A stretch of DNA of 45,572 nt from Denitromonas ohlonensis. Its GTDB lineage: Bacteria > Pseudomonadota > Gammaproteobacteria > Burkholderiales > Rhodocyclaceae. Both the position numbers and the translations under genes were made by a program. The stretch covers positions 1 through 45,572 of the forward strand of contig NZ_VMNI01000018.1 of assembly GCF_007625205.1 (NCBI RefSeq), given 5' to 3'. The notes beneath the pieces were generated by a model. It did no database searches and was not told the DNA's origin. It saw nothing but the letters and a program-made list of their open reading frames with translations. Shown here piece by piece: positions 1-45,572 of the stretch; position 1 is the first letter of the stretch; each line of letters starts with the position of its first letter.

Positions 1-23
1 CAAAACCGCCCCGTTCGGGGCGG
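1..23 (-). terminator. Intrinsic terminator at the window edge, minus strand
   Basis: Positions 6-13 and 16-23 form a perfect 8-bp G+C stem around a 2-base loop (or 7 bp around GTTC). Read on the minus strand the stem is followed by TTTTG before the window ends. It lies about 110 bases beyond the stop of the DUF3820 gene and could end that transcript. Only the first four T's are visible. Confidence 0.6.
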
Positions 24-97
24 ATCATCGAGAGATATTTGCAGGGGAAGAGTCGAGCTAAATTGCCCGAGGGCCGGGCTCGTCCAACAAACGGTTC

Positions 98-127
98 AGA
101 TCGTGGCTCGCTTCGCGATCACGATCT
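98..127. repeat. 8-bp inverted repeat downstream of the DUF3820 gene
   Basis: AGATCGTG at 98-105 is the exact reverse complement of CACGATCT at 120-127, with a 14-base spacer. There is no T-run on either side, so it is not a clear intrinsic terminator. It may be a small RNA hairpin at the 3' end of the DUF3820 transcript or a protein-binding palindrome. The rest of positions 24-131 shows nothing recognisable. Confidence 0.4.
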
Positions 128-131
128 AACC

Positions 132-311
132 TTAGTCGTTGTGGTCGAGCTCATACATGAGCGCCAGTAGTTGCCCTAACCGGCCGGCGGGAAAACCTTG
201 TCGCGCGAACCACGCAAGGTAGTGCCCCGGAAGGTCCGCAATGACGCGCCCTTTGTATTTGCCGAAGGGCATCTCATGAATCAGCAACAATTCCAGGAGT
301 TCTGGGTTCAT
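132..311 (-). CDS. Small DUF3820-family protein
   Basis: A 59-residue reading frame starting at ATG 311 and ending at TAA 132-134. It begins [20 protein letters not shown], continues with [20 protein letters not shown], and ends in a short helix with LMYELDHND. The MPFGKYKG-x-x-I-x-x-LP-x-x-YL-x-WF core is the signature of DUF3820, a short conserved family often described as putative quorum-sensing-regulated virulence factors. Biochemical function is unknown. An in-frame stop lies three codons upstream of the ATG, so the start is fixed, although no good Shine-Dalgarno sequence precedes it. It stands alone between tRNA-Pro with its terminator and the hairpin at the window edge. Confidence 0.8.
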
Positions 312-442
312 AGTGAGTCAAGGCGTGTTCTACAAAATGCGCTCAGACCAAAGACCTTCGTTGGTGCCGCTGCGCCCGGTCTGTTCAAACGAGCAGGGAG
401 GACAACGCAATCGGTGCCACCCAAACGCCGAAAAGCAAAAAG

Positions 443-469
443 CAAAAAGCCCAGTCCGAAGACTGGGCT
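443..469 (-). terminator. Intrinsic terminator of tRNA-Pro
   Basis: On the minus strand AGCCCAGTC and GACTGGGCT form a 9-bp stem closed by a TTCG tetraloop. The stem is followed by TTTTTGC and further T-runs (plus-strand A-runs at 433-448). It lies 17 bases beyond the mature 3' end of tRNA-Pro. The remaining bases 312-442 show no gene or clear signal. Confidence 0.9.
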
Positions 470-485
470 AAGTGCCTGTTTCTAT

Positions 486-563
<78 letters not shown>

Positions 564-575
564 CACAGGAGCGGA

Positions 576-603
576 ATTATAGCACTGGAATTCAAAACTA
601 CAA
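576..603 (-). promoter_or_regulatory. Sigma-70-type promoter of tRNA-Pro
   Basis: On the minus strand a perfect -10 box TATAAT (581-576) is preceded by a weaker -35 box TTGTAG (603-598) with a 16-base spacer. The -10 box ends 13 bases before the mature tRNA 5' end, as expected for a short precursor leader. Confidence 0.75.
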
Positions 604-630
604 TTCCGCAATGCCGATATTTTTATCAAA

Positions 631-1011
631 CTAGCGTTTCAAGTCATCCAGCAAGGCGATCAGGGTCTCACGCGCTTGCGAAATGGACTCACGCAACTCA
701 ACGGCTTGCTCCGCGTCTTCCTGTGCGTGGATCGCCGATGCATTCAGCTGATTCCGCGCACCCGAAATCGTGAAACCATCCTGGTAAAGCAACTCCCTGA
801 TCTTGCGGATCAGTCGCACTTCATGGTGCTGGTAGTAGCGTCGATTACCTCGGCGCTTTACCGGTTTGAGCTGGGTAAATTCCTGCTCCCAATAGCGCAA
901 CACATGCGGTTTGACCGCACACAGATCGCTGACTTCGCCAATCGTGAAATAACGCTTGGCGGGAATCGGCGGCAGTACGACATCGGCTTCCGGATTAGGA
1001 CTTTCCTGCAT
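631..1011 (-). CDS. MerR-family transcriptional regulator
   Basis: 126 residues. The N-terminal third holds a MerR-type winged helix-turn-helix: [20 protein letters not shown], then RYWEQEF, then the wing with [16 protein letters not shown]. The C-terminal part (about residues 90-126) is a short helix rich in A, E and L that probably dimerises. No cysteine pattern for metal sensing is visible, so the effector is unknown. Its start overlaps the 3' end of ihfA by 17 bases, and it is the last gene of the thrS-to-ihfA block. A MerR-like gene after ihfA is a common betaproteobacterial arrangement. The target is unknown. Confidence 0.88.
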
Positions 1012-1297
1012 AGCTCAGCTTTTCCACAGAAGATTTCAGCTTCTGGCTGGCGTGAAAGGTCACTACACGGCGGGCAGTAATGGGAATCTCTTCCCCTGTT
1101 TTCGGGTTCCGACCCGGACGCTGGGGTTTGTCGCGCAACTGGAAGTTGCCGAAACCGGACAGCTTGACGCAGTCCCCCCGCTCCAATGCCGTGCGAATTT
1201 CTTCGAAGAACCCTTCCACCATGTCTTTCGATTCGCGCTTGTTCAAACCAACCTGCTCAAACAACAGGTCAGCTAATTCGGCCTTCGTTAACGTCAT
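995..1297 (-). CDS. ihfA: Integration host factor subunit alpha
   Basis: 100 residues from ATG 1297 ([20 protein letters not shown]). An upstream in-frame extension is possible but is not homologous in character. It is a full-length HU/IHF fold. The DNA-contacting arm contains [12 protein letters not shown], and the body contains [15 protein letters not shown]. With IhfB it forms the heterodimer that bends DNA sharply and serves recombination and transcription. It starts 11 bases after pheT, so it is probably co-transcribed with pheST as in other proteobacteria. The partner subunit gene ihfB is also in this window at 16655-16939. Confidence 0.96.
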
Positions 1298-1308
1298 GCT
1301 CGCGTCCC

Positions 1309-3687
1309 TTATCCACGCAGGGCGGCGTTGAATTGTGCTTGAGCGCACTGAACCAGCGCACTGACCGCAGCGTCCACCTCGGCATCTTCAAGGGTTCGTT
1401 GAGTATCTTGCATCAACACCCTGAAAGCAAGGCTCTTTTTGTCAGGATCAACCCCCTTGCCTTGATAGACATCGAACAACTGGATATCCCGAACAATCGC
1501 CGGCGCAGCTTGCTTGAGCGCGGCCATCAGCGCCATCGCCTGCACCGTACTGGCGACCACCAATGCCATGTCCCGCACGACAGCGGGCAGACGGGAGATC
1601 GCGGTGTACACCGGCAAGCTTGCTTGCAGCAGCGCATCGACGTCGACTTCGCATACGACCGGGGCATTCCCCAGTTCGTATTTTTGCGCCCACTTCGGGT
1701 GAATTTCACCGATGTAGCCGACCGGCTTGCCCGCAGCCAGTACTTTGGCACTTCGCCCCGGGTGCAGCGCGGGGTGCTCGGCGGCTTCGAAGCTGAGTGT
1801 TTGCGGAGCAAACAAAGCCTCGAGATCGCCTTTCAGATCGTAAAAATCTGCATTGCGATGCGCCACGCCCCACTGCTCAGGCGCCGTGCCGGCTGCGGCC
1901 AGCAATCCGAGTCGCACAGGCTGATCGTAGCCTGCCACCGGTGTGCCGGCATCGTCGACGCGGAAGCAGCGACCGGTTTCAAACACGCGCACACGAGGAT
2001 TCTGGCGCTTGCGGTTGGTCAGCAACACGCCGAGCAGTCCGGGAATCAGGCTGCTGCGCATCACGTTCATCTGGCTGGCAATCGGATTGGCCAGGCGAAT
2101 CGGCTGAGCATTACCGCAAAAATCGCGCTCCCACGCCTCTTCAATGAAGGAGTAGGTCACCACTTCCTGATAATCGCGGTCGGCGACCATGCGCTTCACT
2201 TGCCACAGGTCACGACGGGATTCTGGCCGATCCAGCATGGCGAGATGGCCTTGCGGTGCGGGCGCGGGAATGTTGTCGTAGCCGTGCAGGCGCGCCAACT
2301 CTTCAACCAGATCGACTTCGATCTCGATGTCGAAGCGATAGGATGGCGGTGTCACGCGAAAGTTCTCACCCTCACGTACGACATCAAGGTGCACGCGTGA
2401 CAGCAGGCTGGCCATGTCGTCGTCGGACAGATCAATGCCCAGTACCTTGCGAGCCCGCGCGGGGCGCAAGGTCACCGGCGGGCGCACTGGCAGATGCGCA
2501 AGGCTTTCAGCTTGTACCACCGGCCCGACCTCACCGCCGCAGATCTCGAGGATCAATGCAGTGGCACGCTCGATCGCTACAGGCGACAGCGCAAAATCGA
2601 CCCCGCGTTCAAAGCGGTGAGAGGCATCGGAACCAAACCCGTATTCGCGCGCACGACCAGCGACAGCATCAGGCGTGAAGTAGGCGGCTTCAAGGAATAC
2701 GTTACGCGTATCGAGCGAGATACCGCTCTCCTCTCCGCCCATGATGCCCGCCATGCCAAGCACGCGCGCATCGTCAGCAATCACCAGCGTGCCAGCGGCC
2801 AGTTCGATCACTTGTTCGTTGAGCAGCAGCAGCTTCTCGCCTGGCTGCGCCATACGAGCATGGATCGCACCTTCGAGACGGTCGTTATCATAAGCGTGCA
2901 GCGGCTGGCCCAGTTCGAGCATCACGTAGTTGGTGATGTCGACCAGCGCGCTGATTGCCCGGATGCCACTGCGCTCGAGGCGGCGCACCATCCACTCCGG
3001 CGTGCTCGCGCGTGCATCCACGCCTTGAAGGATTCGGCCACAAAAGCGCGGGCAGGATTCTGGCGCATCCAACGCGATGACGCGACGATCATCGATTGTC
3101 GGCTCGACAGGCACCGACGGTGGCATCGTCAGCGGCAGATCGGTCAGCGCCGCCACTTCGCGGGCCACACCCGCGAGGCTGAGGCAATCCGCCCGGTTCG
3201 GTGTCAGCTTGATCACATACACCGTGTCATCGAGCCCAAGCAGCTGACGCACATCGGCGCCGACCGGGGCGTCGTCAGGCAGCGCATACAGACCGCCGTG
3301 TTCTTCGGAAATACCGAGTTCACGAGCCGAGCACAGCATGCCGTGCGAGGCGACGCCGCGCAGTTTGGCCTGCTTGATTTCGAAGCCGGGCAAGCTTGCG
3401 CCCACCACAGCACACGGCACTTTCATGCCGGCTTCGGCGTTGGGCGCGCCGCACACGATTTGCAGCGGCGCATCCTGGCCGGCATCGACTTGGCACACCT
3501 TAAGACGATCCGCGTCCGGGTGCTTTTCGGTCGACAGAATCTCGCCCACCACGACAGAGGTAAACACCCCGCCGACGGCGTTCATTTCTTCCACTTCCAG
3601 ACCCGCCATGGTCATCAGCTGACCCAGCGCTTCACTGTCAATCTTCGGATCGACGAAATGGCGCAACCATTGTTCTGAAAATTGCAT
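1309..3687 (-). CDS. pheT: Phenylalanine-tRNA ligase beta subunit
   Basis: 792 residues, the normal size for the bacterial beta chain. Visible parts in order: an N-terminal lobe ([14 protein letters not shown]); an EMAP-like tRNA-binding OB domain at about 40-150 ([20 protein letters not shown]); the B3/B4 editing region (about 210-380) with [15 protein letters not shown]; the B5 domain; the catalytic-like core with HGYDNIP; and a C-terminal ferredoxin-fold anticodon-binding domain with [14 protein letters not shown]. It forms the alpha2-beta2 synthetase with PheS and clears mischarged Tyr-tRNA(Phe). It starts 6 bases after pheS and is translationally linked to it. Confidence 0.98.
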
Positions 3688-3693
3688 GTTCGC

Positions 3694-4746
<1,053 letters not shown>

Positions 4747-4751
4747 TCAGA

Positions 4752-4777
4752 AAAAAAAAGGAGGCCAGGCCTCCTTT
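4752..4777 (-). terminator. Intrinsic terminator between rplT and pheS
   Basis: On the minus strand AAAGGAGGCC and GGCCTCCTTT form a compact stem followed by a run of nine T's (plus-strand A-run 4751-4759). It lies 17 bases after the rplT stop and only about 27 bases before the pheS ATG, in the same direction. It should end most infC-rpmI-rplT transcripts and let only part continue into pheST. Confidence 0.88.
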
Positions 4778-4794
4778 CTTTGAGCTGCATCCGC

Positions 4795-5154
4795 TTATGC
4801 AGCGAGCTTTGCCTTGGCCTGGTCAACAAGGGCGGAAAACGCCGGCTTGTCGAACACTGCCAGATCGGCCAGCACTTTGCGGTCAACTTCAATCGCGGCT
4901 TTCTTCAGGCCGTTCATGAAGACGCTGTAGGTCAGACCCAGCTCGCGAGCCGCCGCGTTGATACGGGCAATCCACAGAGCGCGGAACTGACGCTTGCGCT
5001 GACGACGGTCACGATACTGATATTGACCGGCTTTCATCACCGCCTGTTTGGCGACGCGATAGACGTTCTTGCGGCGACCGCGATAGCCCTTGGCTTGAGC
5101 CAGGACTTTTTTGTGGCGGGCGCGGGCTGTTACACCACGTTTAACTCGGGACAT
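4795..5154 (-). CDS. rplT: 50S ribosomal protein L20
   Basis: 119 residues, the usual length. The basic N-terminus [20 protein letters not shown] and the motif [20 protein letters not shown] are diagnostic. L20 binds 23S rRNA early in large-subunit assembly and, in enterobacteria, also represses its own operon by binding the leader between infC and rpmI. It starts 12 bases after rpmI with a purine-rich site (AGGAGAAAAAG) upstream. The stop is followed by the strong terminator at 4752-4777. Confidence 0.98.
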
Positions 5155-5166
5155 CTTTTTCTCCTA

Positions 5167-5364
5167 TCAGGCGTAAGGCAACATGGCGCGAACCATCTTG
5201 ACGTCAGACTCATGAACCTCCAGAACACCGCGCAGGTGACGCTTCACCTTGGTGGTCTTCTTGGTCAGAATGTGACGCTTGAACGCCTGGGCACGCTTGA
5301 TGCCACCGCCGGCGCGCAGCTTAAACCGCTTTTTTGCGCCGCTCTTCGTTTTCATCTTGGGCAT
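5167..5364 (-). CDS. rpmI: 50S ribosomal protein L35
   Basis: 65 residues, the standard size. The sequence [20 protein letters not shown] followed by [17 protein letters not shown] is typical of L35. It has a good Shine-Dalgarno sequence (AGGAGCA) just before the ATG. It sits between infC and rplT in the conserved order infC-rpmI-rplT. Confidence 0.97.
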
Positions 5365-5483
5365 GATTGCTCCTGTTATGTCATGGCACCAGGTAACGCC
5401 AGTGGCGTATTTTTTTACCCGGCTCCACTTGTCATGGAAGTGACTGGCACTTCCCCTACTTTTTGCGCAGTGCGCAAAAATCT
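5365..5483 (-). promoter_or_regulatory. Structured infC-rpmI intergenic region, possible L20 operator
   Basis: The 119 bases between infC and rpmI are unusually long for this tight block and hold two inverted repeats. A palindrome TTTTTGCGCA/TGCGCAAAAA follows the infC stop (about 5460-5480). A second hairpin ACGCCA/TGGCGT lies at about 5397-5409. In E. coli the equivalent place carries the L20 autoregulatory structure that represses rpmI and rplT translation. Assigning that role here is by position only; I could not align the pseudoknot. Confidence 0.4.
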
Positions 5484-6008
5484 TTAAACCGTCTTCTTGC
5501 TCGGCGCGATGATCATCACCATCTGGCGCCCTTCCATCTTTGGCATCTGCTCGACGTTTGCCAGCTCGATCAGGTCGGCCTTGATACGCTCGAGTTGGCG
5601 CATGCCGTACTCTTGGTGAGCCATCTCACGACCGCGAAAACGCAGGGTCACTTTGACCTTGTCGCCATTTTCCAGGAAGCGTTTCAGATTACGCAGCTTG
5701 ATCTGGTAGTCATTCTCGTCCGTTCGCGGACGCAGTTTGACTTCCTTCACCTGAACCTGCTTTTGCTTGAGCTTAGCCTCATGCGCCTTCTTGGCGCTCT
5801 GATACTTAAACTTGCCGACATCCATGATGCGGCAGACCGGCGGTTCAGCCAGCGGAGCGATCTCAACCAGATCCAGCCCCACCTCATCGGCCATCGCCAG
5901 TGCTGCACGAATGGACACGACGCCTGCCTGTTCCCCGTCGGCGTCGATCAGACGCACTTCCGGCGCGGTAATTTCTGAATTAACGCGCTGCTTCTTTTCC
6001 TGAGCGAT
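5484..6008 (-). CDS. infC: Translation initiation factor IF-3, AUC start codon
   Basis: 174 residues when started at the ATC codon 6008-6006. The first residues ([20 protein letters not shown]) match the conserved IF3 N-terminus (E. coli begins with a similar K/R-rich stretch and RVN-x-EI), and no ATG or GTG lies before residue 18. GGAGAG lies 9 bases upstream of the ATC. The N-domain (RVNSEI to about residue 80) is followed by a helical linker and the C-domain with [20 protein letters not shown] and [21 protein letters not shown]3 rejects non-canonical start codons, so a rare start lets it repress its own synthesis. A GTG start at 5957 would remove 17 conserved residues and is less likely. 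Confidence 0.95.
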
Positions 6009-6035
6009 GGTTCAACTCTCCAAATTCGAACAAAA

Positions 6036-7952
6036 TCAGTCCATGCCGGCGCGCGTGGAAATTTCCCGCTGCCAACGCTCGATCAACGAATCGAGGGACA
6101 TTTGACCGAGGTCTTGACCACCTCGGGCGCGCACGGCAACCAGACCTGCCTCTTTCTCCTTGTCACCAACGACAAGCTGATAGGGCAAGCGGCGTACGCT
6201 ATGTTCGCGGATTTTATATGTAATTTTCTCGTTCCGCAAATCTGAAACCACCCGGAAGCCAGCCTTTTGGAGCCGGCTGGTCACGGATTTCACATAGTCG
6301 GCCTGCGGATCGGAAATATTCATCACAACCGCTTGAACCGGCGCGAGCCAGAACGGGAAATGGCCGGCGTGGTTTTCGATCAAAATACCGATAAAACGCT
6401 CCATCGATCCCAGAATGGCGCGATGCAGCATGACCGGGCGGGCGCGACTGTTTCCTTCCGTCACATACTCGGCGTCCAGACGCTCAGGCAGCACGAAATC
6501 GAGCTGCATGGTGCCGCACTGCCAGGAGCGGCCGAGCGCGTCCTTGATGTGGTATTCGATCTTCGGACCATAGAAAGCGCCCTCGCCTTCGAGCTCTTCC
6601 CATCTCACGCCGGACGACGCCAGCGCTTCGCGCAGGCCATCTTCCGCCTTATCCCAGACCGCGTCAGATCCAGCACGTTTTTCAGGGCGCAGCGACAGCT
6701 TGACGTCGACTTCCGTAAAACCGAAGTCGCGATACACACGCATCAGCAGTTCGTTGAACTCACGCACCTCGGAGACCACCTGGTCTTCGGTGCAGAAAAT
6801 GTGGGCATCGTCCTGCACAAAACCACGCACACGCATCAGGCCATGCAACGCGCCCGAGGGTTCATTGCGATGGCAAGAGCCAAACTCCGCCAGACGCAGC
6901 GGCAGGTCGCGATAGGAATGCAGGCCGTGATTGAAAATCTCGACATGGCCCGGGCAGTTCATCGGCTTGACGGCGTAGTCCCGCTTCTCGGACTCCGTGG
7001 TGAACATGTTCTCACGGTAGTTTTCCCAGTGCCCGGAACGCTCCCACAGCGAGCGATCCATCATCAGCGGCGTCTTGACCTCTTGATACCCCGCGTCATT
7101 CAGTACGCCGCGCATGTATTGCTCGACCTGCTGCCAGAGCGTCCAGCCCAGCGGGTGCCAAAACACCATGCCCGGCGCTTCGTCCTGCAAATGAAAGAGA
7201 TCGAGCTGCTTGCCGATTTTGCGGTGATCGCGCTTTTCGGCCTCTTCGAGCATGTGCAGGTAATTGGCTTGGTCGTCCTTGCTGGCCCAGGCCGTGCCAT
7301 AGATCCGCTGCAGCATCTCGTTTTTCGAATCGCCACGCCAATAGGCGCCGGCGAGTTTCATGAGCTTGAAGACTTTCAGCTTGCCGGTGGACGGCACGTG
7401 CGGGCCACGACACAGATCGACAAAATCGCCTTCGCGATACAAGGACACCGCCTGATCTTGCGGTATCGACGCGATGATCTCGGCTTTGTAGTTTTCGCCA
7501 ATGGACTTGAAGAAGGCCACGGCCTCGTCGCGCTGCCACACTTCGCGCACAACTGGCAAATCTTTCTTGGCGAGCTCGCGCATGCGCGCCTCAATCTTGG
7601 TCAGATCTTCGGGCGTGAAGGGGCGCGCGTAGGAGAAGTCGTAGTAGAAGCCATTCTCGATCACCGGGCCGATGGTGACCTGCGCTTCCGGGTACAGCTC
7701 CTTGACGGCATAGGCCAGCAAGTGAGCGGTCGAGTGGCGAATGACTTCCAGACCATCGGGATCTTTTGCGGTGATGATGCTCAGCGCTGCGTCGGCGTCC
7801 ATGCAATGGGACACATCAACAACAACACCATCGACCTTGCCAGCCAGCGCGGCGCGCGCCAGGCCCTCGCCGATCGACGCGGCAACTTCAAGGACGGTCA
7901 CCGGCTGCTCGTAACTTCGAACGGAACCGTCGGGGAGCGTGATCTTCGGCAT
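6036..7952 (-). CDS. thrS: Threonine-tRNA ligase
   Basis: 638 residues, full length. An N-terminal TGS domain ([20 protein letters not shown]) is followed by the editing domain with the HxxxH motif in [11 protein letters not shown] and the later HVPSTGKL region. The class II catalytic core has [10 protein letters not shown] (zinc-ligand Cys), [15 protein letters not shown] (motif 2) and [20 protein letters not shown] (motif 3). The C-terminal part (about 535-638) is the anticodon-binding domain. It is the first gene of the thrS-infC-rpmI-rplT order and sits 27 bases before infC. The ATG follows AAAGGATTGAG. A terminator hairpin ends only about 18 bases before the start codon, so its promoter must lie upstream of or overlap that hairpin. 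Confidence 0.98.
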
Positions 7953-7970
7953 GACTCAATCCTTTGGGGC

Positions 7971-8003
7971 AAAAAAAAAGTGCGGTCTGAGCCGCACTTT
8001 TTT
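7971..8003 (-). terminator. Intrinsic terminator between tRNA-Val and thrS
   Basis: GTGCGG (7980-7985) pairs with CCGCAC (7992-7997), extended by flanking A/T pairs. On the minus strand it is followed by nine T's, so it should stop the tRNA-Val transcript. It also has a T-run on the plus strand, so it may work both ways. It ends 18 bases before the thrS start codon, so it also lies inside or beside the thrS leader and may act as an attenuator. Confidence 0.85.
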
Positions 8004-8096
8004 CGTTCGCAACGCAAACGTCGTGAAACTCGACCTGTTCAGTTATTGCAACCGGTGCAAGTTCGGAAAGCCACGACGATGCGCTCCTTAGATGTT

Positions 8097-8173
8097 TGGT
8101 AGGCGCGATTGGACTCGAACCAACGACCCCCACCATGTCAAGGTGGTGCTCTAACCAGCTGAGCTACGCGCCT
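8097..8173 (-). tRNA. tRNA-Val (anticodon GAC)
   Basis: A 77-base cloverleaf on the minus strand. The acceptor AGGCGCG pairs with CGCGCCT, the discriminator is A, and CCA is encoded at 8097-8099. The anticodon stem CCACC/GGTGG closes loop TTGACAT, giving GAC, which reads GUC and GUU. The T-arm shows GGTTCGAGTCC. It has a near-ideal promoter immediately upstream and a terminator about 95 bases downstream. Confidence 0.96.
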
Positions 8174-8184
8174 AAGGAGGCCGA

Positions 8185-8212
8185 ATTATAGCCGAACCCA
8201 AACACCTGTCAA
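8185..8212 (-). promoter_or_regulatory. Consensus sigma-70 promoter of tRNA-Val
   Basis: On the minus strand TTGACA (8212-8207) and TATAAT (8190-8185) match both sigma-70 consensus boxes perfectly with a 16-base spacer. The -10 box ends 11 bases before the tRNA 5' end. It lies in the short gap between the GlsB-like gene and the tRNA. Confidence 0.9.
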
Positions 8213-8218
8213 ATACTT

Positions 8219-8470
8219 TTAGCGCTTAATTCGGGTGTAGATAAACAAAATCAAAACCGCACCAATCAGCGCGCCCAAAAAACCGGCGCCTTGGCCAGCG
8301 CGATAGATGCCGAGCACCTGGCCACCAAAGCTTGCGACCATGGAACCGGCAATCCCCAGCAGCGCGGTCATTACCAAGCCCAGATTCTCCTTGCCGGGGT
8401 GGATGAACTTCGCCACCACGCCGACCAGCAGGCCGATCAGAATCGTCCAGAGGATACCCATACTATTCAC
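8219..8470 (-). CDS. GlsB/YeaQ/YmgE family membrane protein (transglycosylase-associated family)
   Basis: 83 residues, almost entirely hydrophobic, with three probable membrane helices. The first is ILWTILIGLLVGVVAKFIHP, the second LGLVMTALLGIAGSMVASF, and the third GFLGALIGAVLILFIYTRIK. The glycine-rich pattern GLLVGVVAKFIHPG-x-x-N-x-G matches this small stress-related inner-membrane family. The exact role is unknown; the old name transglycosylase-associated rests on weak grounds. A second ATG three codons in is also possible. It lies 10 bases after the exonuclease gene and runs in the same direction. Confidence 0.85.
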   Translation of the reverse strand: MNSMGILWTILIGLLVGVVAKFIHPGKENLGLVMTALLGIAGSMVASFGGQVLGIYRAGQGAGFLGALIGAVLILFIYTRIKR

Positions 8471-8480
8471 GACTCCCGTT

Positions 8481-9278
8481 TCACGCGCATGACTCAGGCC
8501 ACTGCGCCAGGAAAGCTTCCCAGTGCGGTGCGCCGATCGCCTTGAGCGTTTTGCGTACCACGGCCAATTCGGCCTCGTATTCTTCTGCCAGCATCACGCC
8601 GCGCATGCGCTGAAAACGCAGGTAAACCAGGTAGGTGTTGACCACGTCGGTTTCGCAGTAGTCACGGATCTCAGCAATCCGCCCGTCCTGATACGCCCCC
8701 CAAACCGCGGAGCCATCCATGCCAAGCTTGCCTGGGAAGCCCATCAGCTTGGCCAGCACGTCCAGCGGTGCGTTGGCCCGGGGCTGATACAAAGCCAGCA
8801 AATCCATCAAGTCCAGATGCCGGCTGTGATAACGACTGATGTAGTTGTTCCACTTGAAATCCCGAGCGTCCCGGGAATCGCCCTCACCCATTTCCCAGTA
8901 GCGCGGCGCGCTGACGCCGTGCAGCAGACCTCGGTAGTGAAGCACCGGAAGATCAAATCCGCCACCATTCCATGAAACAATTTGTGGCGTGAAGCGTTCA
9001 ATGCCGTCGAAGAAGCGCTGGATGATGCCCGCCTCGTCCGAGTCTGGCTCGGACAGCGAGAAGACTTTGAACTGCGCGGCGTCACGAAAAACACAGGAAA
9101 TGGTGACGATGCGCTGCAGGTAGTGCGGCAGGAAATCGTTGCCGGTCGCTGCGCGGCGGCGCTGCATGGCGAGCTCGGCCACTTCATCGTCAGCGAGATC
9201 ATCAGGCAGGTCGTGCAGACGACGCAGCCCGGCCACATCGGGAATCGTCTCGATGTCAAAGATGAGAACGGCGCTCAC
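8481..9278 (-). CDS. PolB-like 3'-5' exonuclease (DEDDy fold)
   Basis: 265 residues from GTG 9278, whose GTGA overlaps the ydbL stop codon. The longer upstream frame only runs through ydbL. The acidic exonuclease motifs are visible: Exo I VLIFDIETIPD near the start, Exo II region IVSWNGGGFDLPVLHYR at about 110, and Exo III DYCETDVVNTYLVYLR at about 205. This matches the stand-alone predicted exonucleases related to the proofreading domain of DNA polymerase II. No polymerase domain is attached. It probably removes nucleotides from DNA 3' ends, but the substrate has not been shown for this family here. It is the last gene in the ydbH-ynbE-ydbL run. Confidence 0.85.
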   Translation of the reverse strand: MSAVLIFDIETIPDVAGLRRLHDLPDDLADDEVAELAMQRRRAATGNDFLPHYLQRIVTISCVFRDAAQFKVFSLSEPDSDEAGIIQRFFDGIERFTPQIVSWNGGGFDLPVLHYRGLLHGVSAPRYWEMGEGDSRDARDFKWNNYISRYHSRHLDLMDLLALYQPRANAPLDVLAKLMGFPGKLGMDGSAVWGAYQDGRIAEIRDYCETDVVNTYLVYLRFQRMRGVMLAEEYEAELAVVRKTLKAIGAPHWEAFLAQWPESCA

Positions 9279-9688
9279 TTGCGAGCCCAGCCTCGCGAGC
9301 CTTCGACCCACCAACCGCCTGGCGCCTTGTCGATCCAGCGCTGGGCGAAGGTGTTGCGGATATCGCCCGCCCATTCGGGGTGCCCATTGGCCGTAGCGAT
9401 TTCGCGGTAAAGCGCAGTGCGGTCATTGTTCTCCGCCGCCACCAGCGCATTGAGCTTGCCGCGCTGCGCCAGCGGCACGGCATTGGCGTCATGAACGGCG
9501 AGTGATCCGTCCGACTTGAGACCGACCGCACCAGACGCATACAGCGGCGCGAGTTGCGCATGCCGCTGCGACATGGACGACTTGATGGCCGAAATCGCGG
9601 GCGTATCGACCTCGAGATTGCCTTGTGCCGTTGCCAAGCTCGCGGACAGCAGACTGACAACAAACAGTGTCTTCCAAATGGTTTTCAT
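9275..9688 (-). CDS. ydbL: YdbL-family periplasmic protein (DUF1318)
   Basis: 137 residues from ATG 9688. A Sec signal peptide is evident (MKTIWKTLFVVSLLSASLAT, then AQG). The mature part contains ISAIKSSMSQRHAQLAPLYA and then VAAENNDRTALYREIA, the conserved DUF1318 core, and ends near WIDKAPGGWW. YdbL works with YdbH and YnbE; in E. coli YdbH is one of the AsmA-like proteins carrying phospholipids between the membranes, YnbE is its outer-membrane lipoprotein partner, and YdbL modulates them. Its start overlaps the ynbE stop by 4 bases and its stop overlaps the exonuclease start, so translation is coupled. Confidence 0.88.
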   Translation of the reverse strand: MKTIWKTLFVVSLLSASLATAQGNLEVDTPAISAIKSSMSQRHAQLAPLYASGAVGLKSDGSLAVHDANAVPLAQRGKLNALVAAENNDRTALYREIATANGHPEWAGDIRNTFAQRWIDKAPGGWWVEGSRGWARK

Positions 9689-9864
9689 CGGCTGGGCGCT
9701 CCTTCCTTGGTGGCGGCATCCGGCTTGAGTTGCCAGACTTCGTCGATGATCCGGTCGGCGGCCTTCTCTGCCGCAGCTGCCGGGAAATAGATATTGATTG
9801 TCACGCAGCCTGCCATGGCGAGGCTGAGCGCAAGCATCGCGGCCCATGTCGATACCGGTTTCAT
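9685..9864 (-). CDS. ynbE: YnbE-family outer-membrane lipoprotein
   Basis: 59 residues from ATG 9864, chosen because GAGG lies 6 bases upstream; a GTG at 9876 would add four residues. A lipoprotein signal is clear: MKPVSTWAAMLALSLAMAGC, with the lipobox AMAGC placing the acylated cysteine at residue 20. The short mature part VTINIYFPAAAAEKAADRII is typical of YnbE. It probably sits in the outer membrane and docks the C-terminal end of YdbH. It overlaps ydbL by 4 bases. Confidence 0.9.
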   Translation of the reverse strand: MKPVSTWAAMLALSLAMAGCVTINIYFPAAAAEKAADRIIDEVWQLKPDAATKEGAPSR

Positions 9865-9872
9865 GTCTGTCC

Positions 9873-11903
9873 TCACTTGATGATCGGCGCCGCATCGCTG
9901 GCGATAGCCGCCTTGACGCGCGCGATCAGCTCATCCCAATTCACGCGCCGATTGTAGCCGATGACGTTGAGGGCCGGGATGCCGCCGCCACGCACGATGG
10001 TGAACGGAGAAGCATCCGCACCCGGCCCCTCAAGACCTTCCATTTGGCATACCCCGCTGGCGAGTCGGCAACCCACGCCAATCTCGCCGTAGCCGAAATC
10101 GCTGAAGAACTGCAAAAAACTGCGCTGAATGGCCGCGCTCGCGCTCGGCCCACCCAGCGCCGTGATGTGCTCGACCGCCCGCTGACTGATCCGCCGGCGA
10201 TAGTCACCCGGCGTGCTTCGCACCGCGGCGTCGAAGCGCACAGGCTTCCAGGCCGCCATCTGCAAGTCATTCAAAGCCAGATCAATGAATCCAGAAACCG
10301 CACCAAAGGAGAATGTCTCGGTCAGTTGCGCCATATCCAGATGCTCAGCCACCACATCGGCGCGCAGACGGGGCACCAGACCGAAAGGCTCGATCACTTC
10401 CAGCCCGGTGGCCTGCACATAGCCATCAAACAAGGCAATAACCAAGGCGCCGTCGAGCGCAGCACGGCGCGGTGTCACGATCAGCCCGGGGATCGACGCC
10501 GACAAGGTGCCGACCATCTCCGGCAAGTCCAGCGCCTCGGTCAGGGCCCGCATCGACACCGGCTCCATAAAGAATCCGCCCGCCCCCTGCCACCCGTCCT
10601 CCGTTTTCGCCACCGTCAGGCGGTCGACAATGACCGCGCCATCGAGCACAGGCAATCGCGCTGGATCGACCTTGATCCGGCCCTGCTCAACCGACATGTC
10701 CAGCAAGAACGGCGCGAAGTCGAGCTTTTGCCAGTGCAGGCCGTCGACCTGAAGATGCCCCTGGGCTGGGGTATCGCGATGCCAGGGGAGATGGCCCGAC
10801 AGCGGCCCGACCCGAAAGCGCTGCCCCAAATACGCAAAGCCCACCTGGTCGAGCCCCACTTCCACCCCATGCAGTTCACCGCCCACCCACTGCACATCCA
10901 GATCAACCCAGCCCGCCACCTGCCAGCGCTCCGTTTGGGCCGGCGCCACCACGGGCAACACGAACTGCGGCACCGCCACCGCCAGATCAGCGCGCCTGAC
11001 CGACACCGCCGCATCGATGATTTGCCGGTCCGCCATATCGAAACGGCCTTTTGCCGTGATGTCGCCGACACCCGGCGCTTCCAGGCGCGATGAAAAAAGC
11101 GTGACCTCCTGACCCGAGACCTGCCCTTCGGCAAGCAGTGAAACGCCTGACGGCACAAACACCGGATCCCAGAACACGCCGCCGGCAGTCCACGCCGCGC
11201 GCATCTCCCAGCGCCACGCATCCCCCTGCCGAACGGCACTCAAGCGCACATCCCCCGCCAGCGCCTCGGCGGCATGGCTGCCCGAGGCATCGGAAAACCC
11301 CGCGTTTTCAAGCCTCGCTGACACCGTCGCGCGACGGCCGTCAACACTGGCACGGCCGCTCAGTGCACCGACCGGATGCCACTGAACCGCCGCCGGCCAG
11401 ACCCGAGCCAGGAGCGAGACCGGCATATGCGAAAACTGGAGATCGAGTGCACCATGAGCCGCCAGCGTGGCCGTCAAGCGCGCGTCGTTCGCGAACTGTG
11501 CCGTCAAACGACCGGCGCGGGATTGAGTCGAGAAATCGAGGTTCAGCCGGGCATCGGCCAGTTCTGGCACGCCGCCAACGCGTGCATCGGCGCACTGAAT
11601 GCGCCCTTCGTCGAGCCGCAAGCGACGGCAATCGAGTTGAACGGCACGCCACTGACGGCCGGCCGCGGTGAGCTGATCGAGCCGAATCCGACCGGCCGTG
11701 CCGTCCAGCACCAAGCTCACGCCTCGCGCCGAAAAGCTCGGGTGATCAATCTGGTGAATATCGAGCTGCAGACCCGCCCAGGCCGCCCCGCTCAAAAGGA
11801 ACAACGCCAGGCCGGCCCGCCTGCCTGGCGGACGCCGCCCGCGCTGGCGCTCAGGCCGGGAACACACCCGTCGACAGATAACGGTCACCGCGGTCACAGA
11901 CAA
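9873..11903 (-). CDS. ydbH: YdbH-family intermembrane phospholipid transport protein
   Basis: 676 residues from ATG 11903. The start is uncertain: the first 53 bases overlap cysM, and a GTG at 11867 would shorten the overlap to 17 bases and give 664 residues. After a basic N-terminus there is one membrane helix (AGLALFLLSGAAWAGLQL). A long periplasmic domain of beta-strand repeats follows, typical of AsmA-like bridges (for example LDLQFSHMPVSLLARVWPAA and PVRFDAAVRSTPGDYRRRIS). The C-terminal section has the conserved YdbH features GGPSASAAIQRSFLQFF and FGYGEIGVGCRLASGVCQM. It is shorter than E. coli YdbH (about 880 residues). The neighbours ynbE and ydbL support the assignment. Confidence 0.82.
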   Translation of the reverse strand: MSVTAVTVICRRVCSRPERQRGRRPPGRRAGLALFLLSGAAWAGLQLDIHQIDHPSFSARGVSLVLDGTAGRIRLDQLTAAGRQWRAVQLDCRRLRLDEGRIQCADARVGGVPELADARLNLDFSTQSRAGRLTAQFANDARLTATLAAHGALDLQFSHMPVSLLARVWPAAVQWHPVGALSGRASVDGRRATVSARLENAGFSDASGSHAAEALAGDVRLSAVRQGDAWRWEMRAAWTAGGVFWDPVFVPSGVSLLAEGQVSGQEVTLFSSRLEAPGVGDITAKGRFDMADRQIIDAAVSVRRADLAVAVPQFVLPVVAPAQTERWQVAGWVDLDVQWVGGELHGVEVGLDQVGFAYLGQRFRVGPLSGHLPWHRDTPAQGHLQVDGLHWQKLDFAPFLLDMSVEQGRIKVDPARLPVLDGAVIVDRLTVAKTEDGWQGAGGFFMEPVSMRALTEALDLPEMVGTLSASIPGLIVTPRRAALDGALVIALFDGYVQATGLEVIEPFGLVPRLRADVVAEHLDMAQLTETFSFGAVSGFIDLALNDLQMAAWKPVRFDAAVRSTPGDYRRRISQRAVEHITALGGPSASAAIQRSFLQFFSDFGYGEIGVGCRLASGVCQMEGLEGPGADASPFTIVRGGGIPALNVIGYNRRVNWDELIARVKAAIASDAAPIIK

Positions 11904-12741
11904 TGCTGACGATCACCGCATTGCTCACCTGCGCAGCAACGCGCAGGGCGACATGCATCGCGCCACCGGATGAGATGCCGGCAAAAATGCCTTCTTCGCG
12001 CGCCAGCCGGCGGGTCATCTCCTCGGCGTCCGCCTGGGTGACAGGCTCGATACGATCAACGCGGGAGGCGTCATAAATAGTCGGCAGATACGCCTCGGGC
12101 CATTTGCGAATACCCGGAATTTGCGCCCCCTCGGCCGGCTCACAACCAATGATTTCAATCTTGGCGTTTTGCTGCTTGAGGTAGCGCGAGGTGCCCATGA
12201 TGGTGCCCGTCGTCCCCATGGAACTCACGAAATGCGTGATCCGCCCGTCAGTCTGGCGCCATAGCTCGGGGCCAGTGCCCTCGAAGTGCGCCTCGGGATT
12301 ATCCGGGTTGCCGAACTGGTCGAGGATCACGCCCTCGCCATCGTCCCGCATCCGGGTCGCCATGTCGCGCGCCACTTCCATGCCGCCGCTTTTGGGGGTG
12401 AGGATCAATTCGGCGCCGAAGGCCCGCATCGTCTGGCGGCGCTCGACGCTCTGATTCTCGGGCATGACCAGAATCATCCGGTAACCGCGAATCGCCGCGG
12501 CCATGGCCAGCGCGATGCCCGTATTGCCGCTGGTCGCTTCGATCAGCGTATCGCCGGGATGAATGCGACCGGCCGCCTCGGCACGCAGAATCATCGACAT
12601 CGCGGGGCGGTCCTTGACCGATCCCGCGGGGTTGTTGCCCTCGAGTTTGGCGAGAATCACATTGCCGTCACCCGCATTGATTCGCTTGAGGCGCACCAGG
12701 GGTGTCTCGCCAACATAGTCTTCAAGGGTCTTGAATTGCAT
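11851..12741 (-). CDS. cysM: Cysteine synthase B
   Basis: 296 residues from ATG 12741 (MQFKTLEDYVGETPLVRLKR), preceded by GGAAG. A fold-type II PLP enzyme: the PLP lysine is in NNPAGSVKDRPA, the phosphate-binding loop is in EATSGNTGIALAM, and a glycine-rich loop appears in SSMGTTGTIMG. The C-terminal SSGG motif is in GIFAGISSGGAMH. CysM makes cysteine from O-acetylserine using sulfide or thiosulfate. CysM is favoured over CysK by the MQFKTLEDYVG-type start and the E-x-N-PAGSVKDR motif. It lies 29 bases after rfaE1, so it probably belongs to the ugd-rfaE1-cysM transcript. Confidence 0.93.
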   Translation of the reverse strand: MQFKTLEDYVGETPLVRLKRINAGDGNVILAKLEGNNPAGSVKDRPAMSMILRAEAAGRIHPGDTLIEATSGNTGIALAMAAAIRGYRMILVMPENQSVERRQTMRAFGAELILTPKSGGMEVARDMATRMRDDGEGVILDQFGNPDNPEAHFEGTGPELWRQTDGRITHFVSSMGTTGTIMGTSRYLKQQNAKIEIIGCEPAEGAQIPGIRKWPEAYLPTIYDASRVDRIEPVTQADAEEMTRRLAREEGIFAGISSGGAMHVALRVAAQVSNAVIVSIVCDRGDRYLSTGVFPA

Positions 12742-12766
12742 CCGTTCTTCCAATGGTTAGGTCGCG

Positions 12767-13711
12767 TCAAGACGCGCTGGCGCGCAGCTCATCCAGCGAG
12801 ACGACCGCCGTTCCGAGTTTGCCGACAACAACGCCGGCGGCAAGATTGGCCCAATGCATGGCATCGGGAGCAGACAAGCCGCAGGCCAGCATCACGGCAA
12901 AGGTCGCGATCACGGTATCGCCCGCACCCGACACATCAAAGACCTCGCGCGCGCGCGTCGGTTCATGACTGACGCCATTTTCATCAAACAGCGTCATGCC
13001 TTCTTCGGACCGGGTCAGCAACACCGCCCCGATCGACAGCTCTTTTCGCAAGGCGTCGACGCGTGCGGCCAGATCAGCCTCGGAGCGCCAACGGCCAACG
13101 ATTCCCTGAAGCTCACCCCGGTTCGGCGTCAGAACCGTCGCGCCGGCATAGCGCGTGAAGTCATCGCCCTTGGGGTCGACCAGCACCGGCTTGCCGGCCG
13201 CTTTGGCGGCCTGAATCATCGCCTCGACATGGTCCAATGCGCCTTTGTCGTAATCGGAAATCAGCACCAGATCATGGGCGGACAGCAGTTGTTTGAAAGT
13301 GTCCAGCTTGGCGGCTAGCACCTCGGCCTGCGGTCTTTGCTCAAAGTCGATGCGCAACAACTGCTGGCTTCGGCCGATGACCCGCAGCTTGAGCGTGGTC
13401 TGGACGCTGGCGTCACGAAACAGATGGGCGCTCACCGCCGATTCGGCCAGCAAGCGATTGAGGCTGTCGCCCGCCTCGTCCTGCCCGACCACCGACAACA
13501 AGGACACCTGCGTGCCCAGCGCCGAGGCGTTGCGCGCCACGTTGGCCGCACCGCCGGGGCGGTCTTCGGCGCGCGTCATGCGCACCACCGGCACCGGCGC
13601 CTCGGGCGAAATCCGGCTGACGTCGCCGAACCAGTAGCGGTCGAGCATGACATCGCCGACAACGAGGATTCGCGCCGCCGATGTCTCCGGCAGCACGTCG
13701 CGACCGCTCAT
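12767..13711 (-). CDS. rfaE1: D-glycero-beta-D-manno-heptose-7-phosphate kinase
   Basis: 314 residues from ATG 13711, one base after the ugd stop; an upstream start at 13741 would add ten residues and overlap ugd. It is a PfkB-family kinase: RILVVGDVMLDRYWFGDVSR near the N-terminus, GGAANVARNASALG for substrate, and the ATP/catalytic motif DVSGAGDTVIATFAVMLACG at about 250. It phosphorylates heptose-7-phosphate at C1 in ADP-heptose synthesis for the LPS core. In E. coli the kinase and adenylyltransferase are fused as HldE; here only the kinase half is present, so the adenylyltransferase (rfaE2) must be elsewhere. Confidence 0.92.
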   Translation of the reverse strand: MSGRDVLPETSAARILVVGDVMLDRYWFGDVSRISPEAPVPVVRMTRAEDRPGGAANVARNASALGTQVSLLSVVGQDEAGDSLNRLLAESAVSAHLFRDASVQTTLKLRVIGRSQQLLRIDFEQRPQAEVLAAKLDTFKQLLSAHDLVLISDYDKGALDHVEAMIQAAKAAGKPVLVDPKGDDFTRYAGATVLTPNRGELQGIVGRWRSEADLAARVDALRKELSIGAVLLTRSEEGMTLFDENGVSHEPTRAREVFDVSGAGDTVIATFAVMLACGLSAPDAMHWANLAAGVVVGKLGTAVVSLDELRASAS

Positions 13712-13712
13712 C

Positions 13713-15035
13713 TCAGCCGCGCCCGATACCGAAGTATTCAATGCCTTCGGCGCGGATCAACGCGGGATCGTACATATTCCGGCCGTCAAACATGACGGGC
13801 TGCTTGAGGCGCGACTTGATGGCCTCAAAGTCGGGACTGCGGAATTCTTTCCACTCGGTGACGATGACCAGCGCGTCGGCATTGTCGAGCGTGCTCTTGG
13901 GGCGACCGGCGTAGCTCAGGCGGGGCTCATCGCCAAAAATGCGTTCGGCTTCCTGCATGGCAACCGGATCATAGGCCGCCACGGTCGCGCCGCGCTTGAA
14001 CAACTCCTGAATGATCACGCGGCTGGGCGCATCGCGCATGTCGTCGGTGTTCGGCTTGAAGGCCAGGCCCCACAGCGCGAAATGCCGACCGGTCAGATCC
14101 TCGCCGAAGCGACGCACGATCTTGTCGACCAGCACATGCTTCTGAATTTCGTTGGCCGCCTCGACCGCGCCAAGCAGCTTGAGGTCATGGCCGTGTTCAC
14201 TGCCGGTGCGGATCAGCGCCTTCACGTCTTTCGGAAAGCACGAGCCGCCGTAGCCACAACCGGCGTACAGAAAATGCCAGCCAATACGCGGATCCGAACC
14301 GATGCCCTGACGCACCAATTCGATGTCGGCCCCGAGCGTTTCAGCCAGATTGGCCAGCTCGTTCATGAAGCTGATCCGCGTGGCCAGCATGGCATTCGCG
14401 GCATATTTGGTGAGTTCGGCGCTGCGCACATCCATAAAGACCAGGCGGTCGTGGTTGCGCTGGAAGGGCGCGTACAACTGACGCATCAGCTCGATGGCCT
14501 GCGGGTCTTCAGCGCCCACCACGATGCGGTCGGGACGCATGAAGTCTTCGATGGCGGCCCCTTCTTTCAGGAACTCTGGGTTCGACACCACACTGAATTC
14601 CGTCGTGCTGCCACGCTTGGCCAGCTCTTCGGCCACGGCAGCGCGCACCTTGTCGGCGGTGCCGACCGGCACCGTGGATTTATCCACGATCACCCGGTAG
14701 CCATCCATGTGCTTGCCGATATTACGTGCGGCGGCGATCACATATTTGAGATCGGCCGAGCCGTCTTCATCGGGCGGCGTCCCGACGGCGATGAACTGCG
14801 TCACGCCCCATTTCGCCGCATTTTCGACATCGGTCGTAAATGACAGGCGACCGGCTTCAACGTTGCGGCGAACGATTTCGTGCAGCCCCGGCTCGTGAAT
14901 GGGGATGCCGCCCTCTTCAAGAATCTTGATCTTGGCCGGATCGACATCCAGACACAGCACATCATTGCCTACGTCGGCCAAACAGGCGCCCGACACCAGG
15001 CCCACATAGCCCGTACCGATAACGGTCACTTTCAT
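13713..15035 (-). CDS. ugd: UDP-glucose 6-dehydrogenase
   Basis: 440 residues with GAGGACAGAGAA before the ATG. The NAD-binding start [20 protein letters not shown] is diagnostic. The catalytic cysteine lies in [14 protein letters not shown] (about residue 260), and the middle helix has [20 protein letters not shown]. The C-terminal domain holds [16 protein letters not shown]. It oxidises UDP-glucose to UDP-glucuronate, a precursor for capsule, exopolysaccharide or LPS sugars. Its place between lapB and rfaE1 supports an LPS role. Confidence 0.96.
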
Positions 15036-15076
15036 TTCTCTGTCCTCATGTCATCTGCTGGCGCCGCGAGGATCGC

Positions 15077-16252
15077 TCAGGGCACCAGATCGTATTCTTC
15101 CGTCCGCCGCGGCGGCGTGGTTTCCCACCCCCCGCAGGCCGGGCATCGCCAATAAAACTGACGCGCCTTGAATCCGCACGAGTCGCAGCGATAGCGTGCA
15201 ACGCGGCGCGTGTGACTATGCACCAGCTGACGCACCAGCTCGATGTCCGGGCGCAACTCGGTCGGCGCCGCGACCAGCGCGGCTTCCAGCATCTTGTCGA
15301 GACCGAGCACGCTCGGATTGCGCCGCAATTCGTCGCGCACCAGATCATAGGCGCTGAGCGAACCGGCCAGCTTGAGCGTGCGGTCAAACAGTACATCGAG
15401 CAGATCGAGCGAAGAATGGCGCTCCAGGTAGGCGCGCAGCAATTGCAGTCCGTCTTCTATCCGGCCCTGCGCGTCGTACGCCTTCATCAGACGTTCCGCG
15501 GCGAGCGAGAGATAGAGCGGGTCCTGCCCTTCGATCCGCTTCCAGGCCACGACCGCCTCGTCGAGATCACCCCGGCGCGCCGCCAGATCGCCTTTGATCA
15601 GGCTGCCACGAACCGACCGGGGATTGATCTGCAAGGCCGACTGAATGGCCGTCTCGGCATCGTCTAGCCGCGAGTCCGCCAGCGCGTCGGAGGCCATCTC
15701 GCAATGAAAATTGGCCATTTCCTTGCGCCACCAGACACTCTCGTGATCGGGCAGGGCTTTGGCGATGTCGATCGCTTTCGGCCAGTCTTTTTCTTGTTGA
15801 TAGATTTCCAGCAGATCGCGCAGGGCAACGTCGTTCAAAGCCGTGCCACGCAAGCGCAGGAAGACGGATTCGGCGCGATCGAGCAAGCCGGCTTTCAGAT
15901 AGTCCTGACCGAGCTCCGCTAGGGCCTGCAGGCGCTGGGATTCATTCAAGTCTTCGCGATCGACCAAGTGTTGGTGCATGCGGATCGCGCGCTCGGTTTC
16001 GCCGCGACGGCGAAACAGGCTGCCGAGGGCAAAATGCAGTTCGACCGTATCGGGGTCGATACGCACGGCCTCAATGAAAGCATCGATGGCTTTGTCGGGC
16101 TGCTCGTTGAGCAAAAAATTCAATCCATTGAGATAGGAGCGCGGCAGGCTGCGCGACTCCTTCATCACATGCCGGATATCAACCCGCGCCGCCATCCAGC
16201 CCAAGGCAAAGAACAGCGGCAGCGCCAGTAACCACCAGAATTCAATTTCCAT
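15077..16252 (-). CDS. lapB: Lipopolysaccharide assembly protein LapB
   Basis: 391 residues. A single N-terminal membrane helix (MEIEFWWLLALPLFFALGWM) is followed by a series of TPR repeats (for example DPDTVELHFALGSLFRRRGE and LLDRAESVFLRLRG). A C-terminal rubredoxin-like metal site has two CxxC pairs, in YRCDSCGFKARQFYWRCPAC. In E. coli LapB (YciM) guides FtsH-dependent turnover of LpxC and so sets LPS amount. It follows lapA by only 5 bases, as in most proteobacteria. No Shine-Dalgarno sequence is evident, so it may rely on coupling to lapA. Confidence 0.95.
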   Translation of the reverse strand: MEIEFWWLLALPLFFALGWMAARVDIRHVMKESRSLPRSYLNGLNFLLNEQPDKAIDAFIEAVRIDPDTVELHFALGSLFRRRGETERAIRMHQHLVDREDLNESQRLQALAELGQDYLKAGLLDRAESVFLRLRGTALNDVALRDLLEIYQQEKDWPKAIDIAKALPDHESVWWRKEMANFHCEMASDALADSRLDDAETAIQSALQINPRSVRGSLIKGDLAARRGDLDEAVVAWKRIEGQDPLYLSLAAERLMKAYDAQGRIEDGLQLLRAYLERHSSLDLLDVLFDRTLKLAGSLSAYDLVRDELRRNPSVLGLDKMLEAALVAAPTELRPDIELVRQLVHSHTRRVARYRCDSCGFKARQFYWRCPACGGWETTPPRRTEEYDLVP

Positions 16253-16257
16253 GGGGG

Positions 16258-16575
16258 TCAGAACGCTTCAGGCGCGTCCCCGTCGGCCCGCGGCACAACG
16301 GCCGTGCCTGCCGACGCCTTGATTTCGGCTTCTGCCTTGCGCAGTGATTTACGCAGCTTTCCGATCTCCCGCCGCTGACGCACCAGCGACGACAGCGTCG
16401 CGGTCACGCCCACCAGCGCCCCGGCGGCGAATGCCCCCAGGATGACCAAGACCAATGGCAACTGCCATTGCTTGCCCATGTAGAAGTTCAGCGTCGTGAG
16501 TTGGTCGTTCTTGACGGCAAAGCCGAACAGAACGAGGAAGACCGCCAGACGGATAATCCAGACAATGATTCGCAT
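16258..16575 (-). CDS. lapA: Lipopolysaccharide assembly protein LapA-domain protein
   Basis: 105 residues. There are two membrane helices: MRIIVWIIRLAVFLVLFGFA, and then LPLVLVILGAFAAGALVGVT after a short loop containing LNFYMGKQWQ. A cytosolic charged tail (RQRREIGKLRKSLRKAEAEI) could form a coiled coil. This is the LapA/YciS layout, an inner-membrane partner of LapB. The start codon is only 28 bases after the T-run of the ihfB terminator. Confidence 0.9.
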   Translation of the reverse strand: MRIIVWIIRLAVFLVLFGFAVKNDQLTTLNFYMGKQWQLPLVLVILGAFAAGALVGVTATLSSLVRQRREIGKLRKSLRKAEAEIKASAGTAVVPRADGDAPEAF

Positions 16576-16603
16576 AGGGGGTGATTATGGCCGACTCGTG
16601 GAC

Positions 16604-16631
16604 AAAAAAGAAGGCGGTCGAAACCGCCTTC
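16604..16631 (-). terminator. Intrinsic terminator after ihfB
   Basis: On the minus strand GAAGGCGGT and ACCGCCTTC form a 9-bp stem around a four-base TTCG-type loop, followed by TTTTTTG. It ends the rpsA-ihfB transcript 23 bases past the ihfB stop. It also lies only about 28 bases before the lapA start, in the same direction. Confidence 0.9.
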
Positions 16632-16654
16632 CCCAATGACACAATCTGAACCGA

Positions 16655-16939
16655 TTATTCGGCCAGATCCACACGTTCCCGCAATTCCTTGCCCGCCTTG
16701 AAGTGCGGCACATGTTTTTCAGCAACCTCAACCCGTTCACCGGATTTCGGATTGCGTCCCATGCGGGGCGGGCGGTAATTCAGCGCAAAGCTGCCGAAGC
16801 CGCGAATCTCGATGCGATCACCACGTGACAATGAGTCGGTCATCGCATCGAGAATCATCTTGACAGCGTAATCGGCATCCTTGGCAACCAACTGCGGAAA
16901 ACGTGCCGCCAGTCGCGCAATGAGCTCCGATTTGGTCAT
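16655..16939 (-). CDS. ihfB: Integration host factor subunit beta
   Basis: 94 residues, full length. It begins [20 protein letters not shown] and contains [20 protein letters not shown] and [12 protein letters not shown], the DNA-binding arm. It pairs with IhfA (995-1297 here). It lies 11 bases after rpsA, the conserved proteobacterial order rpsA-ihfB-lapA-lapB. It is followed by a strong terminator. Confidence 0.97.
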
Positions 16940-16950
16940 GAGTGCACCAA

Positions 16951-18657
16951 TTATTGCTTCTGCTCGTCCATCTTCGCCTTGAGCAGGGCACCCAGACTGG
17001 TGGTGCCCGTCGCGGCGGAGCTCTCGGCGGCCAGCTTCTGCATGGCGTCCGAGGTCTCAGCCTGATCCTTGGCTTTGATCGACAGGTTGATCGAACGGGA
17101 CTTGCGATCCACGTTGATGATCATGGTCTCGACTTCCTCACCTTCCTTCATCACGGTGGTCAGGTCATCGATACGGTGCGGTGCAGCTTCAGACACGCGC
17201 AGGTAGCCTTCGATGTCATCGCCCAGCGAAATCACGGCACCACGCGCATCAACCGTCTTCACGGTGCCGCGCACGAGGCTGTTCTTGTCGTGGGTGGCGA
17301 TGAAGTTGGTGAAGGGGTCCCCATCCATCTGCTTGATGCCAAGCGAGATACGCTCACGCTCGACGTCGATGGCCAGCACCACGGCTTCGACTTCGTCACC
17401 TTTCTTGAAGCGACGCACAGCTTCTTCGCCCTGCTCGGACCACGACAGGTCGGACAGGTGAACCAGACCGTCGATGCCGCCATCCAGACCGATGAACACA
17501 CCGAAGTCGGTGATCGACTTGATCTGACCGGAAACCTTGTCGCCTTTCTTGAAGTTCATGGCGAACTCGTCCCACGGGTTGGCCATGCACTGCTTCATAC
17601 CCAGCGAGATACGGCGACGCTCTTCGTCGATGTCGAGGATCATCACTTCCACCTCGTCGCCCAGCTGGACGACTTTGTTCGGGTGGATGTTCTTGTTGGT
17701 CCAGTCCATCTCGGAGACGTGCACCAGACCTTCGATGCCCTGCTCCACTTCCACGAAGGAGCCGTAGTCGGTGATGTTGGTGACTTTGCCGAACAGGCGG
17801 GTGCCGGTGGGGTAACGACGGGCAATACCCACCCACGGATCTTCGCCGAGCTGCTTGAGACCCAGCGACACGCGGCAACGCTCGCGGTCGAACTTGAGCA
17901 CTTTGGCTTCGAGTTCGTCGCCGACAGCAACCACTTCCGACGGGTGACGCACACGACGCCAGGCCAGGTCGGTGATGTGCAGCAGGCCGTCGATACCACC
18001 CAGATCCACGAACGCGCCGTAGTCGGTGATGTTCTTGACGATGCCCTTGACGACCATGCCTTCGGCCAGGTTCTCGAGCAGCTTATCGCGCTCTTCACCC
18101 ATGGTCTCTTCAAGCACGGCACGGCGCGACACAACCACGTTGTTGCGCTTGCGGTCGAGCTTGATGACCTTGAATTCGAATTCTTTACCCTCGTACGGGG
18201 CGGTGTCTTTCACAGGACGCATGTCGACCAGCGAACCCGGCAGGAAGGCGCGGATACCGTGGGTCATGACCGTCAGACCACCCTTGACACGACCGCTGAC
18301 AACACCGTTAACCAGCGTGCCTTCGTTGAGCGCGAGCTCCAGGTCGTTCCAGGCGGCGATGCGCTTGGCTTTGTCGCGGGACAGGCGGGTTTCGCCGTAG
18401 CCGTCTTCGAGTGCGTCAATGGCAACCTGGACGTAGTCGCCTTCTTTAACTTCAAGTTCGCCGTGATCGTTGCGGAACTCTTCGATCGCAACATAGCTTT
18501 CGGACTTCAAGCCAGCGTTCACGACAACGAAGTTCTGATCGATACGGACCACCTCGGCGGTGATCACTTCGCCCGTGCGCATTTCCTGCAGCGCTAGGCT
18601 TTCCTCGAACAGCTCGGCAAAGCTTTCCATGGACATTTCAGGGGTAGGAATGGACAT
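16951..18657 (-). CDS. rpsA: 30S ribosomal protein S1
   Basis: 568 residues with six S1/OB repeats. Typical repeat ends include [40 protein letters not shown] and [21 protein letters not shown]1 melts mRNA and presents it to the 30S subunit. The start [20 protein letters not shown] has a second in-frame ATG eight codons later. No strong Shine-Dalgarno sequence lies before the start (AGG at about -13, then a T-run), as is known for rpsA, whose structured leader allows autorepression by S1. Confidence 0.97.
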
Positions 18658-18748
18658 AAAAAAAGACCTGGTGCTGCCGCAAGGACAGCGGGTTAGTTAA
18701 TAAACACACCGGCCAGAGGGCCGGAATACGTTTGAGCCGGCGCGCCGC
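18658..18748 (-). promoter_or_regulatory. rpsA leader region with hairpins, no clear Shine-Dalgarno
   Basis: The 91 bases between aroA-cmk and rpsA hold a stem CCGGCC/GGCCGG (about 18710-18725) and a second imperfect stem GCTG.CC/GG.CAGC nearer the start (about 18674-18692). A T-run lies directly before the ATG. In gammaproteobacteria the rpsA leader folds into hairpins and lacks a strong ribosome site so that free S1 can repress it; the layout here is compatible. The function is inferred from position and structure only. Confidence 0.4.
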
Positions 18749-20674
18749 TCAGGCGATGCGCTCGGCCACAAACCGGACTGCTTCATCAACCGTCATGTCT
18801 GAGGTTTCAACAAGCACTGCGTCCGGCAGTTTTTTCAAAGGGGCCACACTTCGCGCCGCGTCTCGCGCATCACGCTCGGAAAGCTCCTGAGAAAGACTGT
18901 CAATGTTAGCAGGCAAACCCTTTTCCATCAACTGCTTATAGCGCCGTTGTGCCCGCGCCTCGACCGAAGCGGTCAGAAAGAATTTGCTGGATGCATCCGG
19001 AAAAATCACCGACCCCATATCGCGCCCTTCCGCCACAAGGCCTGGCGCTTGGCGATAGGCGCGCTGGCGCTCCAGCAGGGCATCGCGCACCGCCGGAATG
19101 GCGGCCACTTTGGAGGCCATGGCGGCGCATTCTTCACTACGGATCGCGTCGGTCACATCCGCACCCGAGAGCAGGATTTTCCCGCCCACGAACTCGGCCG
19201 GCAGGGCCTCTGCCACCGCCGCGATTGCTGCGTCGTCAGTCACACCACCGCGAATCGTCGCCAGCGCCACCAAGCGATAGAGCGAACCGCTGTCGAGATA
19301 GTGGTAACCCAGCGACTCGGCCACGCGCGCCGCGACCGTCCCCTTGCCCGACGCCGATGGGCCATCAATGGCAACGACAGGGACGGGCAAAGCAATCCTG
19401 CGATAGGCGTCGAAATAGCCAGGAAAGGTTTTGTTCACGCAGGCCGGGTCATTGATGGTGACGCCGGTGCCCGCCAAGGTGACCAGCGAGAAACACATCG
19501 CCATGCGATGGTCGTCGTAGGTGTCGATGGCGGCATGGCGCAGCGTCTGCGGTGGCGTGACGCGCAGCGCGTCGTCGAATTCCTCGACCTCGACACCGAT
19601 CTTGCGCAACTCGGTGGCCATCGCGGCAATCCGGTCGGTTTCCTTGACCCGCCAGCTGGCGATATTGCGCAAATGACACGGGCCATCGCAGCGCACCGCC
19701 ATCACCGCCAGCGTCATCGCGGCATCTGGGATGTGGTTGAGATCCATGTCGAAGGCTTTGAGTCGGCCGCTGGCAGGCGCACTCGCCTCGATCCAGTGCT
19801 CGCCCATGGTGATCTGCACGCCAAGCTGCTCAAGCGCTTCGGCAAAGCGCACATCGCCCTGAATGCTGTTGCGCCCCACCCCCTCGACACGCACCGGCCC
19901 GCCGCCCATCGCACCGGCAGCCAGGAAATACGAGGCCGACGAGGCATCGCCTTCGACGTGAATGTCACCCGGGCTGCGATAGCGCGCGCCGCCGGGCACG
20001 GTAAATCGCTGCCAGCCTTCACGCTCGACCTGCACGCCGAAACGCGCCATCAGATTCAAGGTGATCTCGATGTAAGGCTTGGAGATCAGTTCGCCAACGA
20101 CTTCAATATGGACGGCAACGCCAGTCAGCGGTGCGGCCATCAACAAGGCGGTCAGAAACTGGCTGGACACATCGCCACGCACCGACACGGTTCCGCCGGC
20201 GCAAATCGTCCCTTTGCCGATCGTCAGGGGTGGGTAGCCCGGGTTGCCGGTGTAGGTCACCGCGGCGCCCAGTTGCGACAAGCCATCCACCAGATCGCCG
20301 ATCGGCCGCTCGTGCATGCGTGCCACGCCCGACAGCCGGTAGTCGCCGCCCGACAAGGCCAGGGCAGCGGTCAAGGGACGAAACGCCGTGCCCGCATTGC
20401 CGAGAAACAAATCGGCGTCGGCCACCGGGAAGCGCCCGGCCACGCCGTCGACCACAAAGCAGTCAGCGCCCGCGTCGTGCTGCCACGGCACGCCCAGCGT
20501 GCGCAGCGCGTCGAGCATGCGCTCGGTATCGTCTGATTGCAGCAAGTCGTGCACTCGGGTCTGCCCGTCGGCCAGCGCAGCCAGCAGCAGCACCCGGTTG
20601 GAGATGCTTTTCGAGCCCGGCAGGCGAACCGTGCCCGCGGCCCGGATCATCGGGGCAAGATCAAGGGTTTCCAC
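18749..20674 (-). CDS. aroA-cmk: Fused 3-phosphoshikimate 1-carboxyvinyltransferase / cytidylate kinase
   Basis: 641 residues in one uninterrupted frame. Residues 1 to about 422 are EPSP synthase: [18 protein letters not shown] (phosphoshikimate site), [33 protein letters not shown] and the late [12 protein letters not shown]. Residues about 428-641 are cytidylate kinase, starting [20 protein letters not shown] (P-loop) and [15 protein letters not shown], and later [20 protein letters not shown]. The linker is only a few residues (ALPVP). aroA and cmk are adjacent separate genes in many proteobacteria, and the fusion removes the boundary. EPSP synthase feeds chorismate synthesis; Cmk phosphorylates CMP and dCMP. 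It sits 20 bases after tyrA and just before rpsA. Confidence 0.95.
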
Positions 20675-20693
20675 GTTGCGACATCCGTATCAA

Positions 20694-21587
20694 TCAAGAA
20701 GGAAAGGTTTTCTCGGCCCAGCGGTTGCGCGCCTCGCGCGCCTCGCCAAACAGGGTTTCGAGACTGGCGCCATCGCCCGACATCAAGAGCGCGCGCAGAT
20801 AAGCCAGCTCGCCCAGATACTGATCGAGCTCGGCCGTGAGCGCGTGGCGATTGGCCATGCAGATGTCCCGCCACATTTCAGGGTGGCTGCCGGCAATGCG
20901 GGTGAAATCACGAAAGCCACTCGCGGCAAAACTGAAGAGCTGTTCGGCATTGGCACGCCCGGCCAGATCATGCACCAGGCCAAAGGCCAGCAAATGCGGC
21001 AGATGGCTGACCGCGGCAAATACGCGATCGTGGTCTTGCGGGCTCATCTCACGCAACGACGCACCGCAAGCGGCCCAGACTGCACGCACCCGCGCCACCG
21101 CCGCCGGATCATTCTCTGGCAAGGGCGTGACAACGACATTGCGCCCACGATAGAGCGTCGAAAACGCCGCGTCGGCACCACTTTTTTCAGCACCCGCAAT
21201 CGGATGCGCAGGCACCACATGCGACAGGTGAGCGTCCAGATGCGCGTAAATAGCCTCGATCACATCGCGCTTGGTGCTGCCGGCATCAGTCACAATAGTG
21301 CCGGGCGCCAGATGCGGCGCCATGGCCGCCATCACCGCATTGGCCTGACCGACCGGCATGGCCAGAAGCACGAAGTCGGCGCCGCTCAGGGCCGTTGCCC
21401 AATCCAGCGCGACTTCATCAATCACGCCGAGCGTTTTCGCACGCTCCAGCGAGGCTTGCGTGCGCCCGACACCGACCACCCGCTCCACCATTCCGGCCGA
21501 CTTCAAGGCCAGCGCAAACGAGCCGCCGATCAGGCCGACGCCGCACACCACCAGCCGTCGAATCGGCGCCTCTGGCAATACATCCAT
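20694..21587 (-). CDS. tyrA: Prephenate dehydrogenase
   Basis: 297 residues from ATG 21587, whose first base is the last base of the hisC stop (TGATG). The longer upstream frame only passes through hisC. A Rossmann motif opens the protein: RRLVVCGVGLIGGSFALALK. The catalytic-region signatures are GSTKRDVIEAI, the conserved His in HVVPAHPIAGAEKSG, and AAVSHLPHLLAFGLV. It oxidatively decarboxylates prephenate (or arogenate) to the tyrosine precursor. No ACT domain is attached. It belongs to the gyrA-serC-pheA-hisC-tyrA-aroA/cmk transcript. Confidence 0.94.
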   Translation of the reverse strand: MDVLPEAPIRRLVVCGVGLIGGSFALALKSAGMVERVVGVGRTQASLERAKTLGVIDEVALDWATALSGADFVLLAMPVGQANAVMAAMAPHLAPGTIVTDAGSTKRDVIEAIYAHLDAHLSHVVPAHPIAGAEKSGADAAFSTLYRGRNVVVTPLPENDPAAVARVRAVWAACGASLREMSPQDHDRVFAAVSHLPHLLAFGLVHDLAGRANAEQLFSFAASGFRDFTRIAGSHPEMWRDICMANRHALTAELDQYLGELAYLRALLMSGDGASLETLFGEAREARNRWAEKTFPS

Positions 21588-22684
21588 CAGCTCAGTGCCT
21601 GCTGCAAGGCCGAGATGAATCGGGCGTTTTCTTCGGGCAGACCAATCGATACCCTGAGCCATTGCGGCATGCCATAGCCGGCGATCGGGCGGACGATCAC
21701 GCCTTGCGCCAGCAGCTTGCGGTTGATCGCATCGCCATCCCCCACCTTGACCGTGACAAAGTTGCCCCAGGACGGAATCCATTCCAGCGACATGGCGCGG
21801 AACGCGTCGGTCAATTGCGCCATGCCCCGACGGTTGAGGGCCGCACTCTTGGCCAGAAACTCTTCATCCGCCAGCGCGGCGGTCGCGGCCGCCAAAGCCA
21901 GGCTATTGACGTTGAACGGCTGACGCACCCGGTTGAGCAGATCAATCACGCTCGGGTGCGCCAAGCCATACCCGACCCGCAAACCAGCCAGCCCATACGC
22001 CTTTGAGAAGGTGCGCGACACCAGCAGATTCGGGAAACGCGCCAGCCAGCCGATGGCATCGTAGCGATCGTCGTCTGACAGGTATTCAGTGTAGGCCTCG
22101 TCGAGCACCACCAGCACCCGCTCAGGGATCTTCTCGAGGAAGGCCTCGATCTGCGGCCCTGGCAGGAAAGTGCCAGTCGGATTGTTGGGGTTGGCGATGA
22201 AGATCACGCCAGTTTTGTCGGTCACGGCGGCCGCCATGGCGTCGAGATCGTGGCCGAAATCCTTGGCGGGCACGGCGACGGGCTTTCCGCCGACCGCCAT
22301 CGTCGCCAAGGGATAGACCGCAAACGCATGTTCGGAGAACACCGCTTCCGAGCCCGGCGTCAGGAAAGTGCGTGCCACCAGCTCAAGCACGTCATTCGAG
22401 CCGTTGCCCAGCACAATGCCGCTCATCGGCACGCCAGTGCGTTCCGACAACGCGGCCTTCAGCGCGAAGCCATTGCCGTCCGGGTAGCGGGCCAGCTCGA
22501 GGAGCGCCCGCGCAATGGCCTCTTTGGCCATCGGACTGATGCCGAGCGGGTTCTCGTTCGAGGCGAGCTTGACGATGCTCGCCTCGACCAAGCCCATCTC
22601 GCGCGCCAGCTCGGAAATCGGCTTGCCCGGTTGATAGGGAGAAATGGCCCGAATGTAGTCCGGCGCCCGATCGGCGATTGGCAT
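21587..22684 (-). CDS. hisC: Histidinol-phosphate / aromatic aminotransferase
   Basis: 365 residues, fold-type I PLP aminotransferase. Features: SNENPLGISPMAKEAI near the N-terminus, GNGSNDVLELVARTFL, NPNNPTGTFL, VVLDEAYTEYLSDD and the PLP lysine in LLVSRTFSKAYGLAGLRVGY. The family makes histidinol phosphate, but a copy between pheA and tyrA probably works on phenylpyruvate, hydroxyphenylpyruvate or prephenate. Dual use is possible, since no other hisC is visible here. It lies 59 bases after pheA. Confidence 0.9.
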   Translation of the reverse strand: MPIADRAPDYIRAISPYQPGKPISELAREMGLVEASIVKLASNENPLGISPMAKEAIARALLELARYPDGNGFALKAALSERTGVPMSGIVLGNGSNDVLELVARTFLTPGSEAVFSEHAFAVYPLATMAVGGKPVAVPAKDFGHDLDAMAAAVTDKTGVIFIANPNNPTGTFLPGPQIEAFLEKIPERVLVVLDEAYTEYLSDDDRYDAIGWLARFPNLLVSRTFSKAYGLAGLRVGYGLAHPSVIDLLNRVRQPFNVNSLALAAATAALADEEFLAKSAALNRRGMAQLTDAFRAMSLEWIPSWGNFVTVKVGDGDAINRKLLAQGVIVRPIAGYGMPQWLRVSIGLPEENARFISALQQALS

Positions 22685-22743
22685 GACGACGTCTCCTGAA
22701 TAGTGCTTTTCTTGTTTGTGTTTGTCCTGCTGCGCCTCGGCCT

Positions 22744-23826
22744 TCAGAGCGCGGCCACCGGGTAGGAACCCAGCACCTTCACGAAGCTCGCGTTGCGCTC
22801 GAGATCGGCCAGGGCTGCGACCACTTTCGCCTCACTCTGGTGGCCTTCAAAGTCGATGTAATAGACGTATTCCCACAGGCCAGAACGCGCCGGACGCGAT
22901 TGCAGCTTGCTCATGCTCACCCCATGCTCGGCCAGCGGCTGAAGCAGGCGGTGCATGGCGCCGGCGCGGTTGGGCGTCGAGCACACCAGCGAGGTTTTGT
23001 CCTTGCCGGACGGACCCGCGTCATGCTGGCAGATCACTAGGAAGCGCGTGGTGTTATTCGGGTCGTCTTCGATATTGCCGGCCAGAATGTTCAGACCATA
23101 CAGTTCGGCCGCGGCTTCGCCGGCAATGGCCACCGACTCGGGGTCTTCCGCCGCCAGCCGCGCCGCTTCGGCATTGCTGGCCACGGGCACACGCGGCAAC
23201 GAGGGCAGATTGCGGTTCAGCCACTCCTGACACTGCGCCAGGCTCTGCGCATGCGAATAGACTCGCCGCGCTGCGCCCAGGCCGTCGGCCTTGGACATGA
23301 GGTGCTGGTGAATGCGCAGCTTGACCTCGCCGCAGATCTTGAGCGGGTTAAGCAACAGCAGGTCGAGCGTGCGGCCGATGGCCCCTTCGGTGGAATTCTC
23401 GACCGGCACCACGCCGTAGTCGACACTGCCGGCTTCAACCGAGCGGAACACATCATCGATAGCGAGCATGGGCATGAAGGTGGGCGCGCTACCAAAGTGC
23501 TTTCGCGAGGCGCTTTCCGAGAAGGTGCCCGCGGGGCCGAGATAGGCCACCTTGAGCGGCTGCTCGAGCGCCAGACAGGCTGACATCAGCTCACGGAAAA
23601 TCCGCTGAACCGCGGTCGACGGCAAGGGCCCGGGATTTTCGTCGGCAAGGCGTCGCAACACCTGAGCTTCGCGCTCGGGGCGATAGATATTGCCCTGCTT
23701 GATCTCACCCACCCGCTGGGCCAGCTTGCCGCGGCGCGAGATGCTGGCCAGCAATGCGTCGTCGATCGCGTCGATTTCGTTGCGCAGTTTGAGCAGTTCC
23801 TGCTCTTCGCTCATCCCTTCAGCCAT
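22744..23826 (-). CDS. pheA: Chorismate mutase / prephenate dehydratase (P-protein)
   Basis: 360 residues from ATG 23826, overlapping the serC stop as TGATG. Residues 1 to about 95 are an AroQ-type chorismate mutase (LLKLRNEIDAIDDALLASIS). The prephenate dehydratase domain follows, starting VAYLGPAGTFSESASRKHFG with the motifs YGVVPVENSTEGAIGRTLDL and NTTRFLVI. A C-terminal ACT domain (about 275-360) contains TSLVCSTPNRAGAMHRLLQP and the Phe-binding SRPARSGLWEYVYYIDFEGH, so feedback inhibition by phenylalanine is expected. Confidence 0.95.
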   Translation of the reverse strand: MAEGMSEEQELLKLRNEIDAIDDALLASISRRGKLAQRVGEIKQGNIYRPEREAQVLRRLADENPGPLPSTAVQRIFRELMSACLALEQPLKVAYLGPAGTFSESASRKHFGSAPTFMPMLAIDDVFRSVEAGSVDYGVVPVENSTEGAIGRTLDLLLLNPLKICGEVKLRIHQHLMSKADGLGAARRVYSHAQSLAQCQEWLNRNLPSLPRVPVASNAEAARLAAEDPESVAIAGEAAAELYGLNILAGNIEDDPNNTTRFLVICQHDAGPSGKDKTSLVCSTPNRAGAMHRLLQPLAEHGVSMSKLQSRPARSGLWEYVYYIDFEGHQSEAKVVAALADLERNASFVKVLGSYPVAAL

Positions 23827-24923
23827 CACCCGTTCCGCCTTTCAAAGTCCCGCATGAACTCGACCAACGCTTCGACGCCGGCCATCGGCATCGCGTTATA
23901 AATGGAGGCACGCATGCCACCGACTGATTTATGCCCTTTCAACTGCACCAGACCGGCGGCCGAGCTTTGCTCGAGAAACGCGGCATTGCGCGACTCGTCG
24001 GCCAGGAAAAACGGGACATTCATGCGCGAGCGATAGCGCGGGTCAATACGGTTCTGGTAGAAGCTGCTCTGATCGATGAAGCCATAGAGCCGATCAGCCT
24101 TCTGGATATTGATCGCCTCGATGGCCTCGACACCGCCCTGGGCGCGCAGCCACTGGAAGACCAGCCCGGCGATGTAGATCGCGTAAGTCGGCGGTGTGTT
24201 GTACATGGAGTTGTTGTCGGCCACCAGCTTGTAATCAAAGGCCGACGGGCAATCCTTGTGGGCACGGCCGAGCAGATCCTCGCGCACGATGACGATGGTC
24301 AGCCCGGCTGGCCCGATGTTTTTCTGCGCACCGCCAAACAGCACGCCGTAGCGCGACACGTCCACCTTGCGCGACAGGATGTGCGACGACACGTCAGCCA
24401 CCACCGGTACCTCGCCGCGGCCGATGGTGCGCAGATCGGGGTCGAAGCCGAACTCGACACCATCGATGGTTTCGTTGGTGCACACAAACAGATAGGCGGG
24501 GTCGTCCGACAGGCGCCAGTCGCTCAGGGCGGGCACGGTGTTGTAAGCGCCGGCTTCGGTCGCCGCCGCGATGTTCACATCACAATAGCGCCGCGCCTCT
24601 TTCTGAGATTTGGCCGACCAGGAACCGGTCACCACGTAGTCGGCGCCGGCTTTGTCGCCAAGCAGGTTCATCGGCACCAGCGCATTTTCGGCAATCGCGC
24701 CGCCCTGCATGAACAGGATGCGATAATTCGATGGCACCGCCAGCAGCTCGCGCAGATCGGCTTCGGCCTGATCGTAGATCGATTGAAAGGCCGGGCTGCG
24801 ATGGCTCATTTCCATCACGCTCACGCCCGTGCCGTGCCAGTCAAGCATTTCTTCGGCCGCGCGACGCAACACAGACTCGGGCAGCGCCGCCGGACCGGCG
24901 CTGAAATTGAACACGCGGGACAT
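23826..24923 (-). CDS. serC: Phosphoserine aminotransferase
   Basis: 365 residues from ATG 24923; GTG 24926 would add one residue. The stop of gyrA and this ATG share a base (TGATG), with GGAG about 10 bases upstream. Signatures: [20 protein letters not shown] at the start, [37 protein letters not shown] and the PLP lysine in [13 protein letters not shown]. It makes 3-phosphoserine for serine and also serves pyridoxal phosphate synthesis. gyrA-serC-pheA order is common in betaproteobacteria. Confidence 0.96.
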
Positions 24924-27598
24924 CACTCTGCTCCGTCTGCGCCGTCTTCCGATGGGGCCTCGGCGGCCCCGTCCGTCTCGGTCGGCGCATCCACTGCTGC
25001 TGCGGCGCCCTCGACTCTCTCGGTCACGTCCAAGGCTTCATCGAAAAACGCATCGTCATCTTCGGTTTCAGCCACCGGTTCGATACCCGCCAGATAGGTG
25101 CCATCGTCGAGCGAGATCAGCGTCACGCCCTGGGTCGAACGGCCCATCTCGCGAATATGCTCGACCTTGGTGCGAATCAGCACGCCACCAGTGGAGATCA
25201 GCATGATCTCATTCTCAGGCTTGACCAGCACGGCGCCGACCAGCTTGCCATTGCGTTCGGAAGACTGGATGGCGATCATGCCCTTGGTGCCGCGACCATG
25301 GCGGGTGTATTCGCCGATCGGGGTGCGTTTGCCGTAGCCATTGACCGTAGCGGTGAGCACCGACCAGCTTTCGTCGTCGGCCACCAGCATGCTGATCACC
25401 TGCTGACCCGACTCGAGCATCATGCCGCGCACACCGCGCGCCGTGCGGCCCATCGGGCGCACATCCGTTTCGGCAAAACGCACCGCCTTGCCGGCATCGG
25501 AGAACAGCATCACATCGCACTGGCCATCGGTAATCGACACGCCGATGAGGTAATCATCCTCGTCCAGCCCGACCGCGATGATGCCGGCCTTGCGCGGATT
25601 GGAGAAGTCGGACAGCGGCGTTTTCTTGACCGTACCGCGCGAGGTCGCCATGAAGACGAAGTGGTCCTCATCAAAGGCTTTGACCGGCAACACGGCGGTG
25701 ATCTTCTCGCCCTCGAACAGCGGGAACAGGTTCACGATCGGCTTGCCGCGCGAGTTGCGCGTGCCTTCGGGCACCTCGTACACCTTCAGCCAGTAAGCGC
25801 GGCCGCGGTTCGAGAAGCACATGATCGTATCGTGGGTGTTGGCTACGAACAGGCGGTCGATGAAATCATCGTCCTTCATGGCCGTAGCCTGCTTGCCCCG
25901 ACCGCCGCGCCGCTGGGCCCGGTAGTCGGCCAGACGCTGGCGTTTGAAGTAGCCGGTGTGCGACAAGGTCACCACCATGTCTTCGGGCGCGATCAGGTCT
26001 TCTATATTGATATCGGAGGTGTCCATGACGACCTCCGAGCGGCGCTCGTCGCCGTATTGTTCGCGCACCGCCGCCAATTCTTCCGCGATGATGCTGGTCA
26101 CACGCTCGGGCCGCGCCAGGATGTCGAGGAGGTCGGAGATGGTTTCCATCACCTCGCGGTACTCCGACAGAATCTTGTCCTGCTCCAGACCGGTCAGCCG
26201 CTGCAGGCGCAGTTCAAGAATGGCTTGCGCCTGCGCATCGGACATGCGGTAGCCATTGTCCTGCAAGCCAAATTCTGGCGGCAGACCGGCCGGGCGGAAA
26301 CTGTCGCGATCGGCCACGGCACGTGCCAGCATCTCTTCGACCAGCGGCGAGCGCCAGATGCGGGTCATCAGGCCCTGCTTGGCTTCGGCCGGCGTCGGCG
26401 CCGCCTTGATCAGCGCGATCACCTCGTCCACGTTCGACAACGCAACCGCCAAACCCTCGAGCACATGGCCGCGTTCGCGGGCCTTGCGCAGTTCGTAAAT
26501 GGTGCGACGCGTGACCACTTCGCGACGGTGCTGCAAGAAGCAATCGAGCAGCTGATGCAGGTTCAGCACTTTCGGGCGGCCATCAACCAGCGCCACCATG
26601 TTCATGCCGAAGGTGTCCTGAAGCTGCGTTTGCTTGAACAGGTTGTTGAGCACCACCTCGGGCACTTCGCCACGCTTGAGCTCGATCACCACGCGCATGC
26701 CGGACTTGTCCGACTCGTCGCGGATCTCGGAGATGCCTTCGATCTTTTTCTCGTTGACCAGCTCGGCGATCCGCTCAAGCACCGAGCGCTTGTTCACCTG
26801 GTACGGCATCTCGTCGACGATGATCGACTGGCGATTGCCGCGCTCAAGGTCTTCAAAGTGCGTCCGCGCGCGCATCACCACCCGGCCGCGGCCGGTGCGG
26901 TAACCATCATGCACACCGGAAAGACCGTAAATCAGGGCCGCCGTCGGGAAGTCGGGCGCCTTGACGATCTTGATCAGTTCTTCAATATCGGTGTCCGGCT
27001 CATTCAGCAACAACAAGCAGGCGTCGATCACCTCGCGCAGGTTGTGCGGCGGAATGTTGGTCGCCATACCCACGGCGATACCCGACGAACCATTGATCAG
27101 CAGATTCGGGATCCGCGCGGGCAGCACCGCCGGCTCGCGTTCCTTGCCATCGTAGTTGGGGACGAAATTGACCGTCTCTTTATCGATATCCGACAGCAAC
27201 TCGCTGGCCACACGCGCCTGGCGGCACTCGGTATAACGCATCGCCGCCGCATTGTCGCCGTCGATGGAGCCGAAGTTGCCCTGACCATCGACCAGCATGT
27301 AGCGCAGTGAAAAATTCTGCGCCATGCGCACCAGCGTGTCGTAAATGGCCGAGTCGCCGTGCGGGTGATACTTACCCATCACCTCACCCACCACCCGCGC
27401 ACACTTCACATAGGGCCGGTTCCACGCATTATTGGCCTCGTGCATGGCAAACAGCACACGCCGGTGCACCGGCTTGAGACCGTCCCTTGCGTCCGGCAAC
27501 GCCCGCCCCACGATCACGCTCATCGCGTAATCGAGGTAGGCATGACGCATCTCTTCCTCAAGGCTGATCGGAAGGGTCTCTTTTGCGAATTGATCCAT
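24923..27598 (-). CDS. gyrA: DNA gyrase subunit A
   Basis: 891 residues from ATG 27598 ([20 protein letters not shown]); an ATG 33 bases upstream is less likely because the MDQFAKE start is the conserved one. The breakage-reunion domain carries the catalytic tyrosine in [15 protein letters not shown]. The quinolone-resistance region reads [20 protein letters not shown], with the Ser and Asp of the susceptible type. The C-terminal half has the beta-pinwheel repeats with the GyrA box QRRGGRGKQ. The last 50 residues are an acidic tail rich in A, E and D, which in E. coli tunes supercoiling. It heads the serC-pheA-hisC-tyrA transcript. Confidence 0.98.
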
Positions 27599-27745
27599 GG
27601 CTGTCAGCGGGCCTGAAAAGGCGGCATTCAAAAGAGGGAAATCTTACCACGTCGCGCCCCGCCTTCTCCCCCTCTGACAGCGACGTCACACCACCTCAGA
27701 GCACAGACCCCCAACACGACCACACCCCGGCGCGCCGCGCCCGAC

Positions 27746-27774
27746 TTGATCTTTATCGAACGCCGGGCTTGAAT
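27746..27774 (+). promoter_or_regulatory. Possible sigma-70-like promoter upstream of mtaD
   Basis: TTGATC (27746-27751) and TTGAAT (27769-27774) have a 17-base spacer in the 180-base divergent gap between gyrA and mtaD. The -35 fits well and the -10 has four of six consensus bases. No other clear signal is seen in 27632-27812 apart from a possible TAAGAT -10 for gyrA on the minus strand at 27641-27646. Confidence 0.35.
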
Positions 27775-27812
27775 GCCACCTCCACTTATCAATCCCTGAG
27801 CGAACAGACGCC

Positions 27813-29138
27813 ATGAGCGAACAGGTCGACCTGCTGATCAGCGCCCGCTGGGTAATCCCCGTCGATGCCTCCGACGCCACGCTGGAACATCACAGCGTCG
27901 CAGTACACAAGGGGCGCATCGTCGCCGTCCTGCCCAGCAATATCGCGCGGGAGCGTTACCACGCCACCACCGAAACCCGCCTGCCCGATCATGTACTCAT
28001 CCCGGGCCTGATCAACCTGCACACGCACGCCGCCATGACGCTCATGCGCGGCATTGCCGACGACCTGCCTCTGATGACCTGGCTGCAAACGGCGATCTGG
28101 CCCACCGAGGCCAAACACGTCAGCCCGGCCTTCGTGCGCGACGGCACCCTGCTGGCCGCGGCAGAGATGCTGCGCGGCGGCATCACCACCTGCAATGAAA
28201 TGTACTTCTACCCCGACGCTGCGGCCGCCTCCTTCGACGCCCTGGGCATGCGCTGCGTCATCGGCATTACCGCCATCGACTTCCCAACCTCCTACGCCGC
28301 CAGCGCCGACGAATACCTCAGCAAAGGACTCGCTGCGCGCGACGCCTGGCGAGGCAACCCGCTGGTGCGATTCGCTTTGGCTCCCCACGCCCCCTACACC
28401 GTCTCCGACGCCACCTTTTCGCGCATCGTCAGCCTGTCCAACGAACTGGACCTGCCGATTCATATTCACATTCACGAAACTGCACAGGAAATCGAAGACA
28501 GCCTCAAACAATACGGCGAACGTCCGCTCGAACGCCTGGCCCGCCTCGGCTTGGTCGAAAGCCAACTCATCGGCGTCCATGCTGTGCATCTCACGCCGAG
28601 CGAAATCGAGACACTCGCGCGACACGGTTGCGCCCTCGCGCACTGCCCCACCTCCAATATGAAGCTCGCCTCCGGCATCGCCCCGGTGGCCACCGCACTC
28701 GCCCACGGCATTCCGATCGGGCTGGGCACCGACGGCGCCGCCAGCAACAACCGGCTCGACATCTTCCAGGAAATGCGCATGGCCGCGCTGCTCGCCAAAG
28801 TCAGCACACAGGACGCCGCCGTCATCCCAGCAAAAACCGCCTTGCGCATGGCGACACACCATGGCGCCAAGGCTCTGGGGCAGGAAAACGACATCGGCAG
28901 CATCGAAGTTGGCAAGTGGGCCGACCTCTGCGCCGTCGATCTGTCACCATTTGAAACACAACCCTGCTTTGACCCCGCCTCACATCTTGTATATTGCGCA
29001 GGCCGCGAACATGTGTCGGACGTCTGGATTGCTGGACAGGCGCGTGTTTCCAATAAACAAGTGTTGCAAAAAGCAGACAATGAATTGCTTGGCGTTGCAC
29101 GCGTATGGCAGAATAAGGTCGGTAGTCGTTTCGACTAG
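27813..29138 (+). CDS. mtaD: 5-methylthioadenosine / S-adenosylhomocysteine deaminase (TRZ/ATZ family)
   Basis: 441 residues, an amidohydrolase fold. Metal ligands are in VLIPGLINLHTHAAMTLMRG (HxH), later in LPIHIHIHETAQEIED and GVHAVHLT, and the catalytic Asp in IGLGTDGAASNNRLDIFQEM. This motif set fits the MtaD/SsnA group that deaminates methylthioadenosine or SAH to inosine forms. The downstream methyltransferase gene ubiG, which produces SAH, fits such a role, though substrate cannot be fixed by eye. It is divergent from gyrA. Confidence 0.85.
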   Translation: MSEQVDLLISARWVIPVDASDATLEHHSVAVHKGRIVAVLPSNIARERYHATTETRLPDHVLIPGLINLHTHAAMTLMRGIADDLPLMTWLQTAIWPTEAKHVSPAFVRDGTLLAAAEMLRGGITTCNEMYFYPDAAAASFDALGMRCVIGITAIDFPTSYAASADEYLSKGLAARDAWRGNPLVRFALAPHAPYTVSDATFSRIVSLSNELDLPIHIHIHETAQEIEDSLKQYGERPLERLARLGLVESQLIGVHAVHLTPSEIETLARHGCALAHCPTSNMKLASGIAPVATALAHGIPIGLGTDGAASNNRLDIFQEMRMAALLAKVSTQDAAVIPAKTALRMATHHGAKALGQENDIGSIEVGKWADLCAVDLSPFETQPCFDPASHLVYCAGREHVSDVWIAGQARVSNKQVLQKADNELLGVARVWQNKVGSRFD

Positions 29139-29197
29139 TACCGCGACAAAGACCGCGGAACTTTCACCGTTCAACCTTGCCCTGTGACGAGGAACAT

Positions 29198-29914
29198 ATG
29201 ATCAAACAAATGAAAAAGCATCTCATCATGGCGGCCGCCGCTGCCGCACTTAGTGTCTCCGCGTCGGCAGTCATGGCCGATAACCACGGTGACATCACAG
29301 TGACTGGCCAAGGTGACATCCCCTACGTGATCGACGGTCGTAACGTCGTTGCTCGCAGTGGCACCAACCTGTGCTGGCGCACCGGCTACTGGAGCCCGGC
29401 TGCCGCTTCCAGCGTCCTGGCTGGCGAGTTCCCGGTTGGCTGCGGGTGTGATGGCGACATCGTCCCGAAAGACAAGTGCGTAGCCCCGATGGCTGCCGCT
29501 ACCAAGCCGATGGCCGCTCCGGCGCCGGCACCCAAGCCCACTGCAAACAAGGTCAAGCTGGCCGCAGATGCGCTGTTCGACTTCGACAAGGCCGTCCTGA
29601 AAGCAGAAGGCAAAGGCAAGCTGGACAAACTGGCTGCTGAAGCCGGTTCTCTGAAGCTGGAAGTGATCCTGGCTGTTGGTCACACCGACCGTCTGGGTTC
29701 CGCTTCTTACAACCAGAAGCTGTCCGAGAAGCGTGCTGCTGCTGTCAAGCAGTACCTGGTCAGCAAAGGTGTTGAAGCCAACCGTGTTTACACCGAAGGC
29801 AAGGGCGAATCCCAGCCCGTGACCACCAACTGCAACCAGAAGAGCCGCAAGGCCCTGATCGACTGCCTGCAGCCGGATCGTCGCGTTGAAATCGAAGTTA
29901 TCGGCTCCAAGTAA
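29198..29914 (+). CDS. OmpA-family outer membrane protein with C-terminal peptidoglycan-binding domain
   Basis: 238 residues from ATG 29198, preceded by GAGGAACAT. The signal peptide is MIKQMKKHLIMAAAAAALSV followed by SASAVMA. The mature N-terminal part (about 28-100) is short and has Cys in NLCWRTGY, GCGCDG and KDKC, not a full eight-strand barrel. An Ala/Pro hinge (MAAPAPAPKPT) leads to the OmpA C-terminal domain, with ALFDFDKAVLKAEGKGKLDK, VGHTDRLGSASYNQKLSEKR and DRRVEIEV. The domain binds peptidoglycan, so the protein anchors the envelope. Codon use is strongly biased toward common codons, suggesting high expression. A strong terminator follows. Confidence 0.92.
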   Translation: MIKQMKKHLIMAAAAAALSVSASAVMADNHGDITVTGQGDIPYVIDGRNVVARSGTNLCWRTGYWSPAAASSVLAGEFPVGCGCDGDIVPKDKCVAPMAAATKPMAAPAPAPKPTANKVKLAADALFDFDKAVLKAEGKGKLDKLAAEAGSLKLEVILAVGHTDRLGSASYNQKLSEKRAAAVKQYLVSKGVEANRVYTEGKGESQPVTTNCNQKSRKALIDCLQPDRRVEIEVIGSK

Positions 29915-29932
29915 TTCGGCCCGCTTCGACTG

Positions 29933-29965
29933 AAAAAGCCCCGCAACCGCGGGGCTTTTTCTTTT
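29933..29965 (+). terminator. Strong intrinsic terminator of the ompA-family gene
   Basis: AAAAAGCCCCGC and GCGGGGCTTTTT form a 12-bp stem around loop AACC, followed by more T's. It begins 19 bases past the stop codon. Having A- and T-runs on both sides it may act in both directions. Confidence 0.93.
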
Positions 29966-30008
29966 CATGCTATCGTTTCGCCACCCTATATTTCGCAAGC
30001 CTTTCGCC

Positions 30009-30704
30009 ATGAACGCAGACCCCTCCGAACTTCAGAAATTCGGCGACATGGCCCACCACTGGTGGGACCCCGAATCGGAGTTCCGACCGCTCCACGAAAT
30101 CAATCCGCTACGCCTGGACTGGATCGACAGCCTCTTCCCCCTGCAAGGCAAAGTCGTGCTGGATGTCGGTTGTGGCGGCGGCCTGCTCTCCGAAGGCATG
30201 GCAGCGCGTGGCGCCCAAGTCACCGGAATCGACCTGGGCGAAAAAGCGCTCAGCGTCGCCAAACTCCATCTCCACGAATCCGGCCTCAACGTCAACTATC
30301 GGCTCATCAGCGCCGAAGCAATGGCAGTCGAAATGCCCGCCCAGTTCGACGCCGTCACCTGCCTGGAAATGCTCGAGCACGTCCCCGACCCGGCCAGCAT
30401 CGTCAAAGCATGCGCCGCACTCGTCAAACCCGGCGGCCATGTGTTTTTTTCGACGCTCAACCGCAATCCGAAATCCTATCTGCTGTCCGTCATCGGCGCC
30501 GAGTACCTCCTCCGCATGCTCCCGCGGGGCACGCACGACTACGCAAAATTCATCAAACCCTCGGAACTGGCTCGGCACTGTCGATCAAACGACCTGGCGC
30601 TTGGCGAACTGACTGGCCTGACCTACAACCCGCTGACACGCGCCTACGCCCTCAGCAAGGACACCGACGTCAACTACCTGATGCACACCCGGCGCCATGT
30701 TTGA
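30009..30704 (+). CDS. ubiG: Ubiquinone biosynthesis O-methyltransferase
   Basis: 231 residues from ATG 30009 ([20 protein letters not shown]); the upstream in-frame ATG at 29967 lies in the terminator region and is not used. The N-terminal [20 protein letters not shown] is diagnostic for UbiG. The SAM-binding motif [26 protein letters not shown] and the later [12 protein letters not shown] complete the class I methyltransferase. It performs both O-methylations of ubiquinone synthesis at the inner membrane. The end overlaps gph by 8 bases, a common ubiG-gph pairing. Confidence 0.96.
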
Positions 30705-31356
30705 GGCCGTCCTGTTCGACCTCGACGGCACATTTGCCGATACGGCGCCCGATCTCGGGGGCGCACTCAACGTACTGCTGGCCGAAGACGGCCTGCCAGC
30801 ACTGCCACTCGCGACACTCCGACCCCACACTTCATCCGGCACCCGGGGCATGCTGCGCATCGGTTACGGCGTCACACCTGATTCCAACCAATTCCCCGAA
30901 CTGGCGAAGCGCTTCCTGACCCACTACGCCAACGCCCTGTGTGTCGGGTCCAGACTCTTCCCTGGCATCGAAACACTCATCTGCGCCCTTGAAGCCGCGG
31001 GTACGCCATGGGGCATCGTCACAAACAAACCCAGGCGCTTCACCGAGCCGCTCGTCAATGCACTCCCGCTGGGATCGCGCGCAGCCTGCGTTGTCAGTGG
31101 CGACACCACCCCAAACCCCAAACCCGCCCCGGACAGCCTCCTGTTTGCCTGCCAGGCGCTGAACGTCTCCCCCGCCAGAACCCTCTACGTCGGTGACGAC
31201 CTGCGAGACATCACCGCCGGAAAAGCCGCCGGCATGCCCACGGCCGCCGCCAATTGGGGGTATCTGGGGGTCGACCACCCGATCGAAACATGGGGCGCCG
31301 ACTGGATTGTCGACACGCCCGAGGCGCTACTTCACGTCCGCCTTCAAAACTCATGA
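30697..31356 (+). CDS. gph: Phosphoglycolate phosphatase-like HAD hydrolase
   Basis: 219 residues. HAD motifs: I in [20 protein letters not shown] (nucleophile Asp and acid/base Asp), II around [13 protein letters not shown] Lys in [10 protein letters not shown] and IV in [18 protein letters not shown]. The DLDGT-x-x-DTAPD pattern and the tight link to ubiG fit Gph-type phosphatases that remove 2-phosphoglycolate; the real substrate could differ. It overlaps ubiG by 8 bases and is probably translated by coupling. Confidence 0.9.
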
Positions 31357-31360
31357 TAGA

Positions 31361-31390
31361 CTGCAAGGGCTTGAAGTCAGGGGCTATAGT
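31361..31390 (+). promoter_or_regulatory. Likely promoter of ssrA
   Basis: TATAGT (31385-31390) is a good -10 box, with CTGCAA (31361-31366) 18 bases upstream as a weak -35. The -10 lies within the near-palindrome GGGGCTATAGTCCCC (31380-31394). The mature tmRNA begins about 18 bases downstream, leaving a short precursor leader. Confidence 0.5.
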
Positions 31391-31408
31391 CCCCATGTAG
31401 CACTTCAA

Positions 31409-31784
31409 GGGGCCGACTTGGCTTCGACGTGGGTCGCAAAGCAATTGAGTGCATACCGAGGTCCAGTTACCTCGTAAATCAGCTGGAAACAAACTAAACG
31501 CCAACGACAAGCGTTTCGCACTCGCCGCTTAATCCCGGTGGGCGCTGCCCCGACAGGTTCCTGGGTCGGATGATGGGGTGAAAATCCCGTCTTGCAGTGT
31601 CATTTACAGGAACTCGTGGATGCGTCGGGTTACTTGGCGCATCTCCTAAAACCAAGGTAACTCGTTGCGGGACGGCCCGTCCGTCGGCCAACCCCCGTGA
31701 TTAAATCCAAATAGACGGGACAAGTATGTAGAGCTCATTGTGGAGGGCTTGCGGACGGGGGTTCGATTCCCCCCGGCTCCACCA
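31409..31784 (+). ncRNA. ssrA: Transfer-messenger RNA (tmRNA), one-piece
   Basis: 376 bases. The 5' end GGGGCCGACTTGGCTTCGAC matches the conserved tmRNA start, and its GGGGCCG pairs with the 3' CGGCTCC, followed by ACCA (31781-31784). The T-arm GGTTCGATTCC is close to the 3' end. The tag reading frame at 31500-31532 encodes ANDKRFALAA followed by TAA; the ALAA end is the protease signal. The usual betaproteobacterial tag is ANDERFALAA or close to it, so the Lys at position 4 is a small change. It rescues stalled ribosomes with SmpB (gene not in the window). A strong terminator follows. Confidence 0.97.
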
Positions 31785-31815
31785 ACACAGGGGTCCGAAA
31801 GGGCCCTGAAAGAAG

Positions 31816-31850
31816 GCCAGAACGCTCAGTCGGGCGTTCTGGCTTTTTTT
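31816..31850 (+). terminator. Intrinsic terminator of ssrA
   Basis: GCCAGAACGC (31816-31825) and GCGTTCTGGC (31834-31843) form a perfect 10-bp stem around an 8-base loop, followed by TTTTTTT. It lies 32 bases past the tmRNA CCA end. Confidence 0.94.
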
Positions 31851-31905
31851 ATTTTCAAGACCAGTTTGAACCACGAATCTATCTCCAAGCCCGTCCGCCG
31901 ATAAC

Positions 31906-31942
31906 CAAAAAAACAAGGCCCGATCATTCGATACGGGCCTTG
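31906..31942 (-). terminator. Intrinsic terminator of the uehA transcript
   Basis: CAAGGCCCG (31914-31922) pairs with CGGGCCTTG (31934-31942). On the minus strand the stem is followed by a T-run (plus-strand A's at 31907-31913). It lies about 100 bases beyond the uehA stop and is the only terminator available for that gene. Positions 31943-32041 hold no gene or clear signal. Confidence 0.85.
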
Positions 31943-32041
31943 TGCTTTGCAGATCTGGCGACGGACATCAGTCAGGCGTTGGGAGTGTTGCGCTCACTCC
32001 AGCCGGGCGATTGACATGCCCTGGCGCCTCGCAACGGACGC

Positions 32042-33064
32042 TTACTTCGATGCCGCGGCAACGTCCGCCTGAAGTTGCTCAAGGATTTTCCCGCTACGCC
32101 CCCCCACCATTTCAACCAGTTTAGCGTTCAAGGGTTTCACGCGCTTGCGAAACACTTCGCGCTCCGCGTCGGTCAAACGGATGACCGTAAGCTTCGGATT
32201 ATCCTTCTGCATTTTCGCTAGCGCAGCGGCGTTCTTCTCCTTCTGTTTGGCCAGGATGAAGGTTTGCAATTGCTCGCGCACCTCGTTGAGCATGGTTTTG
32301 TCTTGTTCGCTCAAACCGTTCCAGAAGTCAGCATTGGCCACCACCGTGGTGGTGTACTCGACATCGCCCGTATAGATCAAATGGGTGGTCACTTCATGGA
32401 ACTTGGCGCTCTCGATGAAGAACGGCGGATTGACCTGCGCTTGAATCACGTTCATCTGCAGGCCGCTGTAAATCTCGCCCCAAGGCAACGCAACCGGGTT
32501 GGCACCATACAGCTTGAACTGCTCGATGAGAATTGGCGAAGTCATTACACGAAACTTCACGTCACTCAGATCTTCCGGTGTGCGTACGGCTTTTTTGGTC
32601 GTCCACACCATCTCGCCTTCAGGATAGACGGTGAACAGCTTGAGACCTTTGCTCGCGAAGTCCTTTGCCAGCGAGTCATAGAGCGCCGGACTGCTCGAAA
32701 GCACTTTACCCTTTGCGGCATCAGACTCCGGCAGCAAATACGGCAGACTGAGCACCTGAACCTCAGGCACGAAAGTCCCCAGGTGTCCCGGTGAGGCGTT
32801 GGAGAACTGGATCGCCCCGCCCGCCGTCAGTTCGGTCAGGTCATTTTCGTTACCCAGCTGACCATAGGTGTACACCGTCACGGTAGTCTTGCCGCCGGTG
32901 CGCTCCTCGATGAGGCGCTTGAACTCTTCCGCGTAAAGCGTCTGGACGTCGCCCGGGCTCTCCTCGACGGCAAACTTCCATTCGGCGGCGCTGGCGCTGC
33001 TTATCGCCGCCAGCGCCAGCGTGGCGCCACAAAGCAGGGTCTTGAATTTTCCGGTGAATGCCAT
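32042..33064 (-). CDS. uehA: TRAP transporter solute-binding protein for ectoine/5-hydroxyectoine (UehA/TeaA-like)
   Basis: 340 residues. The signal peptide is MAFTGKFKTLLCGATLALAA plus ISSASA, with cleavage probably before AEWKF. The mature start WKFAVEESPGDVQTLYAEEF resembles the ectoine-binding protein TeaA of Halomonas (remembered start W-x-Y/F-A-x-EE-x-x-GDVQ). The region KFRVMTSPILIEQFKLYG, then ALPWGEIYSGLQ and NPPFFIES, holds the arginine and aromatic residues expected to cradle the ligand. It delivers ectoines to UehB-UehC. It runs on the minus strand, divergent from uehB, whereas the three genes usually lie together in one direction. AAGGAGA precedes the ATG. An EnuR-type motif lies about 100 bases upstream. 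Confidence 0.88.
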   Translation of the reverse strand: MAFTGKFKTLLCGATLALAAISSASAAEWKFAVEESPGDVQTLYAEEFKRLIEERTGGKTTVTVYTYGQLGNENDLTELTAGGAIQFSNASPGHLGTFVPEVQVLSLPYLLPESDAAKGKVLSSSPALYDSLAKDFASKGLKLFTVYPEGEMVWTTKKAVRTPEDLSDVKFRVMTSPILIEQFKLYGANPVALPWGEIYSGLQMNVIQAQVNPPFFIESAKFHEVTTHLIYTGDVEYTTTVVANADFWNGLSEQDKTMLNEVREQLQTFILAKQKEKNAAALAKMQKDNPKLTVIRLTDAEREVFRKRVKPLNAKLVEMVGGRSGKILEQLQADVAAASK

Positions 33065-33165
33065 GGTGGGTGTCTCCTTCCTCGTTATCAGGCAGTCTGT
33101 CGGTCAGCCACGATTTGCTGCATGGCGACTCGAAGTCCAGATTACAACGTCGCGATACGACGCCG

Positions 33166-33187
33166 AATGCACTAGAACAATACAAAG
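33166..33187 (+). promoter_or_regulatory. Candidate EnuR operator upstream of uehA
   Basis: The sequence begins AATGCACTAGAACAA and continues TACAAAG. It matches the site before eutC (38699-38720) at 19 of 22 positions and shares CTAGAACAATA with the inverted copy near uehB. It lies 102 bases before the uehA start. The three occurrences in front of three transport or catabolic units of one regulated pathway are the evidence; binding by EnuR is inference. Confidence 0.65.
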
Positions 33188-33344
33188 TGCAGACAACGCA
33201 CCCCGCTCTCCGGCCTCCGCTGTCCAGCGCCCTCCGCCGGTCACGCGCCGGATTTCCTGACCGTGTGAGGCGCGTGCCTCGCGCTGGGGCCGCCATGAAG
33301 CCGGAAAATTGCTGCAGGGCGATGGCGATTTTGACCCGGAACAA

Positions 33345-33362
33345 TATTGTTCTAGAGCAATC
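33345..33362 (-). promoter_or_regulatory. Candidate EnuR operator upstream of uehB
   Basis: Read on the minus strand it is GATTGCTCTAGAACAATA, matching the uehA-side site (GAATGCACTAGAACAATA) at 16 of 18 positions. It overlaps the palindrome GAACAATATTGTTC and a possible -10 region, about 100 bases before uehB, a position suited to repression. Confidence 0.6.
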
Positions 33363-33463
33363 TGGCGCACTTTCACATGCCGCTAGACTGCTCAGGTCAC
33401 AAAAACAAAAAGCGATGTGACCGCCAGTAGTACCCGCAGCTCAACGCCGAAGGAGGAATACCC

Positions 33464-34033
33464 ATGGACTCAATGTCCGAAGGCGGCATCGTGTTGCGCG
33501 GCGCGCGCCGAGTCGATCGCGCGCTCGCCCGCCTCGAAAAAATACTGCTAGCCGGCGCGGTCATCCTGATGGCCGTCAATACCATCGGCAATGTGGTCGT
33601 CCGGCTGGGCTTCAGCTCCAGCCTGTTCTTTGCTGAAGAGCTTAACCAGTTCCTCATCGTCCTCGTCACCTTCGTCGGCACCAGCGCAGCCGCTCGCCAG
33701 GGGCGGCACATCCGCATGTCGGCGCTCACCGACATGCTGCCGCTCAAATACCGCCGCTGGATGTTCGCCTTCATCCAGTCAACCACGGCGATCGTCCTGG
33801 CCGCCCTGGCGTGGTACGCGGCCACCTACATCCTGCGCGTTCAGGGCCTGGGCCGGGTGACACCGGCCATGCAGGTGCCGATGTGGATCACCCTGGTCTG
33901 GCTGCCGCTCGGCCTCGGTATTGCCGCATTGCAGTTCGTACTCGCCTCTGCCGCCAACCTGCGCAGCAAGGACGACGCCTACCTCGCAGCCAATGTGCGT
34001 GAGCAGGACGACGTCGACATGCCCACCGTCTGA
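33464..34033 (+). CDS. uehB: TRAP transporter small permease subunit (DctQ family)
   Basis: 189 residues with a strong ribosome site GAAGGAGG before the ATG. Four membrane helices are visible: LLAGAVILMAVNTIGNVVVR, FFAEELNQFLIVLVTFVGTS, FAFIQSTTAIVLAALAWYAA and ITLVWLPLGLGIAALQFVLA. The region AARQGRHIRMSALTDMLP between helices 2 and 3 is typical of DctQ. It forms the membrane part with UehC and uses a sodium or proton gradient. It lies 11 bases before uehC. Confidence 0.9.
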   Translation: MDSMSEGGIVLRGARRVDRALARLEKILLAGAVILMAVNTIGNVVVRLGFSSSLFFAEELNQFLIVLVTFVGTSAAARQGRHIRMSALTDMLPLKYRRWMFAFIQSTTAIVLAALAWYAATYILRVQGLGRVTPAMQVPMWITLVWLPLGLGIAALQFVLASAANLRSKDDAYLAANVREQDDVDMPTV

Positions 34034-34044
34034 GGAACACGACA

Positions 34045-35325
34045 ATGGCTCTCACGATTATTCTCGTCATGCTGGTCCTGCTGCTGCTCGGCTATCCGAT
34101 GCTCGTCCCGATGCTGGTGGCGACCTTCGTCGGCTTCTTCGTCTACTTCCCGATGCTCAAGTCGGACATCATCGTTCAGCAGATGATCAGCGGCATCAGC
34201 CCGGTGGCACTGATCACCGTGCCCATGTTCATTCTCGCCGCCGACATCGTCACCCGCGGGCATACTGCCAACCGGCTGCTCGATCTGGCGATGACCTTCT
34301 TCGGCCATGTGAAGGGCGGCCTGGCGGTCACCACCGCCGTGGCGTGCACCCTGTTCGGTGCGATTTCCGGCTCCACTCAAGCCACCGTGGTGGCCATCGG
34401 CGGCCCGATCCGCCCGCGCATGCTGCAGGCGGGCTACGACGACCGCTTCACCACCGCGCTGATCATCAACGCCTCCGACATCGCCTTCCTGATCCCGCCC
34501 AGCATCGGCATGATCGTCTTCGGCATCGTCGGCAAGGTGTCGATCGGCGAGCTGTTCCTTGCCGGCATCGGGCCGGGCCTGCTGATCCTGGTGCTGTTCA
34601 GCGCCTACTCGGTGTGGTACGCATGGCATCACAAGATTCCGCTGGCCCCGCGCATCGGCTGGGCCGACCGCCTTCGCGCCTCGCGCAAGGCAGTGCTCGC
34701 ACTGATGTTCCCGGTACTGATCATCGGCGGGCTGTATGCCGGCTACTTCAGCCCCACCGAGGTGGCCGCCATCGCGGTGCTCTACGCCTTCATCCTCGAG
34801 GTGTGCATCTACCGCGCGGTCAAGCTCAAGGACATCCCGCGCATCGCCTACTCCACCGGCCTGATCACCGGCATCGTGTTCGTGCTGGTCGGCACTGGCG
34901 CGGCCTTTTCGTGGATCATCTCCTTCGCCCAGCTGCCGCAGCAACTGATCGCCTCGATCGGTCTGGCCGACGCCGGCCCCTACACCATCCTGTTCGTGAT
35001 CTCGCTGTCCTTCTTCATCGGTTGCATGTTTGTGGACCCGATCGTGGTGACGCTCATCCTCACACCGATCTTCATGCCGCTGGTCAATGCCGCGGGCATC
35101 GATCCGGTGCTGGTCGGCACGCTGGTCACGTTGCAGATGGCCATCGGCTCGTGCACGCCGCCCTTCGGCTGCGACATCTTCACGGCCTGCGCAATCTTCC
35201 GCAAACCCTACCTTGAGGTGATCGCCGGCACGCCGCCGTTCATCATCATCCTACTGTTCGCCACCCTGCTGCTGGTGCTGGTGCCCGACATCGCGCTGCT
35301 GTTGCCACGGCTCGCCTTCCACTGA
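34045..35325 (+). CDS. uehC: TRAP transporter large permease subunit (DctM family)
   Basis: 426 residues, about twelve membrane helices. It opens MALTIILVMLVLLLLGYPML. DctM features include MISGISPVALITVPMFILAA, the glycine-rich FGAISGSTQATVVAIGG, and FLIPPSIGMIVFGIVGKVSI. It forms the ion-coupled channel for ectoines with UehB. GAGGAA precedes the start. Its TGA stop (35323-35325) lies inside the left target duplication of the inserted element at 35327-35479, so the insertion left the protein intact. Confidence 0.92.
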   Translation: MALTIILVMLVLLLLGYPMLVPMLVATFVGFFVYFPMLKSDIIVQQMISGISPVALITVPMFILAADIVTRGHTANRLLDLAMTFFGHVKGGLAVTTAVACTLFGAISGSTQATVVAIGGPIRPRMLQAGYDDRFTTALIINASDIAFLIPPSIGMIVFGIVGKVSIGELFLAGIGPGLLILVLFSAYSVWYAWHHKIPLAPRIGWADRLRASRKAVLALMFPVLIIGGLYAGYFSPTEVAAIAVLYAFILEVCIYRAVKLKDIPRIAYSTGLITGIVFVLVGTGAAFSWIISFAQLPQQLIASIGLADAGPYTILFVISLSFFIGCMFVDPIVVTLILTPIFMPLVNAAGIDPVLVGTLVTLQMAIGSCTPPFGCDIFTACAIFRKPYLEVIAGTPPFIIILLFATLLLVLVPDIALLLPRLAFH

Positions 35326-35326
35326 G

Positions 35327-35479
35327 AACGTGTGAAGAGATCGTTGCGAGCAGGACCGAGTGCAAGGCCGCATTTGGCAACTGCGCGAGCGAACGACGAG
35401 ACATATCAAATAGATAGGCGAGGAGTGAGCAAGTGAGCAACACAGCAAACGGCACGCACAGTAGATTTATTCACACGTT
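35327..35479. mobile_element. MITE-like insertion between uehC and eutA
   Basis: A 153-base element with perfect 10-base inverted ends AACGTGTGAA (35327-35336) and TTCACACGTT (35470-35479), extending to 14 of 16 matching bases. It is flanked by a direct repeat CTGAG (35322-35326 and 35480-35484), a 5-base target duplication. No coding frame of substance lies inside. Removing the element and one CTGAG restores a gap of about 14 bases between the uehC stop and the TTG of eutA, as expected for an operon. The size, ends and duplication fit a non-autonomous miniature element moved by an unseen transposase. The family was not recognised. Confidence 0.75.
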
Positions 35480-35497
35480 CTGAGCCCGGAGCCCGAA

Positions 35498-36262
35498 TTG
35501 AGAATCGACATCCTCCCGCACCACGACCCGATGACACCGCCCGAGCAGGCGCGGATCGGCCTGCTGGCGCTGGCCACCGACCTGTGCAGCGAGGCCGACC
35601 TGCGCCGCATGCTGCCCGACACGGTCGGCCTCTACAGCAACCGGGTGCGTCACGAAAACCCGATGAGCCTCGAGGCGCTGCGCCGCGTCGCCGACGACTT
35701 GCCCCGTGCCGGCCGAGACCTGCTACCCGGGCTCGCGCTCGATGTGGTGGTGTATGGCTGCACCTCAGGCACCATCGCCCTGGGCGAGGCCGAAACGCTG
35801 GCGATGATCGCCCGCGCGCGGCCTTGCCGCCACCAGACCACGCCGGTCACCGCCAGCCTGGCGGCGCTCGCTCACCTGGGCGCGAAGCGGGTGTCGATCC
35901 TCACGCCCTACCGCGCCGAGGTCAATCGCGCGCTGGGCGAGTACTACGCCAGCCGCGGCCTTGAGGTGCTCAACGTCTCGGGCCTGGACATGGACGACGA
36001 CTACGCCATGACCGCGCTGCACCCCGACACGCTGGTGGATGCCGGCGTCGCGGCGATGGCCGACGACGCCGACGCGCTGTTCATCTCATGCACGGCACTG
36101 CGCTCGAGCCGTGCCGTCGAGCGGCTCGAGGCGAAACTCGGCCGCCCGGTGGTCACCAGCAATCAGGCCATCGCCTGGCATGCGCTGCATCTCACCGGCC
36201 AGGGCGCCGGCGCAGTGGCGCCGGGTCGCCTGTTTCGAACCCTCGCACAAGGTGCCTCATGA
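35498..36262 (+). CDS. eutA: Ectoine utilization protein EutA (Asp/Glu racemase/maleate isomerase-like)
   Basis: 254 residues from TTG 35498, chosen because GGAG lies 6 bases upstream; ATG 35531 would give 243. It belongs to the Asp/Glu racemase-like superfamily: the two catalytic cysteines lie in VVVYGCTSGTIALG (about residue 88) and ALFISCTALRSSRAVERLEA (about 195). The N-terminal IGLLALATDLCSEADLRRML and the LTPYRAEVNRALGEYYASRG region fit EutA. EutA, EutB and EutC are thought to convert hydroxyectoine-derived intermediates toward the ectoine route, possibly by changing stereochemistry. The stop overlaps eutB as ATGA. Confidence 0.88.
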   Translation: MRIDILPHHDPMTPPEQARIGLLALATDLCSEADLRRMLPDTVGLYSNRVRHENPMSLEALRRVADDLPRAGRDLLPGLALDVVVYGCTSGTIALGEAETLAMIARARPCRHQTTPVTASLAALAHLGAKRVSILTPYRAEVNRALGEYYASRGLEVLNVSGLDMDDDYAMTALHPDTLVDAGVAAMADDADALFISCTALRSSRAVERLEAKLGRPVVTSNQAIAWHALHLTGQGAGAVAPGRLFRTLAQGAS

Positions 36263-37233
36263 CCGACGATATCCGCCCCATCGACATCTACCGCGCCCGC
36301 CACCGGCTGCGCGGCCACATACTGCACACCCAACTGGTCCGCTCGCCCAGCCTCTCGGAACACACCGGCGGCGAGGTGCATCTCAAGCTCGAATGTCGCC
36401 AGATCACCGGCAGCTTCAAGCTGCGCGGCGCCACCAACGCGCTGCTCTGCCTGGATGACGACGCCCGTGCCCGTGGCGTGATCGCCGTGTCCACCGGCAA
36501 CCACGGCCGCGCGCTGGCCTATGCCGCGCATCAGCTCGGGGTGCGCGCGGTGATCTGCATGTCGAAGCTGGTGCCATCCAACAAGGTCGAGGCGATCCGC
36601 GCGCTCGGCGCCGAGGTGCATATCGTCGGCAACAGCCAGGACGAGGCCGAGGTCGAGGTGGCCCGCCTGATCCGCGACGAGGGCCTGACGCTGCTGCCGC
36701 CCTTCGACCACCCCGACATCATCGCCGGCCAGGGCACCGTCGGCCTCGAACTGCTCGACGATCTGCCAGGCCTCGACACCGTGCTGGTGCCGCTGTCCGG
36801 CGGCGGGCTGCTGGCCGGCGTGGCGCTGGCGCTCAAGCGCGCGTCACCGCAGATCCGCGTGATCGGCGTCACCATGGAGCGCGGCTGCGCCATGCATGCG
36901 AGTCTGGCCGCCGGCAAGCCGGTGCAGGTCGAGGAGCTCGAAACGCTGGCCGACTCGCTCGGCGGCGGCATTGGTCTGGACAACCGCTACACTTTCCGGA
37001 TGGCGCAGACGCTGGTGGACGATGTGGTGCTGGTCACCGAGGAAGACATCGCCGCGGCCATCCGTCATGCTTACACCAAGGAACAGATCATCATCGAAGG
37101 CAGTGGCTCGGTCGGTATCGCCGCCCTGCTCTCAGGACGCCTCAAGACCACCGGCACGACGGCCATCCTGGTCAGCGGCGCGAACATCGACATGGCGCTC
37201 CACCGCCGCATCGTGTGCGGCATGGAGACCTGA
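36259..37233 (+). CDS. eutB: Hydroxyectoine utilization dehydratase EutB
   Basis: 324 residues from ATG 36259, overlapping the eutA stop by 4 bases. It is a fold-type II PLP enzyme of the threonine dehydratase type: the PLP lysine is in RQITGSFKLRGATNAL, then VSTGNHGRALAYAAHQLGV, the phosphate-binding VLVPLSGGGLLAGVALALKR, and a C-terminal SGSVGIAALL. The regulatory ACT domain of IlvA is absent. In eut clusters it is the dehydratase acting on the hydroxylated intermediate from 5-hydroxyectoine. Context with eutA, eutC, doeA and doeB makes EutB much more likely than a general threonine dehydratase. Confidence 0.88.
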   Translation: MTDDIRPIDIYRARHRLRGHILHTQLVRSPSLSEHTGGEVHLKLECRQITGSFKLRGATNALLCLDDDARARGVIAVSTGNHGRALAYAAHQLGVRAVICMSKLVPSNKVEAIRALGAEVHIVGNSQDEAEVEVARLIRDEGLTLLPPFDHPDIIAGQGTVGLELLDDLPGLDTVLVPLSGGGLLAGVALALKRASPQIRVIGVTMERGCAMHASLAAGKPVQVEELETLADSLGGGIGLDNRYTFRMAQTLVDDVVLVTEEDIAAAIRHAYTKEQIIIEGSGSVGIAALLSGRLKTTGTTAILVSGANIDMALHRRIVCGMET

Positions 37234-37266
37234 ACGACCAGCCCCTTCGGTCCGGGAGTCATCGGT

Positions 37267-38661
37267 ATGGAGCAATGGCGCAAGGCACTCGACGCGGTAC
37301 GCAGCGGCGAATCCAAGTACAAGGTGCTCGTCGAGGCGATCACACGGGACATCGACAGCGGCGTGCTCAAGGAAGGCGTGCGCCTGCCACCGCAACGCCA
37401 GGTCAGCCTGGCGGTGGGCATCAGCGTGCAGACCGTCACCAATGCCTACAAGGAGCTGGAGCAGCACGGCCTGATCCGCTGCGAGGTCGGGCGTGGCAGC
37501 TTCGTCGCCAAGCGCGTCACTGAAAAGGTCGCCACCTACATGCTCGACCGCGCCGAGCGCGCGCTGATCGACTTCTCCATCGTGCGCATCGTTCACACCG
37601 CCGAGCACGGCCGCCTGTGGCGCAAGGCCTGCGCCGATCTGGCCACCCAGGTCGACCAGCCATGGATGCGCGCCTACCGGCCGATCGCCGGCTTCGAATA
37701 CCACCGCGCGGCCGGCGTCGAGTGGATGGCCTCGCTGGGGCACGAGGCCCGCGTCGAAACCACGCTGATCACCAACGGTGCCTCGCACGCCATCTTTCTC
37801 GCGCTCGCCTCGCTGGTCAGCCCCGGCGACGTGGTGCTGAGCGAGAACATCACCGACCACGGCGTGATCGGCACCGCGCAGGTGCTCGGCTTCACGCTCA
37901 AGGGCCTCGATACCGACGAATACGGCATCCAGCCCGACCACTTCGAAGAGATGTGCGCCAACGAACGTGTCACCGCACTGGTCACCACGCCCAACCTGAA
38001 CAACCCCACCTCCTCGATCATGCCGGATGCACGGCGGCGTGCGATCGCCCGCATCGCCAACCGCTACGGGGTGTATGTGATCGAGGATGACGTCTTCGGC
38101 CCGCTGCTGTCCAGGCGAACACAACCGATCGCCAACCATATCCCCGATCTCGGCTTCTATTGCACCAGCCTGACCAAATCGGTGCTCACCGGCCTGCGCA
38201 CCGGCTATCTGAGCATGCCGAAGAAGATGGCCCTGCGCGTCGAGAGCATCCTGCGCGTCAACTGCTGGATGGCCACGCCGCTAATGGCCGAAATTGCCAC
38301 CCGCTGGATCGCCGACGGCACTGCCAATCACCTCATCGAGATCCAGCGCGAGCGCCTCGGCCGCCGACACGACATGGTGCTCGAAGTGCTGGGCGACTAC
38401 CGCCTCGGCAGCCATCCGGAATCCCTCTCGGCGTGGCTGCGCATTCCCCAGCACTGGCGGCTCGACGCGCTCGCACAGCAACTGCGCAACAGCCATATCG
38501 CGGTCACCCTGCCCGACCCCTTCCTCGTCCTTGGCACCCCGCGACCCGACGCGATCCGCATCTGCCTGGGCGCCGAAGGCAGCGACGTGCGCATGCATTC
38601 GGCCCTGTCCACCCTGCGCAGCGTGTTTCAGCAATACCCCCACGTCCACGCCACGCTCTGA
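37267..38661 (+). CDS. enuR: EnuR, MocR-type transcriptional regulator of ectoine use
   Basis: 464 residues with two domains. Residues about 12-85 are a GntR-type winged helix (LKEGVRLPPQRQVSLAVGIS, then VQTVTNAYKELEQHGLI). Residues about 110-464 are an aminotransferase fold: ITNGASHAIFLALASLVSPG, NLNNPTSSIMPDARRRA, and the PLP lysine in YCTSLTKSVLTGLRTGYLSM. EnuR holds PLP and senses ectoine-derived compounds such as N-acetyl-diaminobutyrate and diaminobutyrate, lifting repression of uptake and catabolism genes. Here it lies between eutB and eutC rather than at the cluster head. GGGAG lies before the ATG. The shared motifs at 33166, 33345 and 38699 are its likely targets. Confidence 0.9.
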   Translation: MEQWRKALDAVRSGESKYKVLVEAITRDIDSGVLKEGVRLPPQRQVSLAVGISVQTVTNAYKELEQHGLIRCEVGRGSFVAKRVTEKVATYMLDRAERALIDFSIVRIVHTAEHGRLWRKACADLATQVDQPWMRAYRPIAGFEYHRAAGVEWMASLGHEARVETTLITNGASHAIFLALASLVSPGDVVLSENITDHGVIGTAQVLGFTLKGLDTDEYGIQPDHFEEMCANERVTALVTTPNLNNPTSSIMPDARRRAIARIANRYGVYVIEDDVFGPLLSRRTQPIANHIPDLGFYCTSLTKSVLTGLRTGYLSMPKKMALRVESILRVNCWMATPLMAEIATRWIADGTANHLIEIQRERLGRRHDMVLEVLGDYRLGSHPESLSAWLRIPQHWRLDALAQQLRNSHIAVTLPDPFLVLGTPRPDAIRICLGAEGSDVRMHSALSTLRSVFQQYPHVHATL

Positions 38662-38698
38662 GCGCGCCCATGCGGCACCCCGCACCAATATCCGCGGC

Positions 38699-38720
38699 AA
38701 TGCACTAGGACAAAAGAAAG
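38699..38720 (+). promoter_or_regulatory. Candidate EnuR operator upstream of eutC
   Basis: AATGCACTAGGACAA followed by AAGAAAG matches the uehA-side copy at 19 of 22 positions. It lies 76 bases before the eutC start in the 134-base gap after enuR, so eutC-doeA1-doeA2-doeB may have their own promoter under EnuR. A sigma-70 pair was not clear. Confidence 0.65.
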
Positions 38721-38753
38721 CCAAATTCCACGCCCTACACTTGATTGCAATGA

Positions 38754-38773
38754 CCTGAACCCGTTCGTTCAGG
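38754..38773 (+). other. Hairpin in the eutC leader
   Basis: CCTGAAC (38754-38760) and GTTCAGG (38767-38773) form a 7-bp stem with a 6-base loop, 22 bases before the eutC ATG and 7 bases before the GAGGG ribosome site. There is no T-run. It may shape the mRNA leader or be a protein site. Confidence 0.4.
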
Positions 38774-38795
38774 CCTGCAACGCAAAGAGGGCGGT

Positions 38796-39785
38796 ATGTC
38801 GAATGTCATTTTGCTGAACGAGAAGGACCTGCGCGCCAGCGTCACGCTGGATCTGGCGGCCATCGACTGCATCGAGCAGGCCTTCCGCATCCTCGCCACC
38901 GAGGATGTGATCATGCCGCCGATCCTGCGTCTGGACATCCATGCGTACAACGGCGAGGTGGACGTCAAGACGGCCTACCTGCCGGGCCTCGACAGCTTCG
39001 CCATCAAGGTCAGCCCCGGCTTCTTCGACAACCCGAAACTCGGCCTGCCGAGCCTCAACGGCATGATGATGTTGTGGTCGGCCCGCACCGGCATCCTCGA
39101 AGCGCTGCTGCTCGACAACGGCTACCTCACCGCCGTGCGCACCGCCGCCGCCGGCGCTGTCGCCGCGCGCTGGCTGGCCCGCGAGGACGCCCATCGCGCC
39201 GCCGTCATCGGTGCCGGCGAGCAGGCCCGGCTGCAACTGAAGGCGCTGACGCTGGTGCGCAAGATCACCTCGGCCACCGTCTGGGCACCGCACAGTGACG
39301 CCGCGCAGCGTTTTGCCGACAACATCGGGCGCGAACTGGGCATTGCCATCACCCCGTGCACCGATATCGATCACGCCATGGCCGAGGCCGATGTCGCCAT
39401 CACCACCACGCCGAGCCGCGAGCCACTGATCCAGGCCCGCCACCTGCGCCCCGGCCTGCACATCACCGCCATGGGCTCGGACGCCGAACACAAGAACGAG
39501 ATCGCCCCCGACGCGCTGGCCGCCTGCACTTATGTGTGCGACCGGGTGAGCCAGGTCCGCGTGCTCGGCGAACTGCATCACGCCATCGACGCCGGCACGG
39601 TCGCCGCCGACGCGCAACCGGCCGAACTCGGTCAGGTCATCGCCGCGCAGCGCCCGGGTCGCACGCGTGCCGACGAGGTCACCCTGTGCGACCTGACCGG
39701 CACCGGCGCACAAGACACCGCCATTGCCAACTTCACCTACGCACGCGCCATCGAGCGCGGCCTGGGTCTGTCATTCGCGTCCTGA
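38796..39785 (+). CDS. eutC: Ectoine utilization protein EutC (ornithine cyclodeaminase/mu-crystallin family)
   Basis: 329 residues with GAGGG before the ATG. It opens MSNVILLNEKDLRASVTLDL. The family core is visible: VKVSPGFFDNPKLGLPSLNG, LDNGYLTAVRTAAAGAVAAR, and the Rossmann motif RAAVIGAGEQARLQLKALTL, then ITAMGSDAEHKNEIAPDAL. These NAD(P)-dependent enzymes act on cyclic or amino-acid substrates. EutC works with EutA and EutB in hydroxyectoine breakdown; its exact step is not settled. It starts a likely second transcription unit (eutC-doeA1-doeA2-doeB). Confidence 0.88.
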   Translation: MSNVILLNEKDLRASVTLDLAAIDCIEQAFRILATEDVIMPPILRLDIHAYNGEVDVKTAYLPGLDSFAIKVSPGFFDNPKLGLPSLNGMMMLWSARTGILEALLLDNGYLTAVRTAAAGAVAARWLAREDAHRAAVIGAGEQARLQLKALTLVRKITSATVWAPHSDAAQRFADNIGRELGIAITPCTDIDHAMAEADVAITTTPSREPLIQARHLRPGLHITAMGSDAEHKNEIAPDALAACTYVCDRVSQVRVLGELHHAIDAGTVAADAQPAELGQVIAAQRPGRTRADEVTLCDLTGTGAQDTAIANFTYARAIERGLGLSFAS

Positions 39786-39794
39786 GCCCGGCAC

Positions 39795-40982
39795 ATGACA
39801 CACGCCCTCCGCCTCCCCTTTGAGCGCAGCGAGTACGCCCAGCGCCTGGCCAAGACCCGTGCCGCCATGGCAAAAAAGGGCGTGGACCTGCTGATCGTCA
39901 CCGACCCGGCCAACATGCACTGGCTCACCGGCTACGACGGCTGGTCCTTCTATGTGCACCAGTGCGTGCTGCTCGGGCTGGACGGCGAGCCGGTGTGGTT
40001 CGGCCGCGGCCAGGACACCAACGGCGCCCGCCTCACCACCTGGCTCGCGCCCGACAACAGGGTCGGCTACCCCGATATCTACGTGCAGTCCACCGAACGC
40101 CACCCCATGGACTACCTGTCCACCGAGGTGATTACCGCGCGCGGCTGGCACACCAAGCGCATCGGCGTGGAGATGGACAACTACTACTTCAGCGCCGCCG
40201 CCTTCGCCTCGCTGCAAAAGCATCTGCCGCAGGCCACGTTCGTCGACACCAACGCCCTGGTGAACTGGCAGCGCGCGGTCAAGTCGCCGCAGGAGATCGC
40301 CTACATGCGCATCGCCGCGCGCATCGTCGAGAAGATGCACGAGAAGATCGTCGAGGTCATCGAGCCGGGCATGCGCAAGAACGAACTGGTCGCCCAGATC
40401 TACTCGACCGCCATCCTCGGCGCCGAGGGCCACGGCGGTGATTACCCCTCGATCGTGCCGATGCTGCCCACCGGCGCCGACGCCGCCGCCCCGCACCTGA
40501 CCTGGGACGACTCGCCCATGCCGGCCGACTCGGGCACCTTCTTCGAGATCACCGGCTGCTACCGGCGCTATCACTGCCCGCAGTCGCGCACGGTGTATCT
40601 GGGCCGCCCGCCGAAGCACTTCATCGAGGCCGAAAAAGCCATCATCGAAGGCATCGAGGCCGGCCTCGACGCGGCCAAACCCGGCAACACCTGCGAGCAC
40701 ATCGCCAACGCCTTCTTCGCCGTGCTCAAGCGCTACGGCATCGACAAGAGCAGCCGCTGCGGCTACCCCATCGGCGCCAGCTACCCGCCCGACTGGGGCG
40801 AGCGCACGATGAGCCTGCGCCCCGGCGACCAGACCGTGCTCGAGCCCGGCATGACCTTCCACTTCATGCCCGGCCTGTGGCAAGACGACTGGGGCCTGGA
40901 GATCACCGAAAGCATCCTCATCACCGACACCGGCGTCGAGCCCCTGTGCACCACGCCACGCAAACTGTTCGTCAAGCCCTGA
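39795..40982 (+). CDS. doeA: Ectoine hydrolase, first of two tandem copies (DoeA/EutD)
   Basis: 395 residues, M24/creatinase-prolidase family. An N-terminal domain (1-150) holds LLIVTDPANMHWLTGYDGWS and is followed by the pita-bread domain with GAEGHGGDYPSIVPMLPTGA, ITGCYRRYHCPQSRTVYLGR and the late MTFHFMPGLWQDDWGLEITE. Some of the usual metal ligands of prolidases are replaced, as in DoeA. DoeA opens the ectoine ring to give mainly N-alpha-acetyl-2,4-diaminobutyrate. It lies 9 bases after eutC. The second copy follows 47 bases later; the two differ at roughly 25 positions in the first 98 residues but at only 3 later ones (Leu/Met in YSTAI-x-GAEG, Gln/Thr in GD-x-TVLEPG, and the last residue). 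Confidence 0.9.
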   Translation: MTHALRLPFERSEYAQRLAKTRAAMAKKGVDLLIVTDPANMHWLTGYDGWSFYVHQCVLLGLDGEPVWFGRGQDTNGARLTTWLAPDNRVGYPDIYVQSTERHPMDYLSTEVITARGWHTKRIGVEMDNYYFSAAAFASLQKHLPQATFVDTNALVNWQRAVKSPQEIAYMRIAARIVEKMHEKIVEVIEPGMRKNELVAQIYSTAILGAEGHGGDYPSIVPMLPTGADAAAPHLTWDDSPMPADSGTFFEITGCYRRYHCPQSRTVYLGRPPKHFIEAEKAIIEGIEAGLDAAKPGNTCEHIANAFFAVLKRYGIDKSSRCGYPIGASYPPDWGERTMSLRPGDQTVLEPGMTFHFMPGLWQDDWGLEITESILITDTGVEPLCTTPRKLFVKP

Positions 40983-41029
40983 TCGCGGGCGGACGGATCG
41001 AACCACCCCGATCAAGGGAGACAAACGAG

Positions 41030-42217
41030 ATGACCACTGAAGTCAAACTGCCCTTCACACGCAGCGAGTACGCCCAGCGCCTGGCCAAGACCCGCGCCGC
41101 CATGGCCCAGCGCGGCGTCGACCTGCTGATCGTCACCGACCCGGCCAACATGAACTGGCTGACCGGATACGACGGCTGGTCCTTCTATGTGCACCAGTGC
41201 GTGCTGGTCGCGCTGGAGGGCGAGCCGTTGTGGTTCGGCCGCGGCATGGACGGCAACGGCGCGGCGCGCACCGCCTACATCGCGCCCGAGAGCATCATCC
41301 GCTACCCGGACCACTATGTGATGTCCACCGAACGCCACCCGATGGACTACCTGTCCACCGAGGTGATTACCGCGCGCGGCTGGCACACCAAGCGCATCGG
41401 CGTGGAGATGGACAACTACTACTTCAGCGCGGCCGCCTTCGCCTCGCTGCAAAAGCACTTGCCGCAGGCCACGTTCGTCGACACCAACGCCCTGGTGAAC
41501 TGGCAGCGCGCGGTCAAGTCGCCGCAGGAGATCGCCTACATGCGCATCGCCGCGCGCATCGTCGAGAAGATGCACGAGAAGATCGTCGAAGTGATCGAGC
41601 CGGGCATGCGCAAGAACGAGCTGGTGGCGCAGATCTATTCGACCGCCATCATGGGCGCCGAAGGCCACGGCGGGGACTACCCGTCGATCGTGCCGATGCT
41701 GCCCACCGGCGCCGACGCCGCCGCCCCGCACCTGACCTGGGACGATTCGCCCATGCCGGCCGACTCGGGCACCTTCTTCGAGATCACCGGCTGCTACCGG
41801 CGCTATCACTGCCCGCAGTCGCGCACGGTGTACCTGGGCCGCCCGCCGAAGCATTTCATCGAGGCCGAAAAAGCGATCATCGAAGGCATCGAGGCCGGCC
41901 TCGATGCGGCCAAACCCGGCAACACCTGCGAGCACATCGCCAACGCCTTCTTCGCCGTGCTCAAGCGCTACGGCATCGACAAATCCAGCCGCTGCGGCTA
42001 CCCCATCGGCGCGAGCTACCCGCCCGACTGGGGCGAGCGAACCATGAGCCTGCGCCCCGGCGACACCACCGTGCTCGAGCCCGGCATGACCTTCCACTTC
42101 ATGCCCGGCCTGTGGCAAGACGACTGGGGCCTGGAGATCACCGAAAGCATCCTCATCACCGACACCGGCGTCGAGCCCCTGTGCACGACGCCGCGCAAAC
42201 TGTTCGTCAAGGAGTGA
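41030..42217 (+). CDS. doeA: Ectoine hydrolase, second tandem copy (DoeA/EutD)
   Basis: 395 residues from ATG 41030, with AAGGGAG upstream; a longer frame only reads back into copy 1. Domains are as in copy 1, nearly identical from residue 99 on, including most synonymous positions. The block about 73-98 is divergent (here MDGNGAARTAYIAPESIIRY, in copy 1 QDTNGARLTTWLAPDNRVGY). This part belongs to the N-terminal domain, which in DoeA helps close the active site, so the two copies may prefer different substrates such as ectoine and 5-hydroxyectoine. A repeat of this size is likely to recombine. doeB follows 5 bases later. Confidence 0.9.
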   Translation: MTTEVKLPFTRSEYAQRLAKTRAAMAQRGVDLLIVTDPANMNWLTGYDGWSFYVHQCVLVALEGEPLWFGRGMDGNGAARTAYIAPESIIRYPDHYVMSTERHPMDYLSTEVITARGWHTKRIGVEMDNYYFSAAAFASLQKHLPQATFVDTNALVNWQRAVKSPQEIAYMRIAARIVEKMHEKIVEVIEPGMRKNELVAQIYSTAIMGAEGHGGDYPSIVPMLPTGADAAAPHLTWDDSPMPADSGTFFEITGCYRRYHCPQSRTVYLGRPPKHFIEAEKAIIEGIEAGLDAAKPGNTCEHIANAFFAVLKRYGIDKSSRCGYPIGASYPPDWGERTMSLRPGDTTVLEPGMTFHFMPGLWQDDWGLEITESILITDTGVEPLCTTPRKLFVKE

Positions 42218-42222
42218 GTGTC

Positions 42223-43215
42223 ATGAAACCCTCACCAATCAGCCCGACCGTCGACTTCGACCGCGACGGCGTGCAGCACGGCTTTCTCAAGCTGCCCTAT
42301 TCGCGCGATGCCGCCGCCTGGGGGGCGGTGATGATTCCGGTCACCGTGGTGCGCAACGGCAGCGGCCCCACCGCGCTGCTCACCGGCGCCAACCATGGCG
42401 ACGAGTACGAAGGCGCGGTGGCGCTGCGCAAGCTCACCGACACGCTCACGCCCGAGCAGGTGCGCGGCCGCGTGATCATCGTGCCCTTTCTCAACTTTCC
42501 GGCCTTTCGCGCCGGCACGCGCACCTCGCCGATCGACAAGGGCAACCTCAACCGCAGTTTTCCCGGCAAGCCCGACGGCACGGTGACCGAGAAGATTGCC
42601 GACTACATCCAGCGCCACCTGCTGCCGCTGGCCGACTATGTGCTGGACATCCATTCCGGCGGCAAGACGCTCGACTTCCTGCCCTTCGCGGCGATCCATG
42701 TGCTCGACGACAAGGCACAGGAAGCGCGTTGCCAGATGGCCATGGATGCCTTCGGCGCGCCCTACTCAATGCACATGCTCGAACTCGACAGCGTCGGCAT
42801 GTTCGACACCGCGGCCGAAGAGGCCGGCAAGGTGTTCGTCTCCACCGAGCTCGGTGGCGGCGGCACGGCGACCGCCAGGAGCATCGCCATCGCCGAGCGC
42901 GGCGTGCGCGACTTCCTGATCCACTGCGGCATCTGCCAGGGCGAGGCCTCGCAGCGTCAATCGATCAAGCTCGACATGCCCGACGGCGACTGCTACGTCG
43001 CCTCGACGCACGACGGCCTGCTCGAGATGTGCGTCGACCTCGGTGATCCGGTGAACACCGGCGATGTGGTCGGCCGGGTGTATGACGTGACGCGCACCGG
43101 CAGCGCACCGGTCGAGTATCGCGCCGCACGCGGCGGCATTCTCGCGGCACGGCACTTCCCCGGCCTCATCAGCGTCGGCGACACCCTCGCGGTAATCGCC
43201 GACGTGGTCGGCTGA
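42223..43215 (+). CDS. doeB: N-acetyl-2,4-diaminobutyrate deacetylase (DoeB/EutE)
   Basis: 330 residues from ATG 42223, with AAGGAG in the end of doeA2. It belongs to the succinylglutamate desuccinylase/aspartoacylase (M14-like) zinc family: LLTGANHGDEYEGAVALRKL provides the His and Glu ligands and LDIHSGGKTLDFLP the second His. Other marks are NRSFPGKPDGTVTEKIADY and the late VSTELGGGGTATARSIAI. It removes the acetyl group from the DoeA product, giving L-2,4-diaminobutyrate and acetate. The usual next genes doeD and doeC are not present here. Confidence 0.92.
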   Translation: MKPSPISPTVDFDRDGVQHGFLKLPYSRDAAAWGAVMIPVTVVRNGSGPTALLTGANHGDEYEGAVALRKLTDTLTPEQVRGRVIIVPFLNFPAFRAGTRTSPIDKGNLNRSFPGKPDGTVTEKIADYIQRHLLPLADYVLDIHSGGKTLDFLPFAAIHVLDDKAQEARCQMAMDAFGAPYSMHMLELDSVGMFDTAAEEAGKVFVSTELGGGGTATARSIAIAERGVRDFLIHCGICQGEASQRQSIKLDMPDGDCYVASTHDGLLEMCVDLGDPVNTGDVVGRVYDVTRTGSAPVEYRAARGGILAARHFPGLISVGDTLAVIADVVG

Positions 43216-43292
43216 CCCCGACCCCCAATTCATATTCAACACCGTCCGAACGGCACCGGCCGGGACGCACATCCGACCAAGGAGAGACTGCA

Positions 43293-44474
43293 ATGAACGA
43301 CTACGAAAACCACACCGGAACGGCATCGGTCTGGGCCGGCGAAGAACACCTGTTCGCCGAGAACGCCATCTGCCTGCCCGTCTACAATTCCGTCACCTTC
43401 GGCTATGACGACATGGACGAATGGCACCAGGTCGGCATGGGCAAGAAGAAAGGCCACATCTACTCGCGCAACACCAACCCCACGGTGCGCCCGCTCGAAG
43501 AGAAGATCCGCCTCATGGACGGCGGCGAAGAAGCCACCAGCTTCTCCACCGGCATGGCCGCCATCAGCAACACGCTGTTCACCCTGCTCGGCCCGGGCGA
43601 CCGCGTGGTGGCGATCAAGGACACCTACGGCGGCTCGAACAAGATCTTCATCAAGTTCCTGCCGCAGATGAAGGTCGACGTATGCATGGTCGACACCAGC
43701 GATTTCGACGCCATCGAGCGCGAGGTCAAGAAGGGCTGCAAGGTGCTCTACCTCGAGACGCCGACCAACCCCACGCTGAAGATCGTCGACATCGAGCGCC
43801 TCGCCAAGGTGGCGCACGAACACGGCGCCATCGTGGTGGTCGACAACACCTTCGCCACGCCGATCAACCAGCGCCCGATCAGCCTCGGTGCCGACGTCGT
43901 CGTGTATAGCGCCACCAAATACCTCAACGGCCACTCGGACGTGATGGGCGGCCTGGCCGTCGGCAAGAAGGCACTGATCGACCAGATCTTCCACTACCGC
44001 GAGATCACCGGCGCCACCCTGCATCCGCAGTCGGCCTACATGATCCTGCGCGGCATGAAGACGCTGGAGCTGCGCATCGCGCGCCACAACGAAAACGCCA
44101 TGAAGGTCGCCACCTTCCTGTCGCAGCACCCGAAGGTCGACCAGGTCTTCTACCCCGGCCTGGAAACGCACCTGAACCACGCCATCGCGAAGAAACAGAT
44201 GCGCGGCTTCGGCGGCATGCTCAGCTTCTCGCTCAAGGGCGGCTTCGAGAACGTGGTGACCGTGCTGGAGAACCTCAAGTACGCTCACAAGGCGGCCAGC
44301 CTCGGTTCCGTCGGCACCCTCGTCGGCCCGCCGCGCACCACCAGCCACGTCGAGCTGACCGAGCAGGAACGCGCCAACGCCGGCATCCCCGAGAGCCTCA
44401 TCCGCTACTCGGCCGGCATCGAGAACGGCGACGACCTGGTGGCCGACCTGGAGCAGGCGCTGGCGAAAATCTGA
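43293..44474 (+). CDS. Trans-sulfuration family PLP enzyme (cystathionine gamma-synthase/lyase-like)
   Basis: 393 residues with AAGGAGAG before the ATG. Family marks: HIYSRNTNPTVRPLEEKIRL (Tyr and Arg that hold PLP phosphate from the neighbouring subunit), SFSTGMAAISNTLFTLLGPG, YLETPTNPTLKIVDIERLA, VVDNTFATPINQRPISLGAD, and the PLP lysine in VVYSATKYLNGHSDVMGG. The C-terminal part has VGTLVGPPRTTSHVELTEQE and IRYSAGIENGDDLVADL. Such enzymes do alpha,gamma-type eliminations or replacements on homoserine esters, cystathionine or methionine. No sulfur genes are near. It lies 77 bases after doeB in the same direction, so a role in gamma-elimination of diaminobutyrate is a reasonable but untested idea. 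Plain methionine gamma-lyase or CGS activity is the alternative. Confidence 0.8.
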   Translation: MNDYENHTGTASVWAGEEHLFAENAICLPVYNSVTFGYDDMDEWHQVGMGKKKGHIYSRNTNPTVRPLEEKIRLMDGGEEATSFSTGMAAISNTLFTLLGPGDRVVAIKDTYGGSNKIFIKFLPQMKVDVCMVDTSDFDAIEREVKKGCKVLYLETPTNPTLKIVDIERLAKVAHEHGAIVVVDNTFATPINQRPISLGADVVVYSATKYLNGHSDVMGGLAVGKKALIDQIFHYREITGATLHPQSAYMILRGMKTLELRIARHNENAMKVATFLSQHPKVDQVFYPGLETHLNHAIAKKQMRGFGGMLSFSLKGGFENVVTVLENLKYAHKAASLGSVGTLVGPPRTTSHVELTEQERANAGIPESLIRYSAGIENGDDLVADLEQALAKI

Positions 44475-44498
44475 TCCGCCGTCCCAACCATTCCGTCA

Positions 44499-44529
44499 CC
44501 CCTGCCCCGCCCGTGCGGCGTGGCAGGGG
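44499..44529 (+). other. Hairpin overlapping the ribosome site of the lipoyl-E3 gene
   Basis: CCCCTGCC (44499-44506) and GGCAGGGG (44522-44529) form a perfect 8-bp G+C stem. The 3' arm runs into the purine-rich GGGGGAGGAG that serves as ribosome site for the start at 44541. There is no T-run, so it is not a simple terminator. It may hide the ribosome site, or partly separate this gene from the upstream one. Confidence 0.5.
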
Positions 44530-44540
44530 GAGGAGCCCGC

Positions 44541-45572
44541 ATGAGTGAACTGCAGGAAGTCAAAGTCCCCGATATCGGCGATTACGCCGATGTGCCGGTG
44601 ATCGAGCTCTACGTCAAGGTCGGCGACACCATCGCCGTCGATGACCCCATCGTCACGCTCGAGTCCGACAAAGCCACCATGGACGTCCCGTCCGAGGTCG
44701 CCGGTGTGATCAAGGAAGTCAAAGTCGCCCTGGGCGACCGTGTGGCCGAAGGCAGCGTGCTGATCGTTGTCGACGCCGCCGGCGCGGGCGCGGCGGCCGC
44801 TCCGGCGGCAGCCGCAGCCCCGGCCCCCGCAGCCGCACCGGCCGCCGCGCCGGCCGCTGCCGGTGGTGGCGTGGTCGAAGTCAAAGTGCCCGACATCGGT
44901 GATTTCGATTCCGTGCCGGTGATCGAGCTCTACGTTAAAGTCGGCGACACCATCGCCGTCGATGACGCGATCGCCATGCTCGAGTCCGACAAAGCCACCA
45001 TGGACGTCCCCTCCACTGCCGCTGGCGTGGTCAAGGAAGTCGTGGTGGGACTCGGCAGCAAGGTCTCCGAAGGCTCGGTGCTGATCAAGGTCGCCGCGGC
45101 TGGCGCTGCCGTAGGGCCGGCTTCAGCCGGCCAACCAGTCGATGGCGGGTTGAAACCCGCCCTACCGACGGCCCCTGCCCCCGCAGCCGCCTCGCATGCC
45201 GGGGGTGCCGACATCGAGGTCGACATGCTCGTCCTCGGCGCCGGCCCGGGGGGTTACTCTGCCGCCTTCCGCGCGGCCGACCTCGGCCTGAAAACCGTCA
45301 TCGTCGAGCGCTACGCCACCTTCGGCGGCGTCTGCCTCAACGTCGGCTGCATCCCCTCCAAAGCCCTGCTGCACGTGGCCGCGGTGATGGATGAGGCCCA
45401 GCACATGGGTGGCGCGGGCGTGAGCTTCGCTAAGCCCACGGTCGATCTCGACGCCCTGCGCAAGCACAAGGAAGGCGTGGTCGGGAAGCTCACCGGCGGT
45501 CTGGCCGGCATGGCCAAAGGCCGCAAGGTCGACATGGTGCGTGGCTACGGCCACTTCCTCGACCCGAATCAC
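44541..45572 (+). CDS. lpdA: Dihydrolipoamide dehydrogenase with two N-terminal lipoyl domains, cut by the window edge
   Basis: An open frame from ATG 44541 to the window end (344 codons, no stop). Lipoyl domain 1 (about 6-78) and lipoyl domain 2 (about 113-187) both have the lipoylation lysine in ESDKATMDVPS. They are joined and followed by Ala/Pro-rich linkers. The E3 domain starts at about 225: VDMLVLGAGPGGYSAAFRAA (FAD), then the redox disulfide in GGVCLNVGCIPSKALLH. One lipoyl domain on E3 is known in Neisseria and other betaproteobacteria; two copies here look like a duplication, similar at DNA level with an offset of 321 bases. E3 reoxidises lipoate in 2-oxoacid dehydrogenase complexes. 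Residues encoded at 45111-45165 come from a palindromic repeat. Confidence 0.93.
   Translation, partial: MSELQEVKVPDIGDYADVPVIELYVKVGDTIAVDDPIVTLESDKATMDVPSEVAGVIKEVKVALGDRVAEGSVLIVVDAAGAGAAAAPAAAAAPAPAAAPAAAPAAAGGGVVEVKVPDIGDFDSVPVIELYVKVGDTIAVDDAIAMLESDKATMDVPSTAAGVVKEVVVGLGSKVSEGSVLIKVAAAGAAVGPASAGQPVDGGLKPALPTAPAPAAASHAGGADIEVDMLVLGAGPGGYSAAFRAADLGLKTVIVERYATFGGVCLNVGCIPSKALLHVAAVMDEAQHMGGAGVSFAKPTVDLDALRKHKEGVVGKLTGGLAGMAKGRKVDMVRGYGHFLDPNH
45111..45165. repeat. REP-like two-hairpin palindrome inserted in frame in the lipoyl-E3 gene
   Basis: 55 bases with outer ends GTAGGGC and GCCCTAC. The first internal hairpin is GGCCGGCTTCAGCCGGCC (8-bp stem) and the second GGCGGGTTGAAACCCGCC (8-bp stem), separated by AACCAGTCGAT. 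This layout is that of REP or BIME elements, normally found between genes. Here it sits in the linker between lipoyl domain 2 and the E3 domain and is read through in frame as VGPASAGQPVDGGLKPALP, with no stop. Only one copy was seen in the window. Confidence 0.8.

Follow-up and report, generated by a model that had tools for sequence, protein, structure and literature searches.

A hydroxyectoine/ectoine gene cluster of Denitromonas ohlonensis with a putative diaminobutyrate gamma-lyase in place of DoeD and DoeC

In a hydroxyectoine/ectoine operon of Denitromonas ohlonensis, the DoeD and DoeC steps are probably replaced, judging from gene content and sequence, by a putative gamma-lyase for L-2,4-diaminobutyrate (DABA) and a linked 2-oxoacid dehydrogenase complex leading to propionyl-CoA. 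The window is the whole contig of 45,572 nt (GCF_007625205.1, NZ_VMNI01000018.1, 1 to 45,572), with the order TRAP-eutAB-enuR-eutC-doeA-doeA-doeB-PLP gene-lipoyl-E3 (Table 1); the PRK08249-family PLP gene is called CGS below. Established work has EutBC, DoeA and DoeB yield DABA and acetate. Among microbes, ectoine is important both as an osmolyte and as a nutrient; descriptions of its breakdown give one route, to aspartate.

The ectoine cluster and its PLP gene

The gene order and identities given in an earlier note on this DNA are borne out by family-model scores. DoeA and DoeB are above curated cut-offs, as expected of an ectoine/hydroxyectoine catabolic cluster. The DctP protein probably serves ectoine uptake, and its gene has the same place in loci L018 and L175 and partly in L019. 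The tandem duplication of doeA had not been mentioned earlier. doeA seems to be lost in L018 and L019, but this comes from a stretch of N that leaves a gap in the assembly; both copies are present in the relative L176.

Table 1. Features of the ectoine cluster in the window
Feature	Position	Strand	Evidence (scores in bits)
TRAP substrate-binding protein DctP	32042..33064	-	NF037995 187.7, cut-off 50
TRAP small membrane subunit (DctQ-like)	33464..34033	+	ORF; order conserved in L015-L019; subunit name is an interpretation
TRAP large membrane subunit (DctM-like)	34045..35325	+	ORF; 83-99% identity in L015-L019; subunit name is an interpretation
EutA-like	35498..36262	+	Best family TIGR02990 (EutA), 229, below cut-off 318
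EutB, hydroxyectoine utilization dehydratase	36259..37233	+	NF005680 518, cut-off 413
EnuR/EhuR MocR-type regulator	37267..38661	+	NF052286 627, cut-off 480
EutC cyclodeaminase	38796..39785	+	TIGR02992 521, cut-off 471.65
DoeA copy 1, ectoine hydrolase	39795..40982	+	TIGR02993 744, cut-off 613
DoeA copy 2, ectoine hydrolase	41030..42217	+	TIGR02993 742.8, cut-off 613
DoeB, N-alpha-acetyl-diaminobutyrate deacetylase	42223..43215	+	TIGR02994 588, cut-off 402.7
PRK08249-family PLP enzyme (CGS), proposed diaminobutyrate gamma-lyase	43293..44474	+	NF006097 669.6, cut-off 600
Lipoyl-E3 (dihydrolipoamide dehydrogenase), two lipoyl domains, cut by contig end	44541..45572	+	ORF and motifs

The models also confirm that doeB is followed in the same direction by a gamma-synthase/lyase-type PLP gene and then dihydrolipoamide dehydrogenase. 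CGS is above the curated cut-off of NF006097/PRK08249, 'cystathionine gamma-synthase family protein', a name that gives no substrate, whereas a specific one is proposed here. It scores below the cut-offs of the models for methionine gamma-lyase (TIGR01328, 412 versus 549.7 bits) and MetB, cystathionine gamma-synthase (TIGR02080, 348.2 versus 504.55 bits). The lysine K209, Y57/R59 and R371 are conserved, and Gly114 occupies the position of the active-site Cys116 (motif YGC) of methionine gamma-lyase. All 20 aligned PRK08249-type sequences have YGG; the genome's own methionine gamma-lyase has YGC. This separate enzyme, above its cut-off, is encoded on contig C24 with its own Lrp.

Seven relatives (L015-L020 and L176, with L020 starting inside doeA) share the order doeA-doeB-CGS-lpd with the window. 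CGS also accompanies distant doe genes in Francisellaceae L024 (DoeB 41%, DoeA 30% identical) and Bacteriovoracaceae L029 (DoeB 36%, DoeA 31%). Klebsiella-type plasmids carry doeA-doeB-CGS with doeA and doeB above cut-offs, and a Priestia operon reads eutB-pdxS-M24(DoeA-like)-cyclodeaminase-CGS-M20-homoserine dehydrogenase-ALDH. DoeA and DoeB of L024 and L029 are under the curated cut-offs, and so are the Priestia DoeA-like and M20 proteins. Among the 15 closest CGS loci, six (L021-L023, L026-L028) lack clear ectoine neighbours, and G158 and G062 have CGS homologs of 54-55% identity away from doe genes.

Absence of DoeD

Neither doeC nor doeD is present within the window, as had been claimed. 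As evidence alone, such local absence was rejected: in a phylum sample with roughly 9 kb fetched per side, many doeB loci show neither gene within about 9 kb on each side, yet most such genomes have DoeD. Genome-wide DoeD scores and CGS adjacency were therefore used. By neither identity nor score does any of the six class-III aminotransferases encoded in the genome qualify as a DoeD; the best score with the DoeD model (A4) is 278.7 bits, versus 750-802 for the DoeDs of 32 other doeB genomes. A DoeD of at least 600 bits occurs in 0 of the 11 genomes with CGS and doeB, eight of them from one bacterial family (by kinship or organism name) and several of them incomplete drafts in which absence weighs less; one of at least 750 bits occurs in 32 of the 36 other doeB genomes. 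G511 and G548 represent a single genome, and the same holds for G541 and the L015 record. G354, G046, G193 and G099, four of the 36, have neither DoeD at E 1e-100 nor a PRK08249 gene above cut-off.

Among the searches called for in the earlier note were two on these genes beyond the window. That for the PLP gene beside doeB in other genomes lacking DoeD showed that it recurs where DoeD is under 600 bits, distant lineages included. That for doeC and doeD elsewhere in this genome gave a divided answer. No DoeD ortholog was found; for doeC, the succinate-semialdehyde dehydrogenase GabD, encoded beside gabT on C26, may be a candidate: it is 51% identical to a DoeC, and DoeCs of other clusters are often no closer among themselves (48-53% for several).

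The linked 2-oxoacid dehydrogenase genes

The E3 gene of the window breaks off after 345 codons, at the contig end, and its product carries two lipoyl motifs. Contig C34 opens with the C-terminal 196 residues of such an E3, and lrp, aceE and aceF come next; we infer from synteny that C14 (the window) and C34 are contiguous in this genome, with a gap of about 0.5 kb in the E3 gene between them. In four relatives (L016, L018, L019 and L176) a single contig carries doeB-CGS-E3 continuing into aceE-aceF. L020 has aceE/aceF a few kb away on the opposite strand, and L015 and L017 end inside the E3 gene. The E1/E2 genes to be sought to the right of the window are thus found, on C34 by synteny and on a single contig in the four relatives. 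That the double lipoyl domain is meaningful was rejected: one motif is present in 6 of 6 relatives examined (L015 partly covered), and the genome's housekeeping E3 has two. The second lipoyl domain of the window E3 is incidental.

The linked complex is not the housekeeping one, whose AceE sits on contig C8 and is 55% identical to the linked AceE. The linked E1 is above the AceE model TIGR00759 (1380 versus a cut-off of 859.9). Model TIGR03186, whose name for the sister E1 type is alpha-ketoglutarate dehydrogenase, gives the linked E1s a score of 1333-1334, below its cut-off of 1408. The position of AceE Val192 is Gly in the linked E1 (6/6 read), Val in the housekeeping type (29/29 read), and Gly or Ala in the second AceEs of other genomes (17/17 read, of 20 fetched). 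Loci with no usable motif were left out (L200 and L205 of the 30 top-scoring AceE loci; L214, L224 and L227 of the 20 second-AceE loci), and the AceE copy fetched from G606 was its higher-scoring one. The replacement of Val192 by Gly suggests a changed E1 pocket; a literature search on this residue yielded nothing useful. Many members of the window's order have a second AceE, and the claim made here extends to it in testable form.

An Lrp-type regulator gene accompanies the linked complex in this genome (C34) and in L016. In L016, and in this genome across the proposed C14-C34 join, it is divergent from the AceE-like E1 with the putative gamma-lyase nearby. No Lrp gene was found in L018, L019, L020 or L176.

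Proposed pathway and alternative readings

By family assignment, EutBC (with the EutA-like protein), DoeA and DoeB would convert hydroxyectoine and ectoine to DABA and acetate. CGS, as a putative diaminobutyrate gamma-lyase, would eliminate the gamma-amino group of DABA to give 2-oxobutanoate and two NH3. The second AceE with AceF and the lipoyl-E3 would oxidise 2-oxobutanoate to propionyl-CoA, which probably then enters the methylcitrate cycle; PrpF is above cut-off in the genome, and PrpD was not found in the genome search. 2-Oxobutanoate as product fits the linked 2-oxoacid dehydrogenase. The earlier note's interpretation, a new exit from ectoine breakdown at DABA, is supported, the reaction itself being a prediction from sequence. 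Ammonia as a poor leaving group speaks against a gamma-lyase, although homoserine, whose leaving group is likewise poor, is deaminated by cystathionine gamma-lyase.

A gamma-lyase exit, if true, would mean a new enzyme activity and would send ectoine carbon to propionyl-CoA, a point of interest for ectoine-producing strains and for odd-chain products. It would also account for doeAB clusters without doeCD, e.g. on Klebsiella-type plasmids, and supply a substrate for the PRK08249 family, whose current name comes from similarity only. A broader proposal is more tentative, and we put it at somewhat under an even chance: a new PLP enzyme, DABA gamma-lyase, on plasmids and chromosomes of at least three phyla may turn ectoine into acetate, two NH3 and 2-oxobutanoate, and then propionyl-CoA, without 2-oxoglutarate, while a sister clade may form homoserine and then aspartate via homoserine dehydrogenase.

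The doeABCD/eutABCDE-ssd-atf systems of Halomonas elongata and Ruegeria pomeroyi, as described in parts of PMC3187862 and PMC5924519, have in common with this cluster DoeA, DoeB, the Eut enzymes, EnuR, TRAP uptake and the DABA intermediate. Unlike them, this genome has no DoeD ortholog that could be found, no adjacent DoeC and a duplicated doeA, and in the place of DoeD and DoeC its cluster has a gamma-family PLP enzyme together with a 2-oxoacid dehydrogenase complex. The transaminase route is described in sections of PMC10228743 and PMC7192451. A passage of PMC5320631 speculates that 2-oxobutyrate forms from ectoine via threonine, with EutB as threonine dehydratase; the same product is proposed here, from DABA by the gamma-lyase. 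Among the matches listed from the open-access PMC literature (titles and abstract starts), no description of the CGS gene or its reaction in ectoine breakdown was recognised.

It is unlikely that CGS is a DABA gamma-hydrolase, which would put water in place of the gamma-amino group to give L-homoserine, to be carried to aspartate by homoserine dehydrogenase and an aldehyde dehydrogenase. Both dehydrogenases are inside the Priestia operon with CGS, which counts against a gamma-lyase, and in L120 and L024 homoserine dehydrogenases of the same NF004912 type lie about 5 kb and 9 kb from CGS, respectively. The CGS proteins of these loci fall together in a subclade with support 0.935, marked by Asn336 and Glu341, versus Ser and Gly in the window clade. 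Since the sister clade lies near homoserine dehydrogenase, its product may differ, and there the homoserine-forming variant is a serious rival. However, the clade-I loci searched (among them the window family and Klebsiella; some short) gave no homoserine dehydrogenase match, and the window family has the linked 2-oxoacid dehydrogenase instead.

The Pseudomonas putida mde operon combines mdeR (Lrp), mdeA (methionine gamma-lyase) and mdeB (AceE-like E1). In part of PMC10256816, aceE/mdeB and mdeA are listed under methionine catabolism. An Lrp regulator, a gamma-family PLP lyase, an AceE-like E1 and, here by prediction, the making and oxidation of 2-oxobutanoate are common to both. CGS-lpd-lrp-aceE-aceF could thus be an mde-like module for methionine or another amino acid, parked by the ectoine genes, and its Lrp shares 38-45% identity with Lrps encoded next to other gamma-family genes, the one accompanying this genome's methionine gamma-lyase included (41%); with Lrps near doeB the identity is mostly 30-40%. 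We find such a module quite improbable: unlike mdeA, CGS is not a methionine gamma-lyase by Cys or by score, which is far under that family's cut-off; the true enzyme with its own Lrp is on C24; and in L024, L029 and the Klebsiella plasmids CGS occurs with doe genes in the absence of the E1 block. The block also differs from mde in including E2 and E3 and in being joined to ectoine genes.

We rate lower still a promiscuous transaminase and dehydrogenase acting on DABA, such as the gabT/gabD pair on C26, with CGS as an accessory. Both genes exist in the genome, and slow growth on ectoine persists in Halomonas elongata when doeD is missing, according to part of PMC3187862, but the recurrence of CGS with doe genes in distant lineages, and the absence of DoeD there, would be left unexplained. 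Least probable is that CGS acts on DABA while the linked E1-E2-E3 is a spare dehydrogenase for pyruvate or another 2-oxoacid, unrelated to the product. The score well above the TIGR00759 pyruvate dehydrogenase cut-off, the alpha-ketoglutarate dehydrogenase name of the sister E1s in TIGR03186 and the lack of such a block at the loci of the four further lineages that combine CGS with ectoine genes would agree with a spare complex, but the E1 sits in a separate Gly/Ala192 clade and keeps its place next to the ectoine genes throughout the window family.

The ectoine operon and its probable continuation

The window's genome is a 4.42-Mb draft of 40 contigs, and the window, 45,572 bases long, is its complete contig C14. 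The ectoine genes are ordered as in the table, and the gene of the lipoyl dihydrolipoamide dehydrogenase (E3) is truncated at the contig end. Because the second doeA, doeB, the gene of the PRK08249-family PLP enzyme (CGS) and the E3 gene are on the + strand throughout, with short gaps of 5, 77 and 66 bases, respectively, a single transcript of these four genes is plausible. The tandem duplication of doeA is shared by the related loci L015, L016, L017 and L176 and can be seen in part in L020; an assembly gap occupies the doeA position in L018 and L019.

Ectoine genes of the window in left-to-right order
Feature	Position
TRAP transporter	from 32,042 rightwards
EutA-like	
EutB	
EnuR/EhuR regulator	
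EutC	
doeA, two tandem copies	39795-42217
DoeB	
CGS	
lipoyl-E3	44541-45572

Contig C34 opens within an E3 gene: the 196 C-terminal residues it encodes match the E3 of the Denitromonas locus L016 at 98% identity. Next come an Lrp gene, on the opposite strand (98% to L016), aceE (97%) and aceF (88%). In L016 doeB, CGS and E3, then Lrp, aceE and aceF, lie on a single contig. CGS and E3 likewise run into aceE and aceF in L018, L019 and L176, where homology search of the loci did not find Lrp. In L020 aceE and aceF are on the opposite strand a few kb off, and L015 and L017 terminate within the E3 gene. C34 would be the continuation of the window, because of the gene order in the relatives and the identity of C34 to L016; roughly 0.5 kb of E3 sequence would be missing from the assembly at the join. 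The window E3 has two lipoyl domains and the linked E3s of the relatives have one. Along a 1018-base stretch its DNA matches the end of the E3 gene on contig C8, the housekeeping copy, at 93% identity. The gene looks as if it was converted by the C8 copy, and this similarity may have caused the assembly break.

Recurrence of the CGS gene with ectoine genes

The CGS protein, searched against genome contigs, matched 37 loci. Nine of the 15 at 66–98% identity have doe/eut genes (L015–L020, L024, L025, L029), and in two (L022, L023) the only such feature is an M24 gene that lies about 6 kb from CGS and shares 48% identity with DoeA. Homology search of the other four loci (L021, L026, L027, L028) found no doe/eut genes; in L027 an M20 amidohydrolase adjoining CGS reaches 168 against the DoeB2 model, well below the cut-off of 550. 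The same search showed no doe/eut genes at any of the 22 loci at 36–43% identity. The distant loci L024 (Francisellaceae; DoeB 41%, DoeA 30% identical) and L029 (Bacteriovoracaceae; 36% and 31%) are the informative cases. For both, the DoeA and DoeB assignments are based on the best-matching family, with scores below the curated cut-offs (DoeB 279 and 283 versus 402.7; DoeA-2 model 505 and 572 versus 575). In L022 (Martelella, 62–19490) the CGS homolog lies beside LLM-type oxidoreductases, hydantoinase-like and F420-cofactor-like genes, and the DoeA-like M24 hydrolase scores 438 bits versus a cut-off of 613; most of these genes were named by inspecting their sequences. The locus perhaps degrades another ring compound.

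In the plasmid collection, a CGS about 78% identical is present in at least 28 Enterobacteriaceae records (27 Klebsiella, one Pluralibacter), near-identical copies that we count as one lineage. All 28 accessions are among the 29 records carrying doeB at at least 99%. Both Klebsiella-type regions viewed contain eutC, a PLP enzyme, ehuABCD, a regulator, doeA, doeB and CGS, and the DoeC and DoeD queries had no match in them. The uptake and degradation cluster (L230, L232, L233; Klebsiella plasmids NZ_CP031815.1, NZ_CP013713.1) is on IncFIB-type plasmids; the Enterobacteriaceae ectoine plasmids come from patients, animals and sludge, and the cluster gave no megablast match in E. coli genomes. Two Priestia plasmids (Bacillota; L231, L234) carry eutB-pdxS-M24-cyclodeaminase-CGS-M20-homoserine dehydrogenase-aldehyde dehydrogenase. 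The M24 protein reaches 531 against the DoeA model (cut-off 613). The M20 protein, from a deacetylase-like gene standing in place of DoeB, reaches 227 against the DoeB2 model (cut-off 550).

CGS thus occurs with ectoine-type genes in five lineages of three phyla (Pseudomonadota, Bdellovibrionota, Bacillota). In the sample of the window's family, 4 of 150 genomes have the CGS gene and all four have doeB. Three of 398 genomes in the phylum sample exceed the PRK08249 cut-off: the window's genome, G158, where DoeB is absent at 1e-20, and G062, whose genome also carries a complete classical doeABCD cluster at another site.

DoeD and DoeC

DoeD was not found in the window's genome; the best of its six class-III aminotransferases (two GABA-transaminase-like, and ArgD-, BioA-, AptA- and HemL-like) is 34% identical to a DoeD. 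A DoeC may be encoded elsewhere in the genome; none lies in the window. A model built from nine DoeDs was run on 11 distinct genomes holding CGS and doeB (G511 and G548 are the same genome, counted once). The best scores were 278.7 in the window's genome (G000), 277.4 (G541), 285 (G463), 283.3 (G511), 388.7 (G546), 281.7 (G547), 286 (G549), 281.7 (G550), 177.1 (G554) and 156.2 (G555), with no match at 1e-30 in G559. In contrast, a DoeD reaching at least 750 bits is present in 32 of the 36 remaining genomes that exceed the DoeB cut-off; at 1e-100 the model found nothing in the other four (G354, G046, G193, G099), which also lack a PRK08249 gene above cut-off. CGS adjoins doe genes in 10 of the 11 genomes, and in G555 it adjoins eutB/eutC, with doeB on a separate contig. 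The contrast is strong but does not represent 11 independent events, because eight of the genomes share one family (four by tool kinship, four by organism name) and several are incomplete drafts.

The proposed route beyond diaminobutyrate

CGS retains the PLP lysine K209, Y57/R59 and R371, and has Gly114 at the position of the Cys in methionine gamma-lyases. It scores below the curated cut-offs of the methionine gamma-lyase and cystathionine gamma-synthase models. A separate methionine gamma-lyase with the Cys present is encoded on C24 (719.9, cut-off 666), with Lrp adjacent.

EutABC, DoeA and DoeB yield L-2,4-diaminobutyrate (DABA) and acetate, an established pathway (PMC3187862, PMC5924519); we infer every step beyond DABA. 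CGS would form the external aldimine with DABA and remove the alpha- and then the beta-proton; the gamma-ammonium would be lost, and 2-oxobutanoate and NH3 released. This proposed gamma-elimination parallels that of cystathionine and methionine gamma-lyases. The linked E1-E2-E3 would then convert 2-oxobutanoate to propionyl-CoA. The CGS gene very probably acts in ectoine breakdown, at or beyond DABA, and 2-oxobutanoate is, with somewhat less assurance, the likely product in the lineage of the window. Among the open-access papers listed, none was recognisable as an account of the gene, reaction or product in connection with ectoine; a regulon paper (PMC5320631) speculated that carbon from ectoine could end up as 2-oxobutyrate via threonine and EutB.

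The product may differ among CGS lineages. In a tree of 20 PRK08249-type sequences and five outgroups, clade I (support 0.989) holds the window family, Klebsiella, Bacteriovoracaceae, Martelella, Rhodoferax and Bacteroidota, and clade II (0.935) holds Francisellaceae with a related gammaproteobacterium, Priestia, G158 and G062; the node uniting them is weakly supported (0.424). Clade II has Asn336 and Glu341 in place of the Ser and Gly of the window clade. In clade II enzymes water may replace the amino group of DABA, giving homoserine: homoserine dehydrogenase is present at three of five clade II loci (L024, L120, L231) and at no clade I locus searched, some of these loci being short.

The 2-oxobutanoate reading also involves the E1. 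On C8 the genome encodes a further AceE of the ordinary clade, which shares 55% identity with the ectoine-linked one, so the linked complex is the genome's second. Position 192 (Val in E. coli AceE), which presumably lines the active site, is Gly in all six ectoine-linked E1s read and Val in all 29 housekeeping-type AceEs read (C8 and 28 of the 30 best-scoring loci in the order sample). Among 20 loci picked as second copies, the 17 readable have 15 Gly and two Ala; all 23 Gly/Ala sequences group together in a single clade (support 1.0). Against a 2-oxobutanoate-type second AceE stands the NCBI name of TIGR03186, alpha-ketoglutarate dehydrogenase: all three second-AceE proteins scanned pass it (1447, 1454 and 1579 versus 1408), while the three ectoine-linked E1s scanned are below the cut-off (1333–1334) and the housekeeping AceE scores 1254.

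A related Lrp gene is present at 16 of the 20 second-AceE loci, and the CGS gene at none. A second AceE with Gly/Ala192, usually with an Lrp gene nearby, recurs across many genomes of the order (L208–L226), a pattern similar to that of the mde operon of Pseudomonas putida. For the fate of propionyl-CoA, PrpF is above its cut-off in the window's genome and PrpD was not found there. One type of methylcitrate cycle pairs AcnD with PrpF, and PrpF without PrpD is compatible with this type.
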